Positions 1 through 64,000 of a stretch of 64,000 bases of DNA are shown here, one piece after another. How positions within the stretch are numbered: position 1 is the stretch's first letter; the number at the start of each line of letters is the position of its first letter. This stretch comes from Aphrocallistes beatrix (Eukaryota > Porifera > Hexactinellida > Sceptrulophora > Aphrocallistidae). Under the pieces are notes generated by a model. That model had not been told where the DNA came from and did no database searches. It worked only from the letters and a program-made list of their open reading frames with translations. The position numbers and the translations under genes are program-made. Location of the stretch: the NCBI GenBank assembly GCA_963281255.1, contig OY725500.1, positions 682,001 to 746,000 on the forward strand, written 5' to 3'.

Positions 1-786
1 AGCATCTCCGAGGTTCACAATGTATTGTTTAACAGTAGAATCTCAATCGGGAGGAGAATGGGTTGTGTCGTAGTTAGAGTTTTCCTGTATAGCACACGAT
101 CTACTCAGTATTTAGACAAGCTTACTTACCCCACCAACTTGGCTAATACGAAACGACACTTCTGTGTGTCTTTTCCACACCTTTCGAAATAGTGAATACT
201 GGCTTTCAAACTAAGTATAGGTGCAACTGGGCAATAATCGCTGGGTGGGCGCCTATACTTCTGTACTATCGACTGACACACTTTTGGGCGGGCAAATGTC
301 CACCTAAATCAGGGACGGCGCCACTGGTCCGGTTGGTTCGGTAAAAACCGGACCACTTTTCAAAAGTAGCCCCAGATTGGTCCTGTTAAACCGAACAACT
401 TGTCAAAAGTGGTCCGGACCACTTCTAAAGCCGTGGCGAGAGGCGAGGCGTAGCGAGGGTGTGACACTTCCAGTCAACTTTGGTCTCAACACAATAATCT
501 TGTGCCGCACCTTAAAATTATGTTGCTACGCCTCTGATCAAATATATGTGTTGCATCCAAGGGATTATCTAGGAGCTTGAGACGCTCCTTTAGGCGTATT
601 ATTTAAACTTTTTAATTCCGAAAGTGGAAATTTAGAATATTACACTATGTTATAATGTTATTTATCGATTTAGGCGTCTGAAAATTTGTGGGTTTGGGAC
701 TAGGAGCGTATCTCTGGAGGGCTGTATTATACCTTGAGTATCCGATTAATCTGACGAATTTTTAAATTATACTTGCTTAGTAAACG
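1..786. other. Intergenic stretch with inverted-repeat debris
   Basis: No convincing coding region. Around 310-440 two stretches rich in GGTCCGG and CCGGACC face each other, as in a decayed inverted-repeat element. From about 575 to 712 there is a copy of a dispersed repeat that starts GAGACGCTCCT and ends AGGAGCGTATCTC. The same repeat recurs inverted near 53713-53870 and, split by another insertion, near 42350-42790 and 45130-45620. Confidence 0.5.
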
Positions 787-3425
787 ATGAGACGGAGTGT
801 AGAAGAAATTCCTTTGAGCGAAATTCCAGAATCTTCTTTCACAATCCTTTCCAAACACCTGGACACCTCCAACCCTCGTAGGAGAGACTGGAGAACCGTG
901 GCGAAGAAGATAAATCTAGACATGACTGAGTCTAAAGAAGTCGAGATGTGTAATGAGCATTGCAGGAAGTTGATAGAGATTTGGAATCAGGACCGTCCCA
1001 TGGTAAAGCATCTGCTGGAGATACTCGAAGAGATGGGATGTCCTGCTCTAATCAATGAGTTTAGACAAGATCTAGAGGTATAGGAAGATCTTATGCTTAG
1101 TAAGAGATGTCCATTATATTATTAGAATTAAAGATTCTTCTCACAGGAATACATACATGCCAACTTGAGCCATGATAAAAGCGGGAGGCAGCGTTGAATT
1201 TCGCGGGACATTATGGGGAATTTTCATGTGAAAATTAGCTCAATAGAAGAGTGAAAAAAGCGGGACGTCCCGCCAAAAACGGGACAGTTGGCATGCATGG
1301 TAGTACCACACATCTTCAAAATTTAAAACCCCCACAGACTGGATGGGAGTTTGCTTCCACCTTCTTCATACGAAAACAATAGAGAATTCCTGCTTTAAGT
1401 CTTGGGGTCTATTTTTTAGTGTAATGACCCCACTAGAAATGAGTCAGAATATTCATAGTTAAATTCGTGATTATTGGAATCGCATAATTCAGTATATCAT
1501 TTTAGAAATTTGTTTATGTCATTCAAGGAATGTTCAATTAGTGAGTTTACCGCATAACGTCTCTGTTCTAGAGACACCGATCAGATGACAAATCTACAAA
1601 GGGAGGAGGACCCAAGAGCATAGTACACCCACTCATGCAAGACTCCCCTCCTCCTCCTCCAATGCAATCTCTCTCCAATCAAGATCCCTCTCTTCCCAAA
1701 CAAGATCCGTTGTCCCCTATCTCTACTCAATATACTTCTCTTCCCAAACAAAATCCATTTTCTCCTGTGTCTAATGATACCACTTCAATTGCAACCACAA
1801 ACGCATCTTCTCAAGAAACTTCCATTTCGAATACCGGAGCATCCGCTCCATCTCAGAACACTTCTGCTGTGCATAGGTCGGAGGAAGCCACGAATGACAG
1901 ACTGATCGAAGCGAGAGAAGTCATAAAGAAAGGGTTCTACGTTTCCTATCATGAGAATGACGCCGTGATTGGGCAGGAAATTATTAGAGAAATGGAGGCA
2001 AGGAGTGTCAAAGTGTTTTCTAATGAGGACATCCTACCTGGAGATGTGGAGTTGATCAAACGGGAAGATTTATTCAAACTCTCCAGGTCTGTGTTCGCCG
2101 TCATCACACCTGATTACTACAGGGAAGAAGGGTTCCATCGTTTGGAGGCTATATTCGGGATGAGTGGATCTCTCTGTGAGTTCGAATAGGCACAGCGTAA
2201 TTACTTATCTTACATAATTGTCTGAAGCTTGTAATTTTCTCGTTGAGGTGTGAATTTTATTTCTAGACACATCATTTGCCTTACATTCCAATTTTTTTTA
2301 ATTATCCTACACCTACTCCGAAATAATTAACATGTGCTATAAAATTGGCAGCTAAATTGTGTTCTTTTGACAAAAAACTGGAATGCCATTATTTGTCACA
2401 CAAGATAGTAGGAGTCACAATACAAATTATTTACCTAAATAATACTAGCCAAAAAATCACTATTTAATTGCCAGAATATGTGACATCCAATAATTAACGA
2501 TAAAAATGTCTCCTAAGCTTAATCACATCCTAAAACCCAACTTTACATACAGACTCCACTTAATCAGGACACTTTGGTCCCGGATATTTTGTCCCGATTA
2601 AGCAGAGTTCCAATTAACCGATGAAATTTAGTATTAGCTTCTATGTATAGGAACCATTCCGTTACTGGAGACTTAATTAAGCGGAGTTGACTGTACTCAT
2701 AAAAGTTTTGTTTTGTTGTTATTTCAACATTTAGTGCAGTGGTTCCCAACCTGGGGTCCATGGACCCCTTAGTGATCCACAGAAGATATCAGGGGTCCAC
2801 AGGATTCGAAATTTTGTATTACGGTTAATAGGAGGGGATCCACAGTCAAAAAAGATTGAAAACCGCTGATTTAGTGACACAGCATTTATCCAAAATATAT
2901 GCTGTGTCACTAAAAATAGATTTAAGGGATTTAAGCTTAATATGTCAGTGGCATCTGGCACCCCACACCTCAGCAGTGTAAGAATTCTAGAATTCTAGAC
3001 CCACAGACTTAAATCTGAGGTTTTGTGTGTGGAAACAATTCTTTCGAATTATAGTAGAACTCGGATAAGATATACCCCTTCGGGAAGGAATTATTACGTA
3101 TTATCCGTAAGTACGTACTAGCCGATTCTGTACTGCATAGACATCTATATTATAGATGGATTTTGGTTCAGAGAAATGGGTACGTACTAAACCGAGTTCT
3201 ACTGTAGTATTATCATCTGGGCTGAGAAGAATCCCATCATTAGGCAAATTGTCCCCAAAGTGTTTTATAATTATTTTTGTAGCTGGGAGCAAGCAAACTC
3301 TTATTCCAGTCTTGTGCAGGAAAGAAGATGACGCTCCAGTTTTTATTACGTCACGGCACTCTATAAAATGGGATGATCCTCAAAAGTTCGATAAGATGTT
3401 TAAGGTCACCCAAAAGCTCAAGTAA
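787..3425 (+). CDS. MYD88: MyD88-like adaptor (death domain + TIR), 3 exons
   Basis: Adaptor that in other animals couples Toll/IL-1-type receptors to IRAK/Pelle kinases in the cytoplasm. Exons are 787-1077, 1572-2175 and 3283-3425. GT-AG sites fit and phases match (0/0, then 1/1), giving 345 residues. Residues 1-97 form a death-domain-like helical block with RRDWRTVAKKINLD. Residues 98 to about 200 are a Pro/Ser/Thr-rich linker. The TIR domain runs from about 215 to the end: box 1-like FYVSYHEND at 219, box 2-like DILPGD near 250, then TLIPVLC and a terminal FDKMFK in place of the usual FW box 3. Death-then-TIR order and length fit MyD88 (about 300 residues in vertebrates); the longer linker is unusual. 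Both introns carry MITEs. The exon joins are inferred from frame and splice sites. Confidence 0.82.
1151..1297. repeat. MITE-like repeat in MyD88 intron 1
   Basis: The ends form an inverted repeat (CATGCCAAC at the left, GTTGGCATGCATG at the right). The interior is rich in GCGGGA/TCCCGC. A second partial copy with the same left half lies at about 5970-6033. Confidence 0.55.
2550..2693. mobile_element. pogo-like MITE, CAGTCGACTCCGCTTAAT family
   Basis: Terminal inverted repeats CAGACTCCACTTAATC and TTAAGCGGAGTTGACTG, flanked by TA on both sides. It lies in MyD88 intron 2. Close relatives are at 7307-7458, 51528-51715, 57444-57589 and 62688-62857. TA target and CAGT...ACTG ends are typical of pogo/Tigger-type non-autonomous elements. 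Confidence 0.75.
2737..2868. mobile_element. hAT-like MITE, CAGTGGTTCCCAACC family
   Basis: A 132-bp element starting CAGTGGTTCCCAACC and ending GAAAACCGCTG. It is flanked by a perfect 8-bp target duplication ATTTAGTG (2729-2736 and 2869-2876). Relatives are at 14921-15080 and about 18420-18512. Lies in MyD88 intron 2. Confidence 0.85.
3052..3204. mobile_element. pogo-like MITE, CAGTAGAACTCGG family
   Basis: Inverted ends TAGTAGAACTCGG and CCGAGTTCTACTG with TA on both sides. It ends 78 bp before MyD88 exon 3. Confidence 0.7.
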
Positions 3426-4362
3426 GGATTTCAATATACATTTTTTATATTTTGCTCTTTTTAAGTGTTGCCAATAGTGTTTTGTATATTAGTTTGATTT
3501 TGTAAATAATAATTTTGTTTTTAATTAAAATAGTTTTATCAGTCATATGCATGGAATGTATGGAATATTCCAGAGATGGATGGAGCTTGGCTGGCTTTAA
3601 AATTCGACCAAATCATTTTTCAGTTAAAATATCCGCTTTAAACGATGAACTGAACTCAGTGGGTTTAGGATTTTTTTAAAAATTGCTGAGGTAGGATATT
3701 GTACATGTGTATATGACTAGCATAGGACATTTTTTTATATTTAGCCCAGGCAGGCAGGATATTGCTTCGTTGAGAAATCGTAGTATATATTCCAACATCT
3801 CCTTTCAATTCCGTTTTCAAGAGCTATAATTAACCTTGTACGAAATTAGACTATTTCAATTTGAATATTACATTACGCCAACAACTGAATTCGATTCCCA
3901 GTATAAGCCTTAATTAAATGCTATATAATGCATAGCATCATACCACCATGCAATTATGGTTGAAGATTTTAAGAATACTCTTCTGTCCTAGTAAGTTGAT
4001 ATCTCTAACAATTCATTTTCAGATCTTGACCTCTATCAATACTAGAGCGTTCCAATCGCTCGAATATGCCTATAGTCCTTACTATGCCATTAGGTTCTTC
4101 TTATAAAAGCTCATCGTTCAAGTGAGCATTGAATGGTTTAGATTATTAAGCATTATATTTTTACATTTTGTGAGCATAATTTGAGTTATTTTACGAGTAA
4201 ATATTCTCGTGAGTCTACTCTATTCATTATCCATTCTCACCCCCCTCTTCTATAGCTTCGTAAATCCGTATAAGTTAGAACCTCTATAGTTATTCTACTT
4301 CCCAAAATTATTTAAACTTCTAATGACGATTTTTGTTAGTAACCTAGTATATTGAAAACGGA
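3426..4362. other. Intergenic, AT-rich
   Basis: No gene seen. A TATAAAAG at about 4101 on the plus strand could serve the downstream Gbeta gene, but it is 260 bp from its ATG, so this is only a possibility. Confidence 0.4.
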
Positions 4363-5424
4363 ATGGCGACTACAGCTGGAGGAAAAAGGGGGGGTAGGTC
4401 TCAAGGGGACTACGCACAGATGAGAGAGGAACTTGAAGCTTTGAAGCGCAAACTTGCTCAGTCACGAAATGCTGTTAAAGATCGCGAATTGACTGACATC
4501 GCTGCCAGCGTAGACCCCCTGCCCAAGATAAACCTCAGACTCAGACAGACCCTGAAGGGGCATCTCGCGAAAATTTACGCACTCCACTGGTCCAGCGACT
4601 CGCGACACCTGGTAAGCGCCTCCCAAGACGGAAAACTAATAATCTGGGACGGCTATACCACCAATAAAGTACACGCAATCCCGCTACGCTCAAGTTGGGT
4701 GATGAGTTGCGCTTATTCTCCGAGTGGGACTTTCGTCGCTTGCGGTGGATTAGACAACATCTGTTCCATTTACAATCTAAAGACACGAGAGGGGAACATA
4801 AAGACGAGCCGCGAGCTAGGAGGACACACCGGGTACCTGTCCTGTTGCCGCTTCCTCGACGACGAGAGGATCCTGACGTCATCAGGGGACATGACGCTTG
4901 CCCTCTGGGACATCGAGACGGCCAAGATGATAACTCAGTTCAAAGGACACAGCGGTGACGTCATGAGTTTCTCTCTGTCAGAGGACAACAACACCATGGT
5001 GTCGGGCTCATGCGACTCCATGGCGAAGCTATGGGACATTCGTAACGGAGAATGTGCACAGACCTTCTTTGGCCACGAAGCGGACATCAACTCGGTCGGT
5101 TACGGCCCATCTGGAAATGTATTCTGTTCAGGATCTGATGACTGCTCTGTGGGAATGTTCGACATTCGCGCTGATCAAATGGTGGAGCAGTACAGCGTGG
5201 AACAGATGAATTTTGGTGTTACCTCTGTCGCCTTCTCCCACTCCGGCAGGCTAATCTTCGCCGGCTACGACAACAACACAGTCTTCATTTGGGATGCGTT
5301 GAAGCGAGACAGATTGGGAGTCATTTCCGCTCACGAGAACCGAGTCAGCTGTCTGGGAGTTCCCCCGAGTGGGATGGCAATCGCGACTGGATCCTGGGAC
5401 ACGAATCTTAGGATCTTTAACTAA
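4363..5424 (+). CDS. GNB1: Heterotrimeric G protein beta subunit (GNB1-4 type)
   Basis: Gbeta binds Ggamma and Galpha at the plasma membrane and relays receptor signals. Single open frame of 353 residues. An N-terminal coiled-coil helix (about 18-45, with [11 protein letters not shown]) precedes seven WD repeats. Family landmarks are [56 protein letters not shown] and [14 protein letters not shown]. The last repeat ends LRIFN where most animals have LKIWN. Vertebrate Gbeta1 has 340 residues; the extra residues are a Gly/Arg-rich N-terminus before the usual start region, where an internal Met (MREELEAL) is an alternative start. The lack of introns fits either an intron-poor genome or a retrocopy; the frame is intact and GC-richer than its flanks. 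Confidence 0.95.
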
Positions 5425-5751
5425 ACTTTGAATGACTCGCTCGCCTTTTGTTTTTGGACTGTAGCGTTGCTTTGGATCTACTCTTAATTCCATTTTATCT
5501 TTATGTTACTAAGATACGCTCTAGGAATGTAGTTTTCTAACCATATTCTATATAGTAGTTATAGGTAAAACTGTATTCAACTTGTACGACTGCAGGATGT
5601 CCCTCTAGCTTGTTGTTAGATTGTATTTACGCGTATTTATTTGAGATACAGTACATCCTTGTCAGTGTATTATAGTTTATGATTTTGTAAATTCCATGAC
5701 TGATAATCCAATAGCAGTTTCACACATCATTATTTAGTTGGGAATTGGGAA

Positions 5752-5898
5752 TTTTGATGGTTCGCTTATTAGCAACTCGAGTTTTACTCATAAAATGGTT
5801 GTAAATACGTGAATTTGCTAATAAGGGAACATAATCAACACAAAACTTCCTGAAGATTGGTTGCTAATAACAATATTGCTAATAATCAAATTTCACTG
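5752..5898. mobile_element. pogo-like MITE, GCTTATTAGCAACC family
   Basis: Internal TTCGCTTATTAGCAAC near the left side, and a right end AATTTCACTG followed by TA. A better-preserved copy is at 24609-24753. The left end is degenerate, so its boundary is approximate. Confidence 0.5.
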
Positions 5899-6709
5899 TA
5901 TTAACATTTACATTGTGAATAGTGGAGCTGATAATTGTGTACTTTTCAAATTAGAAGAGAAAAATCATACCTGCCAACTTGGACCATGATAAAAGCGGGA
6001 TGCGGCGTTGAATTTCGCGGGACATGACGGGATGAATAGAATTTGTATTTTTTATTGGAGGAACATAATAGATAAATATCGTGAAAAAACACTGGTTATG
6101 ACTAGCTCGATGAAATGTAGATCTTTCGGTTAGCGTATTTGTTGTTTGTAAGGACACGAGCACTTCTACACTTCTATCAGTCTCCTTGTGATCTGGGATT
6201 TTTTCTCTCTCTAATAATGAGTTTTTTCTACAATTATATCACTCAAAAAGTTTTGGATTACAAGTGATGCAATACAGTTTGTAGTTTCTCACTAAACTTT
6301 CATGAACAAACTGCTTGCGAACTGAAATTGAAATAAGACTGAATAGAGGAAACATTTAATTAATTAATAATTATTAATGTGATACACAGGTAATTACAAA
6401 ATTATGAAATCAATATTATTCTTGTGCACAATTGCTATGAAGCAATCTACTAATGTGTTTCATACCTTGTGATATGTCGCAAGGTCGTTTTAGACAATAG
6501 TAACTATTCTCGCCCAGTTCGAAAGGATTCAATTATGCAATCCGAGACAGCTGTGTCACGTAAACAGCCATCCAACCACACGGTACACTCACTTGAAGGG
6601 TAGCTCTTTCTGTCACTTGAAAGAACAATCAGATACTTCAGACGACATTATCTTTCAAAGAACCGAATATGAGTATGTAGTACGTATTTATCAACCGATC
6701 ACTCTCTGT

Positions 6710-6944
6710 CTAAGTTGACTAATTCATTGAAAGATGATGAAGAATTATGAATTATTCAATTAATGAATTATTCAAAATCTCAAACATTAGTGCAGATTCT
6801 ATGCCCAAAAGTGGTTAAAAGGTTGCTCATGTTATATAACTCTAACATTGCTAAGTCCCTACGCGAAATATCAAATATTTTTTTCAATATTTTAGTTTCA
6901 AATTTTGAGTAATTCATTGATAATTCATGAATTAGCCAACTTAG
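6710..6944. mobile_element. hAT-like MITE, CTAAGTTGACTAATTCAT family
   Basis: A 235-bp element with ends CTAAGTTGACTAATTCAT and GAATTAGCCAACTTAG. Perfect 8-bp target duplication CTCTCTGT at 6702-6709 and 6945-6952. A full copy in opposite orientation lies at 54300-54533. Confidence 0.85.
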
Positions 6945-6963
6945 CTCTCTGTTATTATTAATA

Positions 6964-7046
6964 TAGTAGAACCTCGTTAATTAGAACACGGATAATACGA
7001 ACGAATTCGACCGGTCCCTAGTGTTTGTGTTAACTAGGTTCTACTG
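6964..7046. mobile_element. Short pogo-like MITE, CAGTAGAACCTCGTTAAT family
   Basis: Ends TAGTAGAACCTCGTTAAT and TTAACTAGGTTCTACTG, with TA on both sides. Only 83 bp. Related ends occur at 16597-16767. Confidence 0.65.
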
Positions 7047-7306
7047 TAGTGTTACTATTATTCGTCCTGTCATCGAATGCATTATCTTGCATGTACAAAT
7101 TCAATGATTGAAAGTTCCATTTGTAGATATCATTCTTGCTTTATGGAAAGTCACCAGACAGGCACTGTGTTGTGCTAGAAGAGTTTAAGTTACTGTAATA
7201 TTAATAAGTTATCCTCGTATATCTTCCTTGACAACAAACTATAGTATTATCTTGTTGCCGAGTACGGGGTATAGGAAATTTTTCTAATTTTATTGAGAAA
7301 TAAATA

Positions 7307-7458
7307 CAGTCGACTCCGCTTAATAGGGTCACATCGGTCCGAGGACATTTTGCCCCGATTAAGCGAACCCTATAAACCGGAAATATTTTGTATTAGCTTC
7401 TATGTGTGAGAGCTACTCCGGTCCTGCCAAAAGTGGCCCAAATAAGCGGAGTCGACTC
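7307..7458. mobile_element. pogo-like MITE, CAGTCGACTCCGCTTAAT family
   Basis: Ends CAGTCGACTCCGCTTAATAG and AAATAAGCGGAGTCGACTC, flanked by TA on both sides. Same family as 2550-2693. Confidence 0.8.
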
Positions 7459-7714
7459 TAAATCATATATCCATTTAAGATAAAATCACCGACGCTTACA
7501 TGTGGTTGTCATTACCCTCATAGAATGCCTTAAACACGTAGATCTAGCTATTAGACAGGAAAAAGCTGTCCAGGACAAATCAATTAAAGTTAGCAATTAA
7601 TGATAGTACGAAAATGTAAATAATATGAGCAAATAATTTAAGAGCAAAATTTATAGAATCGAAAGAGCGGAAATATACTAATCAGCAGGATTAGAAGCTA
7701 GATCTCGGCAATTA

Positions 7715-8797
7715 CTACACTTCACGGATCCATGATTTGAGCAGGGATGGGTAGGCTGCACTCATGACTGTGGTATAGACTGTGTCTGTGTTCAAAACAG
7801 GATTTGTAGAGAGTACATTGATCAGGTTATGTGGGGTTATATTCGCTTGACCACATTTCTCCATTGCCTTGTTCCCAGCATATTCTCTCTCATAACTAAA
7901 CTTCGCATTCCCATGAGGAGGTTCAAGGTCTGGAGGTTTAGTCCAGTGATCATTGTTGGTTTGCAGCAGGTACCATCTCCCCACACTGACATCCAACTTC
8001 CAAACTCCATCACTGAATGGCTTCACTGGTCCCTTCCTGTCGCGAGATATCACAACGCCTTCACCTGGTTTTGTACCGGCTATTATGACGTAACAGGAAG
8101 ATATCATAGGAATGTACATCATACGGTTGAGGACGCCTTGATAGGTTATGTCGGGATCAGCGAGTGCGTCGCGAGTAAGAAGACCGATTTCTCCTCCTGG
8201 AAACTTTAGAAGGAGAGAGAGAATGTTTGTCCAGATATCTCCTGTGCGACGCTGATTTATAGTAATCGTGAAAGAATTAGGTTTCTGACCAGTAAATGTT
8301 CCGATTAAACCAGCTATGATTACACAAGAATACAACGTCTTGCCGCCACTTTGAAAATGTGCGTTGAAAATTGCCTCCCGTACAGTTGATGCTAAAAAAT
8401 TAAATTCTCTAGGAGCATCAAAGTTTCTTGCGTTCAACAGTTTTCCATCACTCGTCTGCGCTATGATGCTGGTGCAAAAAGCGGAGAGATCGGAGGTGAG
8501 GTTAAGCAAGAGCAGCTCACCCACAGGTACCTGTACTGCCTCTGCTAACCCCTTCAACTCGTCGGCATACGGAGGAGGTAAGAGGGACTCGAGCAGACTT
8601 CCAAATACATCTACCAACTTGACAACGTAATTGGGAAGCATCTTAGATATTCCTGTCTTCACTTGACTCCGATACAACCTGCCTATCGCCACCCAGCGTT
8701 TCACTGGTGGGAGGTCGAGATTGATTATATGTTCTGGCATGGGGCGGCTTTCTGGCGCCGAAATAACATAACTCTTCCCACTACTTTTACCCGCCAT
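7715..8797 (-). CDS. NAAA: N-acylethanolamine acid amidase / acid ceramidase-like hydrolase
   Basis: Ntn-hydrolase that cleaves the amide bond of N-acylethanolamines or ceramide, in the lysosome in the known family. 360 residues in one frame (human NAAA 359). The pro-region (INLDLPP, SLLPPPYADELKGLAEA) is followed by the nucleophile motif FCTSIIAQ. The catalytic Cys108, which becomes N-terminal after self-cleavage in the family, is followed by Arg124 and Asp127 in NARNFD. Those spacings (16 and 19) equal those of NAAA Cys126/Arg142/Asp145. Odd: there is no hydrophobic signal peptide in the first 25 residues. The sequence CACTACTAG lies just upstream of the ATG and could be a splice acceptor for a short leader exon, which I cannot locate. 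NAAA versus acid ceramidase cannot be settled from sequence; length favours NAAA. Confidence 0.88.
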   Translation of the reverse strand: MAGKSSGKSYVISAPESRPMPEHIINLDLPPVKRWVAIGRLYRSQVKTGISKMLPNYVVKLVDVFGSLLESLLPPPYADELKGLAEAVQVPVGELLLLNLTSDLSAFCTSIIAQTSDGKLLNARNFDAPREFNFLASTVREAIFNAHFQSGGKTLYSCVIIAGLIGTFTGQKPNSFTITINQRRTGDIWTNILSLLLKFPGGEIGLLTRDALADPDITYQGVLNRMMYIPMISSCYVIIAGTKPGEGVVISRDRKGPVKPFSDGVWKLDVSVGRWYLLQTNNDHWTKPPDLEPPHGNAKFSYEREYAGNKAMEKCGQANITPHNLINVLSTNPVLNTDTVYTTVMSAAYPSLLKSWIREV

Positions 8798-9932
8798 AGT
8801 TTCTAGTAGTGTTAAAATCGAGATTGGTTATTAGCTATACTTAGGAAAAAATGATGTGATTGATCGGATTGAGATTATAGCTATAAAGTAACAGTACTTA
8901 GTTGTATTTACACATTTTGTGGCGTGGGGTGAATAGGGCTAAGTATGTGCTCCACCAATTCCATACAACTAATTTAATGATTCTTTAGAGCTTGATTAGT
9001 TTGGGCACTTCTCCTGCTATGTACCCCACCATTCGCTTGTCCCAACTACGCCAATGTACATATTGATGGTAAGATGGCAACGGTGGAGTAAGGAATTTTG
9101 TAGAGAGATTAAGTTTTTGAAGCGAAATTTCACAACTAACATTCTCACTCCTCTAAATGTTACGATTAAAATTGCTAATTATTGACAATCGGCATAATGC
9201 GGTGGCTCTTTTGAATTGAGATACATGTTACACCTCAAATCGATGCTTTAGGTTAGAATACTTATACAATCATCCTTCAGTAAATTCCACTCTAAATCTT
9301 GAAATTATTCAAGCTTCTACAAATTATGAACCAATTGGTAAATAAGCAGTTTAGAATACATATTTAAGTAATTATGTATTTCATTTATATGAATTTATAT
9401 AGATTATAAATTTAATCTCAAATATTTTCATCATTTACTTGTGAGAGTTCCAAGATAGCAACACATCAAAGAACAAAAGAAAGTTGGTTATCTGCACAAT
9501 AGCCATTTTACTTAAAATACTGTGATAACAGACTGATACTAAAATTCCAGGAAAATAATGTGATATGTGAGAAAATAGGTGCGTGTATCGGGTTGAGCTA
9601 GGAAAGAAATAGAATCCGATTTTCGCACAAAATATTATGTGATTTCATGTACACCCGTTTTAGGGCAGTTTTGCTATTAAATACTTACTGTATTTACGTA
9701 ACACTCTATAACCTTAAATTATTGTCAGTGTAATCAATTGAATATTTTTCTAGAACAAATCTAACCTTTGACTCTGATGATCAACAAGTTGCACAAGAGT
9801 ACACTTCAGAAATATAAAATTCTGCTTAAGGAAACTAGCCACAAACCTACCAGTCATCCTCTAATCAGTCTCTCCCCCTCACTAAGACGAAATACATTAT
9901 CAGTTCATGGTAGCAACACACTTCTTGTCTGC
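8798..9932. other. Intergenic, AT-rich, no feature seen
   Basis: Region between the divergently transcribed amidase and NHL gene. I see no coding frame, RNA gene or clear repeat. Confidence 0.4.
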
Positions 9933-9940
9933 TATAAATA
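9933..9940 (+). promoter_or_regulatory. Probable TATA box of the NHL gene
   Basis: TATAAATA lies 50 bp upstream of the ATG at 9990. It falls downstream of an in-frame upstream ATG at 9768, which argues that translation starts at 9990. Confidence 0.5.
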
Positions 9941-9989
9941 TGCACTCAGTAAACAATCCAGTCAAATTTTCAAACATATCAATTGCAAG

Positions 9990-11189
9990 ATGGCGTGTAA
10001 TAATCCTCAAGAAATACCTCTTGAACCTCAAACATTGGATACAGTTGAAATATCCATAAGAAAAATCTTCAACTCTCTGATAGAGAGACTGACAGAGAGG
10101 AGGGAGCAGTTTATTCGACAAATACAAGAGATAAGGGAAGGGTATCTCTACAAAGAGAGGAAGCGAATCGGGCACCTCAAAAGCTACGATGAGCTGATTA
10201 GAAAGAAACAGGAAGAGAATGCTGAGTGCTATTCTGAAATAAATGAGAGTCTGATCAACGACTGGAAGGTACAACTAGAGCAATACAAACATCCGAATTC
10301 CCTCCCTTCTCCTCCTCACTTCGACGAATCTCATCTTGACGAACTCCTTCATCAGATAGAGAAGTTTGGAGCAGTAGGAGACACGACTCCTCCAATACAA
10401 TACACGACTCCTCCAATACAATACACTTCCAAAGTCAGTCCTATCAAGTCGATAGGTAAGAGAGGGAAGGGTTCCGTAGAACTAACTAATCCATTAGGAG
10501 TAGTGTTAGATGGGAAAGGGAATGTGTATATAGCGGATGCCGGGAATCAGAGAATTCAGTTAGTTAGCTTGGAAGGACATTTCATTAGAGAGTTGGGTGA
10601 GGGGGAGTTAACAGCCCCACACTCCATAGCTCTGTTGGGAGAGTGGTTGTTTGTAAGTGATTATTCTGAAAACACAATCCTAAAATATAGTATTGTAAAT
10701 TATGAGTTCGAATGCACGAGTACTTTGAAATTCAATAGACCTAACGGTATAGCAGCAGATAGTGACGAAGTGTTTGTAGCGGATTGCAATAATAATAGAG
10801 TATTAGTGCTAAGCTTAGATCTTAAATTAATTAGGCAATTAGGAAAAAGTAAGCTGAGAGAGCCAACAGATGTTAAAGTATTCAATGATAAAGTGTTTGT
10901 GGCTGATAACAGTAAATCTCATAATGTACATATATTTTCTAAATTAGGAGAGTTGTTGAATAGTATTATAAGTTTGAGAGATGGAACTGGCTTTATATTT
11001 CTGTGTTTTGATACGTTTGACAATATTCTAATCAGTGATTGTCGGGGCAATATAATACAAATATTCACATTTGAAGGTCAGCTAATTCATAGTATTGAGT
11101 GTGAACATAAACCTGCAGGAATAGCAGTAACTCAAGATAACATCATTGTCTCTGCTAATTGTTCTAATGCCAAGATAAACCTGTACTAG
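9990..11189 (+). CDS. NHL-repeat beta-propeller protein with N-terminal coiled coil
   Basis: 399 residues from the chosen start MACNNPQEIPLEPQTLDTVE. The frame opens further upstream to 9768, but that extension is low-complexity and precedes the likely TATA box. Residues about 15-115 are charged and helical (RIGHLKSYDELIRKKQEENAE), forming a coiled coil like that of TRIM proteins, but with no RING or B-box in front. Residues about 150-399 hold around six NHL blades, e.g. NPLGVVLDGKGNVYIADAGN and RPNGIAADSDEVFVADCNNN. A linker heptad TTPPIQY is tandemly duplicated (21 bp). NHL propellers bind protein or RNA; the specific role here is unknown. Decayed relatives follow at 12.27 and 13.37 kb, so the family has expanded locally. 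Confidence 0.8.
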   Translation: MACNNPQEIPLEPQTLDTVEISIRKIFNSLIERLTERREQFIRQIQEIREGYLYKERKRIGHLKSYDELIRKKQEENAECYSEINESLINDWKVQLEQYKHPNSLPSPPHFDESHLDELLHQIEKFGAVGDTTPPIQYTTPPIQYTSKVSPIKSIGKRGKGSVELTNPLGVVLDGKGNVYIADAGNQRIQLVSLEGHFIRELGEGELTAPHSIALLGEWLFVSDYSENTILKYSIVNYEFECTSTLKFNRPNGIAADSDEVFVADCNNNRVLVLSLDLKLIRQLGKSKLREPTDVKVFNDKVFVADNSKSHNVHIFSKLGELLNSIISLRDGTGFIFLCFDTFDNILISDCRGNIIQIFTFEGQLIHSIECEHKPAGIAVTQDNIIVSANCSNAKINLY

Positions 11190-12269
11190 ATTCCATTCCT
11201 TGTTTATGCTTATTTTGTTATTGTTTATTTCTAATTATGTGCTATATTTCTTAAATACATACGTACTCTAGGGGTTGGATTATACGGAGGGTTGAATTTA
11301 AATTAATTGATGGATCTATCATATTAGTATCTAGAATAGGAATAAAATATTATATATATTTCAGATAAAAAACTGTTTTTTGGATGTATATGTATATGCA
11401 GGGCATAATTTAAGTGGTATCGCATCGCATTTTGCGAAGCAAATATGGTCCATCTGCGATGCAAAGTATCAGTGCTCGACAAAATCAAAATTTGGCGGTG
11501 GTTATATTAACCACCCTTTTACTTTTTCTGGTGCCTTAGCACCAAATTCAAAATACCATAAATAGACCAAAACATAGAATTTGGTGGCTGTTTACCACTA
11601 CGCTCTGAAATTTGGTGGCTTTGAGCACTGCAAAGTATACTTTGTAACGTTGGAATAGCGACGCAGTCTCCGATACGACATTCCACTGTACTTATTTATA
11701 AAGTGTGTAAAACTTACTTCTTACTTTGTTTGTTTGTTGTGGATGGAAATCAATTAACTATCAACAATCATTAGTTATTGAATGCCGAATTGCCTGCTAA
11801 GCAACTTTGTGTAACTGCCATACAATGATAAAGTGGGATAGCAATTTTACGAATTACCGACAAAAAAAGTAAATTCATGTATATGTATATGTAACTATGT
11901 GTATGTACATTGCATATGTAAGATGGTTGATAGGAATAGGATAATTCCATAATGCATAGTTCTACTCTTCATTTAGCACATGCGCGCCTATCTTGAGTTT
12001 CTGGAACATACACGAAATTTGATAGGCTCAAGATTTTGATAAGTTCTTGGAATTCCAAAAAGATCAGTCGCAATATCTTACTTTTTTTATTGCTCTTATC
12101 ATACTATTTTTTTTCGCTAACTTAGATCGTAATTACCTGCTTACGCCACTAAGAGAAGAGGAAAGAGGCACAACTCATGATTCTCCTCCCATTAGCCCCA
12201 AGGTGCAGAGGGATGGGATTGATTATTGCTGTGACATTCTCCTTATTAAAACTGGACATCCAATCGAAG
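11190..12269. other. Intergenic with an unclassified repeat at about 11400-11680
   Basis: The stretch 11400-11680 repeats AATTTGGTGGC/GCGGTGG several times and looks like an old element, but I cannot define its ends. Nothing coding was recognised. Confidence 0.35.
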
Positions 12270-12480
12270 TGAGAAGCAATCTGGAGGTGATGAATCCAAG
12301 GGAAGAATACCTCTACGGAGAAAGGAAGCGAATCGAGCAACTCAAAACTTCTGATGACTGACCAGGAAGAAGCAAGAAGAGAATGCTGAGTGCTATACAA
12401 TAAGAACACCTTCTCCTGACTCTACAAACTGGACACGACTAAACTAGATGCACTCGTGCAGTTCTGTACTAATTCAGATC
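12270..12480 (+). pseudogene. Decayed N-terminal fragment of an NHL/coiled-coil gene
   Basis: Nucleotide match to the coiled-coil part of the gene at 9990: GAAGAATACCTCTACGG is followed by AGGAAGCGAATCG and AAGAAGCAAGAAGAGAATGC. The reading frame stops soon after (EQLKTSDD then stop) and no propeller follows. It is a truncated, frame-broken copy. Confidence 0.7.
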
Positions 12481-12579
12481 ACAAGGTTTGTTTACTTTTT
12501 AGTGTGCTTCCTATAGTATTAGTATAGTAGCATAGATACTATACTAATAGTATAGGATGCACAGTACTAAAATGAGGAT

Positions 12580-12920
12580 GTTCCGGCCGGCCGGCCTGTC
12601 GTCCGAAATTCGTGTCCTGACCTGAGTTTAAGAGATATCGTCTTGAAATTTTTACAGGAGGTGCAAAGTGATATGGAGATGTGCACCTCGGTGTTCACAC
12701 CTCGCCGAGATAGGTGACAAAATGTGCTGGCCAATCAAATTCGATTATTTTATAAAGCAAATACATAAAATAGTAGTAACTTATGCATACAATCAAAAGA
12801 ACTAATTGTGATTGAAATTCATTGGTTTATGTGAACCAATCAATTATCAGCCTTTTATAATGCCATTCACACGATTCTATTTCATATAAATGACTGAATA
12901 TTGCTATTTTGAGTCTATAA
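12580..12920. repeat. Dispersed repeat, second copy at 38876-39090
   Basis: From about 12698 the sequence CACACCTCGCCGAGAT, then GATTATTTTATAA, then GATTCACACGATTCTATTTCA-like blocks recurs in the same order at 38876-39090. An element shared across the window; class unknown. A GGCCGGCCGGCC run marks its left side. Confidence 0.6.
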
Positions 12921-13164
12921 TTTGATCGTTAACAACAATTAAAGTGTGTTATATGCTACGATCAATCAATTCGATCATAAAATAACTTTTAACGACATGG
13001 ACTGGAATTGATTATTTAAGTATAATAAAGGTGACTTAAGGGGAAGCACACTAGCACACTTCCATCCCGTCTGTGGGTTTTTTTTTTGTTATTGTAGTAC
13101 TGCATAGAATTGCATTCTTCCAAGAACTGTGTAACAATTGTTACAATTCATTGTAAAGCAATTT

Positions 13165-13830
13165 TTAAACGTTTAATTTAGTCCTAACCATAGAATGCCT
13201 TCGGAGAGGGAAAACCAACATGGTGGCCGGAAGGAGTGCCGTTCCAAAACTCAATCCAATGAAAAGGTAAGCACTCACCACTGCATTGAATGTTATTCCA
13301 CCATATAATCCACCAACCACCCTGTTCCTACTCCACGGAATTTGGGGACCCACCGATACTAACACCTAATTACTCCTCCTGGAAACTTTAGAATGAGAGT
13401 ACTCGAACTCGAAAGAAATGATAGAGGAGGGAGCAGTATATTCGACAAATACAAGAGAAGGGAAGAGTATCTAATCGAATCGGGCACCTCAAAACCTATG
13501 ATGAGCTGATTAGGAAGAAGCAAGAAGAGAATGCTGAGTGCTATTCTGATCGGAGACTGGAAGATAGAAAACCCGAATTCATTCCTTCTCCTCTCACTTC
13601 GACGGATCTCATCTTGACGAACTAATTCATCAGATAGAGAGGTTTGGAGCAGCGGGAGACACGACAAACTCTTCTCATACAATACACTTCCCCAGTAAGT
13701 CCTATTATATTGATCTGTGTATAACTATATCTATACGTATCTTTTTATATATAAAAGTAATATGTACCGTATATGATTCTTCTGAAAACTCAATCTTAAA
13801 GTATAAATTTGTAAATTACGAGTTCGAATG
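13165..13830. pseudogene. Mosaic pseudogene: amidase scrap joined to decayed NHL copy
   Basis: From about 13390 to 13700 (plus strand) lies a second decayed copy of the 9990-type coiled-coil region, including the GCACCTCAAAACC and GACACGACAAACTC blocks. A piece of blade sequence follows at about 13770-13830. At 13370-13400 the plus strand reads CTCCTCCTGGAAACTTTAGAA, which matches the amidase gene at about 8190 (minus-strand protein LKFPGGEIG). At 13165-13365 a minus-strand 66-residue frame with a hydrophobic stretch is not recognisable. Deletions, frame changes and joined unrelated pieces point to a dead mosaic. Confidence 0.55.
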
Positions 13831-14239
13831 CTGCACAAATACTTGAAACTATCCCTGTTGGGAACTCTTGTATTCCTTCTCTCCATTTGGAATGTATTAA
13901 TTCTATTATTCAATGATTGCCTACGACCAGATTCCTCCCACTCAACTTCAACATCCACTCACTCCTCTAGATTTAACTGAGTATTCATACAATTGTTATA
14001 ATGAATCTCCCCATTCATATCCTGTACCAGAACTTCTTTCTCTACCGGAAATTCCTAGGTTACTTTCTTGATCTTACCATTCTTTCTGATTGAATGGACT
14101 TGGGTTATGTTTAACTTAATTTCTCGGTGGTTATTCGTTTTAGTATATTGAAGTTTCCATTTAGAAAGTGGTGGTGTTGTTCTGATTTCAGGGGTTCTCT
14201 AGGTTTGAACAGAGTTGGCAGTTGTGCTCAGTGAATATA

Positions 14240-14391
14240 CAGTCAGGGTCGCTTATTGTAAACCACCAGGGGACCAAAAAATCTGTTCATAATAGAGATA
14301 CTTCATATTAAGCGAACTTGATTCAATACAAATCATGTCTAAAAATGAAATTGAGACCAGGAGGTTAGTTCATAATAAGCGACCCATACTG
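14240..14391. mobile_element. pogo-like MITE, CAGTCAGGGTCGCTTATT family
   Basis: Left end CAGTCAGGGTCGCTTATTG, right end CATAATAAGCGACCCATACTG, with TA on both sides. Further copies at 17868-18037 and 56626-56794. Confidence 0.8.
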
Positions 14392-14399
14392 TAGTAGTG

Positions 14400-14912
14400 G
14401 GGAGGGAGACAGGAAAGGCACTTAAGCCTAATACAATTTTTCCGATTGATGAGTGTTGTTGTTAAGTGCACAGATGCTGCATTGGATTGTGTATTGGTGG
14501 TTGCACCCCCAGATTGATGGTTCTTTGATTCGTGGGTGGCTGCGCTACAATATTCTTGGGTATGTGCATTCAGTGCGGTACGAATCTGTCACATCGAAAG
14601 CAAAAGCTATGAGCCTACAGGAGTCTCTGGTAGCTGTATTGGTCCTTTCTTTCTCTGTTGGGAGAGTTTTTCGGGTGGAATTCATAGAAAGTTTCCTTTT
14701 TATGTTCCTGGGTTGCCAGTGGACTTCTCTCGCAGTGTTTGGGGAGTTTTCTACTGAACGCTGGCTTGATCATAACTCTGTGGGTGGTCTGGAGATGATT
14801 GCTTCTTCTTTGTTCTCAAAGAACGACACTAATCTCTAATTCTTTCCTCGTCCACATTTCACCCTCGATCTGAGATTGCCACTCTATAACCATGTCGGTA
14901 ACACCAACTATG
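14400..14912. other. Unclassified stretch with overlapping open frames
   Basis: Plus-strand frames of 128 and 73 codons overlap in different phases at 14453-14839. Base composition is richer in G and T than the flanks. I see no recognisable domain and no splice signals that favour one frame, so I do not call a gene. Confidence 0.3.
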
Positions 14913-14920
14913 CACTAATG

Positions 14921-15080
14921 CAGCGGTTTCCAACTTTTTTTTGTCCTGGACCCTATGCAATATTTCTATATTCCGTAGACCCTCCCATTAACCGTAATAC
15001 AAACTTTCGGAGCCTGTGGAATCCCTGATATCCCCCTTGGACCACTAAGGGGTCTATGCACCTCAGGTTGGGAACCACTG
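14921..15080. mobile_element. hAT-like MITE, outer element of a nested pair
   Basis: Starts CAGCGGTTTCCAAC and ends GGTTGGGAACCACTG. Its 8-bp target duplication CACTAATG is at 14913-14920 and, beyond the nested insertion, at 15271-15278. Same family as 2737-2868. Confidence 0.85.
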
Positions 15081-15083
15081 CAC

Positions 15084-15265
15084 CAGGCTTTCATCCAGGC
15101 GTACTGGGCGCGCCTAGAGGCGCGTATTTGATTCCATGGATCATAATTAGGCGTATGATTTAGGCGCGTGGCATAAAACATATATAAAAATGCAGAGTCT
15201 AGGCGCATAGAAAAATGGTGGCGCCCATTTAGGCGTATGACTTTGGAAAGCTGGATGAAACCCTG
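15084..15265. mobile_element. hAT-like MITE inserted at the edge of the 14921 element
   Basis: Ends CAGGCTTTCATCCAG and CTGGATGAAACCCTG. The 8-bp target duplication CACTGCAC lies at 15076-15083 and 15266-15273, spanning the end of the older element plus the start of its duplication. The interior is rich in GGCGCG and TAGGCG. Confidence 0.85.
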
Positions 15266-15937
15266 CACTGCACTAATGCCTGCACGATGGAGCTCCCTCC
15301 TTGATTTTTTGGCGGGTAAACTTCTAAACATATCTCCATTACGAGTACGTATCTATATGATCAGAAATCCACTGTAACATCCCACACCATACACCACTGT
15401 CATTCTCTGTGCGTCGAAAGCCAACCAAACAAGTCCTACACTCCCTGGACAAAAGTATTCGTACACTCCAATATTGTCCATTCAAATTGTTATAATACTA
15501 AAAATCTATTTCAGTATTAAAACTGTACAAGTATGGATCTTAAATTTTTGCAGTGCGAATACTTTTGTCCAGGCAGTGTTTTCCACTACAAAACCTGTAG
15601 ACATCCAAACACATTTTCATCCACCAAATACGACTGTGAACTTGCCTGTGTGTCCATTGTATTCCTGCAGACTATTTAATAACTGCTGAGTTCGTTCTTC
15701 TGTCGTGAGCCTTGAAATTCCTCCTAGTGATGTAGTGGTATGACCATATTTGGTATACTTCTGGGAACGACTAGCTGTCCCTTTCTAAGTAGTCCGCCAT
15801 CCAGAATTCGAATCCCTTGACATTCTTGAACAGACAATTGCTATTTGCTATTATTTTCTAACTGTGACTCCAGATTGTGTCTTCTTTCTAATTCAGCTTA
15901 ATTCACTCAAATATATATGTGTCTGTGAAATATGTTA

Positions 15938-16212
15938 CAGAACACCCTCGCTACTCCGAACAGCTCTCTGCAAATGATCGAAAAAATCGTTCAAATTAGT
16001 AAAATACCACTAATTCAATGGAATTTTGACTGTAATAAATGCGTATTGCTAGAAAATTAAGGATATCATTTTGTTTTGATTGCTTTTTTAGTGAGGTTTT
16101 TCAAACTTTTTTAAGATTATAAACGTTGATTCAAAACATAGAGTGGAATAAGACAATATTTTGGGTGTTCGGATTGTAAGAATGAAGTGTTCGGATTAGC
16201 GAGGATGTACTG
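15938..16212. mobile_element. pogo-like MITE, CAGTACACCCTCGCTAATCC family
   Basis: Left end CAGAACACCCTCGCTACTCC, right end GGATTAGCGAGGATGTACTG, with TA on both sides. Copies at 42422-42719 and 45211-45539, and a fragment at about 16773-16905. Confidence 0.8.
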
Positions 16213-16596
16213 TATAAATATGATGCTCTAACACTGTTCCTCATCGTTGTAGTCTGTTGATATAATCAGCTTTGATCGACTAAGGTAATCAAGAGCTATA
16301 TTCTCACTCCCCTTTCTGAATTCTATCCGGTAATTAAGACTCCAACTCAACAGCTATCTACCTAGTTTTCCGTGCGGATTGTTTCCTCATCCATTGTAAT
16401 ATATTCTGATCTGACCACAAATACGGACTGCCAAGTTGTTTCCTCATTCCTGAAGGTTGCTACCATGTCCTGGTTCACACAGTGCCTTAATTGGACTGTG
16501 ACTTACTAAGCTTGGACGAAAAGAAAGCTAATTGCCACACCCCTTGAGAATCATGGTGTGTAAGAATCCCTACAATCTCATGTTTAGCTGCATCCA

Positions 16597-16767
16597 CAGT
16601 AGAATCTCGTTAATACGAAACCAGGGACTGTTGAAATTTGTTTATTTTATCCGGAATTCGTATTAACCGGAGTGATTTGCCTGTATTTTCCTCCATAGGA
16701 GATAAAATAACAGTTCGAATTATCAGAATTTCGTATTATTCGTGTTCGTATTAACGATGTTCTACTG
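16597..16767. mobile_element. pogo-like MITE, CAGTAGAACCTCGTTAAT family
   Basis: Ends CAGTAGAATCTCGTTAATAC and GTATTAACGATGTTCTACTG. The flanks are not TA, so the target site has mutated. It abuts a fragment of the CTCGCTAATCC family at 16773-16905. Confidence 0.7.
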
Positions 16768-17867
16768 AACTTCTTCCATCCGATTAGTGAATTTGTTCAG
16801 ATTAGTGAAATATCACTAATTCAATGGAATATTGACTAAAGACATGTGTATTGTTAGAAAATTAAGGATATTATTTTGTTATTATTGCTTTTTAATGGGT
16901 TTTTCAATCTTATTGAAAATTGTTCTGGAATTTTGAAAGTGATTATTTAACGCATTAGACGAGTTTATATATGATGTACCTTTTCCTAAATAGTTAACTT
17001 GTCCATTTCGAAATTTTAATTACAAATATTCTGCCTTTATTTAAAATCCAGGGAATTCCCTGGATCGAGAATTTCGAAATTTAAGTCTATTGATTGCGAA
17101 GCGAATCTTGTATAATATAATATAATAGTCCAAAACATCTTGTTATACTGGTTAATCAACATACATAGTTAGTTTAATTAAAATACTTTGATTATTTAAT
17201 CTGCTCCCAAACTGAAGTGTGCCACACCCTTAAGAATTCTGTCTTTGTACTGTCTTCGTCAAAATAGTGACTAATTACAACAATCCTATTATGGTGCGAT
17301 TTGTCGTGATGCGAATTGTCGGTATCTCCTTGTCCATGGTCGTTAATTTGAGAAGCTAGTACTAGCTTCCTTACTTTAAAACGTAGAACAGAACTGTTGT
17401 GTCGTAATTTCTGAAGCAACAATACCTTTCTTTTCTATTTATACTTTGAGACTCTTCAACTCAGAGTGGATCGAGAATTCGTATTCTATCAATCAATGAA
17501 AAACCAATTAACAAATCTGAATAGACTATGCTACTCCTCTCCCCCGGTATGAAATATTTTTTGGTTAACTGTGAATAAATGGTCCACCAGACCAATATTC
17601 CATGGAAAATTTGTCCATGCAGGATCAAAACTTTCAGCATAGGACCTTGTCGTATTAAATGAACAATTATGCATAATTGTTGATTTCGCAAATTTTTCCT
17701 AACATACGTATATACTATATATAGTCAATTTGTCTGTTGAGATAGTAACTTTCCTTTACAATATAGTTTGTTGATAGCTAAAGGATGATAAAATATATTT
17801 AATCTGCTCGTTCCTGGAAATTCTATTGATCCAATCCGCACTAAATTATGACCATATACTCCTTATA

Positions 17868-18037
17868 CAGTCAGGGTCGCTTATTATGAACACCTTGGGG
17901 ACCAAAAAGGCTGTTAATAATAGAGAGACTTCATATTGAGCGAATTCGACCTAATACAAATTCTATGAAACCTATTGAATTGGGACCAGAGAGTTAGTTC
18001 ATAATAAACGAATGTTCATAATAAGCGAACCTGACTG
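17868..18037. mobile_element. pogo-like MITE, CAGTCAGGGTCGCTTATT family
   Basis: Left end CAGTCAGGGTCGCTTATTAT, right end ATAATAAGCGAACCTGACTG, with TA on both sides. It sits beside a fragment (about 17783-17865) of the intron next to exon D of the 18-42 kb mini-gene family. Confidence 0.8.
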
Positions 18038-18338
18038 TATTGAGGATATCTGAACTGGGTTCAAATTATAATATTTTGATGCTACATTTGTAGTTATATG
18101 TGAGCTACATTCCAATGGCGGATCCTGGTCCCCTTTCGAGAACTAACAAAGTTAATGCACTCGTGGAATAATTGTATATACATTATAATTACTATAATAA
18201 TTTTGTTTAAAAGTAACGTATACTAATAGTAAATAATTATTAATATTTTTCAGAATGACATTTTTAAAAATTACAAGAAATTATGTGATGCTCGACATGT
18301 AAACAGTTGGTTGAATTGGTCGATTTCACATGGAATGA

Positions 18339-18394
18339 CCCACATGTAATTACACGTGTATTTACACATGTAAATACACGTGTAAATACACATA
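18339..18394. repeat. Short 12-bp minisatellite, GTGTATTTACAC type
   Basis: About four 12-bp units alternate between GTGTATTTACAC and its complement GTGTAAATACAC, with ATGT variants. It shares the GTGTNNNNACAC pattern with the arrays at 40619-41494 and 43460-43710. Confidence 0.7.
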
Positions 18395-18414
18395 ATTACG
18401 TGCAAAATGTTTCT

Positions 18415-20453
18415 CTACACTGTGGACCCCCTCCTATTAACCGTACCACAAAATTTCGAATCCTCTGGTCCCCCTGATATCTTATGTAGACCACTAAGGC
18501 TGTGAACCACTGCACGAATGTAACCGTAGACTAATGACAATTGAGTAATCCTTGTTAGAGAACCAGAAAGCGAAGTATTGTTCTCTGACATCCCAAGCAC
18601 CCACAGGGAAATCGCTTGTCTTGTATGAATTTCATTAGTGGAATGTGATACATATGTATTGTATTGTGTCCTAGTTTGCATGAGCATAATTACGGACAAG
18701 GCTTCAGTAAATACTTTAATTAATTCGTAAATACAATAAAATAAATACATAAATACATGAATACATAATTTATTAAATATACAACACAACACAGAAAAAG
18801 AGAAAGAAAAAAGAAAAAAAATACAAGTATACACACAACACAACAAAGAGAGAGAGGTAGGGAAGCAGTGTTTCATTATCTAAATTTAGAAGGTCGGATA
18901 AACCGTAGCAAAATACATTAGTATATGCCTAACTTACATTTCAATAATACTTTTGCTCCTTTTAGCCTGGGGCTTGCCTTCGGGCCCTTCCTCCGTAGCA
19001 TCTACAAGATAAATGTAGTGATAGATATCTGAGTTAGTCGTATAGCTGATTAGTATGTATCCATTTGATTATAATAACATACATTTACGGGCCTTTCTGG
19101 CCAAATCCAGGAGCTGCACCTTTTTTAAGGTGCAGGGTTCCTGAAAATTTTCTCCAGTCCACCATTGCGGCTGGTAGGCTGTATCAAACCAAATGGCATG
19201 ACTCTTCACATGCAATCCCATGGAGTCTAAAGGATGAGAAAATATATATTTACACTCGTTATATTGCAGTTCCTAGTGTAGGAGAGATTGTACCATATTA
19301 GGACCATCTATTCCTTATATGGTGGAGATCTGAACCTGATTTCAAATTCTAAAAATCACACCTTTTCACAAAAGGTGTCAAATTGTATTAACCCATCAGA
19401 ATCCATGGATTTAACATTACAGTTGGTTTGATTTTGAATGGTAGGGATTACTCTCTAGCCTAATGTAAGAATTATTCATATTTTCACACCTTCGCTCAAA
19501 ATGTGACCAATTTGATGACCAATGAAATTTTGAGGTTTTAATTTTACAGGTGAATTTAATGTAACTGGTTAATATGGAATTGACCTAATTCAATGCACAC
19601 AAACAATGAAATTACTGTCGAAACGATTGGCTTAAATGAAAATGTTGACAAAACAAGACTACTTCAAGTAATGGATTTTTAATAACTTGACATTTATTGC
19701 ACTATGTTCATAGCTTTTGGAGATTAAGACAATCACCTGTATATAACGATCACTCAAGGGGGCCTTGGGTGATCGTTATATACAGGTTCCACTGTACTTT
19801 ATCATCTCTAGTGTTACGGATTTTAAGATGCTCTACGATCTACGTAAGGTACGATAATACAGGTTTTATATCCATTAGGATTATAGGATTATTGGTTGTT
19901 CGTTCACTCATTTTGCATGCATTTATTACCCCGAGAAAAAACTTTCAAATTATGCTTCCATTCTCAGAATATATTCTAGAATTTGTGCGAATAAATCGAA
20001 AATGTTGTGATAGTCGGTACTTGTAAATGTTGCGTGCTGTAATTTTTAAATGTCTCAAGGATAGGGAAGGTAGGATAAACCGTAGCAAAATACATTAGTA
20101 TATGGTTAACTTACATCTCAATGATTTCATTCTTTGTTCTCTTCGGCAGGGGTGTCTCTACCACTCTCTCAGTCTATCTACAAGATAGATGTAGTGATGG
20201 ATTTGTAATTAATTAAACCTAACTCAATACATATAAATTAATTATACGAGATCTCCAGGGTTACTATTTGGTATTCAATATGTAGATTTCAAATATTACA
20301 TTCCGTGTCTTATTATCTTTTATTTATTCTAAGATCTTAAACTAGGAATTCTGTAATTAGTTAATACCTGTACAATAAATTCAACTTACTCTGACATGCG
20401 TGAACTTTTTCACGGATTATCTTTCTTAACAGTTCACAAGTCATCATCTCCAT
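18415..20453 (-). CDS. Mini-gene family copy, type 2 (uncharacterised)
   Basis: Not recognised. Proposed exons on the minus strand, in transcript order: A 20453-20390 (MEMMTCELLRKIIREKVHAC), D 19226-19083, B 19001-18938 and E from 18670. Splice signals are GTAAGT/GTATGT donors and CTTTAG/TTGTAG acceptors, and phases agree (1, 1, 2). Exon D encodes IWFDTAYQPQWWTGENFQEP, then CTLKK. Exon B has ATEEGPEG followed by a basic KRSK stretch. Exon E reads TRQAISLWVLGMSENN and runs into sequence derived from a hAT-like MITE before its stop at 18415. Exon A could belong to a neighbouring damaged unit, because a decayed B-like exon lies at about 20135-20190. Compare the plus-strand copy at 38214. Confidence 0.45.
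18420..18512. mobile_element. hAT-like MITE fragment (CAGTGGTTCCCAACC family)
   Basis: Matches the 2737 and 14921 elements: TGTGGACCCCCTCCTATTAA at the left and GTGAACCACTG at the right. The left terminus is missing. It overlaps the open frame that ends the 18415-20453 mini-gene. Confidence 0.65.
19734..19794. mobile_element. Minimal pogo-like hairpin, CAGTGGAACCTGTATATAAC family
   Basis: A 61-bp near-perfect palindrome: CCTGTATATAACGATCAC on the left and its complement on the right, ending CAGGTTCCACTG then TA. Little more than two terminal repeats. Confidence 0.65.
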
Positions 20454-21480
20454 AGTTGAAATAAGAATACGTATAATAATAATATTATTATAATAATATA
20501 GTTTTGAGTTTGATTGATTTGGATATTATTTCATGATTCATGATTATATATGATTCTCAATTTATCTGTTGAGAGATTATCCATTCAAATTTAATGCATC
20601 TATTGGCTGTTCACTCATTTTTGCATGCATTAATTGAATTAAGTTAATTGATTTCCTACTACGCATTTAGAAATGAATCTTCTCAGTGTGCCTAAATTAG
20701 GTTTATGAATCATTATTGGAATTATTTTAAGGATATACATATTAGTTGGTTTAATTTGTTGCTACAAGAATAAGAATATAAGTATATGTTCTAAATATAC
20801 ATCATCACTCATATGCTATTTATAGTATACCTTAGTGCAGGGATTATTAACTTTTTTGATGAATTGATATAAAATATTATTGGGAAGTCATAGAGGTTTC
20901 GGATGAGACTCATACTACTTATATTCGAGGTAATACAGTATAATTATTTTGCTATTACCAGAAAACCGACCATCTAATATGTACACATAGATTAGCCTAC
21001 TCTAATAATACCTCACAGTAAAATAACCAAGGATGCGGTAATAGCTGAATTTTTTTTGGTGTGTCGTATCGGCCATTTCATCAGAGTCGCGTCTATTAGA
21101 TAAACGTAGTTTGTAACTTAAAAGTATAATATCTAATGAGTATTCATTTTATCAGAATAACCAAGGTTGAAACCGCTTCAACCAAATACAAATTTAACCG
21201 AATTTTTAATTGACTTAATGACTTAATATGAAGTAAGCAAAGTTGATTGTATTGATTCAATTTTGTTTGTGGTATGTGATACATACTATGTATTGTCTTG
21301 TATCCTATTTTGCATGAGTGTGCATAATTACGGACAGTCTCCAATAAAATGATTTAATTCGAAATAACTGAATGAATACATAAATACACGCAATACAATA
21401 CAGGGAAATATATATATATAGAGAGAGGAATTGGGTGGAGGTAGAGAGATGGCATTGTCTAAATTTAGAAGCCTGTAGGG

Positions 21481-22547
21481 TAAACCGTAGCAAAATACAT
21501 TAGTATATGGTTAACTTATATCTCAATGATACTTTTACTTTGTGCCTTTTAGGCTTGGGCATTCCTTCTACCCCTTCCTCCGTAGCATCTACAAGATAAA
21601 TGTAGTGATAGATATATGAGTTAGTCATATAGCTAATTAGTATGCATGCATTTGATTATAATAACATACGTTTGATGGGCCTTTTTGGCCAAATCCAGGA
21701 GCTGCACCTTTTTTAAGGTGCACGGTTCCTGGAATTCACAGCCACTCCACCAGGGCCTACGATAGGGTGGGGCAGCCGGGGCAGTGCCCCGGGGTCCATA
21801 CCCCGAAGGAACCTTAAATTAGAGACAAAAATTTGTCATTAAAGTCATTGAATCTAATTGTAAATTTATCTTAAATTGATAGTATCAATACTTTCTTACC
21901 ACAATGTGATAAAACTACTAGTGCTAAAATTTAATTGCAAAGGCTAGAATCTAGAACCATTAAACTGAAATTATGATATCAATGAATCTAGAACCATTAA
22001 ACTGAAATTATGATATCAATGGTTTTCTTAACATATTGTGATAATTATCACAATATATTATGCAAATTATGACATAGGTATTATGTTACTTCATTGTAAA
22101 ATTACTTTGAGAGTGTGTATGTGATAATTATTCATTAAATAGTTTGTTATACTTGTGTTGTATATATACATGTACAATGTATTTTCAAATAAAATTTCAA
22201 AACAAATTCGTATCGTACATCCTATATTTCTCCTGAAAATGCACAAATCTGGAGCTCAAAAAAGACGCGAGAGAAAAAAGAGAGAAAGACATTATTAAAT
22301 GTCTAGTTGGTATTTGTTATATACGTACTTAATTTAACTCTAATACTCATCACTTTCAATTATTTCCTTCTATTATTTACCAAAATCATATGACTATGCT
22401 GCGCATAACTTTTATAATTTTGTATAGAGGGGGCCCATCGATACGAGCTGCCCCGGAGCCTTTCGATTCTATCGGCGGCCCTGCATTCCACCATAGCGGC
22501 CTCGAAATGCCAAATGGCATGACTCTTTTCGTGCAATCCCATTGTGT
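21481..22547 (-). pseudogene. Mini-gene copy, type 2, exon D split by a hAT element
   Basis: Exon D of the family runs from 22547 to 21670 but is interrupted by the 21751-22483 insertion. Exon B begins at 21588 (ATEEGVEG), but its donor reads ATAAGT instead of GTAAGT. The copy is therefore broken. An exon-E-like stretch follows at about 21250-21330. Confidence 0.6.
21751..22483. mobile_element. hAT-like non-autonomous element, CAGGGCC family
   Basis: A 733-bp insertion with inverted ends CAGGGCCTACGATAG and, reverse-complemented, CAGGGCCGCCGATAG. Flanking 8-bp duplications CACTCCAC (21743-21750) and CATTCCAC (22484-22491) differ at one base. No transposase frame seen. Confidence 0.75.
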
Positions 22548-23215
22548 CTAAAGGATGATAAATATATATTTACACTCGTTATATTGCAGCTCCTAGTGTA
22601 GGAGAGATTGTACCATATTAGGACCATCTATTCCTTATATGGAGGAGATATGAATCTGATTTCAAATTCTAAAAATCACACCTTTTCACAAAAGATGTCA
22701 AATTGTATTCAGAATCCATGGATTAAACATTACAGTTGGTTTGATTTTGAATGAGTATGCATTTTATCAAAATAACATACACTCTATGCATCTTTCCAAA
22801 GAATTAGAAAGTTTTTATTGTTGATTCCAATGGGATATCGAAATGACATTGCATTTCTAACCTAAACATTAAATAGAAAATTGGTCGTCATTAAGCCATC
22901 ATCCATGCGATTAACTTCAATAACGATAACAATGTAATACATATGTATTGTCTTGTATCCTATTTTGCTTGAGTGTGCATAATCACTTTATCATCTCCAG
23001 TGTTACTAATTTTAAAATATTCTACGATCTACGTGAGGTACGATAATGCAGGTTTTATATCCATTAGGATGCATATACATCGAACGTACCAATCACCATA
23101 ATTTTTCTCTCACAACAATCCTATATGCAAATCGAAAGCTGATCCCCTGAGCTATTCAATCGACAAATCGAAAATAGTATATTTTCACTAACTTCTGAAT
23201 ACAGATCACGGCTCA

Positions 23216-25208
23216 GTACTTATGAAATGACCTAAGTGGCTACATGTGTGACTACTATATGTGTATATAATGTTTCTCTGATATCCCCAAGCACCCAGTA
23301 GGCAACTATGCGTTGTTGTATTGTATAAATTTAGTTTGTGGAATCTAAGTAACATTATTTAATTCGTTAAATTAATAAATACACATAACACAACATGGAA
23401 AGAAGGAAAGAATAAATGCACACACAAAACACAATACAGAAAGAGAGATAGAATGAGAAAAAAGAGAGAAAAGGGGAAAAATAGAGAGATAAATAGAGAA
23501 AAAAAGAAAGAGAAAAAAGAAAAAAAGAGAATAAATATCAACAAGCACAACAAAACACAACACGAAGAGAGTAGATACTTTAGTCTCTAAATTTAGAAGA
23601 TAGGATAAATCATAGCATATAGTATATGTATTGTAGGCTATGCAGAACTTACAATTCAATTATTTCTTCCTTAATTTTTTTTTTGGGGGGACTGCCCTCT
23701 GGCGTTTCTTCAGTAGCGACTACAAGATAAAGTTAGTGATAGATATCTAAGTTATAAGTACTATATCTAATTAGCATGCATGCATTTGATTATGATAACA
23801 TACATTTAATGGCCCTCTTCCAGAGTGCGAGGAGATTTGTTTTTTTTATAGAGCAGGGCTCTCCAAACCCTACTCCCCTCCACCACACAGGCTGAAACGC
23901 CTCGGCCCAGACCACATGTTTTTGTGTGTGTAGATTGTTGTTGACTAAAGGATGAGAAAATATATTTAATCTGCTCGTTCCTGGAAATTCTACTAATACT
24001 ATTCGCACTAAATTAGAACCATATATTCCGTATATGGTTGAAATCTCAACCTGATTACAAAATTCAAAAAATTTTACCTTTTTCACAAAAGGTGTCAAAA
24101 TGTATTAACCAATCAGAATCCATGGATTTAACATTACAGTTGGCTTTGATTTTGAACTATAAGAATTATACTAAACTCAATGAACGTACACAAATTAGAA
24201 TTACTCTCTGCCTTATGTAGGAATTATTCATATTTTCACACCACTCAAAATGTGACAAATTTGATGACCAATGAGATTTCAAAGTTTTAATTTTACAGTT
24301 GAATTTAATGTAACTGGTTAATATGGAATTGACCTAATTCAATGCACACAAACAATGAAATTGCAGGTTTTAGTATTACAGTTGACTTTGATTTTGTTGA
24401 TGAATTCAGGAGTTAGAGCTAACTCAGTGCACCACACAAACAAGTTAGAATTACTGTCGAAACGATTGGCTTAAATGAAAATGTTGACAAAACAAGACTC
24501 TGCTAATCATGGAATTGAAGGTTTTAATCTTGCAATTGCCTTTGAGTTACCCAAGATGGACTAATTAGACTTGATCAATGTATATACTATATAAATAGTA
24601 GTAGTGTCCAGTGGAGTGGAGCTTGCTTATTAGCAACCAATCTTCAGGTCCCAGGTAAAGATTTTGTATTAATTCCGTTCCCTAGAATAACTTTGTGTAT
24701 TAGCAACCAATTTGTGAGCAAAAACACAAGTTTCCAATAAGCAAATTCCACTGTATATTATAATTACTCCATTAACTTGTAATTAGATAACATACAAAGA
24801 CTATACGTATTATGGAAATAGATTAATCAAACGAGATACATTGCTATTATAGTATTCATTATGTAGACTTCAAATATCCGATTTTGTGAATTACTATGCA
24901 TGTAGTTATGAGAATATTTAAGTAATTGACCACTATAGTTGGAAAACTAAAACCTAGTTTTTGATTAAATCACTTTATCAAATCCAGTGTTACGGATTTT
25001 AATTAAGTTATTTTACGATCTACGTATTGTACGATGATGCAGGTTTTATATCCATTAGGATTATTACTTGATTATTACTGTAAATACCAGAGTAACATAA
25101 TTAAACTAGGAGTGCTAAATGCAAATACAATAAATTCAACTTACTTTGGTAATCCAAGACTTTCTGTCTTAAAATTTTTCTTAGTATCTCACAAGTAACC
25201 ATTTCCAT
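23216..25208 (-). CDS. Mini-gene family copy, type 1 (uncharacterised)
   Basis: Not recognised. Exons on the minus strand: A 25208-25145 (MEMVTCEILRKILRQKVLDY), D 23944-23804 (141 nt), B 23719-23653 (67 nt) and E starting at 23344. Phases fit (1, 1, 2). Exon D encodes HVVWAEAFQPVWWRGVGFGE, then PCSIKK and LLALWKRAIK. Exon B reads ATEETPEGSPP followed by KKKIKEEIIE, a possible nuclear localisation signal. The A-D intron holds a pogo-like MITE (24609-24753). The B-E intron contains a long polypyrimidine tract (sense strand) at 23395-23530. The 3' end of exon E is not firm, since its frame differs between copies. Confidence 0.5.
24609..24753. mobile_element. pogo-like MITE, GCTTATTAGCAACC family
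   Basis: Left region GTGGAGCTTGCTTATTAGC, right end CAATAAGCAAATTCCACTG then TA. Inserted in the A-D intron of the 23.2-25.2 kb mini-gene copy. Confidence 0.7.
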
Positions 25209-26539
25209 TTCAAAAAATTTTAAGTTATACACATACATAAGTAAATATACTATATATAGTCTTCTCAATTTGTCTGTTGAGATATTAGTCATTCAAATTT
25301 AATTGGTTGTTCACTCATTTTGGCAGCATTAATTATCCCGGGAAAAAACTTAAATTATGCTTTACTCATTTCCGGTTTGAGTCATTTTGGGCGGGAAAGC
25401 CATAGGAATTTCATTTCATCACTTCCTTATTCGGATCTACGAGATAAATGCGTTGATAGATAAGTTACAAGTACTCCACCTAATTAGTTAGTTACCTTGG
25501 TTTTCCCCCTTGAATTTTGGTGTGTGTCGTATCGGCCATTTGATCAGAGTCGCGTCTATAAGATAAACGTAGTTTGTAACTTAAAAGTATGATATCTAAT
25601 GAGTATTCATTTTATCAGAATAACCAAGGTTGAAACCGCTTCAACCAAATACAAATTTGAATTTTTAATTTACTTAATGACTTAAGCTATTTCTGAAATA
25701 CAAATTACCAAATAAAGAAAGTGATAAAATGAAGTTTCAGTAATGCAGAACTTGAATATTATTTCGTTTGATGTTTACAAATACTAATATCTTACATTCC
25801 ATAAGAGAAAATGGTAAAGTCTCTTCGGATGAAAATATATTTGAATTCACATTAACCGTATACGGCCGGTAATAATTCGTTTGATTTATTCAATGACTTT
25901 TTGGTCATCAATTAGGTTTTAAAAGTTCCATTTTGGGGTTTCAATACTTTCTAAGAACATTGATGATCGATAGCTAGTTATTTTTTTACCTACACTTAAG
26001 TGAACAATATTTATTAGGATATCATTCTCACTTACTTCAGCTAACTTCAAGCTATCATTCCAACCATACAAGAATAGTTATAATATTATTGTTTGTACAT
26101 TCTTACAATGCAAGATTATGTTATCAATTCCCCAAATCCTGGATCCAATGCTTGATTTGGCTATGGTAATTAATTGCGAAATTAGAAGCGTTGGATGATC
26201 GTAGACTAGTTCAGAACTGATCATTACTTATTTTCACTTGCAATTATATATCAATCAGATCCAATTACCTATGGTTTCCACTCTAGAGATTCCTCTAATT
26301 ACAAGTATTTGTTATAATTGAGAAGCAATACATAGACTATAATCTAGACTATAATCCTATTGTATAAACAAGAGTCCCCCAATTGTATAAGCTAGGCATG
26401 TCCCTATTATGAAAATTGTGTAAACTAACTTGTGTTTGAATAAATAATTGACATATATTGGTACAGTTGACTATACTAACTATTTACAATATTTACAATA
26501 TATACAACTCTCTCTTCTCTCTCTCTCTCATCAAGTCCC

Positions 26540-26964
26540 ACCAGTTCTTGGCCATTTCCCATCCTCCCACTGTCCTCCAGCAATTATTGACAGTTTGTGG
26601 CACAGGTGTCGCGATTAGCCTTGCTCGCGAGTCGGACTACGCTGAGTTGAATGCAAAACTCACTAAGTTGGAAGCATCTAGCGAATCAGGATTGTCGACG
26701 CTTGCAGACAAGTTCGCTCAGATGGAGCACAGCATTGGAGCTGCTATCACGGAAGTTCTGAGAGAAAACCGCGAACTTCGAGCTGAGAATGTACGTCTGA
26801 GTGCGCAAATTAGAAGCAGCGAAGTCACTACTCAGCTTGACGGAACTTCTGCTTCTCTTCCATCAATCACACCCACAGTGGGACCATCCCCACCAACAGT
26901 GAATGTCAGTAACAGCGATCAGCAAGAGGTTGTTTCATCTCCAAAGCAATGGTCACGCGGCTGA
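26540..26964 (+). CDS. Coiled-coil exon, plus copy of an inverted pair
   Basis: Encodes SLARESDYAELNAKLTKLEA, then a leucine-rich coiled coil and a Pro/Ser-rich tail ending QWSRG. It is an inverted near-duplicate of 27395-28028. The frame stops at WSRG, where the other copy continues. No start or promoter is evident. It does not resemble a family I know; it could be an exon of a dispersed element. Confidence 0.4.
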
Positions 26965-27394
26965 CTAATCTAAAGAAAAATATCCAAAGCGCATCTATAT
27001 TTATTGTTACTCAATCTTATATTTGTTAGTTTGGTCAAATTTATTTAGAGATTGGTTAGTATTAGAGACCTGAAAAGCAATCAAATGATATGGCGACAAA
27101 AGAATTTGATTAACAAACTTGCCATACTTTCTCTGAAAATTTTGACATGTTTATTTATCATATATGACGAGACAATACTATGCCTCTAAAGCAAAATGAG
27201 AAATATGGATTCGAATCTATTGTGACTTCGACGCCTGAAACTTTGTATAATTAGGAGATCTATGCTAATTTTGTTTACGTAAGATTTAATATTTTAACAA
27301 TTTTATTTGTTAATTCGTTGTGCAGATTCCGAATCTCAGAAGTTATAATGTCTAATTATATAATTAAAATAATAATAGAAAGCAAATAACTTAC

Positions 27395-28028
27395 TAAGTC
27401 GATCAGGTTGCTTTAATTGATCTAAAGATCGTAAATTGTTGCCGCGTGACCATTTATTTGGTGGTGAAACAGCTTCTTGTCGAACGCTGCTACTGACATT
27501 CACTGCTGGTGGGGGTGGTCCCACTGTAGGTGAGATTGGTGGAAGAGAAGCAGAGGTTCCGTCAAGCTGAGTAGTGACTTCGCTGCTTCTAATTTGCGCA
27601 CTCAGACGTACATTCTCAGCTCGAAGTTCGCGGTTTTCTCTCAGAACTTCCGTGATAGCAGCTCCAATGCTGTGCTCCATCTGAGCGAACTTGTCTGCAA
27701 GCGTCGACAATCCTGATTCGCTAGATGCTTCCAACTTAGTGAGTTTTGCATTCAACTCAGCGTAGTCCGACTCGCGAGCAAGGCTAATCGCTGACACCTG
27801 TGCCGTCAAACTGTCAATAGTTGCTGGAGATGTGGGAGGATGAGGAGTGGCCGAGGAACTGGATTGGGAGGGAGAGAGAGGGAGAGAGAGGGAGAGAGAG
27901 GGAGAGAGAGAGAGAGAGAGAGGTTGAGAGAGAGGGTGATCGGGAGGCTGGGTGTTGGACCGGTCCGGAGGATGATTATGGGGAGGGGGATCATCCCCCC
28001 GCCCCAGACAGCGGAAGAAATTATTCAT
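27395..28028 (-). CDS. Coiled-coil exon, minus copy of an inverted pair
   Basis: Open from 28028 (Met) to a good GTAAGT donor after 27395. Residues about 30-60 are a low-complexity PLSLSLSP stretch encoded by a GGAGAGAGA microsatellite (27868-27930). About 75-150 form a coiled coil (TRLxxKLTKLEASSESG-like, with LRENRELRAENVRLS). A Pro-rich region, then WSRGNNLRSLDQLKQPDRLS, leads to the splice site. Downstream exons were not identified. It shares its coiled-coil DNA with 26540-26964 in inverted orientation. Confidence 0.4.
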
Positions 28029-28494
28029 TTTACTAAAAAGTACATATGACAGGTAAAGGATTACATCTGAAATGCTATAAAGTGAATTGAGATACTTACC
28101 GGAAATATTTTAAGAACTTTATTGTGTCCAATCAATAAATAATATCAATAAATAATAAGTCTTTTATAAAAAAGATAAGGTTATTAGTTTTGTAATAAAG
28201 TTTGTTGCTTCAATATATACCTGAGCTCTTCCTTCTTGGGAGGCCTTCACAAGTACATGTAGTCGTAATTGTTATCGTAATTGTTAACTTGAGTTCTATG
28301 TCTATTATATTGTAGTTCATTGGAAACACCTAAGTGATATTATTAACAGATTTATATTTAATATGAAGTAAGCAAAGTTGATTGTATTGATTAAATTTTG
28401 TTTGTGGAATGTAATACATACTATGTATTGTCTTGTATCCTATTTTGCATGAGTGTGCATAATTACGGACAGTCTCCACTTAATTCGAAATAAC

Positions 28495-28600
28495 TGAATA
28501 AATATATATTTACATTCGTTATTGCAGCTCCTAGTGTAGGAGAGATTGTACCATATTAGGACCATATATTCCTTATATGGTGGAGATATGAACCTGATTT
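28495..28600 (-). pseudogene. Fragment of the mini-gene family, type 2 (intron flank of exon D)
   Basis: Matches the sequence just upstream of exon D in the other type 2 copies, with the CTCCTAGTGTAGGAGAGATTG block. Exon D itself is missing here. Confidence 0.5.
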
Positions 28601-28621
28601 CAAATTCTAAAAATCACACCT

Positions 28622-28957
28622 CCTGCTTCTTCCTTCTTAAAAGTAGATCCACTGAAAAACGTGAAATTGATTATCCCGAGGCTAAATTATCAACACAGAT
28701 GCAGCCTCTAAATTTTCCAATCAATACTGCTACGTCTTTAAACAAGAACAGTGTAATACAAGTTAATAATTCATTTGATGAAGTCAACTCGGTCAAAGGT
28801 AATTAGTACTGATCGAACAATGACATATCATTAACATATGAGCTAACAGAGATATTTTTGAATTGGTGACCAACAGGGTTGGTAGGTTTAATCCACCCCT
28901 CTGTTAAATTCAGGTTTAAACCGGGTTGGGTCTAACCCCCTTTTTGTGGGTTATGGG
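28622..28957 (+). repeat. Inverted repeat partner of 35463-35800, contains a 158-nt exon-like block
   Basis: Contains 28641-28798, which reads RSTEKREIDYPEAKLSTQ, then MQPLNFPINTATSLNKNS, ending at a GTAATT donor. The partner on the minus strand (35781-35624) has the same 158 nt and an intact TTAG acceptor; here the acceptor reads TTAA. The similarity continues downstream into GGTTTAAACCGGGTTGGG. Confidence 0.65.
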
Positions 28958-29001
28958 TTATGGTAACTGGTACGTGTAGCTACACGTACCAGTTACCATA
29001 A
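28958..29001. repeat. Perfect 44-bp palindrome containing GTGTAGCTACAC
   Basis: Both halves are exactly complementary around the centre ACGTGTAG/CTACACGT. It includes one GTGTAGCTACAC core, the unit of the 73-copy array at 40619-41494. It sits next to mini-gene exon E sequence, as the array does. Confidence 0.85.
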
Positions 29002-29497
29002 TTTTTCTATCTAACAACCCTATATGTAAATCGAAAGCTGATCCCCTGAGCCGTGATCTGTATTCAGAAGTTAGTAAAAATATACTATTTTCGATTTGTC
29101 CAATCAGTACTTATGAAATGACCCAAGTGGTTACATGTGTGACTACTATATGTGTTTATAATGTTTCTCTGATATCCCCGAGCACCCAGTAGGCAACTCT
29201 GCGTTGCTTACATTGTATAAATTTAGTTTGTGGAATCTAAGTAACATTATTTAATTCGTTTAATTAATAAATACACACAACACAATACAGAAAGAGAGAA
29301 AAAAAGAAGAAAAAAGAAAAGGATTGAAGAAAAGAGAAAAAGAGAGAGAGTAAAATGAGGATAAATATCAACACAGGACAACAAAACACAACACAATACA
29401 GAAGAAAAATTTTCAGTAGATACTTCAGTCTCTAAATTTAGAAGATAGGATAAATCATAGCATATAGTATATGTATTGTAGGCTATGCAGAACTTAC

Positions 29498-29787
29498 ATT
29501 TCTATTATTTCACCCTTAACTTTTTTTTCTGGTGGACTGCACTCCGGCGTTTCTTCAGTAGCGACTACAAGATAAAGTTAGTGATAGATATCTAAGTTAT
29601 AAGTACTATATCTAATTAGCATGCATGCATTGAACATACATTTAATTGCCCTCTTCCAGAGGGCGAGGGCCGAGGAGATCTGGTTTATTTATAGAGCAGG
29701 GCTCTCCAAACCCTACTCCTTCCCACCACACAGGCTGAAACGCCTCGGCCCAGACCACATGTTTTTTCATGTGTAGATTGTTGTTTA
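29498..29787 (-). pseudogene. Mini-gene family copy, type 1 (exons D and B)
   Basis: Exon D 29787-29640 (VVWAEAFQPVWWEGVGFGEP, then CSINK). It is longer than the 141 nt of other type 1 copies, and the frame near its 3' end (LLGPRPLEEGN) departs from LLALWKRAIK. Exon B 29564-29498 is 67 nt and intact. No exon A is seen close upstream, so this copy is probably dead. A partial type 2 intron fragment lies at 29935-30090. Confidence 0.55.
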
Positions 29788-30479
29788 CTAAAGGATGAGA
29801 AAATATATTTAATCTGCTCGTTCCTGGAAATTCCATTAATCCAATTCGCACTAAATTAGAACCATATATTCCTTATATGGTTGAGATCTCAACCCGATTA
29901 CAAAATTCAAAAAATTTTGGGTTGATAGGCATCATGCGATACTGCATGATTTTTGTCGTGCAATCCCATTGTGTCTAAAGGATGAGAAAATATATTTACA
30001 CTCGTTATTGCAGCTCCTAGTGTAGGAGAGATTGTACCATATTAGGACCATCTATTCCTTATATGGTGGAGATCTGAAGCTGATGGTGGAGATCTGAAGC
30101 TGATCACCACTGTGGTAAGGAAATATACTATTCATGCACAGTAGTATTGGTTTATCACCAGGACCAATTTGGTTTCACTAATTAAAAGTGTCATATTTTT
30201 CTGAGGTTTCATTTGTAATCTCAAAAAAATAGTGAAATAAACTTGACAAAATTGATGATGATATTTCCGGGACGAAACTTCCTGGGACGAAATTTCCGGA
30301 GACGAAATTTCCAGGAGACGAAATTCCGAAACCCCCCCTGAGCTATTCAATGGACAAATCAAAATAGTATATTTTCACTAACTTCTGAATACAGATCACG
30401 GCTCAGTACTTATGAAATGACCTAAGTGGCTACATGTGTGACACTATATATGTATATAATGTTTCTCTGATATCCCCGA

Positions 30480-31900
30480 GCACCCAGTAGGCAACTCTGC
30501 GTTGCTTGCATTGTATAAATTTAGTTTGTGGAATCTAAGTAACATTATTTAATTCGTTTAATTAATAAATACACGTAACACAATACAGAAAGAGAGAAAT
30601 AGAGAAAAAAGAGAGTAAATATCAACAAGCACAACAAAACACATCAAGAGAGTAGATACTTCAGTCTCTAAATTAAAATAAAGATAAATCATAGCACATA
30701 TATGTATTGTAGGCTATGCAGAACTTACATTTCGATAATTTTTTCCTTAATTTTCTTTTGGGGGGGACTGCACTCCGGCGTTTCTTCAGTAGCGACTACA
30801 AGATAAAGTTAGTGATAGATATCTAAGTTATAAGTACTATATCTAATTAGCATGCATGCATTGAACATACATTTAATGGCCCTCTTCCAGAGGGCGAGGA
30901 GATCTGGTTTATTTATAGAGCAGGGCTCTCCAAACCCTACTCCTTCCCACCACACAGGCTGAAACGCCTCGGCCCACACAACGTTATTTTTTCATGTGTA
31001 GATTGTTGTTTACTAAAGAATGAGAAAATATATTTAATCTGCTCGTTCCTAGAAAGTCTACTAATACTATTCGCACTAAATTAGAACCATATATTCCGTA
31101 TATGGTTGAAATCTCAACCTGATTACAAAATTCAAAAAATTTTTCCCTTTTCACAAAAGGTGTCAAAATGTATTAACCAATCAAAATCCATGGATTTAAC
31201 ATTACAGTGGCTTTGATTTTGAACTACATATAAATATTATACTAAACTCAATGAACATACACAGTTAGAATTACTCTCTGCCTTATGTAGGAATTATTCA
31301 TATTTTCACAACTTAACTCAAAATATGACAAATTTGCCGACTAACGAAATTTCAGGGTTTTAATTTTACAGCAGAATTTAATATCTTATTTATTCCAACT
31401 CAATGGTGTTTTAGTGCAACTTCTAGTATAGGAGATGCCTTATGTCATGACGGCGTGCGACGTCCGTACATACGTCCGTCTGTCAATGGCGGATCCAGGG
31501 ATCCGGACCCCTTTCGAGAACTAACAAAGTTAATGCACTCGTGGAATAATTGTATACATTATAATTACTGTAATAATTTTGTTTAAAACTAACATATAAT
31601 AGTGAGTAATTATTGATATTTTTCAGAATGACATTTTCAGATAACCTGGGTAGGATATGAGTATTTAAGTTGTTGACCACTATGCATAGTAAAGGAAAAC
31701 TAAAACCTATTTTTCCATTAAATTAGTTTATTATATCTAGTATTACGGATTTGATATATTCCAAGATCTACGCAGAAACTATAATGCAGGTCTTATGACC
31801 ATTAAGATTATTAAGTGCCCTGTTATTGGTAAATACAATAAATTAAACTTACTCTGATAATCGAAAACTTTTCTGATTATCCTTCTTAATTGGTGTCCAT
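30480..31900 (-). pseudogene. Mini-gene family copy, type 1, probably decayed
   Basis: Exon A-like stretch at about 31845-31900 (GHQLRRIIRKVFDYQ, start region changed), exon D 31012-30871 (damaged near its 5' third), exon B 30795-30729 (67 nt) and exon E from about 30535. The polypyrimidine tract in the B-E intron is present but short. Confidence 0.5.
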
Positions 31901-32052
31901 TCTCAGAATATATTCTAGAATTTGTGCGAATAAATCGAAAATGTTGTGATAGTCGGTACTGTAAATGTTGCGTGCTGTAATTTTTAAATGTCTCAAGGAT
32001 AGGGAAGGTAGGATAAACCGTAGCAAAATACATTAGTATATGGTTAACTTAC

Positions 32053-32910
32053 ATCTCAATGATTTCCTCTTTGTTCTCTTCGGCGGGAGTCTCTTCCGCT
32101 TCCTCCGTAGCATCTACAAGATAAATGTAGTGATATATATCTGAGTTTGTCGTATATCTAATTAGTATTCATTTGATTATAATAACATACGTTTGACTGC
32201 CCTTTTCCAGAGGTCCATTAGCAGTCCCTTCTTTATGTAGCAGGACTCTTTGAAATTAACCCCCTTCCACCATGGGGGTTGATAGGCATCATGCCATACT
32301 GCATGATTTTGTCGTGCAATCTCATTGTATCTAAAGGATGAGAAAATATATTTATACTCGTTATATTGCAGTTCCTAGTGTAGGAGAGATTGCACCATAT
32401 TAAGACCATCTATTCCTTATATGGTGGAGATCTGAGTGGAGATCTGGAGATCTTTTCACCTTTTTATGCCAGAGTACCATAATGAAACTAGGAATGCTAA
32501 GCGTAAATACAATAAATTCAACTTACTCTGATACTCCAGGACTTTCTCCCTGATAATTCACTAACCAATCTTAAATTCTTTTTTGTAGGCTTCAAATATC
32601 TGATTTCGTGAATTATGCATGTACATGTAGTTATGAAAATATTTAAGTAATTGACCACTTTAGTTGGAAAACTAAAACCTAGTTTTTGATTAAATCACTT
32701 TATCACTCCAGTGTTACATATTTTAAGATATTCTACGATCTACGTAAGGTATGATAATGCAGGTTTTATATCCATTAAGATTATTAAATACCAGAGTAAC
32801 ATAATGAAACTAGGAATGCTAAAAGCAAATACAATAAATTCAACTTACTTTGATATTGCAAAACTTTTTCCTGACAATTTTTCTTAATGACTCGCAGGTG
32901 ACCATTTCTA
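32053..32910 (-). pseudogene. Mini-gene family copy, type 2
   Basis: Exon A at about 32910-32849 (EMVTCESLRKIVRKK; the usual first ATG is changed), a second A-like stretch near 32525-32570, exon D 32330-32191, and exon B 32113-32053 (61 nt, shorter than the 64 of the 18.9 kb copy). Likely non-functional, or a diverged variant. Confidence 0.45.
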
Positions 32911-33291
32911 TTGAAAAAAAAATAGTTATAATGTATAAGTTATACACATACATATGTAAATAGTATACTATATATATAAATATACTATATATACTTTTCT
33001 CAACTTGTCTGTTGAGATATTAGTCATTCAAATTTAATTGGTTGTTCACTCATTTTTGCATGCATTAATTATCCCGGGAAAAAACTTGAAAAAACGGGGA
33101 AAAATTACTCATTTCCGGTTTGGGTTATTTTGGGCGGGAAAGCCATAGGAATTCCATTTCATCACTTCCTTATTCGGATCTACGAGATAAATGCGTTGAT
33201 AGATAGTTACAAGTACTCTACCTAATTATTTCCCTTGGTTATTCCCCTTGAATTTTTTGGTGTGTCGTATCGGCCATTTAATCAGAGTCGC

Positions 33292-33360
33292 GTATATTCC
33301 ACTGTACTTTATCATCTCCAGTCCGTAACACTGGAGATGATAAAGTACAGTGGAATATAC
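33292..33360. repeat. Perfect hairpin with 31-bp arms
   Basis: Arms 33292-33322 and 33330-33360 are exact complements around a 7-bp spacer. Each arm contains a TTCCACTGTA pogo-like end plus part of the mini-gene A-D intron (ACTTTATCATCTCCAGT), so it arose from a MITE end inserted in the mini-gene array. Confidence 0.75.
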
Positions 33361-33416
33361 AGGTTCCACTGTACTTTATCATCTCCAGTGTTACGGATTT
33401 TAAGGTGCTCTACGAT

Positions 33417-34101
33417 TAGGGTTTTTAATCCCCGTCTAAAATTCCAATCCAGGGATTAGAATTTTCAAGAATTGGTATGCTAGTATTTGTATATAGTTTA
33501 ATATAACGTGACTATTTCGTTCATGTAAATATATAGTTTCCTATTAGCATTTGAGATGGGCATTTCAGAGTTAGAGACTTCCGCGCTTGTTTCTTTCGTA
33601 TAAGTGCGTTTAGATAGGTCGATTTTGTGGATCGTTCTTAAATGAATGTGCAATCCTTTGGTGGATCCACCTTCGCACTTAAGCTGTTTACTACATGAAT
33701 TACACTGAGCTAATTTCCCACATAGGGAACGCTTGAAATATTTCCAAATGGGTGCACCTGCAAAATTTTGCAAAACGATTTTCTCAGCCATCATATAGAT
33801 ATTGTAAATTTGAAGTGTAAGAGTCACATACAAACACTTTTATAATACATCAGGAAGGTCCTTGCAAGTTCAATTTGACCATATTATTAGTATCACAACT
33901 TTGTATAGTGTGTTAATCAGTGTTATATATATTGAATCACTATTTCATCCAATTATGGGAAACCCTGTATTACAAACCAATAGACACAGACATGTGTGAT
34001 ATATAAACTACATTAATCATCAGTATCCGGGGATTGAAAAATGAATCCCTGGATTGAATCCCGGGCTAAAACAAGCCGGGATCCCGGGATTAAAAACCCT
34101 A
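33417..34101 (-). mobile_element. 685-bp hAT element carrying only a BED zinc finger
   Basis: Inverted ends TAGGGTTTTTAATCCC and GGGATTAAAAACCCTA, with a perfect 8-bp target duplication TCTACGAT at 33409-33416 and 34102-34109. On the minus strand, 33798-33498 encodes a BED-type finger: WKYFKRSLCGK, CNSC zinc pair, then HIHLRTIH. No catalytic transposase region is present, so the element could move only with help. A second GGGATT/AATCCC-rich stretch lies just inside the right end. Confidence 0.85.
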
Positions 34102-34184
34102 TCTACGATCTACGTAAGGTACGATAGTGCAGGTTTTATATTCATTAGGATTATTAAATGCCAGATTACCATAATGAAATACAA

Positions 34185-34241
34185 TAAATTCAACTTACTC
34201 TGGTATTGGAGGACTTTCTCCCTCACTATCCTTCTAACCCA
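34185..34241 (-). pseudogene. Exon A of a mini-gene copy, cut by the assembly gap
   Basis: Minus strand WVRRIVREKVLQYQ followed by a GTAAGTTG donor, matching exon A of the family. Its start lies in the run of N. Confidence 0.5.
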
Positions 34242-34641
34242 NNNNNNNNNNNNNNNNNNNNNNNNNNNNNNNNNNNNNNNNNNNNNNNNNNNNNNNNNNN
34301 NNNNNNNNNNNNNNNNNNNNNNNNNNNNNNNNNNNNNNNNNNNNNNNNNNNNNNNNNNNNNNNNNNNNNNNNNNNNNNNNNNNNNNNNNNNNNNNNNNNN
34401 NNNNNNNNNNNNNNNNNNNNNNNNNNNNNNNNNNNNNNNNNNNNNNNNNNNNNNNNNNNNNNNNNNNNNNNNNNNNNNNNNNNNNNNNNNNNNNNNNNNN
34501 NNNNNNNNNNNNNNNNNNNNNNNNNNNNNNNNNNNNNNNNNNNNNNNNNNNNNNNNNNNNNNNNNNNNNNNNNNNNNNNNNNNNNNNNNNNNNNNNNNNN
34601 NNNNNNNNNNNNNNNNNNNNNNNNNNNNNNNNNNNNNNNNN
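34242..34641. other. Assembly gap (400 N)
   Basis: Exactly 400 unknown bases. The round length suggests a scaffold gap of arbitrary size. Confidence 0.98.
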
Positions 34642-34986
34642 GACAATGACGTTATAATTCAAACTTTTAAATCTACGGGCCACTTTAAAAATTAGGCTCC
34701 GCCTTACGGGCCACAAATCATAGATCGCCTCTGGCTTTAGTTTGATCAATTTTCAAGCTATACTATTTGACCTCATATTGCATTAACAATGGATTCTACT
34801 TGTAAATTCAGGTTATTGACTTAAATTGTAATCTTTTGAATGGATTCGAATCATTTGATGTCTCTTTTGAACTCAGCTTGTTTTCTAGCAAGTGGGCAAT
34901 AGTACTAAACCTAGATTTGGGTATACTATGTACTGTTCATAGTAGAATAACATTGCAGAAAAATCTACCTAAACTACGAAATTTAG

Positions 34987-35409
34987 CTAATGAGAGTGAT
35001 GATGTTGCTTGGAATTAACTAATAAATCAATATCTGCTTCTATATCAGTCGTTGCTAGACGAAGACACTGCTCCAAATGTGAATCAGTGATGGTTGATCT
35101 AATTGTGGAATTTGTATGCTTCATGCGGGAGAACATCTGCTCACATAAATATGTGTTTCCAAAGAGTGAAAATATTTTTGCTGCGTGCGTTGTCAATTTG
35201 GGAAAACTTTCCGCTGATACACATGTTTTATAAAATTGTAGCAGTGGAACTAGGAACATTGATGCATTTGTAGAGTATCTATAATTATTTCTATATGGTG
35301 TTTAGAAAAAACAATTATTATCTGACGATTGAAGCACGTCAATCTACTGTATATATATGAATAATGAAAACAAGCGAATTATCCGCGGGCCACCGTTTGA
35401 GCACCCTTG
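34987..35409 (-). mobile_element. hAT transposase C-terminal remnant with one terminus
   Basis: Minus-strand frame 35259-34987 reads FSLFGNTYLCEQMFSRMKH, then TIRSTITDSHLEQCLRLATT and ADIDLLVNSKQ. This is the C-terminal dimerisation region of hAT transposases of the Charlie/GTF2IRD2/ZBED type. A hAT-like end (CAAGGGTGCTCAAACGGTGG on the minus strand) lies at 35390-35409. Only about 130 bp separate that end from the C-terminal domain, so the front of the gene is deleted. The other terminus is probably in or near the gap; GGGCCAC motifs at 34677-34718 resemble subterminal sequence. Confidence 0.75.
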
Positions 35410-35462
35410 CTCTAGGTTATGCTGAAATGGATATGACCTGATAAAGTTGATTCGCTTATAAT

Positions 35463-35800
35463 AATGAGGTTTAACCCACAAAAAGGGGTTTTACCCAACC
35501 CGGTTTCAACCTGAATTTAACGGAGGGGTGGATTAAACCTACCAACCCTGGTGGTGACCAATTCTAATATCTCTGTTAGCTCATCTGTGAATGATATGTC
35601 ATTATTCGATCAGTACTAATTACCTTTGACCGAGTTGACGTCATCAAATGAATTATTAACTTGTATTACACTGTTCTTGTTTAAAGACGTTGCAGTATTG
35701 ATTGGAAAATTTAGAGGCTGCATCTGTGTTGATAATTTAGCCTCGGGATAATCAATTTCACGTTTTTTAGTGGATCCACTTCTAAGAATGAAGAAGCAAG
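35463..35800 (-). repeat. Inverted repeat partner of 28622-28957
   Basis: Minus strand carries the same 158-nt exon-like block (35781-35624), here with acceptor CTTAG and donor GTAATT. It encodes SGSTKKREIDYPEAKLSTQM. Downstream similarity reaches 35463. Confidence 0.65.
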
Positions 35801-36112
35801 AGAAGCACCTTCTGCCATTAATAATACAATTCTATAAATTATAATAGTAAATGTTAGAATAAAACTTAAAGTTGTAGTATTTACAAAGAAAAGCCTATTA
35901 ATTCTTAAATAGCATTAAAATCTCAGGCGCATGCGCCTCGTCGATTTTAATAGCTCCCTAAAAACCATTCTGACAAGTGACAGCAGTCCTAAAAACATTC
36001 TGACAAGTGACAACATACTGAAAAACGTTTCGGACAAGTGAAAGTCCTGCTCTTTCGGACAAATGACAACTTCAAAATTCGGACATATGCTGGCAACCCC
36101 TTTAAATGATAT

Positions 36113-36376
36113 CTAATCAGAACTGCTGTCATGTTTGGGGCACAGGTAGTGATAGGAGGTGTGTGATGCCTTGGATCCTGTACTGGAGCCGTTGGAACGG
36201 GCATAAAAATAGTTCTGGGCGCCGGTATCGTGGGATTCCTGATTAAGTTCCATGGAGCAGGAAGTAGGTGGGTGGGTGAAATCTTTGTCGATGGTGTGAT
36301 AGCCCCGACTCCGGTGATACTCATCTCCCTTTTCATTAGAAAAAAAGAGCAGGGTTTTGGAATGGGATGTCACCAT
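36113..36376 (-). CDS. Possible orphan 3' exon (87 codons)
   Basis: Minus-strand open frame, GC-richer than its surroundings. It reads SNEKGDEYHRSRGYHTIDKD and is rich in Ser, His and Tyr to a stop at 36113. A pyrimidine tract and AAAAG precede GGAGATGAG at about 36337, which could be an acceptor. No homology recognised and no upstream exon found. Could be chance. Confidence 0.22.
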   Translation of the reverse strand: MVTSHSKTLLFFSNEKGDEYHRSRGYHTIDKDFTHPPTSCSMELNQESHDTGAQNYFYARSNGSSTGSKASHTSYHYLCPKHDSSSD

Positions 36377-36558
36377 GCTGGTTTTCCCTCCTTGATCTAT
36401 CTTACTCTTCTTCCACCTTGTTTTTGTAATACCGCTTTACTGAGTCTGCATCTAAGTGATCCGACTGACTATATTACAGATTTGGGTTTCAATCGTTTGT
36501 TTTCATAGCTTTCTGGACATATGACTCTGGCAAATTTTAATGAACACATTGTCTATAA

Positions 36559-36899
36559 CAGTGTTTCCCAAGCTAATTTAGCACACCGCCCCCTAATCAG
36601 GATTTTACTGTCGACACCGCCCCCCTTACTCATGATCTGCAAGCCATCAACAGTGTAATTGTATTGTTTAGTCACGGGAAACCATTGACAGTGTGATTAT
36701 TGTACTTGCTAGCTCTAACAACTACGGTGAATGTTGAAATTTGTTTCAAAGATTGATCAATATTCTGGAATACACATTTTTTTGATGTTCAAATATCGTA
36801 GATGTATTGCTAACAAAATACATTAGCACCCCCCCCCAGCGCCCCCTGACATTATAGCGCCCCCCTGGGGGGCTCTACGGCCCACTTTGAGAACCACTG
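36559..36899. mobile_element. hAT-like MITE, CAGTGTTTCCCAAGC family
   Basis: A 341-bp element with ends CAGTGTTTCCCAAGC and CTTTGAGAACCACTG. Perfect 8-bp target duplication GTCTATAA at 36551-36558 and 36900-36907. GCGCCCCC runs lie inside both ends. Confidence 0.88.
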
Positions 36900-36907
36900 G
36901 TCTATAA

Positions 36908-37659
36908 TAACGACTTATTGAACTACCTTACACTTGTACAATTATTAGCTGAAAGTCAAGCATTAAATTATAAAAAAGGATAATAAACAAACGCATTATT
37001 TTCAGAGGCAAGTTATTATTTATATTCTTGTTTTCGTTTGTTTGAATGTATTTTTTAATAATATTATATCCTCTTTTAGGTATGCTGTATTCTACTCAAG
37101 CGGCCACCTCTGTATAATATCGGTCAGCTGGACATAGCGGACAGCTAAGAACAGTCCCGCCAGATTTCCTTAATATTGAACCTGTGTATGGCGGTCGCCT
37201 GCTCAAGATCTCTTTGCTTATTTCACTTGTATTTTTCAGTCCTAAATATAGAACAGATGTGTTTTATACTCTCCATACTTTTGTGTGAACATTTACTTGT
37301 ATGCACTCAATTAAATCAATAAATCAATTAAAATCAGAGGTCAGGCCATTCGGAATATAGTGGGTGTGCATAGTGAGTATAAAATACAGAATAGGTTGCA
37401 CCAAATAGGAAAAATTCGGTCGACAAGCCGATAGTGCAGCTCCAGGAAGTGACTCAAAGGAACATGACATGTGAATATCGGAATACATCGGGAAATACTC
37501 ATTCTAGTACATTCTACTTGTAAGTGTGAAATTTGGAATCAACATATTAAAATACCCTATATTAGCCGGTGAGAGCTCGCTTTTAGCTTAAAATAATTAT
37601 AGGTTTGAAAATTTGTATATATTAATATGTTATCCTTACTATTAAAACTCGATTAATGT

Positions 37660-37697
<38 letters not shown>

Positions 37698-38213
37698 TAT
37701 ATATACGAATTGATTGAAGAAACTACCAGCCACAGAAAGCTAATTTGGCATGTGAGAGTCTTGGCTATGGCTCCACTAAGTTCAGACCTCAGATGAAAAT
37801 GTCGACCCATCGTGGAATTATGACGTGATTGTCACCATTTTTATAATTAGAAATTTGAATTTTCATTTGCATCAGGTATACTGTAATTACCACAGTCGTG
37901 ATAATGTGTATGTAGAAAACGTATACGTATATTCCTATCCTTTCAGCAACTAATTAAACCAACTAACATATCCCTACAATAATTTCAACATTGATTATTA
38001 ATAAACATAATATAGGCACACTGAGAGGATTCATTTCTAAATGCGTAGTAATAAATTAGTTTACTTAATTAAATTAATGCATGCAAAAGTGAGTGAACAA
38101 CTAATAGATGAATTAATTTTGAATGGATAATCTCTCAACAGATAAACTGGGAATAAATATATAAAACAGTTTTACATTATATTCTCGATATTTAAAAATT
38201 ACAAATTGCAAAT
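36908..38213. other. Intergenic, AT-rich, with a TA microsatellite
   Basis: No gene seen. An AT dinucleotide run lies at about 37664-37704. From about 37980 the sequence matches the upstream flank of other mini-gene copies. Confidence 0.4.
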
Positions 38214-40468
38214 ATGGATATGATTGATAGCCATCATTTAAGAAAGATAATTAGACAACTCGTGTACGAGTATCAAAGTAAGTTGAATTTATTGTATTTA
38301 CTAATTACAGGGCACGTACTAATCTTAATGGTCATAATACCTGCATTATAGTTTTTGCGTAGATCTTAGAATATATCAAAATCCGTAATACTGGATATAA
38401 TAAAATAAGCATTAATTAATGAGTGTGTGGGCGGTGGAGCTATACTTAGCAATGAAAAAATCCGTAATACTGGATATAATAAAATAATTTAATCGAAAAA
38501 TAGGGTTTAGTTTTCCAACTTTTCTCTGAGTAGTTGTCAACAACTTAAATGCTCTCATATCGATAGACTGTTAGTGCAGCTCCATTGAGTGACTCGTAAG
38601 ACTCGAATTGTGATTTTGAAATCTGCATATTGAATACTATATAGTAATTATGAAGATCTTGTTTGATTAATTCATTTCCTAAATGTAGTATTGCAATAAT
38701 TGCATTGTAAACTATCTAATTCAAGTTTGTGGAGTAATATACGTATATGTACAATATATTCAAATGCTAATTTTGTTTGTTTGTCCGAATTGATTGAAGA
38801 ATTGGCAAGTCGTGGAAATATGAAAATTGTCAAATGATGAATCCACGATTAAGTTCGAAGATTTAACCGAAAATTTCACACCTCGCCGAGATGACAAATT
38901 GTGCAGATCAATGAACTTCGACTATTTTATAATACAAAATACGTTGGGATCTAAACAGAGTGACTTACATCTACCAAGTAAACATTCGAAGGGATATTTG
39001 TGATTTAAATTCATTGGTTCAAGCGAGAACCAATTTATAATGCGATTCACACGATTCTATTTCACTCAAATGATTGAATTCAGCTATTTTAGTCTGTCAG
39101 TTTCAACGGAAATTATAATATTAATTTCATAAGATGCATTCAATTAACTGTGCCTCACTTGTATCCTCACACAAAATCGAGCTCGTCGTTGGAGGCATGA
39201 AATATGAAATGATGTATGCATCTACTTTACTCACATTTCAGTTGTCCGTCTATTCTAGATTTTGAATTATGCTGTTGTTGCGAGGAGAACTGAAAAATAT
39301 TCATAATTATTCACTATTATACGAGTTTTAGACGGACGTATGTACGGACGTCGCACGCCATCATGACATAAGGCATCTCCTATACTAAAAGTTACACTAA
39401 AACACCATTGAGTTGGAATAAATAAGATTTTAAATTCTGCTGTAAAATTAAAACCCTGAAATTTCGTTAGTCGGCAAATTTGTCATATTTTGAGTTAAGT
39501 TGTGAAAATATGAATAATTCCTACACAAGGCAGAGAGTAATTCCAACTTGTGTATGTTCATTGAGTATAGTATAATCCGTATAGTTCAAAATCAAAGCCA
39601 ACTGTAATGTTAAATCCATGGATTCTGATTGGTTAATACATTTTGACACCTTTTGTGAAAAGGGTAAAATTTTTTGAATTTTGCAATCAGGTTGAGATCT
39701 CAACCATATAAGGAATATATGGTTCTAATTTAGTGCGAATAGTATTAGTAGAATTTCTAGGAACGAGCAGATTAAATATATTTTCTCATCCTTTAGTTAA
39801 CAACAATCTACACATGAAGAACAATGTGGTGTGGGCCGAGGCGTTCCAGCCTGTGTGGTGGAAGGGAGTAGGATTTGGAGAGCCCTGCTCAATAAAAAAA
39901 AAAGATCTCCTGGCCCTCTGGAAAAGGGCCATTAAATGTATGTTAAAATAATCAAATGCATGCATGCTAATTAGATATAGTACTTATAACTTAGATATCT
40001 ATCACTAACTTTATCTTGTAGTCGCAACTGAGGAAACGCCGGAAGGCAGTCCCCCCAAAAAAAAAATTAAGGAAGAAATAGTTGAATTGTAAGTTCTGCA
40101 TAGCCTACAATATATATACTATATGCTATGATTTATCCTATCTTCTAAATTTAGAGACTAAAGTATCTACTCCCTTCGTGTTGTGTTTTGTTGTCCTGTG
40201 TTGATATTTATTCTCTTTTTTCTTTTTCTCTATTTTTCCTCTTTTCCCTTTTCCCTTTTCTTTTTTCTCTCTCTCTCTTTTTCTGTATTGTGTTGTGTGC
40301 ATTTATTCTTTATTTATTTATTTCCATGTTGTGTTATGTGTATTTATTAATTAGACGAATTAAATAATGTTACTTAGATTCCACAAACTAAATTTATACA
40401 ATGCAAGCAACGCAGAGTTGCCTACTGGGTGCTTGGGGATAGCAGAGAAACATTATATACACATATAG
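38214..40468 (+). CDS. Mini-gene family copy, type 1, best-preserved (uncharacterised)
   Basis: Not recognised; I infer a four-exon gene of about 120 residues. Exons: A 38214-38277 (MDMIDSHHLRKIIRQLVYEY), D 39797-39937, B 40022-40088 and E 40378-40468. Donors are GTAAGT, GTATGT, GTAAGT. Acceptors are a pyrimidine-rich TTTTCTCATCCTTTAG, TCTTGTAG and TTACTTAG. Phases 1, 1 and 2 match at all junctions. Exon D encodes VVWAEAFQPVWWKGVGFGEP, then CSIKKKDLLALWKRAIK. The QPxWW..G..F.EP core weakly recalls the PxWWP..VPF motif of NRF1/P3A2-type DNA-binding proteins; this is only a resemblance. Exon B has PPKKKIKEE, a possible nuclear localisation signal. The D-B intron is 84 bp. The B-E intron has a long pyrimidine tract (about 40200-40330). 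Exon E (FHKLNLYNASNAELPTG) is the weakest part. The A-D intron is long and holds the 38876 repeat. Confidence 0.55.
38876..39090. repeat. Dispersed repeat, copy of 12698-12920
   Basis: Shares the CACACCTCGCCGAGAT start and the GATTCACACGATTCTATTTCA block with 12698-12920. Lies in the A-D intron of the plus-strand mini-gene. Confidence 0.6.
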
Positions 40469-40618
40469 TAGTCACACATGTAGCCACTTAGGTCATTTCA
40501 TAAGTACTGAGCCGTGATCTGTATTCAGAAGTTAGTAAAAATATACTATTTTGATTTGTCCATTGAATTGCACAGGAGATCAGCTTTCGATTTGCATATT
40601 GACTACCAGGACAAAAGT

Positions 40619-41494
40619 ACATGTGTAGCTACATGTGTAGCTACACGTGTAGCTACACGTGTAGCTACATGTGTAGCTACATGTGTAGCTACATGTGTAG
40701 CTACATGTGTAGCTACACGTGTAGCTACATGTGTAGCTACATGTGTAGCTACACGTGTAGCTACATGTGTAGCTACACGTGTAGCTACATGTGTAGCTAC
40801 ACGTGTAGCTACATGTGTAGCTACATGTGTAGCTACATGTGTAGCTACACGTGTAGCTACATGTGTAGCTACACGTGTAGCTACACGTGTAGCTACATGT
40901 GTAGCTACATGTGTAGCTACATGTGTAGCTACACGTGTAGCTACACGTGTAGCTACATGTGTAGCTACATGTGTAGCTACACGTGTAGCTACATGTGTAG
41001 CTACATGTGTAGCTACACGTGTAGCTACATGTGTAGCTACACGTGTAGCTACATGTGTAGCTACATGTGTAGCTACATGTGTAGCTACATGTGTAGCTAC
41101 ACGTGTAGCTACATGTGTAGCTACATGTGTAGCTACATGTGTAGCTACATGTGTAGCTACACGTGTAGCTACATGTGTAGCTACATGTGTAGCTACACGT
41201 GTAGCTACATGTGTAGCTACACGTGTAGCTACATGTGTAGCTACATGTGTAGCTACATGTGTAGCTACACGTGTAGCTACATGTGTAGCTACATGTGTAG
41301 CTACACGTGTAGCTACATGTGTAGCTACACGTGTAGCTACATGTGTAGCTACATGTGTAGCTACACGTGTAGCTACACGTGTAGCTACATGTGTAGCTAC
41401 ATGTGTAGCTACATGTGTAGCTACACGTGTAGCTACATGTGTAGCTACATGTGTAGTTACATGTGTAGCTACATGTGTAGCTACACGTGTAGCT
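40619..41494. repeat. 73-unit 12-bp palindromic minisatellite (ACAYGTGTAGCT)n
   Basis: 876 bp made of exactly 73 units of 12 bp. In register the unit is GTGTAGCTACAC, which is its own reverse complement. One position varies: I count 25 units with ACACGTGT and 48 with ACATGTGT. One further change (GTAGTTAC) occurs near 41456. Because 12 is a multiple of 3 and the unit lacks stops, both strands show long open frames (repeating CVAT/RVAT/CSYM). These are artefacts, not genes. It starts 151 bp after the last exon of the mini-gene at 38214-40468. Confidence 0.97.
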
Positions 41495-42176
41495 TTTGAG
41501 TTTAATAATGTTTCCACATTTTTCTAAAGTACTTGTACTTGTACTTAAGTACTTTCTTGTTGTCCTTCACTTTTTATATTAGTAGTATGAAATGAATGCC
41601 ATCAATATATTTCCAACACAATATTTATTTTTACTTTGTAGTGATACTTAGTACTATATTATGATTTTGTGTTAGTGTCCCGTACTACTTCAACATTCAA
41701 TTAAATAAATGTGGGTAATATTATTTAAACCATTTTGCACTATTAGCACAAGAGATCTATCATAGAGCTTGGAAAGTACTTGTACTTGTACTTAAGTACT
41801 TACAGAAGTACTTGAACCCAACCCTGGCATACATACTAATTAGATATAGAACTTTTACTTATAAATCTTGTAGATGCTACAGAGGAATTGGCTAAATTGG
41901 AATGATTAATTGCAGTGTCCTCAGAAAATTATAAGGAAAAGAGTTTTGAATATATCTAGAGCAGTAAGTGAGTTGAATTTTTAGTATTTACAAACTATAG
42001 TTTCCTGATTATGATTCTAAGCCACTTAATAATCTTAATAGTATGTAGTCTATTCGGACCTGACCAGGGCAATTAATGCTGTACCTTCAAAGCCATCCAG
42101 TACCAGCAAGAAACCCTCCGACACCAGCGCCAAGGACTATATTTTCCCCTCTCCCAATCCCGGCGCCAAGACGCAA
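41495..42176 (+). other. Intergenic with mini-gene debris
   Basis: Plus-strand remnants of the mini-gene family: B-like ATGCTACAGAGG after TCTTGTAG at about 41871, and A-like LRKIIRKRVLNIS at about 41935. A short codon-like, GC-richer patch at 42065-42170 (SKPSSTSKKPSDTSAKD) might be an orphan exon. No complete gene. Confidence 0.35.
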
Positions 42177-43307
42177 AATGTTATTAAATATTATTTAAAG
42201 TTTTTTTGTTTTGTTTCGAGTTTTTTGTTGTTGTATTATTTTTGTGTTATAATTTAGTTAAATATTAAAATAATTTACTGTCTCAGTTAATATTATCAAC
42301 GTATGTGATAAATAGAAATCCATTGGAAATAATTTTCCATATTTATTCAAGTGTAAGGTACTACTGCCGTTCATTAAGTAGAAACCCCAGAAAATGTTTA
42401 GAAGCGTGAAAATTTAGAATACAGTACACCCTCGCTAATCCAAACAAAAAATCGTTCGGATTAGTGAATTTGTTCCGATTAGTGAAATAACACTAATTCA
42501 ATAGGACATTAATTATAATAAATTTGTATTGTTAGAATATTCAGGATATTATTTCGCTATGATTGCTTACTTAACGAGGTTTCTCAATCTTATCGATAGA
42601 CTTAAGTTTATATACGTTTATTCAAAGCATAGCGGTGAATAAAATTATATTTTGGGTGTCCCGGATTTTGAGAATGAAGTGTTCGGATTGGCGAGTTTCG
42701 GATTGTCGAAAGTGTACTATAATCTACCCCATATAATGATGTTATTTATCGATTTAGACATAAATCTCTTGAGGCCAGTATAATACCCTGTTTCAAGCTG
42801 TCTTGCATGTTTTTGATAACCGCAATGTATTAATTAACTTTTGTGGCCATTACAATGGTGTATCCATTTCATTGTTATTAGTAGATTGGCGTAGAAATGC
42901 AAAATTCATTATCAGAATATCTTTTGGACTGCGTTGTTTGTTTTTGTAGCAAATTAGCATAACATATCTTCAATGGACACATGCGTGGCGACCAAGAAAC
43001 CAAGATAAAGACTACACCAGACAATTGAATTACATGATCAAAATATAAATCGTCACTTATAATCCTTATAAATTCAGTTGTTGTTTTCAAATGTGGACAA
43101 TTACTTGCAATCTCAAATTGAATATTTATATCTGGATACTAGCTGATGGAGTTCCAAGAGAGGGTAGAGGAATGGCTGCGTTTTGAACGGAATGAGACAA
43201 CGCGGAAAGAAGTCTCCGGCCTTTGGGAAGAAGGAGACACGGAAACCCTCAAAGACCGGTTTGGGAGACGTATGTCATTCGGAACGGCGGGACTTCGTGC
43301 AGCTATC
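42177..43307 (+). pseudogene. Duplicated PGM2 5' region with truncated first exon
   Basis: About 1.1 kb that closely matches 44918-46128, the upstream region and start of PGM2. The copy of exon 1 starts with ATG at 43146 and follows PGM2 for about 53 codons (MEFQERVEEWLRFERNE...) to 43307. It then runs into unrelated repeat and a stop, so no catalytic part remains. Both copies share a pogo-like MITE at the same place, so that insertion predates the duplication. Confidence 0.9.
42422..42719. mobile_element. pogo-like MITE, CAGTACACCCTCGCTAATCC family
   Basis: Left end CAGTACACCCTCGCTAATCC, right end GTGTACTA before TA. It is inserted in the 571-type repeat, and the composite is duplicated at 45211-45539. 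Confidence 0.8.
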
Positions 43308-43459
43308 ATATCGATCTGAAAATATGATATTCGAAATCTACACTCCTGAAAAACCCATGTCAACCGTTGAAAGCTAGTTTCTAGCCAATTTTTGTAATTT
43401 GTTTACTTTATGTATCTATTGTAAACAAAGTAAATAAATAAAGTAAAAGTAAACAACAT

Positions 43460-43710
43460 GTGTTGCAACATGTGTCGCAACACGTGTTGCAACACATGTT
43501 GCAACACAATGCGACACATGTTGCAACACAACAAGCATATTTTTGTAATTTGTTTACTTTATGTATCTAATGTAAACAAAGTTAACAAATAATTTATCAT
43601 ATTGATAGCAACACGTGTTGCAACATGTGTTGCAACACGTGTCGCAACATGTGCTGCAACACGTGTCGCAACATGTGTTGCAACATGTGTTGCAACATGT
43701 GTCGCAACAC
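43460..43710. repeat. 12-bp minisatellites, GTGTTGCAACAC type
   Basis: Two short arrays (about 43466-43528 and 43608-43717) of a 12-bp unit GTGTTGCAACAC, again self-complementary, with CG/TG/CA variants. Same pattern as 40619-41494 with TGCA instead of AGCT at the centre. Confidence 0.9.
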
Positions 43711-43790
43711 GTGTTGCTATCAATATGATAAATTATTTGTTAACTTTGTTTACATTAGATACATAAAGTAAACAAATTACAAAAATATGC
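43535..43790. repeat. Perfect inverted repeat, 87-bp arms, 82-bp spacer
   Basis: Arms 43535-43621 and 43704-43790 appear fully complementary. The spacer is the 12-bp array. Able to form a long hairpin or cruciform. Confidence 0.88.
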
Positions 43791-44369
43791 TAGAAACTAG
43801 CTTTCAACGGTTGACATGGGGTTTTCAGGGGTGTAGAATTCAAATATCATATTTTCTGATCGATATGATAAATTACTTGTTTACTTTGTTTACAATAGAT
43901 ACATAAAGTAAACAAATTTCATAAATAGGCTAGAAACTAGCTTCCAACGGTTGACATGGGGTTTTCAGGGGTGTAGATTTCGAATATCATATTTTCAGAT
44001 CGATATGGTAAATTATTTGTTTACTTTGTTTACAATAGATACATAAAGTAAACAAATTTCATAAATAGGCTAGAAACTAGCTTCCAACGGTTGACATGGG
44101 GTTTTCAGGGGTGTAGATTTCGAATATCATATTTTCAGATCGATATGGTAAATTATTTGTTTACTTTGTTTACAATAGATACATAAAGTAAACAAATTTC
44201 ATAAATAGGCTAGAAACTAGCTTTCAACGGTTGACATGGGGTTTTCAGGGGTGTAGATCTCGAATATCTTATTTTCGGATCCATATCAAAAATTATTCCT
44301 AGACCTTTGTTTACAATATATATATAAAGGAAAAAAATCCAAAAATAGTTTAGATTGAATAATCCAGGC

Positions 44370-44440
44370 GCCCGCAGGGCGACTCTGCGGACACGCAGTG
44401 TATGCAAGCCGCGCAGCGCAAGCAAGCGAAGCGCGCTTGT
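44370..44440. repeat. GC-rich repeat, inverted relative at about 48360-48420
   Basis: CGCAGGGCGACTCTGCGGAC and GCGAAGCGCGCTTGT blocks. The reverse complement resembles 48360-48420 (ACAAGCGCGCTT...GTGTCCGCG), placing related repeats on both sides of PGM2. Confidence 0.5.
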
Positions 44441-44775
44441 ATTAAAATTATTTACTTTCTCAGTTAATAACTGGTTAATTAATAATATTTGTTCCATTGT
44501 CTTGCTTATTATTCCAGATTTGTTGACTCTATTCGTAGTATCATTTGAGATATTTGTGAGGTTTGTACGCAAACTTGAAAGTCTTGGAAGGAATATTTGG
44601 TTGTCACACATTACCTTTGATTGTGGGACTTTGGCGATTACTTGTTTTATTACATAACCACTCGTTGTTATATGTCAATTACTACGACGAATCTACATGT
44701 TTTGGATTTATAGTTTAGTTTCACTTATTTGCATTTCGATTTACTACGAGCTATTGAGCAATCCTTTCTCAACAG

Positions 44776-44914
44776 AACACAAATAATGGAGATGGAATCC
44801 AAGGAAATATCGATTTGAAACCGGAATCAGTCTTAGATAAAGACTCAGGAGAGTTGTTCTTCAGACTCAAGGCGGCAAAAGAACCAGGTGGATTGGAGAG
44901 GAAAGACCAGCGTG
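44776..44914 (+). CDS. Possible orphan exon
   Basis: Between an acceptor TTCTCAACAG and a donor GTAATG, one frame is open (46 codons): IQGNIDLKPESVLDKDSGEL, then FFRLKAAKEPGGLERKDQR. It looks codon-like and GC-richer than its flanks, and ends exactly where the PGM2 upstream duplication begins. No homology recognised and no partner exons. Confidence 0.28.
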
Positions 44915-45210
44915 GTAATGTTATTTAGTAATAATTATTTTAAGTTTTTTGTTTTGATTCGAGTTTTTTGTTGTTGTATTATTTTTGTGTTATAATTGAG
45001 TTAAATATTAAAATAATTTACTGTCTCAGTTAATATTGTCAACGTATGTGATAAGTAGAAATCCATTGGAAACAATTTTTCATATTTGTTCAAGTGTAAG
45101 GTACTACTGCCGTTCATTAAGTAGAAACCAAAAGTTTCAGGACCGCGATACGCTCCTTTAAGTGTACGATTTTACCCCAGAAAGTGTTTAGAAGCGTGAA
45201 AATTTGAATA

Positions 45211-45539
45211 CAGTACACCCTCGCTAATCCGAACAGCTCTGTTCCAATGTTCGAAAAAATCGTTCGGATTAGTGAATTTGTTCCGATTAGTGAAATAACA
45301 TTAATTCAATAGGACATTAATTATAAAGTTGTATTGTTAGAATATTAAGGATATTATTTCGCTATGATTGCTTACTTAACGAGGTTTCTCAATCTTATCG
45401 ATAGACTTAAGTTTATATACGTTTATTCAAAGCATAGCGGTGAATAAAATTATATTTTAGGTGTCCGGATTTTAAGAATGAAGTGTTCGGATTAGCGAGG
45501 TCTCGGATTGGCGAGTAACGGATTATAGAAAGTGTACTA
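45211..45539. mobile_element. pogo-like MITE, CAGTACACCCTCGCTAATCC family
   Basis: Left end CAGTACACCCTCGCTAATCC, right end GTGTACTA before TA. Counterpart of 42422-42719 in the second copy of the duplication, upstream of PGM2. Confidence 0.8.
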
Positions 45540-45966
45540 TAATCTATCCCATATAATGATGGTATATTTATCGATTTAGACATAAATCTCTTGAGGCCAG
45601 TATAATACCCTGTTTCAAGTTGTCTTGCATGTTTTTGATAACCGCAATGCATTAATTAACTTTTGTGACCATTACAATGGTGTATCCATTTCATTGTAAT
45701 TAGTAGATTGGCGTAGAAATGCAAAATTCATTATCAGATTATCTTTTGGACTACGTTATTTGTTTTTGTAGCAAATTAGCATAATATATCTTCAATGGAC
45801 ACATGCGTGGCGACCAAGAAACCAAAATAAAGACTACACCAGACAATTGCATTACATGACCAAAATACAAATCGTCACTTATAATCCTTATAAATTCAGT
45901 TGTTGTTTCAAATGTGGACAATTACTTGCAATCTCAAATTGAATATTTATATCTGGATACTAGCTG

Positions 45967-48141
45967 ATGGAGTTCCAAGAGAGGGTAGAGGAATGGCTGC
46001 GTTTTGACCGGAATGAGACAACGCGGAAAGAAGTCTCCGGCCTTTGGGAAGAAGGAGACACAGAAACCCTCAAAGACCGGTTTGGGAGACGTATGTCATT
46101 CGGAACGGCGGGACTTCGTGCAGCTATGGGAGCTGGCTACAGTCGAATAAACGATCTGACTGTGATACAAACAACACAAGGACTGGCCGTGTATCTCATG
46201 GAGACCATTGGGAAGGAGGAAGTCACGGGAAAAGGTGTTGTTGTAGGGTATGATATTCGACATAACAGCGAAAGGTTTGCCAAACTCGCCACCGCCGTTC
46301 TGATCGGGAAAGGTGTCCCCGTTCGACTGTTTTCTGACTACGTGCCTACCCCATACACTGCCTATGCTGTGAAGAAGTATAAAGCTGCCGCTGGGATAAT
46401 GATCACTGCCTCACACAACCCAAAAGATGATAACGGATATAAAGTAAGTTTTTTCTTCTCTCCGGTGCTCAAAATATATTTTTTATTTTTACAAATTATT
46501 TTATCTTCCTTCAATAGCTCAGTTGGTAGAGCGGAGGACTGTAGTGGTATAGTGATCCTTAGGTCCCTGGTTCGAATCCGGGTTGAAGGAATAAACTTTT
46601 TGTTCTATCGAAGTCGATCATTAAACTAACCATGGATATTATTCAAAAATCTTTTTTTCCGATCACACCACTCTCAGATCTTTACAACGATATTACGTTT
46701 AATTAATTATCTTTTTAGCACAATCTCTCTTTATTGTATTTCAATTTTCTAGTTCTTGTGTTTTCTCCCTGGTTTATTTCTTTACACGACAAATACAATT
46801 TTCGTTTTCTTATAATGATCATACTAGGTGTATTGGAAAAACGCTGCACAAATTCTATCTCCACACGACAGAGGCATTTCAGACACAATCAAGGACAACT
46901 TGGAACCATGGACTTGGTCCTGGGACACGAGTGGCATCTCTACCTCTCCCCTGGTGTCAGATCCCTATGAGGACATCCTCCGTAGTTACAACAGCGCACT
47001 CAGTTCCATCGGGTCCCAGTTCATAACAGGAAGATCCTTGCCCGCTAAAGTGCTGTACACTCCTATGCACGGAGTTGGGACCAAGTTTGTACAGCTAGCT
47101 ATGCAGGCCATGTCCCTCCCTATCTTCTCTCTCGTGTCGGAACAGAGTGAGCCTGACCCCGACTTCTCCACGGTCACTTTCCCAAACCCTGAGGAAGGAA
47201 AGGCCGCTCTTGAGCTGGCGACGAAAACCGCAGACAAACAAGACATTCCTCTGATCCTAGCTAACGACCCGGACGCTGACCGTCTGGCAGTAGCTGAGAA
47301 GCGCCCCGGACATTCCTGGCACGTTTTCTCTGGCAACGAGTTGGGGGCTCTGTTCGGTTGGTGGGCGCTAAAGAACTACAAGCACGATCACCGAGACAAG
47401 AACGGGCAACTCGATCTCTCCAAGGTGTTCATGATCGCCAGTGCCGTCTCCAGTCAGATTCTGCGCTCCATGGCACTCAAAGAAGGGTTCAATTTCGCGG
47501 AAACTCTCACCGGTTTCAAGTGGATGGGTAACAAATTCCTCGAACTAACCGCAGCTGGCAATGACGTCATATTTGTGTACGAGGAAGCTATCGGTTTCAT
47601 GTACGGAGGAGTGGTGTACGATAAAGACGGGATCAGTGCCGCAGTAGCCATGCGAGAGATGGCCTCCTGGCTCTATACTAAAGACTCCACACTAAGTGCA
47701 CAGCTGAGCGAGATCTATGACACCTACGGCTACCACCTCTCCATCACCTCATACTACCTGTGCTACAAACCGGACACGATCACTGACATATTCACGAAAC
47801 TGCGCAAAGATGAGAAGTACCCTGCTTCATGCGGTGCCTACACAGTCACGTCTGTTCGTGACGTCACGGTAGGGTATGACAACTCGACGAGTGATAAGAA
47901 GAGTATGTACCCACTCACACCCAACTCACAGATGATCACGTTCCAACTGGACAACCAATATACCGTTACTCTCAGGACCAGCGGAACCGAGCCCAAGATC
48001 AAGTATTATGGAGAGATCGTGAAACTGCCGGGTGAAGGCTCGAAAGAAAACCTGCTTGAGCTGTTGAAGCAGACGCTAAACGTTGTGGTTGAGAAGTTTC
48101 TAGAACCCAAATCCAATGCACTTATTCCGCAACTCAACTAG
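45967..48141 (+). CDS. PGM2: Phosphoglucomutase 2 (phosphopentomutase type)
   Basis: Cytosolic alpha-D-phosphohexomutase that interconverts 1- and 6-phosphates of glucose, or 1- and 5-phosphates of pentoses. Exons 45967-46443 and 46828-48141, phase 0 (GTAAGT donor, TACTAG acceptor), give 596 residues (human PGM2 612). Landmarks: catalytic serine in TASHNPKDDNGYK (Ser about 149), Mg-binding DPDADR (306-311), substrate loop EEAIGF (about 411) and phosphate-binding RTSGTEPKIKYY (about 542). All expected residues are present. The intron contains a tRNA-Tyr gene. The 5' region is duplicated at 42177-43307. Confidence 0.96.
46508..46590 (+). tRNA. tRNA-Tyr (GTA) with a 10-nt intron
   Basis: The acceptor stem CCTTCAA pairs with TTGAAGG, followed by discriminator A. 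Box A TAGCTCAGTTGG and box B GGTTCGAATCC are intact. Anticodon GTA is at 46541-46543. A 10-nt intron (46545-46554) sits at the canonical position after base 37, as in other eukaryotic tRNA-Tyr. Mature length 73 plus CCA. It lies in the PGM2 intron on the same strand. Confidence 0.95.
46597..46601 (+). terminator. RNA polymerase III terminator of tRNA-Tyr
   Basis: Run of five T, six bases after the tRNA 3' end, as expected for Pol III. Confidence 0.7.
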
Positions 48142-48601
48142 CATTACTTACTGTCCCCTGATAACGCATGTGAATAGGATTACTTAGGACTATTTATAAT
48201 TGCAATCAGGTGCTATCACCTCAATTTTCCAATGCCTGATTCCATCCTCTAAGTGATCTTTTCAATGATTGATTATATGAAAGCTTTTATAGTTACATTT
48301 GTCCATCTACCATTGGTTAGAATTAGTATCATCATTTACTATAAGTGATTCATAATCTTACAAGCGCGCTTGGCTTACTTAAGCTGCGCGGTTGTGGACA
48401 CTTTGTGTCCGCGTGAGTCGTCCCCAGACACATATATTATTAATAACAGCCGCCTATTCCAGATAAATACAAACAAACAAGTAAACAAATATGTAATGGC
48501 GGGATAATCCAAATTACCTTTCAAATATTCGCAGTATTATCACATGTTATACAATCGTTAAGTCAAGAAGTTAACTTTTGATTTTATTCCATTAGCAGAT
48601 C
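48142..48601. other. Short intergenic stretch
   Basis: Between PGM2 and ERO1. It contains the GC-rich repeat at about 48360-48420 (see 44370-44440). No gene seen. Confidence 0.5.
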
Positions 48602-50440
48602 ATGTATTCTAATTCAGTTGTTTATTTGATTGTAATTATTAACCTTATCTCCACCGTTACACTCATTCAGTCAAGTTATCAGTCACTCTTCACTGAAGAT
48701 AGAACTTCCCAACCTTTCACGTTCTCACCTGATGAGTTCAACACCTGTTTCTCTCAGCTATCCGGTCAGGTGGAAGAATTCTGTCCTCATATTGAAGCCA
48801 TACACCAATTCAACCAGGATTCATTTCTCTCTCTCATCACTGAGTTAGTGAAGAGACCTTACTTCCGTTATTACCAAGTAAGCTTCTAACTTAGATGCAT
48901 CGCATTCCATTAAAAGAGTTCCGCAAATAGATTAAACACCGCCTTATAGGTGTAGAAATGTGAATATGCACTAAAAAACAGAAGTGATGAAATTTCTAAA
49001 TAAAATGATAATTCTCCTCGGAAACTGGACATACCTAATTTACGGAATAGAACGGAACGGAACCATTCCGGGAAATCTGAGTGCCTAATTTACTGAATTT
49101 GACGGAACGGTTCTGGAATTTAAAATGGCCAATTTATGGAACATTCCGTAAATTAGGCATTTATAATATCCTGAGTGGAATATTCCGTAAAATAGGCGCT
49201 CAGATTTCCCGGAATGGTTCCGTTCCATTCCGTAAATTAGATATGTCCTCGGAAACTTCCTGTGCTAACACTGACTTCTTGATCTCCTCACTATTGCATA
49301 TTAACTACGGTTCTGTACTAATTCTAGACGATCTTCTAGGCTAACCTAACGAGAAGTTGCAGATTCTGGGAGACTCCAGACATCTGCACACAGCCAGACT
49401 GTCAGCTGGAGTGCTGCGAGGATGCAGAGGTGCCAGCCTACCAGGTCCACTCCCTGTGTCCCTCCCCGTACTCCCTAGGCGCCATTAACAATACAATGAC
49501 CCCAGCCCTAGCACAGGAGATCTCACAATGGGAGTCTCGCTCAGTCGATATTTGCTTCGAGGATGAAGCTAGCATGCAGGAGGATGTAAACTGCTCTTTT
49601 TACGATCTCCTGTCGAATCGCGAGCAGTACACGGCTTTCTCAGGTCCTGATGCTAACAGGGTGTGGAGAAGTATATATAAAGAGAACTGCTTCCTACCTC
49701 CAAACACGGACACGTCCTACAAACTCAGTAAAATATTCACTGAGAGTTCTCTAGCCAATCTCTGCATTGAGAAACGCGCTTTCTATCGCCTCATCTCTGG
49801 CCTGCATTCCAGCATCAGTCTGCATCTGTGTGAGTTTTACAAATTCTCGTGTCAGGGCATTTTCGGTAAAGGCGAATGGGGAGTGAACTTGAACGAGTTT
49901 TACCGGCGCTTCAATCCTGTTGGGACTGATGAACAAGGACCGAGTTGGCTGCGAAATATCTATTTCGCGTTCTTAGTAGAATTGAACGCACTATCTCGAG
50001 CTGAGTTAGATCTGAATAGTGCGGTGTTTTACACTGGGAAGAAGAGCGAAGACCTCGAAACGCAGGTTAAAGTTGGTAAATTGCTGGATAGAGTCAGGGA
50101 AGCGAATCTGAGATTTGATGAAGAGAAAGTGTTTTTCGCAGAACTTCAACACGTTTCTAGTATCAGAGACGCGTTCAGTAACATTACACGGATAATCGAC
50201 TGTGTCACCTGTCAGAGGTGTAGACTGTGGGGGAAATTGCAGACAAGAGCCATCGCCACTTCTCTCAAGATCCTATTTAGCTCCCATCTGAATAATTTGA
50301 ATTCTCAAAGAGCTGGGAGTTTACTACTGAGTTTGAGGAGAGAAGAAATTGTCGCTCTTTTTAATGGAATCGCACAACTTGCAAAAAGTATTTCATTTAT
50401 TGAGTCGCATAAACGTCTATCTGTTGATTCAGTAGAATAA
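48602..50440 (+). CDS. ERO1: ER oxidoreductin 1 (ERO1)
   Basis: FAD-dependent sulfhydryl oxidase of the ER lumen that reoxidises protein disulfide isomerase and passes electrons to oxygen. Exons 48602-48877 and 49340-50440, phase 0 (GTAAGC donor, TTCTAG acceptor), give 458 residues (human ERO1A 468). A hydrophobic signal peptide is at residues 1-25. Then YFRYYQ|ANLTRSCRFW spans the splice junction, as in the family's YYKVNL..PC.FW. The shuttle disulfide is C108-x4-C113 (CTQPDC) and the active site is C380-x2-C383-x2-C386 (CVTCQRC), followed by RLWGKLQ. DANRVWRSIYKENCF and GLHSSISLHL are further family blocks. The intron holds a 222-bp foldback element. Confidence 0.96.
49027..49248. mobile_element. 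Foldback MITE with 9-bp target duplication (Mutator-like)
   Basis: Terminal repeats GGACATACCTAATTTACGG and, reverse-complemented, GGACATATCTAATTTACGG. Long internal complementarity (GGAACGGAACC...GGTTCCGTTCC). Perfect 9-bp duplication TCGGAAACT at 49018-49026 and 49249-49257. Nine-base duplications are typical of Mutator-like elements. Lies in the ERO1 intron. Confidence 0.8.
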
Positions 50441-51923
50441 TTCAATGTACTACATGGTGCGTATGTTTAATGATGTAGATGGTTTAATTAAGCATTTTAG
50501 GCTTAGATTTATTGGGGAATTAGCATGTCTAGTTGAACCACAACAGATATTGTGTAGCATATTAGCTCAAGTGTAGAATGAAGAAATTATTGAATTCTTC
50601 TGTTAAGGTTAGGCTTCGGCCAGATTCTGAAAATTTGGAAAATTTGATTAGAAATTCAAACTCTAACGAAATTGGTGCATATATCTACCTAAGGATCCAA
50701 ACTAACTTTACTATAAGTTTGGAAGACTAATTTTGTATTTGCGCATCCTTCTAAGGCTTCAGACATGAGCTAAATTTAGATATTTAAATGAATAATATTT
50801 TAGTAAACTATTTCTATTATTCATGTTTTCGAGGTTTTTTATTATTAATATATATCTATTAAACTCAATATAATAACCTTGTCACTTTCTTTATTTAAAT
50901 ATGGGATAAATCGAAAAGTAGAAAAATGAGATGAAATTTTCTGTTTTTTTCCAGATGAGCGAATTATTGTAAACTAGTTTGGGAAAAATATTTATGATAG
51001 AGTCAAAGTTAGGACATGTAACGATGCAGTATTGATTGGGGAACAGCCTAAGCATATAATTGAATTCTCTATTAAACACTAAAGATTTCCAAAATACATG
51101 AAAACTCAAAAATTTGGTATAGCTTCGAATCATCTGATAAATTGCAAATTAAAAATAATTTTTAATCTAGTTCTAAAAACTCAAAATATGCTTAGCGTCT
51201 TCCCCAGTCAATAAGCTTTAAAATGCTGTTTAATTTATTTCGATATCATGAACATAACTTGCTAACTAGTTTACATAAGTAGGAGCTCTATTCATATAGG
51301 AATTGACAATTTGGTTGAATTATTCAAATTCTTTAAATAGTGCAGGCTAATATAGTACGGTTTCAGTACACTTACTATAGTGCATTGATACAATAGCATT
51401 TATTTGGTTCTACTATTATGGTGAAATCTGGCCGAAGTCTAACCTTAAGTAGAAAAATGGGAATGGGACTCCCCATGGATATTCCCATACCTACGGCAAC
51501 TCTGGTAGATAGGGAAGATAGAATATACAGTCGACTCCGCTTAATAGGGCCACTGTTTAAATGGGTCAGCCGCTTAATCGGGCCACTTTTGGCAGGACCG
51601 GAATAGCTCTCACACATAGAGGTTAATACAAAAATATTTTCGGTTAATAGAGTTCTCCGCTTAATCGGGTCAAAATATCACCTGACCGATGTGACCCTAT
51701 TAAGCGGAGTCGATGAAGGGTCCATCCTTCAAACACATACTCTAGAACTGTAAGAACTGCTATACATTCACTTTCAAATTCGTTATCTCCTCGATCCAAT
51801 TGAACTTATTGCAGTACTCGAAATTCTTACATTTGAGCATACATACTCACGCATATGTACATACAATATAACCATTCACCATTGTCACAGGTGTATATAC
51901 ATACATACATATATATATAGTTC
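50441..51923. other. Intergenic, AT-rich, one MITE
   Basis: No gene recognised between ERO1 and the coiled-coil gene. Holds the element at 51528-51715 and TACATA/ATATAT runs just before 51924. Confidence 0.45.
51528..51715. mobile_element. pogo-like MITE, CAGTCGACTCCGCTTAAT family
   Basis: Left end CAGTCGACTCCGCTTAATAG after TA. The right end TTAAGCGGAGTCGATG is slightly damaged and has lost its TA. Same family as 7307-7458. Confidence 0.7.
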
Positions 51924-54900
51924 ATGGCAGAGAGTCGATGTTTTGAAGAGTCCATCCACGAAGGGACAGGGTCAGGGTCGGGAGAACTGGACCCCAACTA
52001 CTCGTCCTCCTCCCTCTACCTCCTGGGGATCGTGAATCAGAGTCAGAACGCGAGCTTCGGCGTGGAAGAGTCAATGTTCCGTCCGGAGAGTCCCACCTAC
52101 AAACAGGTGCTGGACCTCATCTACTGCAAGAGTCTGGAGGTGGGGGGGAGAGGGGAGGATACCGGGGGGCCGCGAGTGTCTGAGGTAGTGGACACAGTTC
52201 GGAGGTGCATGTTCCAGACGGGGGAGGGGGGAGGGGTGGGGAACGAACACGAAGTGCTCTTGCAAGCCCTCACCGTACAACTGGAACTCCAGGTAATATG
52301 TGACCTTATTAACAGCAGTATACACTGAACTGGATCTTTATTGCTAAGAATCATAGCCTCGATCCTGGGGGGCCAGGGGGGCGATTCCCCCCCAATAATG
52401 TCTAAAGGAGGCGAGTACTTTTTGCCCCCAATATTTATTATCTACACCAATTACTTAAAAGTAAAGTGAAGTAATGTTCAGTAATGCACACTATTATTAT
52501 ATTATTGGTGTTCACTGTAAACATTTATTTGTGGTTTCAATCAATTAACCGTGCTATAAGCATTAATAAACTCATATGTTGCTTGTTTTACTATAATGAT
52601 AGTGAATTAATTATGTTAATCTCTGATGATGAAAAAAATCTCGCCCCCCCCCCCAATAATTTGCTCAAATCACCGCCTATGTTAAGAATTCGTTGAAATG
52701 GTCAGGGATAGAACTTCCGGACCTTGAGAACTTGTTTCAACTGCCCTGCACAGATACGAATTTGGGTACAGCAACAATAGCCAAACAATGGCCTAATTCA
52801 AACGATAGTTTTACAGAACAATACTTCCTTATAATTACGATAGAATTCAATTTTTTTATAAAGAACCCTATCTCAAAGTTGAACCTCGTTCCTTAATATT
52901 TCTCCCTGAACTAAGGAACAATTCGTGTCCACACAGAATTTTTAAAAGTCTCTGCCTGGGTAGTTCCTTAAAGGTTCCTTGATAGTTTTGATCGTTATAA
53001 AGTTATTAAGAATTTTAATATCCACAAATTTCTTACTCTCCAGAAGTCTCGAGGAGATTTCCTAACCCGAGAGAAGTTTGACCTGGCGTTGGACAGCTGG
53101 ATACACTCAGTGAGTAGTCAAGAAGGTCGGAACCTCTCTCTCGGATCCCCCGCTAACAATTCTGCCCCCTACTCTGACCCCCTTAGCCACACCTCCTCGA
53201 TGGCGGGCTCTTACAGCTTGGAGGGTACAGGGGGGGCTAGCCCTGGCAGAGAGACTGAGTATCTCTCAGAACGTGTCGAGGAGTTGATGAGGCTCTCTAA
53301 CCGACTACAGAGTGACAACAATCTCCTACACCAGCAAGTGAGTTTATAATACAATTGCAATGTAGATGTGTACTCATAGACCCGCATTGTGCTCTAAAAT
53401 ATACTCTCAACCCACTGAATATGAAGGTCTTAAAGGAATAAATTTCAGCTCAAACTATCTAGTAAGTCTCTATAGCTGTTATTTGTAAGGAAGGACCATT
53501 TAATTTTCTTCTGAATAGTCTTCAAATTAAGGAAATAGCATTTAGTAATAAAATTTTGAAAATTAGGTCCAGAATTCCCTAGGAACTCATATCTCTGATG
53601 CGAATAATTCCGAATATAGGCGTGACGTTTCGGAAAATAATATTAAACCTGGTTTTGGAATGATTCCCAGACTCATAACCTGGCGGATATGGTACCTAGT
53701 GACCAGGGTATTATACAGCCCTCTAGAGATACGCTCCTAATTTCAAACCTCTAAATTTGCATACGCCTAAATCGATAAATAACATCATAATACATAGTAA
53801 ATTGGGTATTATTCTGGATTTTCACGCTCCTAAACCCTTTGAGGCAGGTCCTAGATAATACTTTGCTAGTGACTAGGGTGATCCCTATGGTACTGTGTTC
53901 GTATTCCATCCAATCCCTGTGTTATGCTGGTTGTATGTGATAGCTGATAGAGAATGAGGAGACTATTACAGACCTGACAGAGAGGAAGAAGGAGTTAGAA
54001 CTTCAGCTGAATGAGTTGAGATATTCTCTGCAAAACAACCAATCCCTCAACCTTGAGAACTCAGCTCTGAAGCAAGAACTCTCTAAACTGGACACAAGTC
54101 TCTCTGAGACGAAACAGAAACTGTTCCAAGAGACCAAACATCGGCAAACGTTGGAAGCAGAGTTGGATCAGTGCAGTAGGATACAGCCATGCAGTCCTGT
54201 CAGCACTACCTACCTCGTGGACGAGACTGCCCCCTCTCTGCAAGGAGAGTGTGCCAACGAGATTGTGAGTTTAGTTAATAATCCAGAATTAGTCTCAATC
54301 TAAGTTGACTAATTCATGAATTATCAATGAATTACTCAAAATTTGAAACTAAAATAATGAAAACATATTTGATATTTCGCTTAGGGACTGAGCAATGTTA
54401 GAGTTATATAACATGAGCAACCTTTTAACCACTTTTGGGCATAGAATCTACACTCATGTTTGAGATTTTGAATAATTCATTAATTGAATAGTTCATAATT
54501 CTTCATCATCTTTCAATGAATTAGTCAACTTAGGTCTCAATCCTATTTATAGTAACTACCCCGCCCAAAATGAATTAACCGGAAATGAGTTAGCAACTTT
54601 CTTAAAATAGAATATATACAGATTCTATTTACAAGGTATTCAAGGACTAAGGTGTATGTAAGTTAGATGTACAATGTCTTTTGTGTCTTTTGTCTCTACA
54701 TTCTCTTTCTTGTAGAGAATGGCTAGTTTATTCTGGTCTGGGTGCATCTCCATATAGTTCAAACACATCGTGCCTTGGAAACTCATCATCTTCGCTAACT
54801 TAAATGTAATTTCGTCTATGTACAGTAACTGTGCTGAGTTTGAATTGAACAATATTAACTTTCCGTCCATCGTTCTTCTACACCTGTGCATCTGTTCGTA

Positions 54901-57900
54901 TCCTTTGATCCTGGAGTCAATGCTGTAATGTTCTGGTTGCTTGTTCCCCTCATTCAGCACAGTTACAGCATGCCTCTCGCTGGAATAGACCATTACTTCA
55001 TCTCGCAGTAAGATTACGTCAGTCGGGAAATCAACCTTTATTACACTTACAATGTACAGTTCAAGTGTTAGCACGAGAAGCCTGGAGTTTCCGTTGTCAC
55101 ATAGATATAGCAGATTCCCATATACTTCTATCTCTCTCGGATTATTCACATACTTTGAGAATCTTGTGAATAAGTGTCTGCCTGTCACATCGAATACATT
55201 GACACAGTGCTGGAATGTATCTGTGACGTAGAGCCAGCTGTTAACACACTTGATGGACCAAGGGAAATGGCCAGATCTTGCACTAACAATAATTCGTTGC
55301 CTCTTCGTGTTTATGACAGAAACCTCGCGAGTTGTGTGGTCGAGTAGGTATATAGAATCAGTGCGATCATCGAACGCTAAACTACCAGAGTAATCTATCT
55401 GAATAGATTTATTAATTGTGAGATATATACTTGAATTTATATGCGATTCCTTTCTTGAGACTGTTCCCCATAATAACTCTACACATCAGTATACGTACGT
55501 ACTGTTACTGTGCATTCATGTTAGAGATGCTATATGGTTTAGTTACAAGATATTGCATTCAATCTATTATAATTAATTCTGTATTTTAGACTCTTCTCCT
55601 TCCATTTAGATGCATATAATTCAACTTAATTACACAATTAAAAGAAACTTTTGTTTTACAAAAACTGCAACGTCTATTAGTAACTAACACTTTACAAGAC
55701 CCTTTAATTTTATATTAAAATTTACTAACAACATAGCTTTATTACTACTGATCAACAAAATACACACATCCTATTCACATATCCTTTAGGTACACACATC
55801 CTATACACAATGCGACTAAATATACTAATTTACAAGCAAAGTATGAGCGCACAAACACACAACTTCAAATTCATTTCTGAGTTTGTTTGAGCATACGACC
55901 AGACGCGTCGTTGCAATTATCCCATAGCAAGTTATAGTTGGCGCCTCCTGTCTTCACCAGGTCCCCCACAGTTCCAGATGGGTTAGGGTTCACTGCACCA
56001 GTTGTCCACTTGTCACTCATGTGCTTAGCATCCACTACCACCGTTTCAGACGATTTCCCATACCCATCTCCCTTGTGAATCAGGTAGCTACCGCCACTTT
56101 CTGTCGTCACTTTAACACCTGAATGTGTCACACCCATACCACTTCCTGAGGATAAAGGACGGCTGACATGTTCCGCTTTCGTTATCCTTTCATTGTATAA
56201 CGAGGTCAGACCTGGTTGAGTCCCAATGTCGTATGAAAAACCACCCCCACCTCCTCCACTTGAAGATCCTGTACCCATGTGTTACTTGGAGAATTCTGTA
56301 TAGTCAATAACGTGCAGTCTTGTAGAGCCATCGCTTATATAAGTAACCCCAGTTAATGCCTGCCAAGATGACATCATATTGGTAAGGACTTTATAGTGAG
56401 ACAAATACTTCTGGACTCTGATTAGTTCCTCTCACGTTTCATACTTGATTACATTGAAAGGTCATGTGAGCAACAAATATTAAAATTTTAAAATCTCGGT
56501 TAAAGGACGTAGAAAGTAGAGAATTGCGCTAAGAGTTTTTAGATGTATCAAAGTAAAAATAGAGTCAATCGTAAATCTGACATTATAACTAAGAGAGCAG
56601 CGAATATTGCATTATTGAGAAACTACAGTCAGGATCGCTTATTGTGAACCACCAGGGGACCAAAAAATCTGTTCGTAATAGAGTTACTTCATATAAAGCG
56701 AACTTGATTCAATACAAATCATATCTAAAAATAAAATTGGGACCAGGAGGTTAGTTCATAATAAACGAATGTTCATAATAAGCGACTCTGACTATACCAT
56801 GGAATACCATGGATATTTTCTACTTTCCACTAAATATACAGAATTGATCATGACTGTGTATTGATGCTTACTGTTTCCTTGTAGTTCTTGCTTCGAGACA
56901 GACTGGAGGTAGCTTCGAGTGAGCTCACTCGTGCTTGCGAAGAGAATGAGCATCTGCAGCGTAGAGTGCGGTTCCTCACGGACAAGAATGGTGAACTGAC
57001 CCAGCAGATCTCAGACTTGGAGCAGGAGCTAAGACAGACACCATTGGACACTCCCACCGACACCCTTAACTCCACCCCAACCAACCAGTCCTACCACACA
57101 CCATCGCTAGAACAAGAGCTGGCCCTATGTTCCCCTATCCCCAACGGGTTTAAATACTGTTCCACCCCTCTCACCTCTCTACACACAGCCAGAGAGACAG
57201 TCTTAGATGTGACAAACTCGTCGCTAGAGTTGCTCGAGTCTCTCAGTGCAGATCCTCAATGGAAACAACTGTGCAGTTTGAAGAGCTCGCATTCTGACCA
57301 CATCAGACAGAAGACAGACGATATTCTGGCTGATATCAGAGAACTGGATTGTGGGAAGGATTATGCTACAATGTTGGAACAGTGAGTTACTCGCTTGTAT
57401 ATCCATGGTGTGAAGTCAACTTCCGTATAAAGTTATTGAACTACAGCTTCGACTCCGCTTAATAGGACCACATCGGTCAGAGGACATTTTGGCCCGATTA
57501 AGCAGAGAACCTTATTAACCGAAAATATTTTGTATTAGCTTCTATATTCCTGTCCTGCCAAAAGTGGTCCGATTAAGCGGACTCGACTGTATTTAAAAGA
57601 TTACTCAGACTTCAAATTTAGAAAACTTTACTTATTCTGTAAAACATTTTAAAATTATCCTGGCATTATTATTTAGATTTCGAACCAAGCATTTACAATT
57701 GCAAAAGAAGTTGGATGAGACTCTACGGCAGAGAGCTGAGTCAGAGAAGGAGATAGAACGGCTACAGAGAGAGGTGTGTAAGCTAAGAGAACAAGTGAAT
57801 AGACTCCAGCAACAGCTTGGGGACACTTCACAGTTGAAATCACACGGTGATACTCTTATTGCGGAGATCTCCAGTAAAGATGACGTCATCAAACAATTGT

Positions 57901-59309
57901 CCAGTGAACTGCAAGATCTCTCTTGTAAGTTGGCTCTTAACGAGTCACAAGCTACCAAACTCACTTCTTTGGAAGAGAAACGTGTTTCTTTGGCAGCAGA
58001 AAACGTGAAACTTGCAGCAGCTCTTCTAGAGAAAGCTCAGCTGATAGATAAGTTGAAAGGGGAGAAGGAATGTCTGGAAAACCGATTGAATCAGATGATT
58101 AGACAGCTGGAAGATAAAGTTCATGAGTTGAGAGCTATTAACACTGACAAACTCGACTTAGAGAATCAACTAAGCAGAAATTCACAGCTGCCCAATACCC
58201 AGGGAACAGGAACAGCTGAAGAGCTTTTGAATCGGACTAGAAACGAGTTAGAATCTTTCCATCTTAAACACGTTTCTTGTCTGCGCGATCTTTGGAACAT
58301 TTCGCAGGGTACCACCACTCCACGTGATCCTTCATTCAACCCAACCTACGAACAGGTGAGAGAAGCAATTTCACAGAGAATACAAACTGGAAACATTGCG
58401 AAATCTAACAGCTACATGCTATCCCACTCTCTTCCAACCACTGCAAACTCGAGTCCTAACGCGACACTCCTCTCAATCACTCCGACCGCTTTTTCACACC
58501 ATTCCCCTGAAAACCCCCCTTCTCTCATCTCCTTCAGAAGTTCCCCATTCACTGGAGACGTCGTGTCATTGCAGGAGAGAGTCAGGGAAATACAGATCTG
58601 GTATTTGTCCGCTCAGTACACAACCAAACCAACGTGTCAAGCTTGGAAACAGCATTTATCTGGGCTCGAGAATAAGATAGGCAGACAGCTCGCTGACATG
58701 AATGCAGCATTGTCTAGAGGCGAAACTGTCCAAGCTGCTAAGCTCCTGAAACGACTCAAGAACAAAATCGAAGTACTCAGCAACTGCTCAGTTACAGTTG
58801 GGAAGTTAGAGCATGAGTGTAACGACCTAGATAACTATCGAGTTCTCTTGGAGTACATAGATTTCCTGCAAAGAGGAGCTCCTCACAACAGATCGACTGA
58901 ATCTCTTCTCTCACGGAATAGACAGAACGGTGTGGAAGATCCTCTAATAGCTCTAGCTGAGAATGGAAATGGACGTCAGCTTTTCAAGCAAGACTACGAT
59001 CCATATCCAGATTTCCGTAATGAAATTGACCATCTCAAACAAACAGAACAGATTCTCCAAAAAAGGGCAGACGCACTTACAAGCACAGTTAAAGCTATTA
59101 ATCCCGTGAAAAGTGGTGTTACTTTCCGCGGAATCGTAGTGAACCTCCACTTCACCCTTTTGTTATTCTTCTTATTAGCCTTCGCTTACATTTTAATTGG
59201 TCCTTTCCCCCAAAGTCTCCCCATCATCAGACATAAATTGTTCAACGGACAAACGTTTTCATTGATGAGTTATTTCTACGATCCCTCTGATTTCAAACCA
59301 AGTATTTAA
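51924..59309 (+). CDS. Tail-anchored coiled-coil protein, KASH5/IRAG-like architecture
   Basis: Five exons: 51924-52292, 53044-53337, 53944-54264, 56885-57381 and 57677-59309. Phases match (0, 0, 0, 2), giving 1037 residues. An N-terminal region around residues 60-145 (VSEVVDTVRRCM... REKFDLALDSWIHSV) resembles the degenerate EF-hand fold of KASH5 and related dynein-adaptor proteins. Long coiled coils follow (about 190-320, 330-400, 495-640), then a helical region with QIWYLSAQYTTKP. A single membrane segment sits near 984-1003 (FTLLLFFLLAFAYILIG), with a short tail of about 35 residues ending DFKPSI. That predicts a tail-anchored protein of the ER or nuclear envelope. KASH tails usually end PPPX or PPTX, so membership is uncertain; a golgin-like protein is possible. 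Intron 3 (2.6 kb) contains two minus-strand coding units. Confidence 0.72.
52353..52690. repeat. Inverted repeat rich in CCCCCC/GGGGGG in intron 1
   Basis: GGGGGGCGATTCCCCCCCAATAATG at the left and CGCCCCCCCCCCCAATAATT at the right, bounded by CATAGCC and GGCGATG-like ends in reverse. Looks like a non-autonomous element; ends not exact. Confidence 0.35.
54300..54533. mobile_element. hAT-like MITE, CTAAGTTGACTAATTCAT family
   Basis: A 234-bp copy, inverted relative to 6710-6944. Perfect 8-bp target duplication GTCTCAAT at 54292-54299 and 54534-54541. In intron 3 of the coiled-coil gene, 35 bp after exon 3. Confidence 0.88.
54640..55398 (-). CDS. Beta-propeller (NHL-like) gene fragment, antisense in an intron
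   Basis: Open in one frame from a splice acceptor (TCTATTCAG, exon start 55398) to a stop at 54640: 252 codons. The first Met, at 55188, would give 182 residues. Blade-like repeats are visible: IYLLDHTTREVSVINTKRQR, WLYVTDTFQHCVNVFDVTG and LLYLCDNGNSRLLVLTLE. It resembles the propeller half of the NHL protein at 9990, but the coiled-coil half is missing and no upstream exon is apparent before the next gene at 55871. It is either a 5'-truncated pseudogene or the last exon of a gene whose first exon I cannot see. It lies on the minus strand inside intron 3 of the coiled-coil gene. Confidence 0.55.
   Translation of the reverse strand: MDYSGSLAFDDRTDSIYLLDHTTREVSVINTKRQRIIVSARSGHFPWSIKCVNSWLYVTDTFQHCVNVFDVTGRHLFTRFSKYVNNPREIEVYGNLLYLCDNGNSRLLVLTLELYIVSVIKVDFPTDVILLRDEVMVYSSERHAVTVLNEGNKQPEHYSIDSRIKGYEQMHRCRRTMDGKLILFNSNSAQLLYIDEITFKLAKMMSFQGTMCLNYMEMHPDQNKLAILYKKENVETKDTKDIVHLTYIHLSP
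55871..56278 (-). CDS. Small Gly/Ser-rich-headed protein with HSGV...NC motifs
   Basis: 135 residues, single exon, antisense within intron 3 of the coiled-coil gene. The N-terminus is Gly/Ser-rich (residues 1-15). The body has GVTHSGVKVTTESGGSYLIH, then KGDGYG, and a C-terminal NYNLLWDNCNDASGRML. A His in an H-x-GV context followed by a later Asn-Cys recalls permuted NlpC/P60-LRAT/PPPDE thiol hydrolases. That is a pattern resemblance only, and catalytic function is not established. A TATATAAG box 56 bp upstream of the ATG supports independent transcription. Start chosen as the first Met after that box. Confidence 0.65.
   Translation of the reverse strand: MGTGSSSGGGGGGFSYDIGTQPGLTSLYNERITKAEHVSRPLSSGSGMGVTHSGVKVTTESGGSYLIHKGDGYGKSSETVVVDAKHMSDKWTTGAVNPNPSGTVGDLVKTGGANYNLLWDNCNDASGRMLKQTQK
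56334..56343 (-). promoter_or_regulatory. TATA box of the small antisense gene
   Basis: Minus strand reads CTTATATAAG, 56 bp upstream of the ATG at 56278; this would place transcription start near 56305. Confidence 0.55.
56626..56794. mobile_element. pogo-like MITE, CAGTCAGGGTCGCTTATT family
   Basis: Left end CAGTCAGGATCGCTTATTGT after TA, right end ATAATAAGCGACTCTGACTA before TA. In intron 3, 90 bp before exon 4. Confidence 0.78.
57444..57589. mobile_element. pogo-like MITE, CAGTCGACTCCGCTTAAT family
   Basis: Ends CAGCTTCGACTCCGCTTAAT and GATTAAGCGGACTCGACTG with TA on both sides; in the last intron of the coiled-coil gene. Confidence 0.75.
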
Positions 59310-59670
59310 GAAACACTCTTGATTTCACTCTACAAGTAAGAGATATACATCAATCACTTTATTTTCTAGCTCCACTAGTTCAGCTCATTCAGTCTCCGTA
59401 GTTGGTATTGTATATGGAACTTATTCCTTTGTATCTGTAATATATTCATTCTCACAGCTGATTGTTGCTTTACATTTACTTGAACCTTGAACGTGTTTTA
59501 TGGCAATCATTGTACGTACTTACTTCACATTAAATTGGGATTATCACGCACCCTGTTAGGTATAGGGCTGGGGTCATTGGTTCATTAAAATGTGTAATTT
59601 TATAATTTGTGTACTTTTTCTCAACTAAATTCTAAGATTTTGTAGTAGACGTATGCATACATATTAAACG

Positions 59671-60945
59671 ATGCACAGAAGAAATAAAAAACGACAAAAT
59701 AATACAGTGAAAAAGTTATCTTGGAAACTTTTTCATCAAGTTGGAGCTATCAAAAATTCAATTGGAATAGATGAAGAGTTCGCCTTACAAGATCTCATTT
59801 TTTCACCAAAGTTCTCTTGGCTGGCCTGTGTGCTATTGTTTGTTGCAGAAATCATAGTCAACATCCTTGTGATAATCCGCGTTCCTTACACAGAGATTGA
59901 TTGGAAAGCGTACATGAGCGAAGTTGAAGGATTTATCAACGGAACACTCGACTATTCAAAGTTGAACGGGTCAACAGGTCCTTTAGTATATCCTGCTGGT
60001 TTTGTATACATATATTCCGCGCTTTATTACGTAACCGCTTTTGGAAGGAATATCTTCCTTGCACAAGTCGTATTCGCGTTGATTTATATGACCAATCTAG
60101 CTGTAATATTTCGCATGTATCTCAAGAGCACTGAGATACCACCTTACATGTATGTGCTGCTGAGCTGTCTAGCTTATAGGGTGCATTCCATTTACGTTTT
60201 ACGGTTGTTCAATGATCCCATTGCAATGCTATTCCTCTACACAGCAGTCTACATGTTCGTATCCAACAGATGGTTCACGGGCTGTGTACTATTCAGCCTG
60301 GGAGTGTCTGTTAAGATGAGCGTGCTACTTTTCGCACCTGGTCTCCTAGTTCTGCTGCTACAATTCCATTCTCCATTCCGTACACTTCTCTACTTATTTA
60401 TTTGTGGTATTACGCAGGTAGTACTGGGACTACCTTTCCTGTTATCACATCCAGTCAGTTACCTAACTCGAGCCTTTCAGTTCAACAGACAGTTTCTTTT
60501 CAGATGGACAGTGAACTGGAAGTTTCTTCCAGAGCATATATTCCACCATCGTGCTTTCCATTTAGCTTTGCTTTTGGCTCTACTATCCTTACTCATCCTA
60601 TTTCTGGTCTACAAATGGAATTCTATCAAATTTAGACCCCTGATCGATTTTAACCGCATTTCGCCTATTGGAGAATTCTCTATGGAAACGCGTTGTCATA
60701 TTTTATACGTTCTTTTCACGTCCAACTTTTGTGGAATTGTCACCTCACGCACACTCCATTACCAATTCTACGTGTGGTACTTCCATACGCTGCACTTCCT
60801 TATATGGAAGACGAACTATCCTGCAATGTTGGGTCTCTGTCTGCTCGGTCTGATCGAGCTGACTTGGAAGTTAGACCCCTCCACTCAGTGGAGCTCTGCG
60901 CTTCTGCACGCTTGCCATTTTGTCATATTAGGAAAACTATTTTGA
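59671..60945 (+). CDS. ALG3: ALG3 dolichyl-P-Man:Man5GlcNAc2-PP-dolichol alpha-1,3-mannosyltransferase
   Basis: ER-membrane glycosyltransferase (GT58) that adds the first lumenal mannose from dolichyl-phosphate-mannose to Man5GlcNAc2-PP-dolichol in N-glycan precursor assembly. 424 residues in one exon (human 438). The first lumenal loop carries the family signature: VPYTEIDWKAYMSEV, then GPLVYPAGFVYIY. Further blocks are RLFNDPIAMLFLY, GVSVKMSVLLFAPG, AFQFNRQFLFRWTVNWKFL and SRTLHYQFYVWYFHTLHFL. About ten hydrophobic segments. The N-terminus is basic and cytosolic (HRRNKKRQNN). An AATAAA signal lies at 61005-61010, 60 bp past the stop. Confidence 0.96.
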   Translation: MHRRNKKRQNNTVKKLSWKLFHQVGAIKNSIGIDEEFALQDLIFSPKFSWLACVLLFVAEIIVNILVIIRVPYTEIDWKAYMSEVEGFINGTLDYSKLNGSTGPLVYPAGFVYIYSALYYVTAFGRNIFLAQVVFALIYMTNLAVIFRMYLKSTEIPPYMYVLLSCLAYRVHSIYVLRLFNDPIAMLFLYTAVYMFVSNRWFTGCVLFSLGVSVKMSVLLFAPGLLVLLLQFHSPFRTLLYLFICGITQVVLGLPFLLSHPVSYLTRAFQFNRQFLFRWTVNWKFLPEHIFHHRAFHLALLLALLSLLILFLVYKWNSIKFRPLIDFNRISPIGEFSMETRCHILYVLFTSNFCGIVTSRTLHYQFYVWYFHTLHFLIWKTNYPAMLGLCLLGLIELTWKLDPSTQWSSALLHACHFVILGKLF

Positions 60946-61252
60946 TTGTTTCAATGTTTAAGTACGTGAATTTGATTTTATTTATCAATAGGCGTGAGTT
61001 TTACAATAAACAGGGTCTTCGTTTTCCTGCAAATTTTTAATTCATTTTGCCTCACTCGAGCAAAACAAAAATCTCATCGATCCACTTGAAACTTTCCTCC
61101 TCAATTTTCTCCCAGTTACATATCCCCCACGTATTAGTTTAAGCCTAGAAAGAATTGAATTTCTTCTTTACTTGAATCTTAACACTGGATACTTATATGA
61201 AATTCTGGTAAATTGTAATTATTATAATTTTAGATATAATCTAGTCGAGTGT

Positions 61253-64000
61253 ATGGAAAACACAACTGAGTCTTCGAATGAGGAGAGTCCTATGATAATA
61301 AGTGTGTACAGTTTATCTGAAGGAATAGTCACTGACTCTGTTAGAATGCCAGAAGAGAGCAAAAATTTAAACATGAAAAAAGAAATTAAAATTGTATCAT
61401 CAGTCGATAAGAATCATGGCAAATCGATAAAAGGTGAAAATGGACTTGATTTGGACCCGAGAGAATTCCTGAAACAATTTTCTCCTTTTGGAAAGGTGAA
61501 ATCTGAGAATACTTTGGATTTTCACACCCCTGTCGTACCCCAATTAAATGTTAGACAACCTTCCCCCTCGATGCAGAGATCTGTGTCAGTTCCTGTCGGT
61601 ATGAATTCTTCTTTCAAACCCAGAGTGGAAGCTTTCACTTTTCCTCGTCCTCCACTTTCGGTTTCAAATCCTTTCAGACAAAGTGCACCTCGTTTCTCCC
61701 CAACTCAAAGGTTCACAGGACCTGGCCCCCCACCCCCACATGTCCTCATTCGTGGCGCTTCGCAACACAATTTCCGATTTCCGACCCAGCCGGGATTCAC
61801 ACGGCTGCCTGTACCCCATTCCACCAACGAGCGAATGAACACTTTTATCCGGCCTACTCAGGGCCAAGCTACTCGTCCCTTTCCAGCTTATATTCCCACA
61901 TCAAAACCAGTACCACTACACACTATTAACTTCGCCCGTCATCAGATAGGATCCGTTCCGATGGATCAGTACGAACCGATGCAAGTGGATTTGCCTACTT
62001 CCAGCAAACCTTTGCCTCCTCACGAGTTTACTAAATCGGGTTTATTGGGTACACAGCAACCTTTCAGTTTTACAGCTCAGCCAACCTCAAATCCTGTTCC
62101 ACAGAACTCAATTCTGTCCACTCTTCATCCGCAAAGTATTGAAATGAAAATCGTCCATTTTTTGAGAATATGTTCTTCCTCTCAAAGTTCGCTGCAAATC
62201 GGCCAAGCAATTGGAACTATGCGGAAGAAGGTGAATGCAGCCGCGAATCGATTAATAAAAGAAAGTATAATATCAATAACGAATAATTCACAACCATACG
62301 TGTACATACTCAACTCAGGATATTACGACTCATCGAATGATCCCACAGATGCGAGTCTGAAAAGCAAGAAACGCTCCATCTCTCCTCCAGAGTCAGCTAA
62401 TCCTCCGAAATCGCGGCGAATAGACAAAACTGGACAGGAATTAAACATGGACCCTGTGAGTTTGCTATCGAGTATCTGCAGTAAGGAGAGACTCGGACTA
62501 ACATACCAGGTCGTATCTCATGAGCAGAGAGGAGCTCGCACGAAGATTGTGATGCGGGTTAAGGTGGGGAATAAGGTGTACACAGCTACTGGCAGTAATA
62601 AGAAGGATACGAAGAAAGATGTGTCGGATTTAGCGCTCAAGGATATTCTAGTTGCAGGTAAGCGCAACAGATAATTGAGACAATATACAATCAACTCTGC
62701 TTAATCGGGACAACCGCTTAATTGGGACAAGTCTCCAGGAACGGAATGGTTCCCATACATAGAAGCTAATACTAAATTTCATCTGTTAATTGAGAACTCC
62801 ACTTAATCGGGACAAAATATCCGGGACCAAAGTGTCCCGATTAAGCGGAGCCACCTGTACTGATCTGAACACGGAAACTTCCAAATACGGGCAAGTTCGT
62901 TTCTTTTGAACTTCCATTCATCATATCAACTCACTGTTCGACTAAACACAATATGATTATTCCAATCTCATTAACACCTTTGATCCATCGTTGTAGATTC
63001 CTCCAATTCTGATCTGAACACTCTTTCCGAACTCGGACAATTGGACACGAGCAATTTCCATTCAGAGATAGCTGCAAAGTCGCAAGAGTTCTTCCTTCAC
63101 GTTATTTCACAGGTCCCAGAGGCTCAAGCTGGTCGTAAGGTAGTTCATAAGATTAAGTTTCCAATCCATACTTAACATTAATTCAATTCAATATCTCACT
63201 AAGTTGGAATTTGATCCATCTCCATTGGATGATGATCTGGAGAAAGTTATTTGTAAGATATCCAGGAATTTGTTTTGAAAGAAGGATTTAATTACAGAAG
63301 AATCAGTCTAACTTTAGTTAATCACGTTTGTTGAATAATATCAAATCGATACTAGAGTTCTGAGATAATCCAATTTAGAAATTTCTCATTGTTTCCTGCA
63401 TACTTCCAACACAACTTCCAAATCGTCTTTATGATCATTGTAAAATGAGGAAAACAAACGCACTTTAAAAGGCGAAAATGGTGCCATAATTCAATGATGA
63501 ATTGATATTGCATTTGAGATTCGAATTTTCATTTTTGAAAAATTTTCATTGATTTCGTCCAAATTTGAGGATTCTGAACATATTTTGAGATGAATACTGT
63601 CAGTTTCCAGGAGCTTTGCCCCTGGACCCCACTAGGGGGCTTACAGCCCTCCTCATACCACCAGCTGACGACTGGTCCCCTATAGGAAATCCTGACGAAG
63701 TCCCTAGTAGTGGCACTTCAAAGTTTGTAAATAAACAGACATGGCACCCCCATCCAATCTAATTGGGAAGTCCTGCTGTTCTAGATTCTAGGTTTGCCTG
63801 ATACTCCATAGGTATTCGCCTGCATAATCTTACAGACCCCACAAGACGACTACTTCATCGTGTCCGTGGGGTCGGGAACACGTTGCTGTAACGGATCTGT
63901 TATCAGCTGTAGCGGAGATGTGCTACACGACACCCACGCAGAGATAATCGCGAGAAGAGCTCTCATTCGCTTTCTCATGCTTCAACTCAAAGAATACTTC
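61253..64000 (+). CDS. ADAR: ADAR, dsRNA-specific adenosine deaminase (5' part; runs off the window)
   Basis: Nuclear enzyme that deaminates adenosine to inosine in double-stranded RNA. Exons 61253-62657, 62997-63139 and 63812 onward; phases match (1, then 0). A long disordered Pro/Ser-rich N-terminus precedes a winged-helix Z-alpha-like domain (about 297-355: EMKIVHFLRICSSSQSS, KKVNAAANRLIKES). One dsRNA-binding domain follows (about 398-468: GLTYQVVSHEQRG, ending KKDTKKDVSDLALKDIL). The deaminase domain starts at EFFLHVISQVPEAQAGRK|V, and the zinc/catalytic HAE motif is present in GDVLHDTHAEIIARRAL. The window ends 20 residues later. The frame is open above the chosen ATG to 61172, and TTATAATTTTAG at 61222-61233 could be an acceptor, so the N-terminus is provisional. 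Z-alpha plus one dsRBD resembles a trimmed ADAR1. Confidence 0.92.
62688..62857. mobile_element. pogo-like MITE, CAGTCGACTCCGCTTAAT family
   Basis: Ends CAATCAACTCTGCTTAATCG and CGATTAAGCGGAGCCACCTG with TA on both sides; in ADAR intron 1. Confidence 0.75.

Follow-up and report, generated by a model that had tools for sequence, protein, structure and literature searches.

NRF1 is usually a single conserved regulator. The full-length factor has a dimerization domain ahead of its DNA-binding domain and binds GCGCATGCGC as a dimer. In the part of the structural work on NRF1 that is cited here, base contacts are attributed to R206 on helix alpha5 and to N242 and R244 in the linker, W224 makes a backbone contact, and the DNA-binding domain (DBD) alone binds a TGCGC half-site (PMC10810270). 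A peak of coding divergence between paralogs that undergo gene conversion has been described, in the cited portions of the reports, for exon 5 of the human red/green opsin genes (PMC3924837) and for the copepod GOT1 paralogs (PMC3728101). The window analyzed here, a stretch of 64,000 nucleotides (C14:682001-746000) in a 100.5 Mb genome of 28 contigs, holds an array that probably encodes stand-alone miniature DBDs of the NRF1 type, about 91 residues long, from mosaic loci, with sequence-specific regulators or competitors of longer NRF1-like factors as the likeliest role.

Organization of the array

The exon blocks A, D and B, searched singly by tblastn, recur on the minus strand at 18.9-34.2 kb, and a single plus-strand set lies at 38.2-40.1 kb; the remaining matches in the window have far lower scores. 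This agrees with the preliminary description, in which most copies were assigned to the minus strand and one good copy to the plus strand. The recurrence of the blocks also stands, while the figure of about ten copies is replaced by seven D-bearing units (c1-c7) with stray A, B and D fragments in between. Four of the seven are broken (c2, c4, c5, and c6), and the earlier view of a family amplified locally, in which part of the copies have decayed, is borne out. The units are ordered A-D-B, with phase-1 introns on both sides of D, and B closes with TAA. An open A+D+B frame, of 91 residues each, occurs only in c1, c3, and c7, and these copies keep the block order, the splice borders and, at both junctions (A|D and D|B), phase 1, as had been described. 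Exon D occurs in three types rather than the two subtypes recognized before: c1/c2 (type 1), c3/c4/c5/c7 (type 2), and c6 with a unit on contig C18 (type 3).

In c1, exon A, the putative recognition-helix part, extends from the ATG to a phase-1 donor (20390-20453, minus strand), followed by exon D of type 1 (19083-19226) and exon B to its TAA (18934-19001). The corresponding exons of c3, also on the minus strand, are found at 25145-25208 (A), 23804-23944 (D, type 2) and 23649-23719 (B to TAA), and those of c7, on the plus strand, at 38214-38277 (A), 39797-39937 (D, type 2) and 40022-40092 (B to TAA); in all three units A and D were placed by tblastn and the spliced frame, and B by the spliced frame. 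The broken units lie on the minus strand. In c2 (21516-22545) exon D is interrupted by an insert of about 0.7 kb, B is shifted, a TAA is out of frame with exon B, and exon A was not found by tblastn. Frameshifts in D affect c4 (D and B at 29494-29787, 7-nt insertion), c5 (D and B at 30725-31012, 1-nt insertion) and c6 (D of type 3 and B at 32049-32330, 1-nt deletion). The exon A of c6 (32849-32911, tblastn) is additionally frameshifted by a 1-nt deletion and has lost its first-codon ATG. The minus strand also carries a 5′ fragment of a type-3-like exon D (29916-29972) and exon A fragments upstream of c5 (31854-31901) and at 34212-34238, the last cut by a run of 400 N (34242-34641), which is either a gap or withheld sequence, all three fragments detected by tblastn, together with an additional exon A fragment near c6 (32528-32557). 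Two relics of other kinds are present: an NRF1-like exon on the plus strand (13194-13271) with the motif WWPEGVPF and one stop, and a minus-strand relic (17195-17434) resembling the helix of the intronless paralogs described below (LRxKVRKLVLASQ).

A model of four exons and about 120 residues had been put forward, with a fourth exon, E, after B. Exon B runs into an in-frame TAA inside a donor-like GTAAGT in seven of the eight copies examined, the GT being lost in c2, and a donor at the end of B is possible because the TAA sits within GTAAGT. Inspection by eye suggests that a 29-codon frame following an AG at 40378-40468 (plus strand), the candidate exon E, is open also in c4, c5, and the C18 unit; the region is shifted in c3, and c1 and c2 are without the AG. 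Given these defects and the in-frame TAA at which B ends, a coding exon E was rejected as unsupported, and the supported model comprises three exons and 91 residues.

NRF1-like relatives in the genome

When the WWPEGVPF relic was used as a genome query, seven other weak matches were obtained (E 0.03-0.10); two of these are ORFs on C9 that have no intron and combine an A-like helix with a D-like motif. With one of these ORFs as query, E<=1 is reached at 39 places, which include tandem arrays on C17, C4, and C9. A genome search with PF10491 returned 23 places, including one clear NRF1 on C1 (E 1.3e-47). Merging the places from the exon D, PF10491 and intronless-ORF searches with the relic, and leaving out C1:2010871, a match of the search with the relic, gives 66 places on 17 contigs, 56 of them outside the window family and relic; these are places and not genes, and weak matches, decayed copies and mobile-repeat copies are included. 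The intronless mini-proteins (C17, C4, C9, and elsewhere) share with the window family a two-part domain and small size. They differ in having a single exon, in keeping WWP and in the Pro/Ser-rich tails that many carry where the window family has a basic tail.

Divergence of coding and non-coding DNA

A dN/dS ratio below 1 had been named in the preliminary description as a result that would give support, and it is found (0.05-0.30 where computable); what had been missed is the saturation of silent sites between types alongside an intron 2 that is 85-100% identical. When D+B is compared across types, dS is at least 1.60 or not computable, with pS of 0.66-0.83 and dN of 0.29-0.47, and for c3 against c7 dS is 0.38 and dN 0.05. 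The ratios support purifying selection acting on the protein, and diversifying selection with dN above dS was rejected. Identity in intron 2 amounts to 85-94% across types and to 98-100% within type 2 (c2, with 12 columns, left out). Two-sided islands of divergence surround exon D in 6 of 12 pairs (c1-c6, c1-C18, c3-c5, c3-c7, c4-c7, and c5-c7), as in c1-c6, where identity goes from 0.98 in the flank to 0.64 in the exon and 0.94 in the other flank; comparison of exon D with its flank gives p 2e-11 for this pair and 0.0018 for c3-c7. In five pairs only intron 2 exceeds D, the last 60 bp of intron 1 being as diverged as the exon (0.56-0.65), and c6-C18 has no island at D. For exon A, an island is seen in c3-c6 (0.90, then 0.76 in the exon, 48/63 with the deletion gapped, then 0.95; p 0.0035), a weaker one in c1-c7 (0.77, 0.64, 0.84), and none in c1-c3 and c3-c7.

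The intronless sister arrays repeat the excess of coding over flank divergence in part. Their silent sites are likewise saturated, with pS of 0.60-1.00 in most listed pairs and lower values in L045-L046 and L052-L059. Two of the nine windowed pairs have two-sided islands, namely L053-L059 (5′ flank 0.94-0.96, coding 0.58, 3′ flank 0.83; p 4.6e-16) and L056-L060, which lie on different contigs (0.85-0.97, 0.67, and 0.92; p 1.4e-10). Only the 100 bp before the ATG is clearly above the coding region in five of the nine (L054-L058, L054-L060, L054-L056, L058-L060, and L045-L047), with p 7.6e-14 for coding against 5′ flank in L054-L058, and the direction is opposite in the other two (L052-L059 and L045-L046).

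Genealogies of coding and flanking sequence conflict in all four trios tested, which were picked after the identity tables had been seen. L059 has an L052-like coding region and an L053-like 5′ flank (p 1.7e-21), L054 an L060-like coding region and an L058-like flank (p 9e-6), L060 is a mixture of L054 and L056 (p 0.007), and in the C18 unit D resembles that of c6 but B and the 3′ flank resemble those of c3 (p 3e-12). Recombination inside genes is therefore shown. We read the divergence pattern as recombination or gene conversion homogenizing non-coding DNA while selection, as we infer, holds the coding types apart.

Introns and flanks might instead change slowly because they are functional, holding shared elements for promoter activity, splicing or RNA; exons of long-separated paralogs would then simply diverge at an ordinary rate, with no conversion. 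In the intronless paralogs the 100 bp before the ATG is indeed the best conserved flank, TATAAATA occurs 33-44 nt before the ATG in 8 of 12 rows, and the five pairs in which only the 5′ side stands clearly above coding point the same way. However, the shared dispersed-repeat sequence within intron 1 shows 94-98% identity among c3, c5, and c7, while its copies elsewhere reach about 73-82%, and since such sequence should be unconstrained, this likeness counts against constraint; the conflict of coding and flank genealogies in the four trios does so as well, which leaves this explanation unlikely. It is very unlikely that the exons are functionless decaying remains, a non-coding repeat cluster in which some frames have stayed open by chance. 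Four of the seven units are broken and the D-only copies on C1 and C9 are relics, both in keeping with decay, but the low dN/dS and the open frames of c1, c3, and c7 together with saturated silent sites argue against this reading.

Relationship to NRF1

No known family had been matched before; exons A and D can now be named as encoding a probable miniature NRF1 DBD, the link running by a chain through the intronless paralogs. The window profile (A2, 4 rows) matches the profile of 12 intronless paralogs (A5) with a score of 66.7 (E 4e-13), and the match covers both the helix and the motif; shuffling the columns of A2 150 times yields no score over 21.8. The 165 window ORFs of 60-110 residues that served as decoys for this score reach 34.5 at the top; five of the six highest (34.5, 30.0, 29.5, 26.4, and 21.9) are family exons or the 17195-17434 relic, and the next is 19.9. 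Against six NRF1-like rows A2 scores 26.4 (shuffles <=19.5) and A5 64.9. Against the host NRF1 alone A2 scores 17.3, not above its shuffles (<=21.2), and A5 34.8; the link is therefore one by chain. A profile containing the host NRF1 (A4) matches PDB NRF1 at 1.4e-8 and 7.3e-8, and A5, which is without it, puts NRF1 first among PDB matches at 0.058. Pfam and PDB searches with single window proteins returned nothing over the cut-off, nor did PF10491 for the spliced window proteins, and none of its 23 genome matches lies in the window. The predicted structure of one paralog appears to fit NRF1 best, not far above GTF2I repeats; an alignment-free model of L025 (pLDDT 41) was discarded.

The A|D intron of c1, c3, and c7 lies 11 residues after LR in phase 1, and a phase-1 intron occurs at the same residue in three longer NRF1-like genes, L027, L031, and L018 (L034 type), where that of L018 requires a GC donor (by eye). 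The host NRF1 ORF and the intronless paralogs are without an intron at this position. The first exons of the three longer genes are mutually alike (tblastn E 1e-8 or better) and look like the NRF1 dimerization part, a likeness unseen by Pfam (L018) or by tblastn against the host NRF1. In c7, c1, and c3 in-frame stops lie 21-87 nt upstream of the ATG, and two dimerization-like queries found no match in the window, in a weak search where the same queries miss the host NRF1 too.

Counted along alignments to NRF1, the arginine of R206 and the tryptophan of W224 are retained in the window proteins, which have E and C at the N242 and R244 positions, so that one of the three base-contacting residues is kept and two are replaced. 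The intronless rows have R at the R206 position in 12 of 12 cases and D at the N242 position in 13 of 16, whereas six residues (A, C, K, M, N, R) occur at the R244 position. These residues suggest that DNA specificity has changed and become varied.

Convergence, by which a small helical protein rich in Trp and of different ancestry has come to resemble NRF1, is highly improbable. A direct sequence match to NRF1 is absent, the P of WWP has given way to K, R or T with a G after it, and GTF2I repeats also fit the paralog model, all of which would suit such an origin; against it, the profile match takes in helix and motif, and intron residue and phase agree exactly with the longer NRF1-like genes. 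Homology to the NRF1 DBD, together with the architecture, may be regarded as shown by computation.

Copies outside the window and associated repeats

Genome-wide spread had been considered in the preliminary description and is not what is seen, as exon D matches only nine places at E<=1: seven in the window, one on C18 and one on C1. The C18 unit is open and the C1 copy is a decayed relic. A truncated copy on C9 was reached by a DNA search with intron 1, and the C1 and C9 copies contain D only. The 3′ flank of the units leads into a dispersed repeat (40 scored among 337 first-look candidates), and a different one is contained in intron 1 (40 scored among 519 candidates); both are elements separate from the A-D-B unit. 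At a distance of 4.7 kb from the C18 unit, another NRF1-like gene is embedded in a repeat that looks young and mobile. A mobile element carrying the array as cargo is the least probable explanation, as the dispersed repeats and the mobile-looking setting of that neighboring gene are outweighed by the presence of only two exon D matches outside the window, and an informal look noticed no common termini around the units. A mobile unit as the main reading was rejected on copy number.

Proposed function

In the proposed NRF1-type protein, exon A would provide the recognition helix (helix alpha5 of NRF1), exon D the W...P-WW...F linker and last helix, and exon B a charged, partly basic tail that is compatible with the nucleus and suggests nuclear entry. 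The window proteins would belong to a large NRF1-like radiation in this genome, without the dimerization domain and with an intron position and phase in common with longer genes, and would bind DNA as monomers. A G is the expected target of the retained arginine, and with E and C at the other two contact positions a specificity other than TGCGC is expected. The copies evolve as mosaics, introns and flanks being made alike in many pairs by recombination or gene conversion and old, distinct coding versions presumably being kept apart by selection.

A more far-reaching possibility, which we consider quite unlikely, is that the genome keeps mini DNA-binding proteins as a repertoire that diversifies: loci with nearly identical promoters and introns would swap their coding cassettes, and one scaffold would yield many DNA specificities. 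It would parallel KRAB zinc-finger arrays and might be aimed at mobile repeats carrying NRF1-like genes. DBD-only arrays with altered contact residues and coding regions more diverged than introns would show how a fixed fold can give rise to a diverse repertoire, and would offer a natural example in which selection opposes gene conversion.

Comparison with known systems

Within a known domain, the family forms an unusual branch that has expanded, its interesting feature being the exon-limited divergence; the variant itself is apparently new, and no description of such NRF1-like arrays was found in the open-access literature searched. GTF2I repeats gave no sequence family match in the domain-family searches. 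The fungal YDR124W-like helical bundle (PF11001) is matched by 19 of 22 A4 rows at E<=0.1 (best 5.4e-6), the best row reaching 26.9 bits, under the curated cut-off of 31.3, and by none of the window proteins. With the DBD of NRF1 (erect wing, P3A2; PF10491, PDB 8k4l/8k3d) the window proteins appear to share the LR arginine helix, the W and P-WW linker and the last helix. They differ from NRF1 in being without a detected dimerization domain, in the change of WWP to WWxG and in being encoded by small multi-copy genes. As far as the cited portions of the opsin and GOT1 reports describe it, the pattern is the same, a peak of coding divergence with conversion; unlike those cases, it recurs here, affecting exons within a single array and also the entire coding region of intronless genes located on other contigs, and silent sites are saturated.

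Genomic surroundings of the mini-genes and their relatives

A young repeat in this genome carries an NRF1-like gene at seven loci, each on a different contig, with identities of 98.2-99.8% over matching stretches of 1.3-2.7 kb. The loci concerned are L034, L035, L036, L037, L038, L039 and L041, together with the stretches L018:9104-9901 and L023:584-1171. Besides this gene, the repeat contains an ORF with a PHD finger scoring over the cut-off and a sub-threshold match to an Ulp1 protease. One of its copies lies 4.7 kb from the C18 unit, the open copy outside the window.

NHL-like ORFs, a family assigned by eye, occur near both the C18 unit and the window array (window 9765-11189 and ~13.4-13.7 kb; L018:2546-3898). 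Within the array, between units c3 and c4, two near-identical coiled-coil-like ORFs form an inverted pair (26452-26964, plus strand; 27336-28109, minus strand), for which a Pfam search returned no family over the cut-off. The array's 3' end is adjoined by a 12-bp tandem repeat of ~73 copies (40618-41494), with related 12-bp and 140-bp arrays at 43.4-44.3 kb.

Upstream motif of the intronless paralogs

Eight of the 12 intronless paralogs compared, which are single-exon WWP mini-proteins, have TATAAATA at 33-44 nt upstream of the ATG (L045, L047, L049, L052, L054, L056, L058 and L060), and this motif is likely a core promoter common to them.
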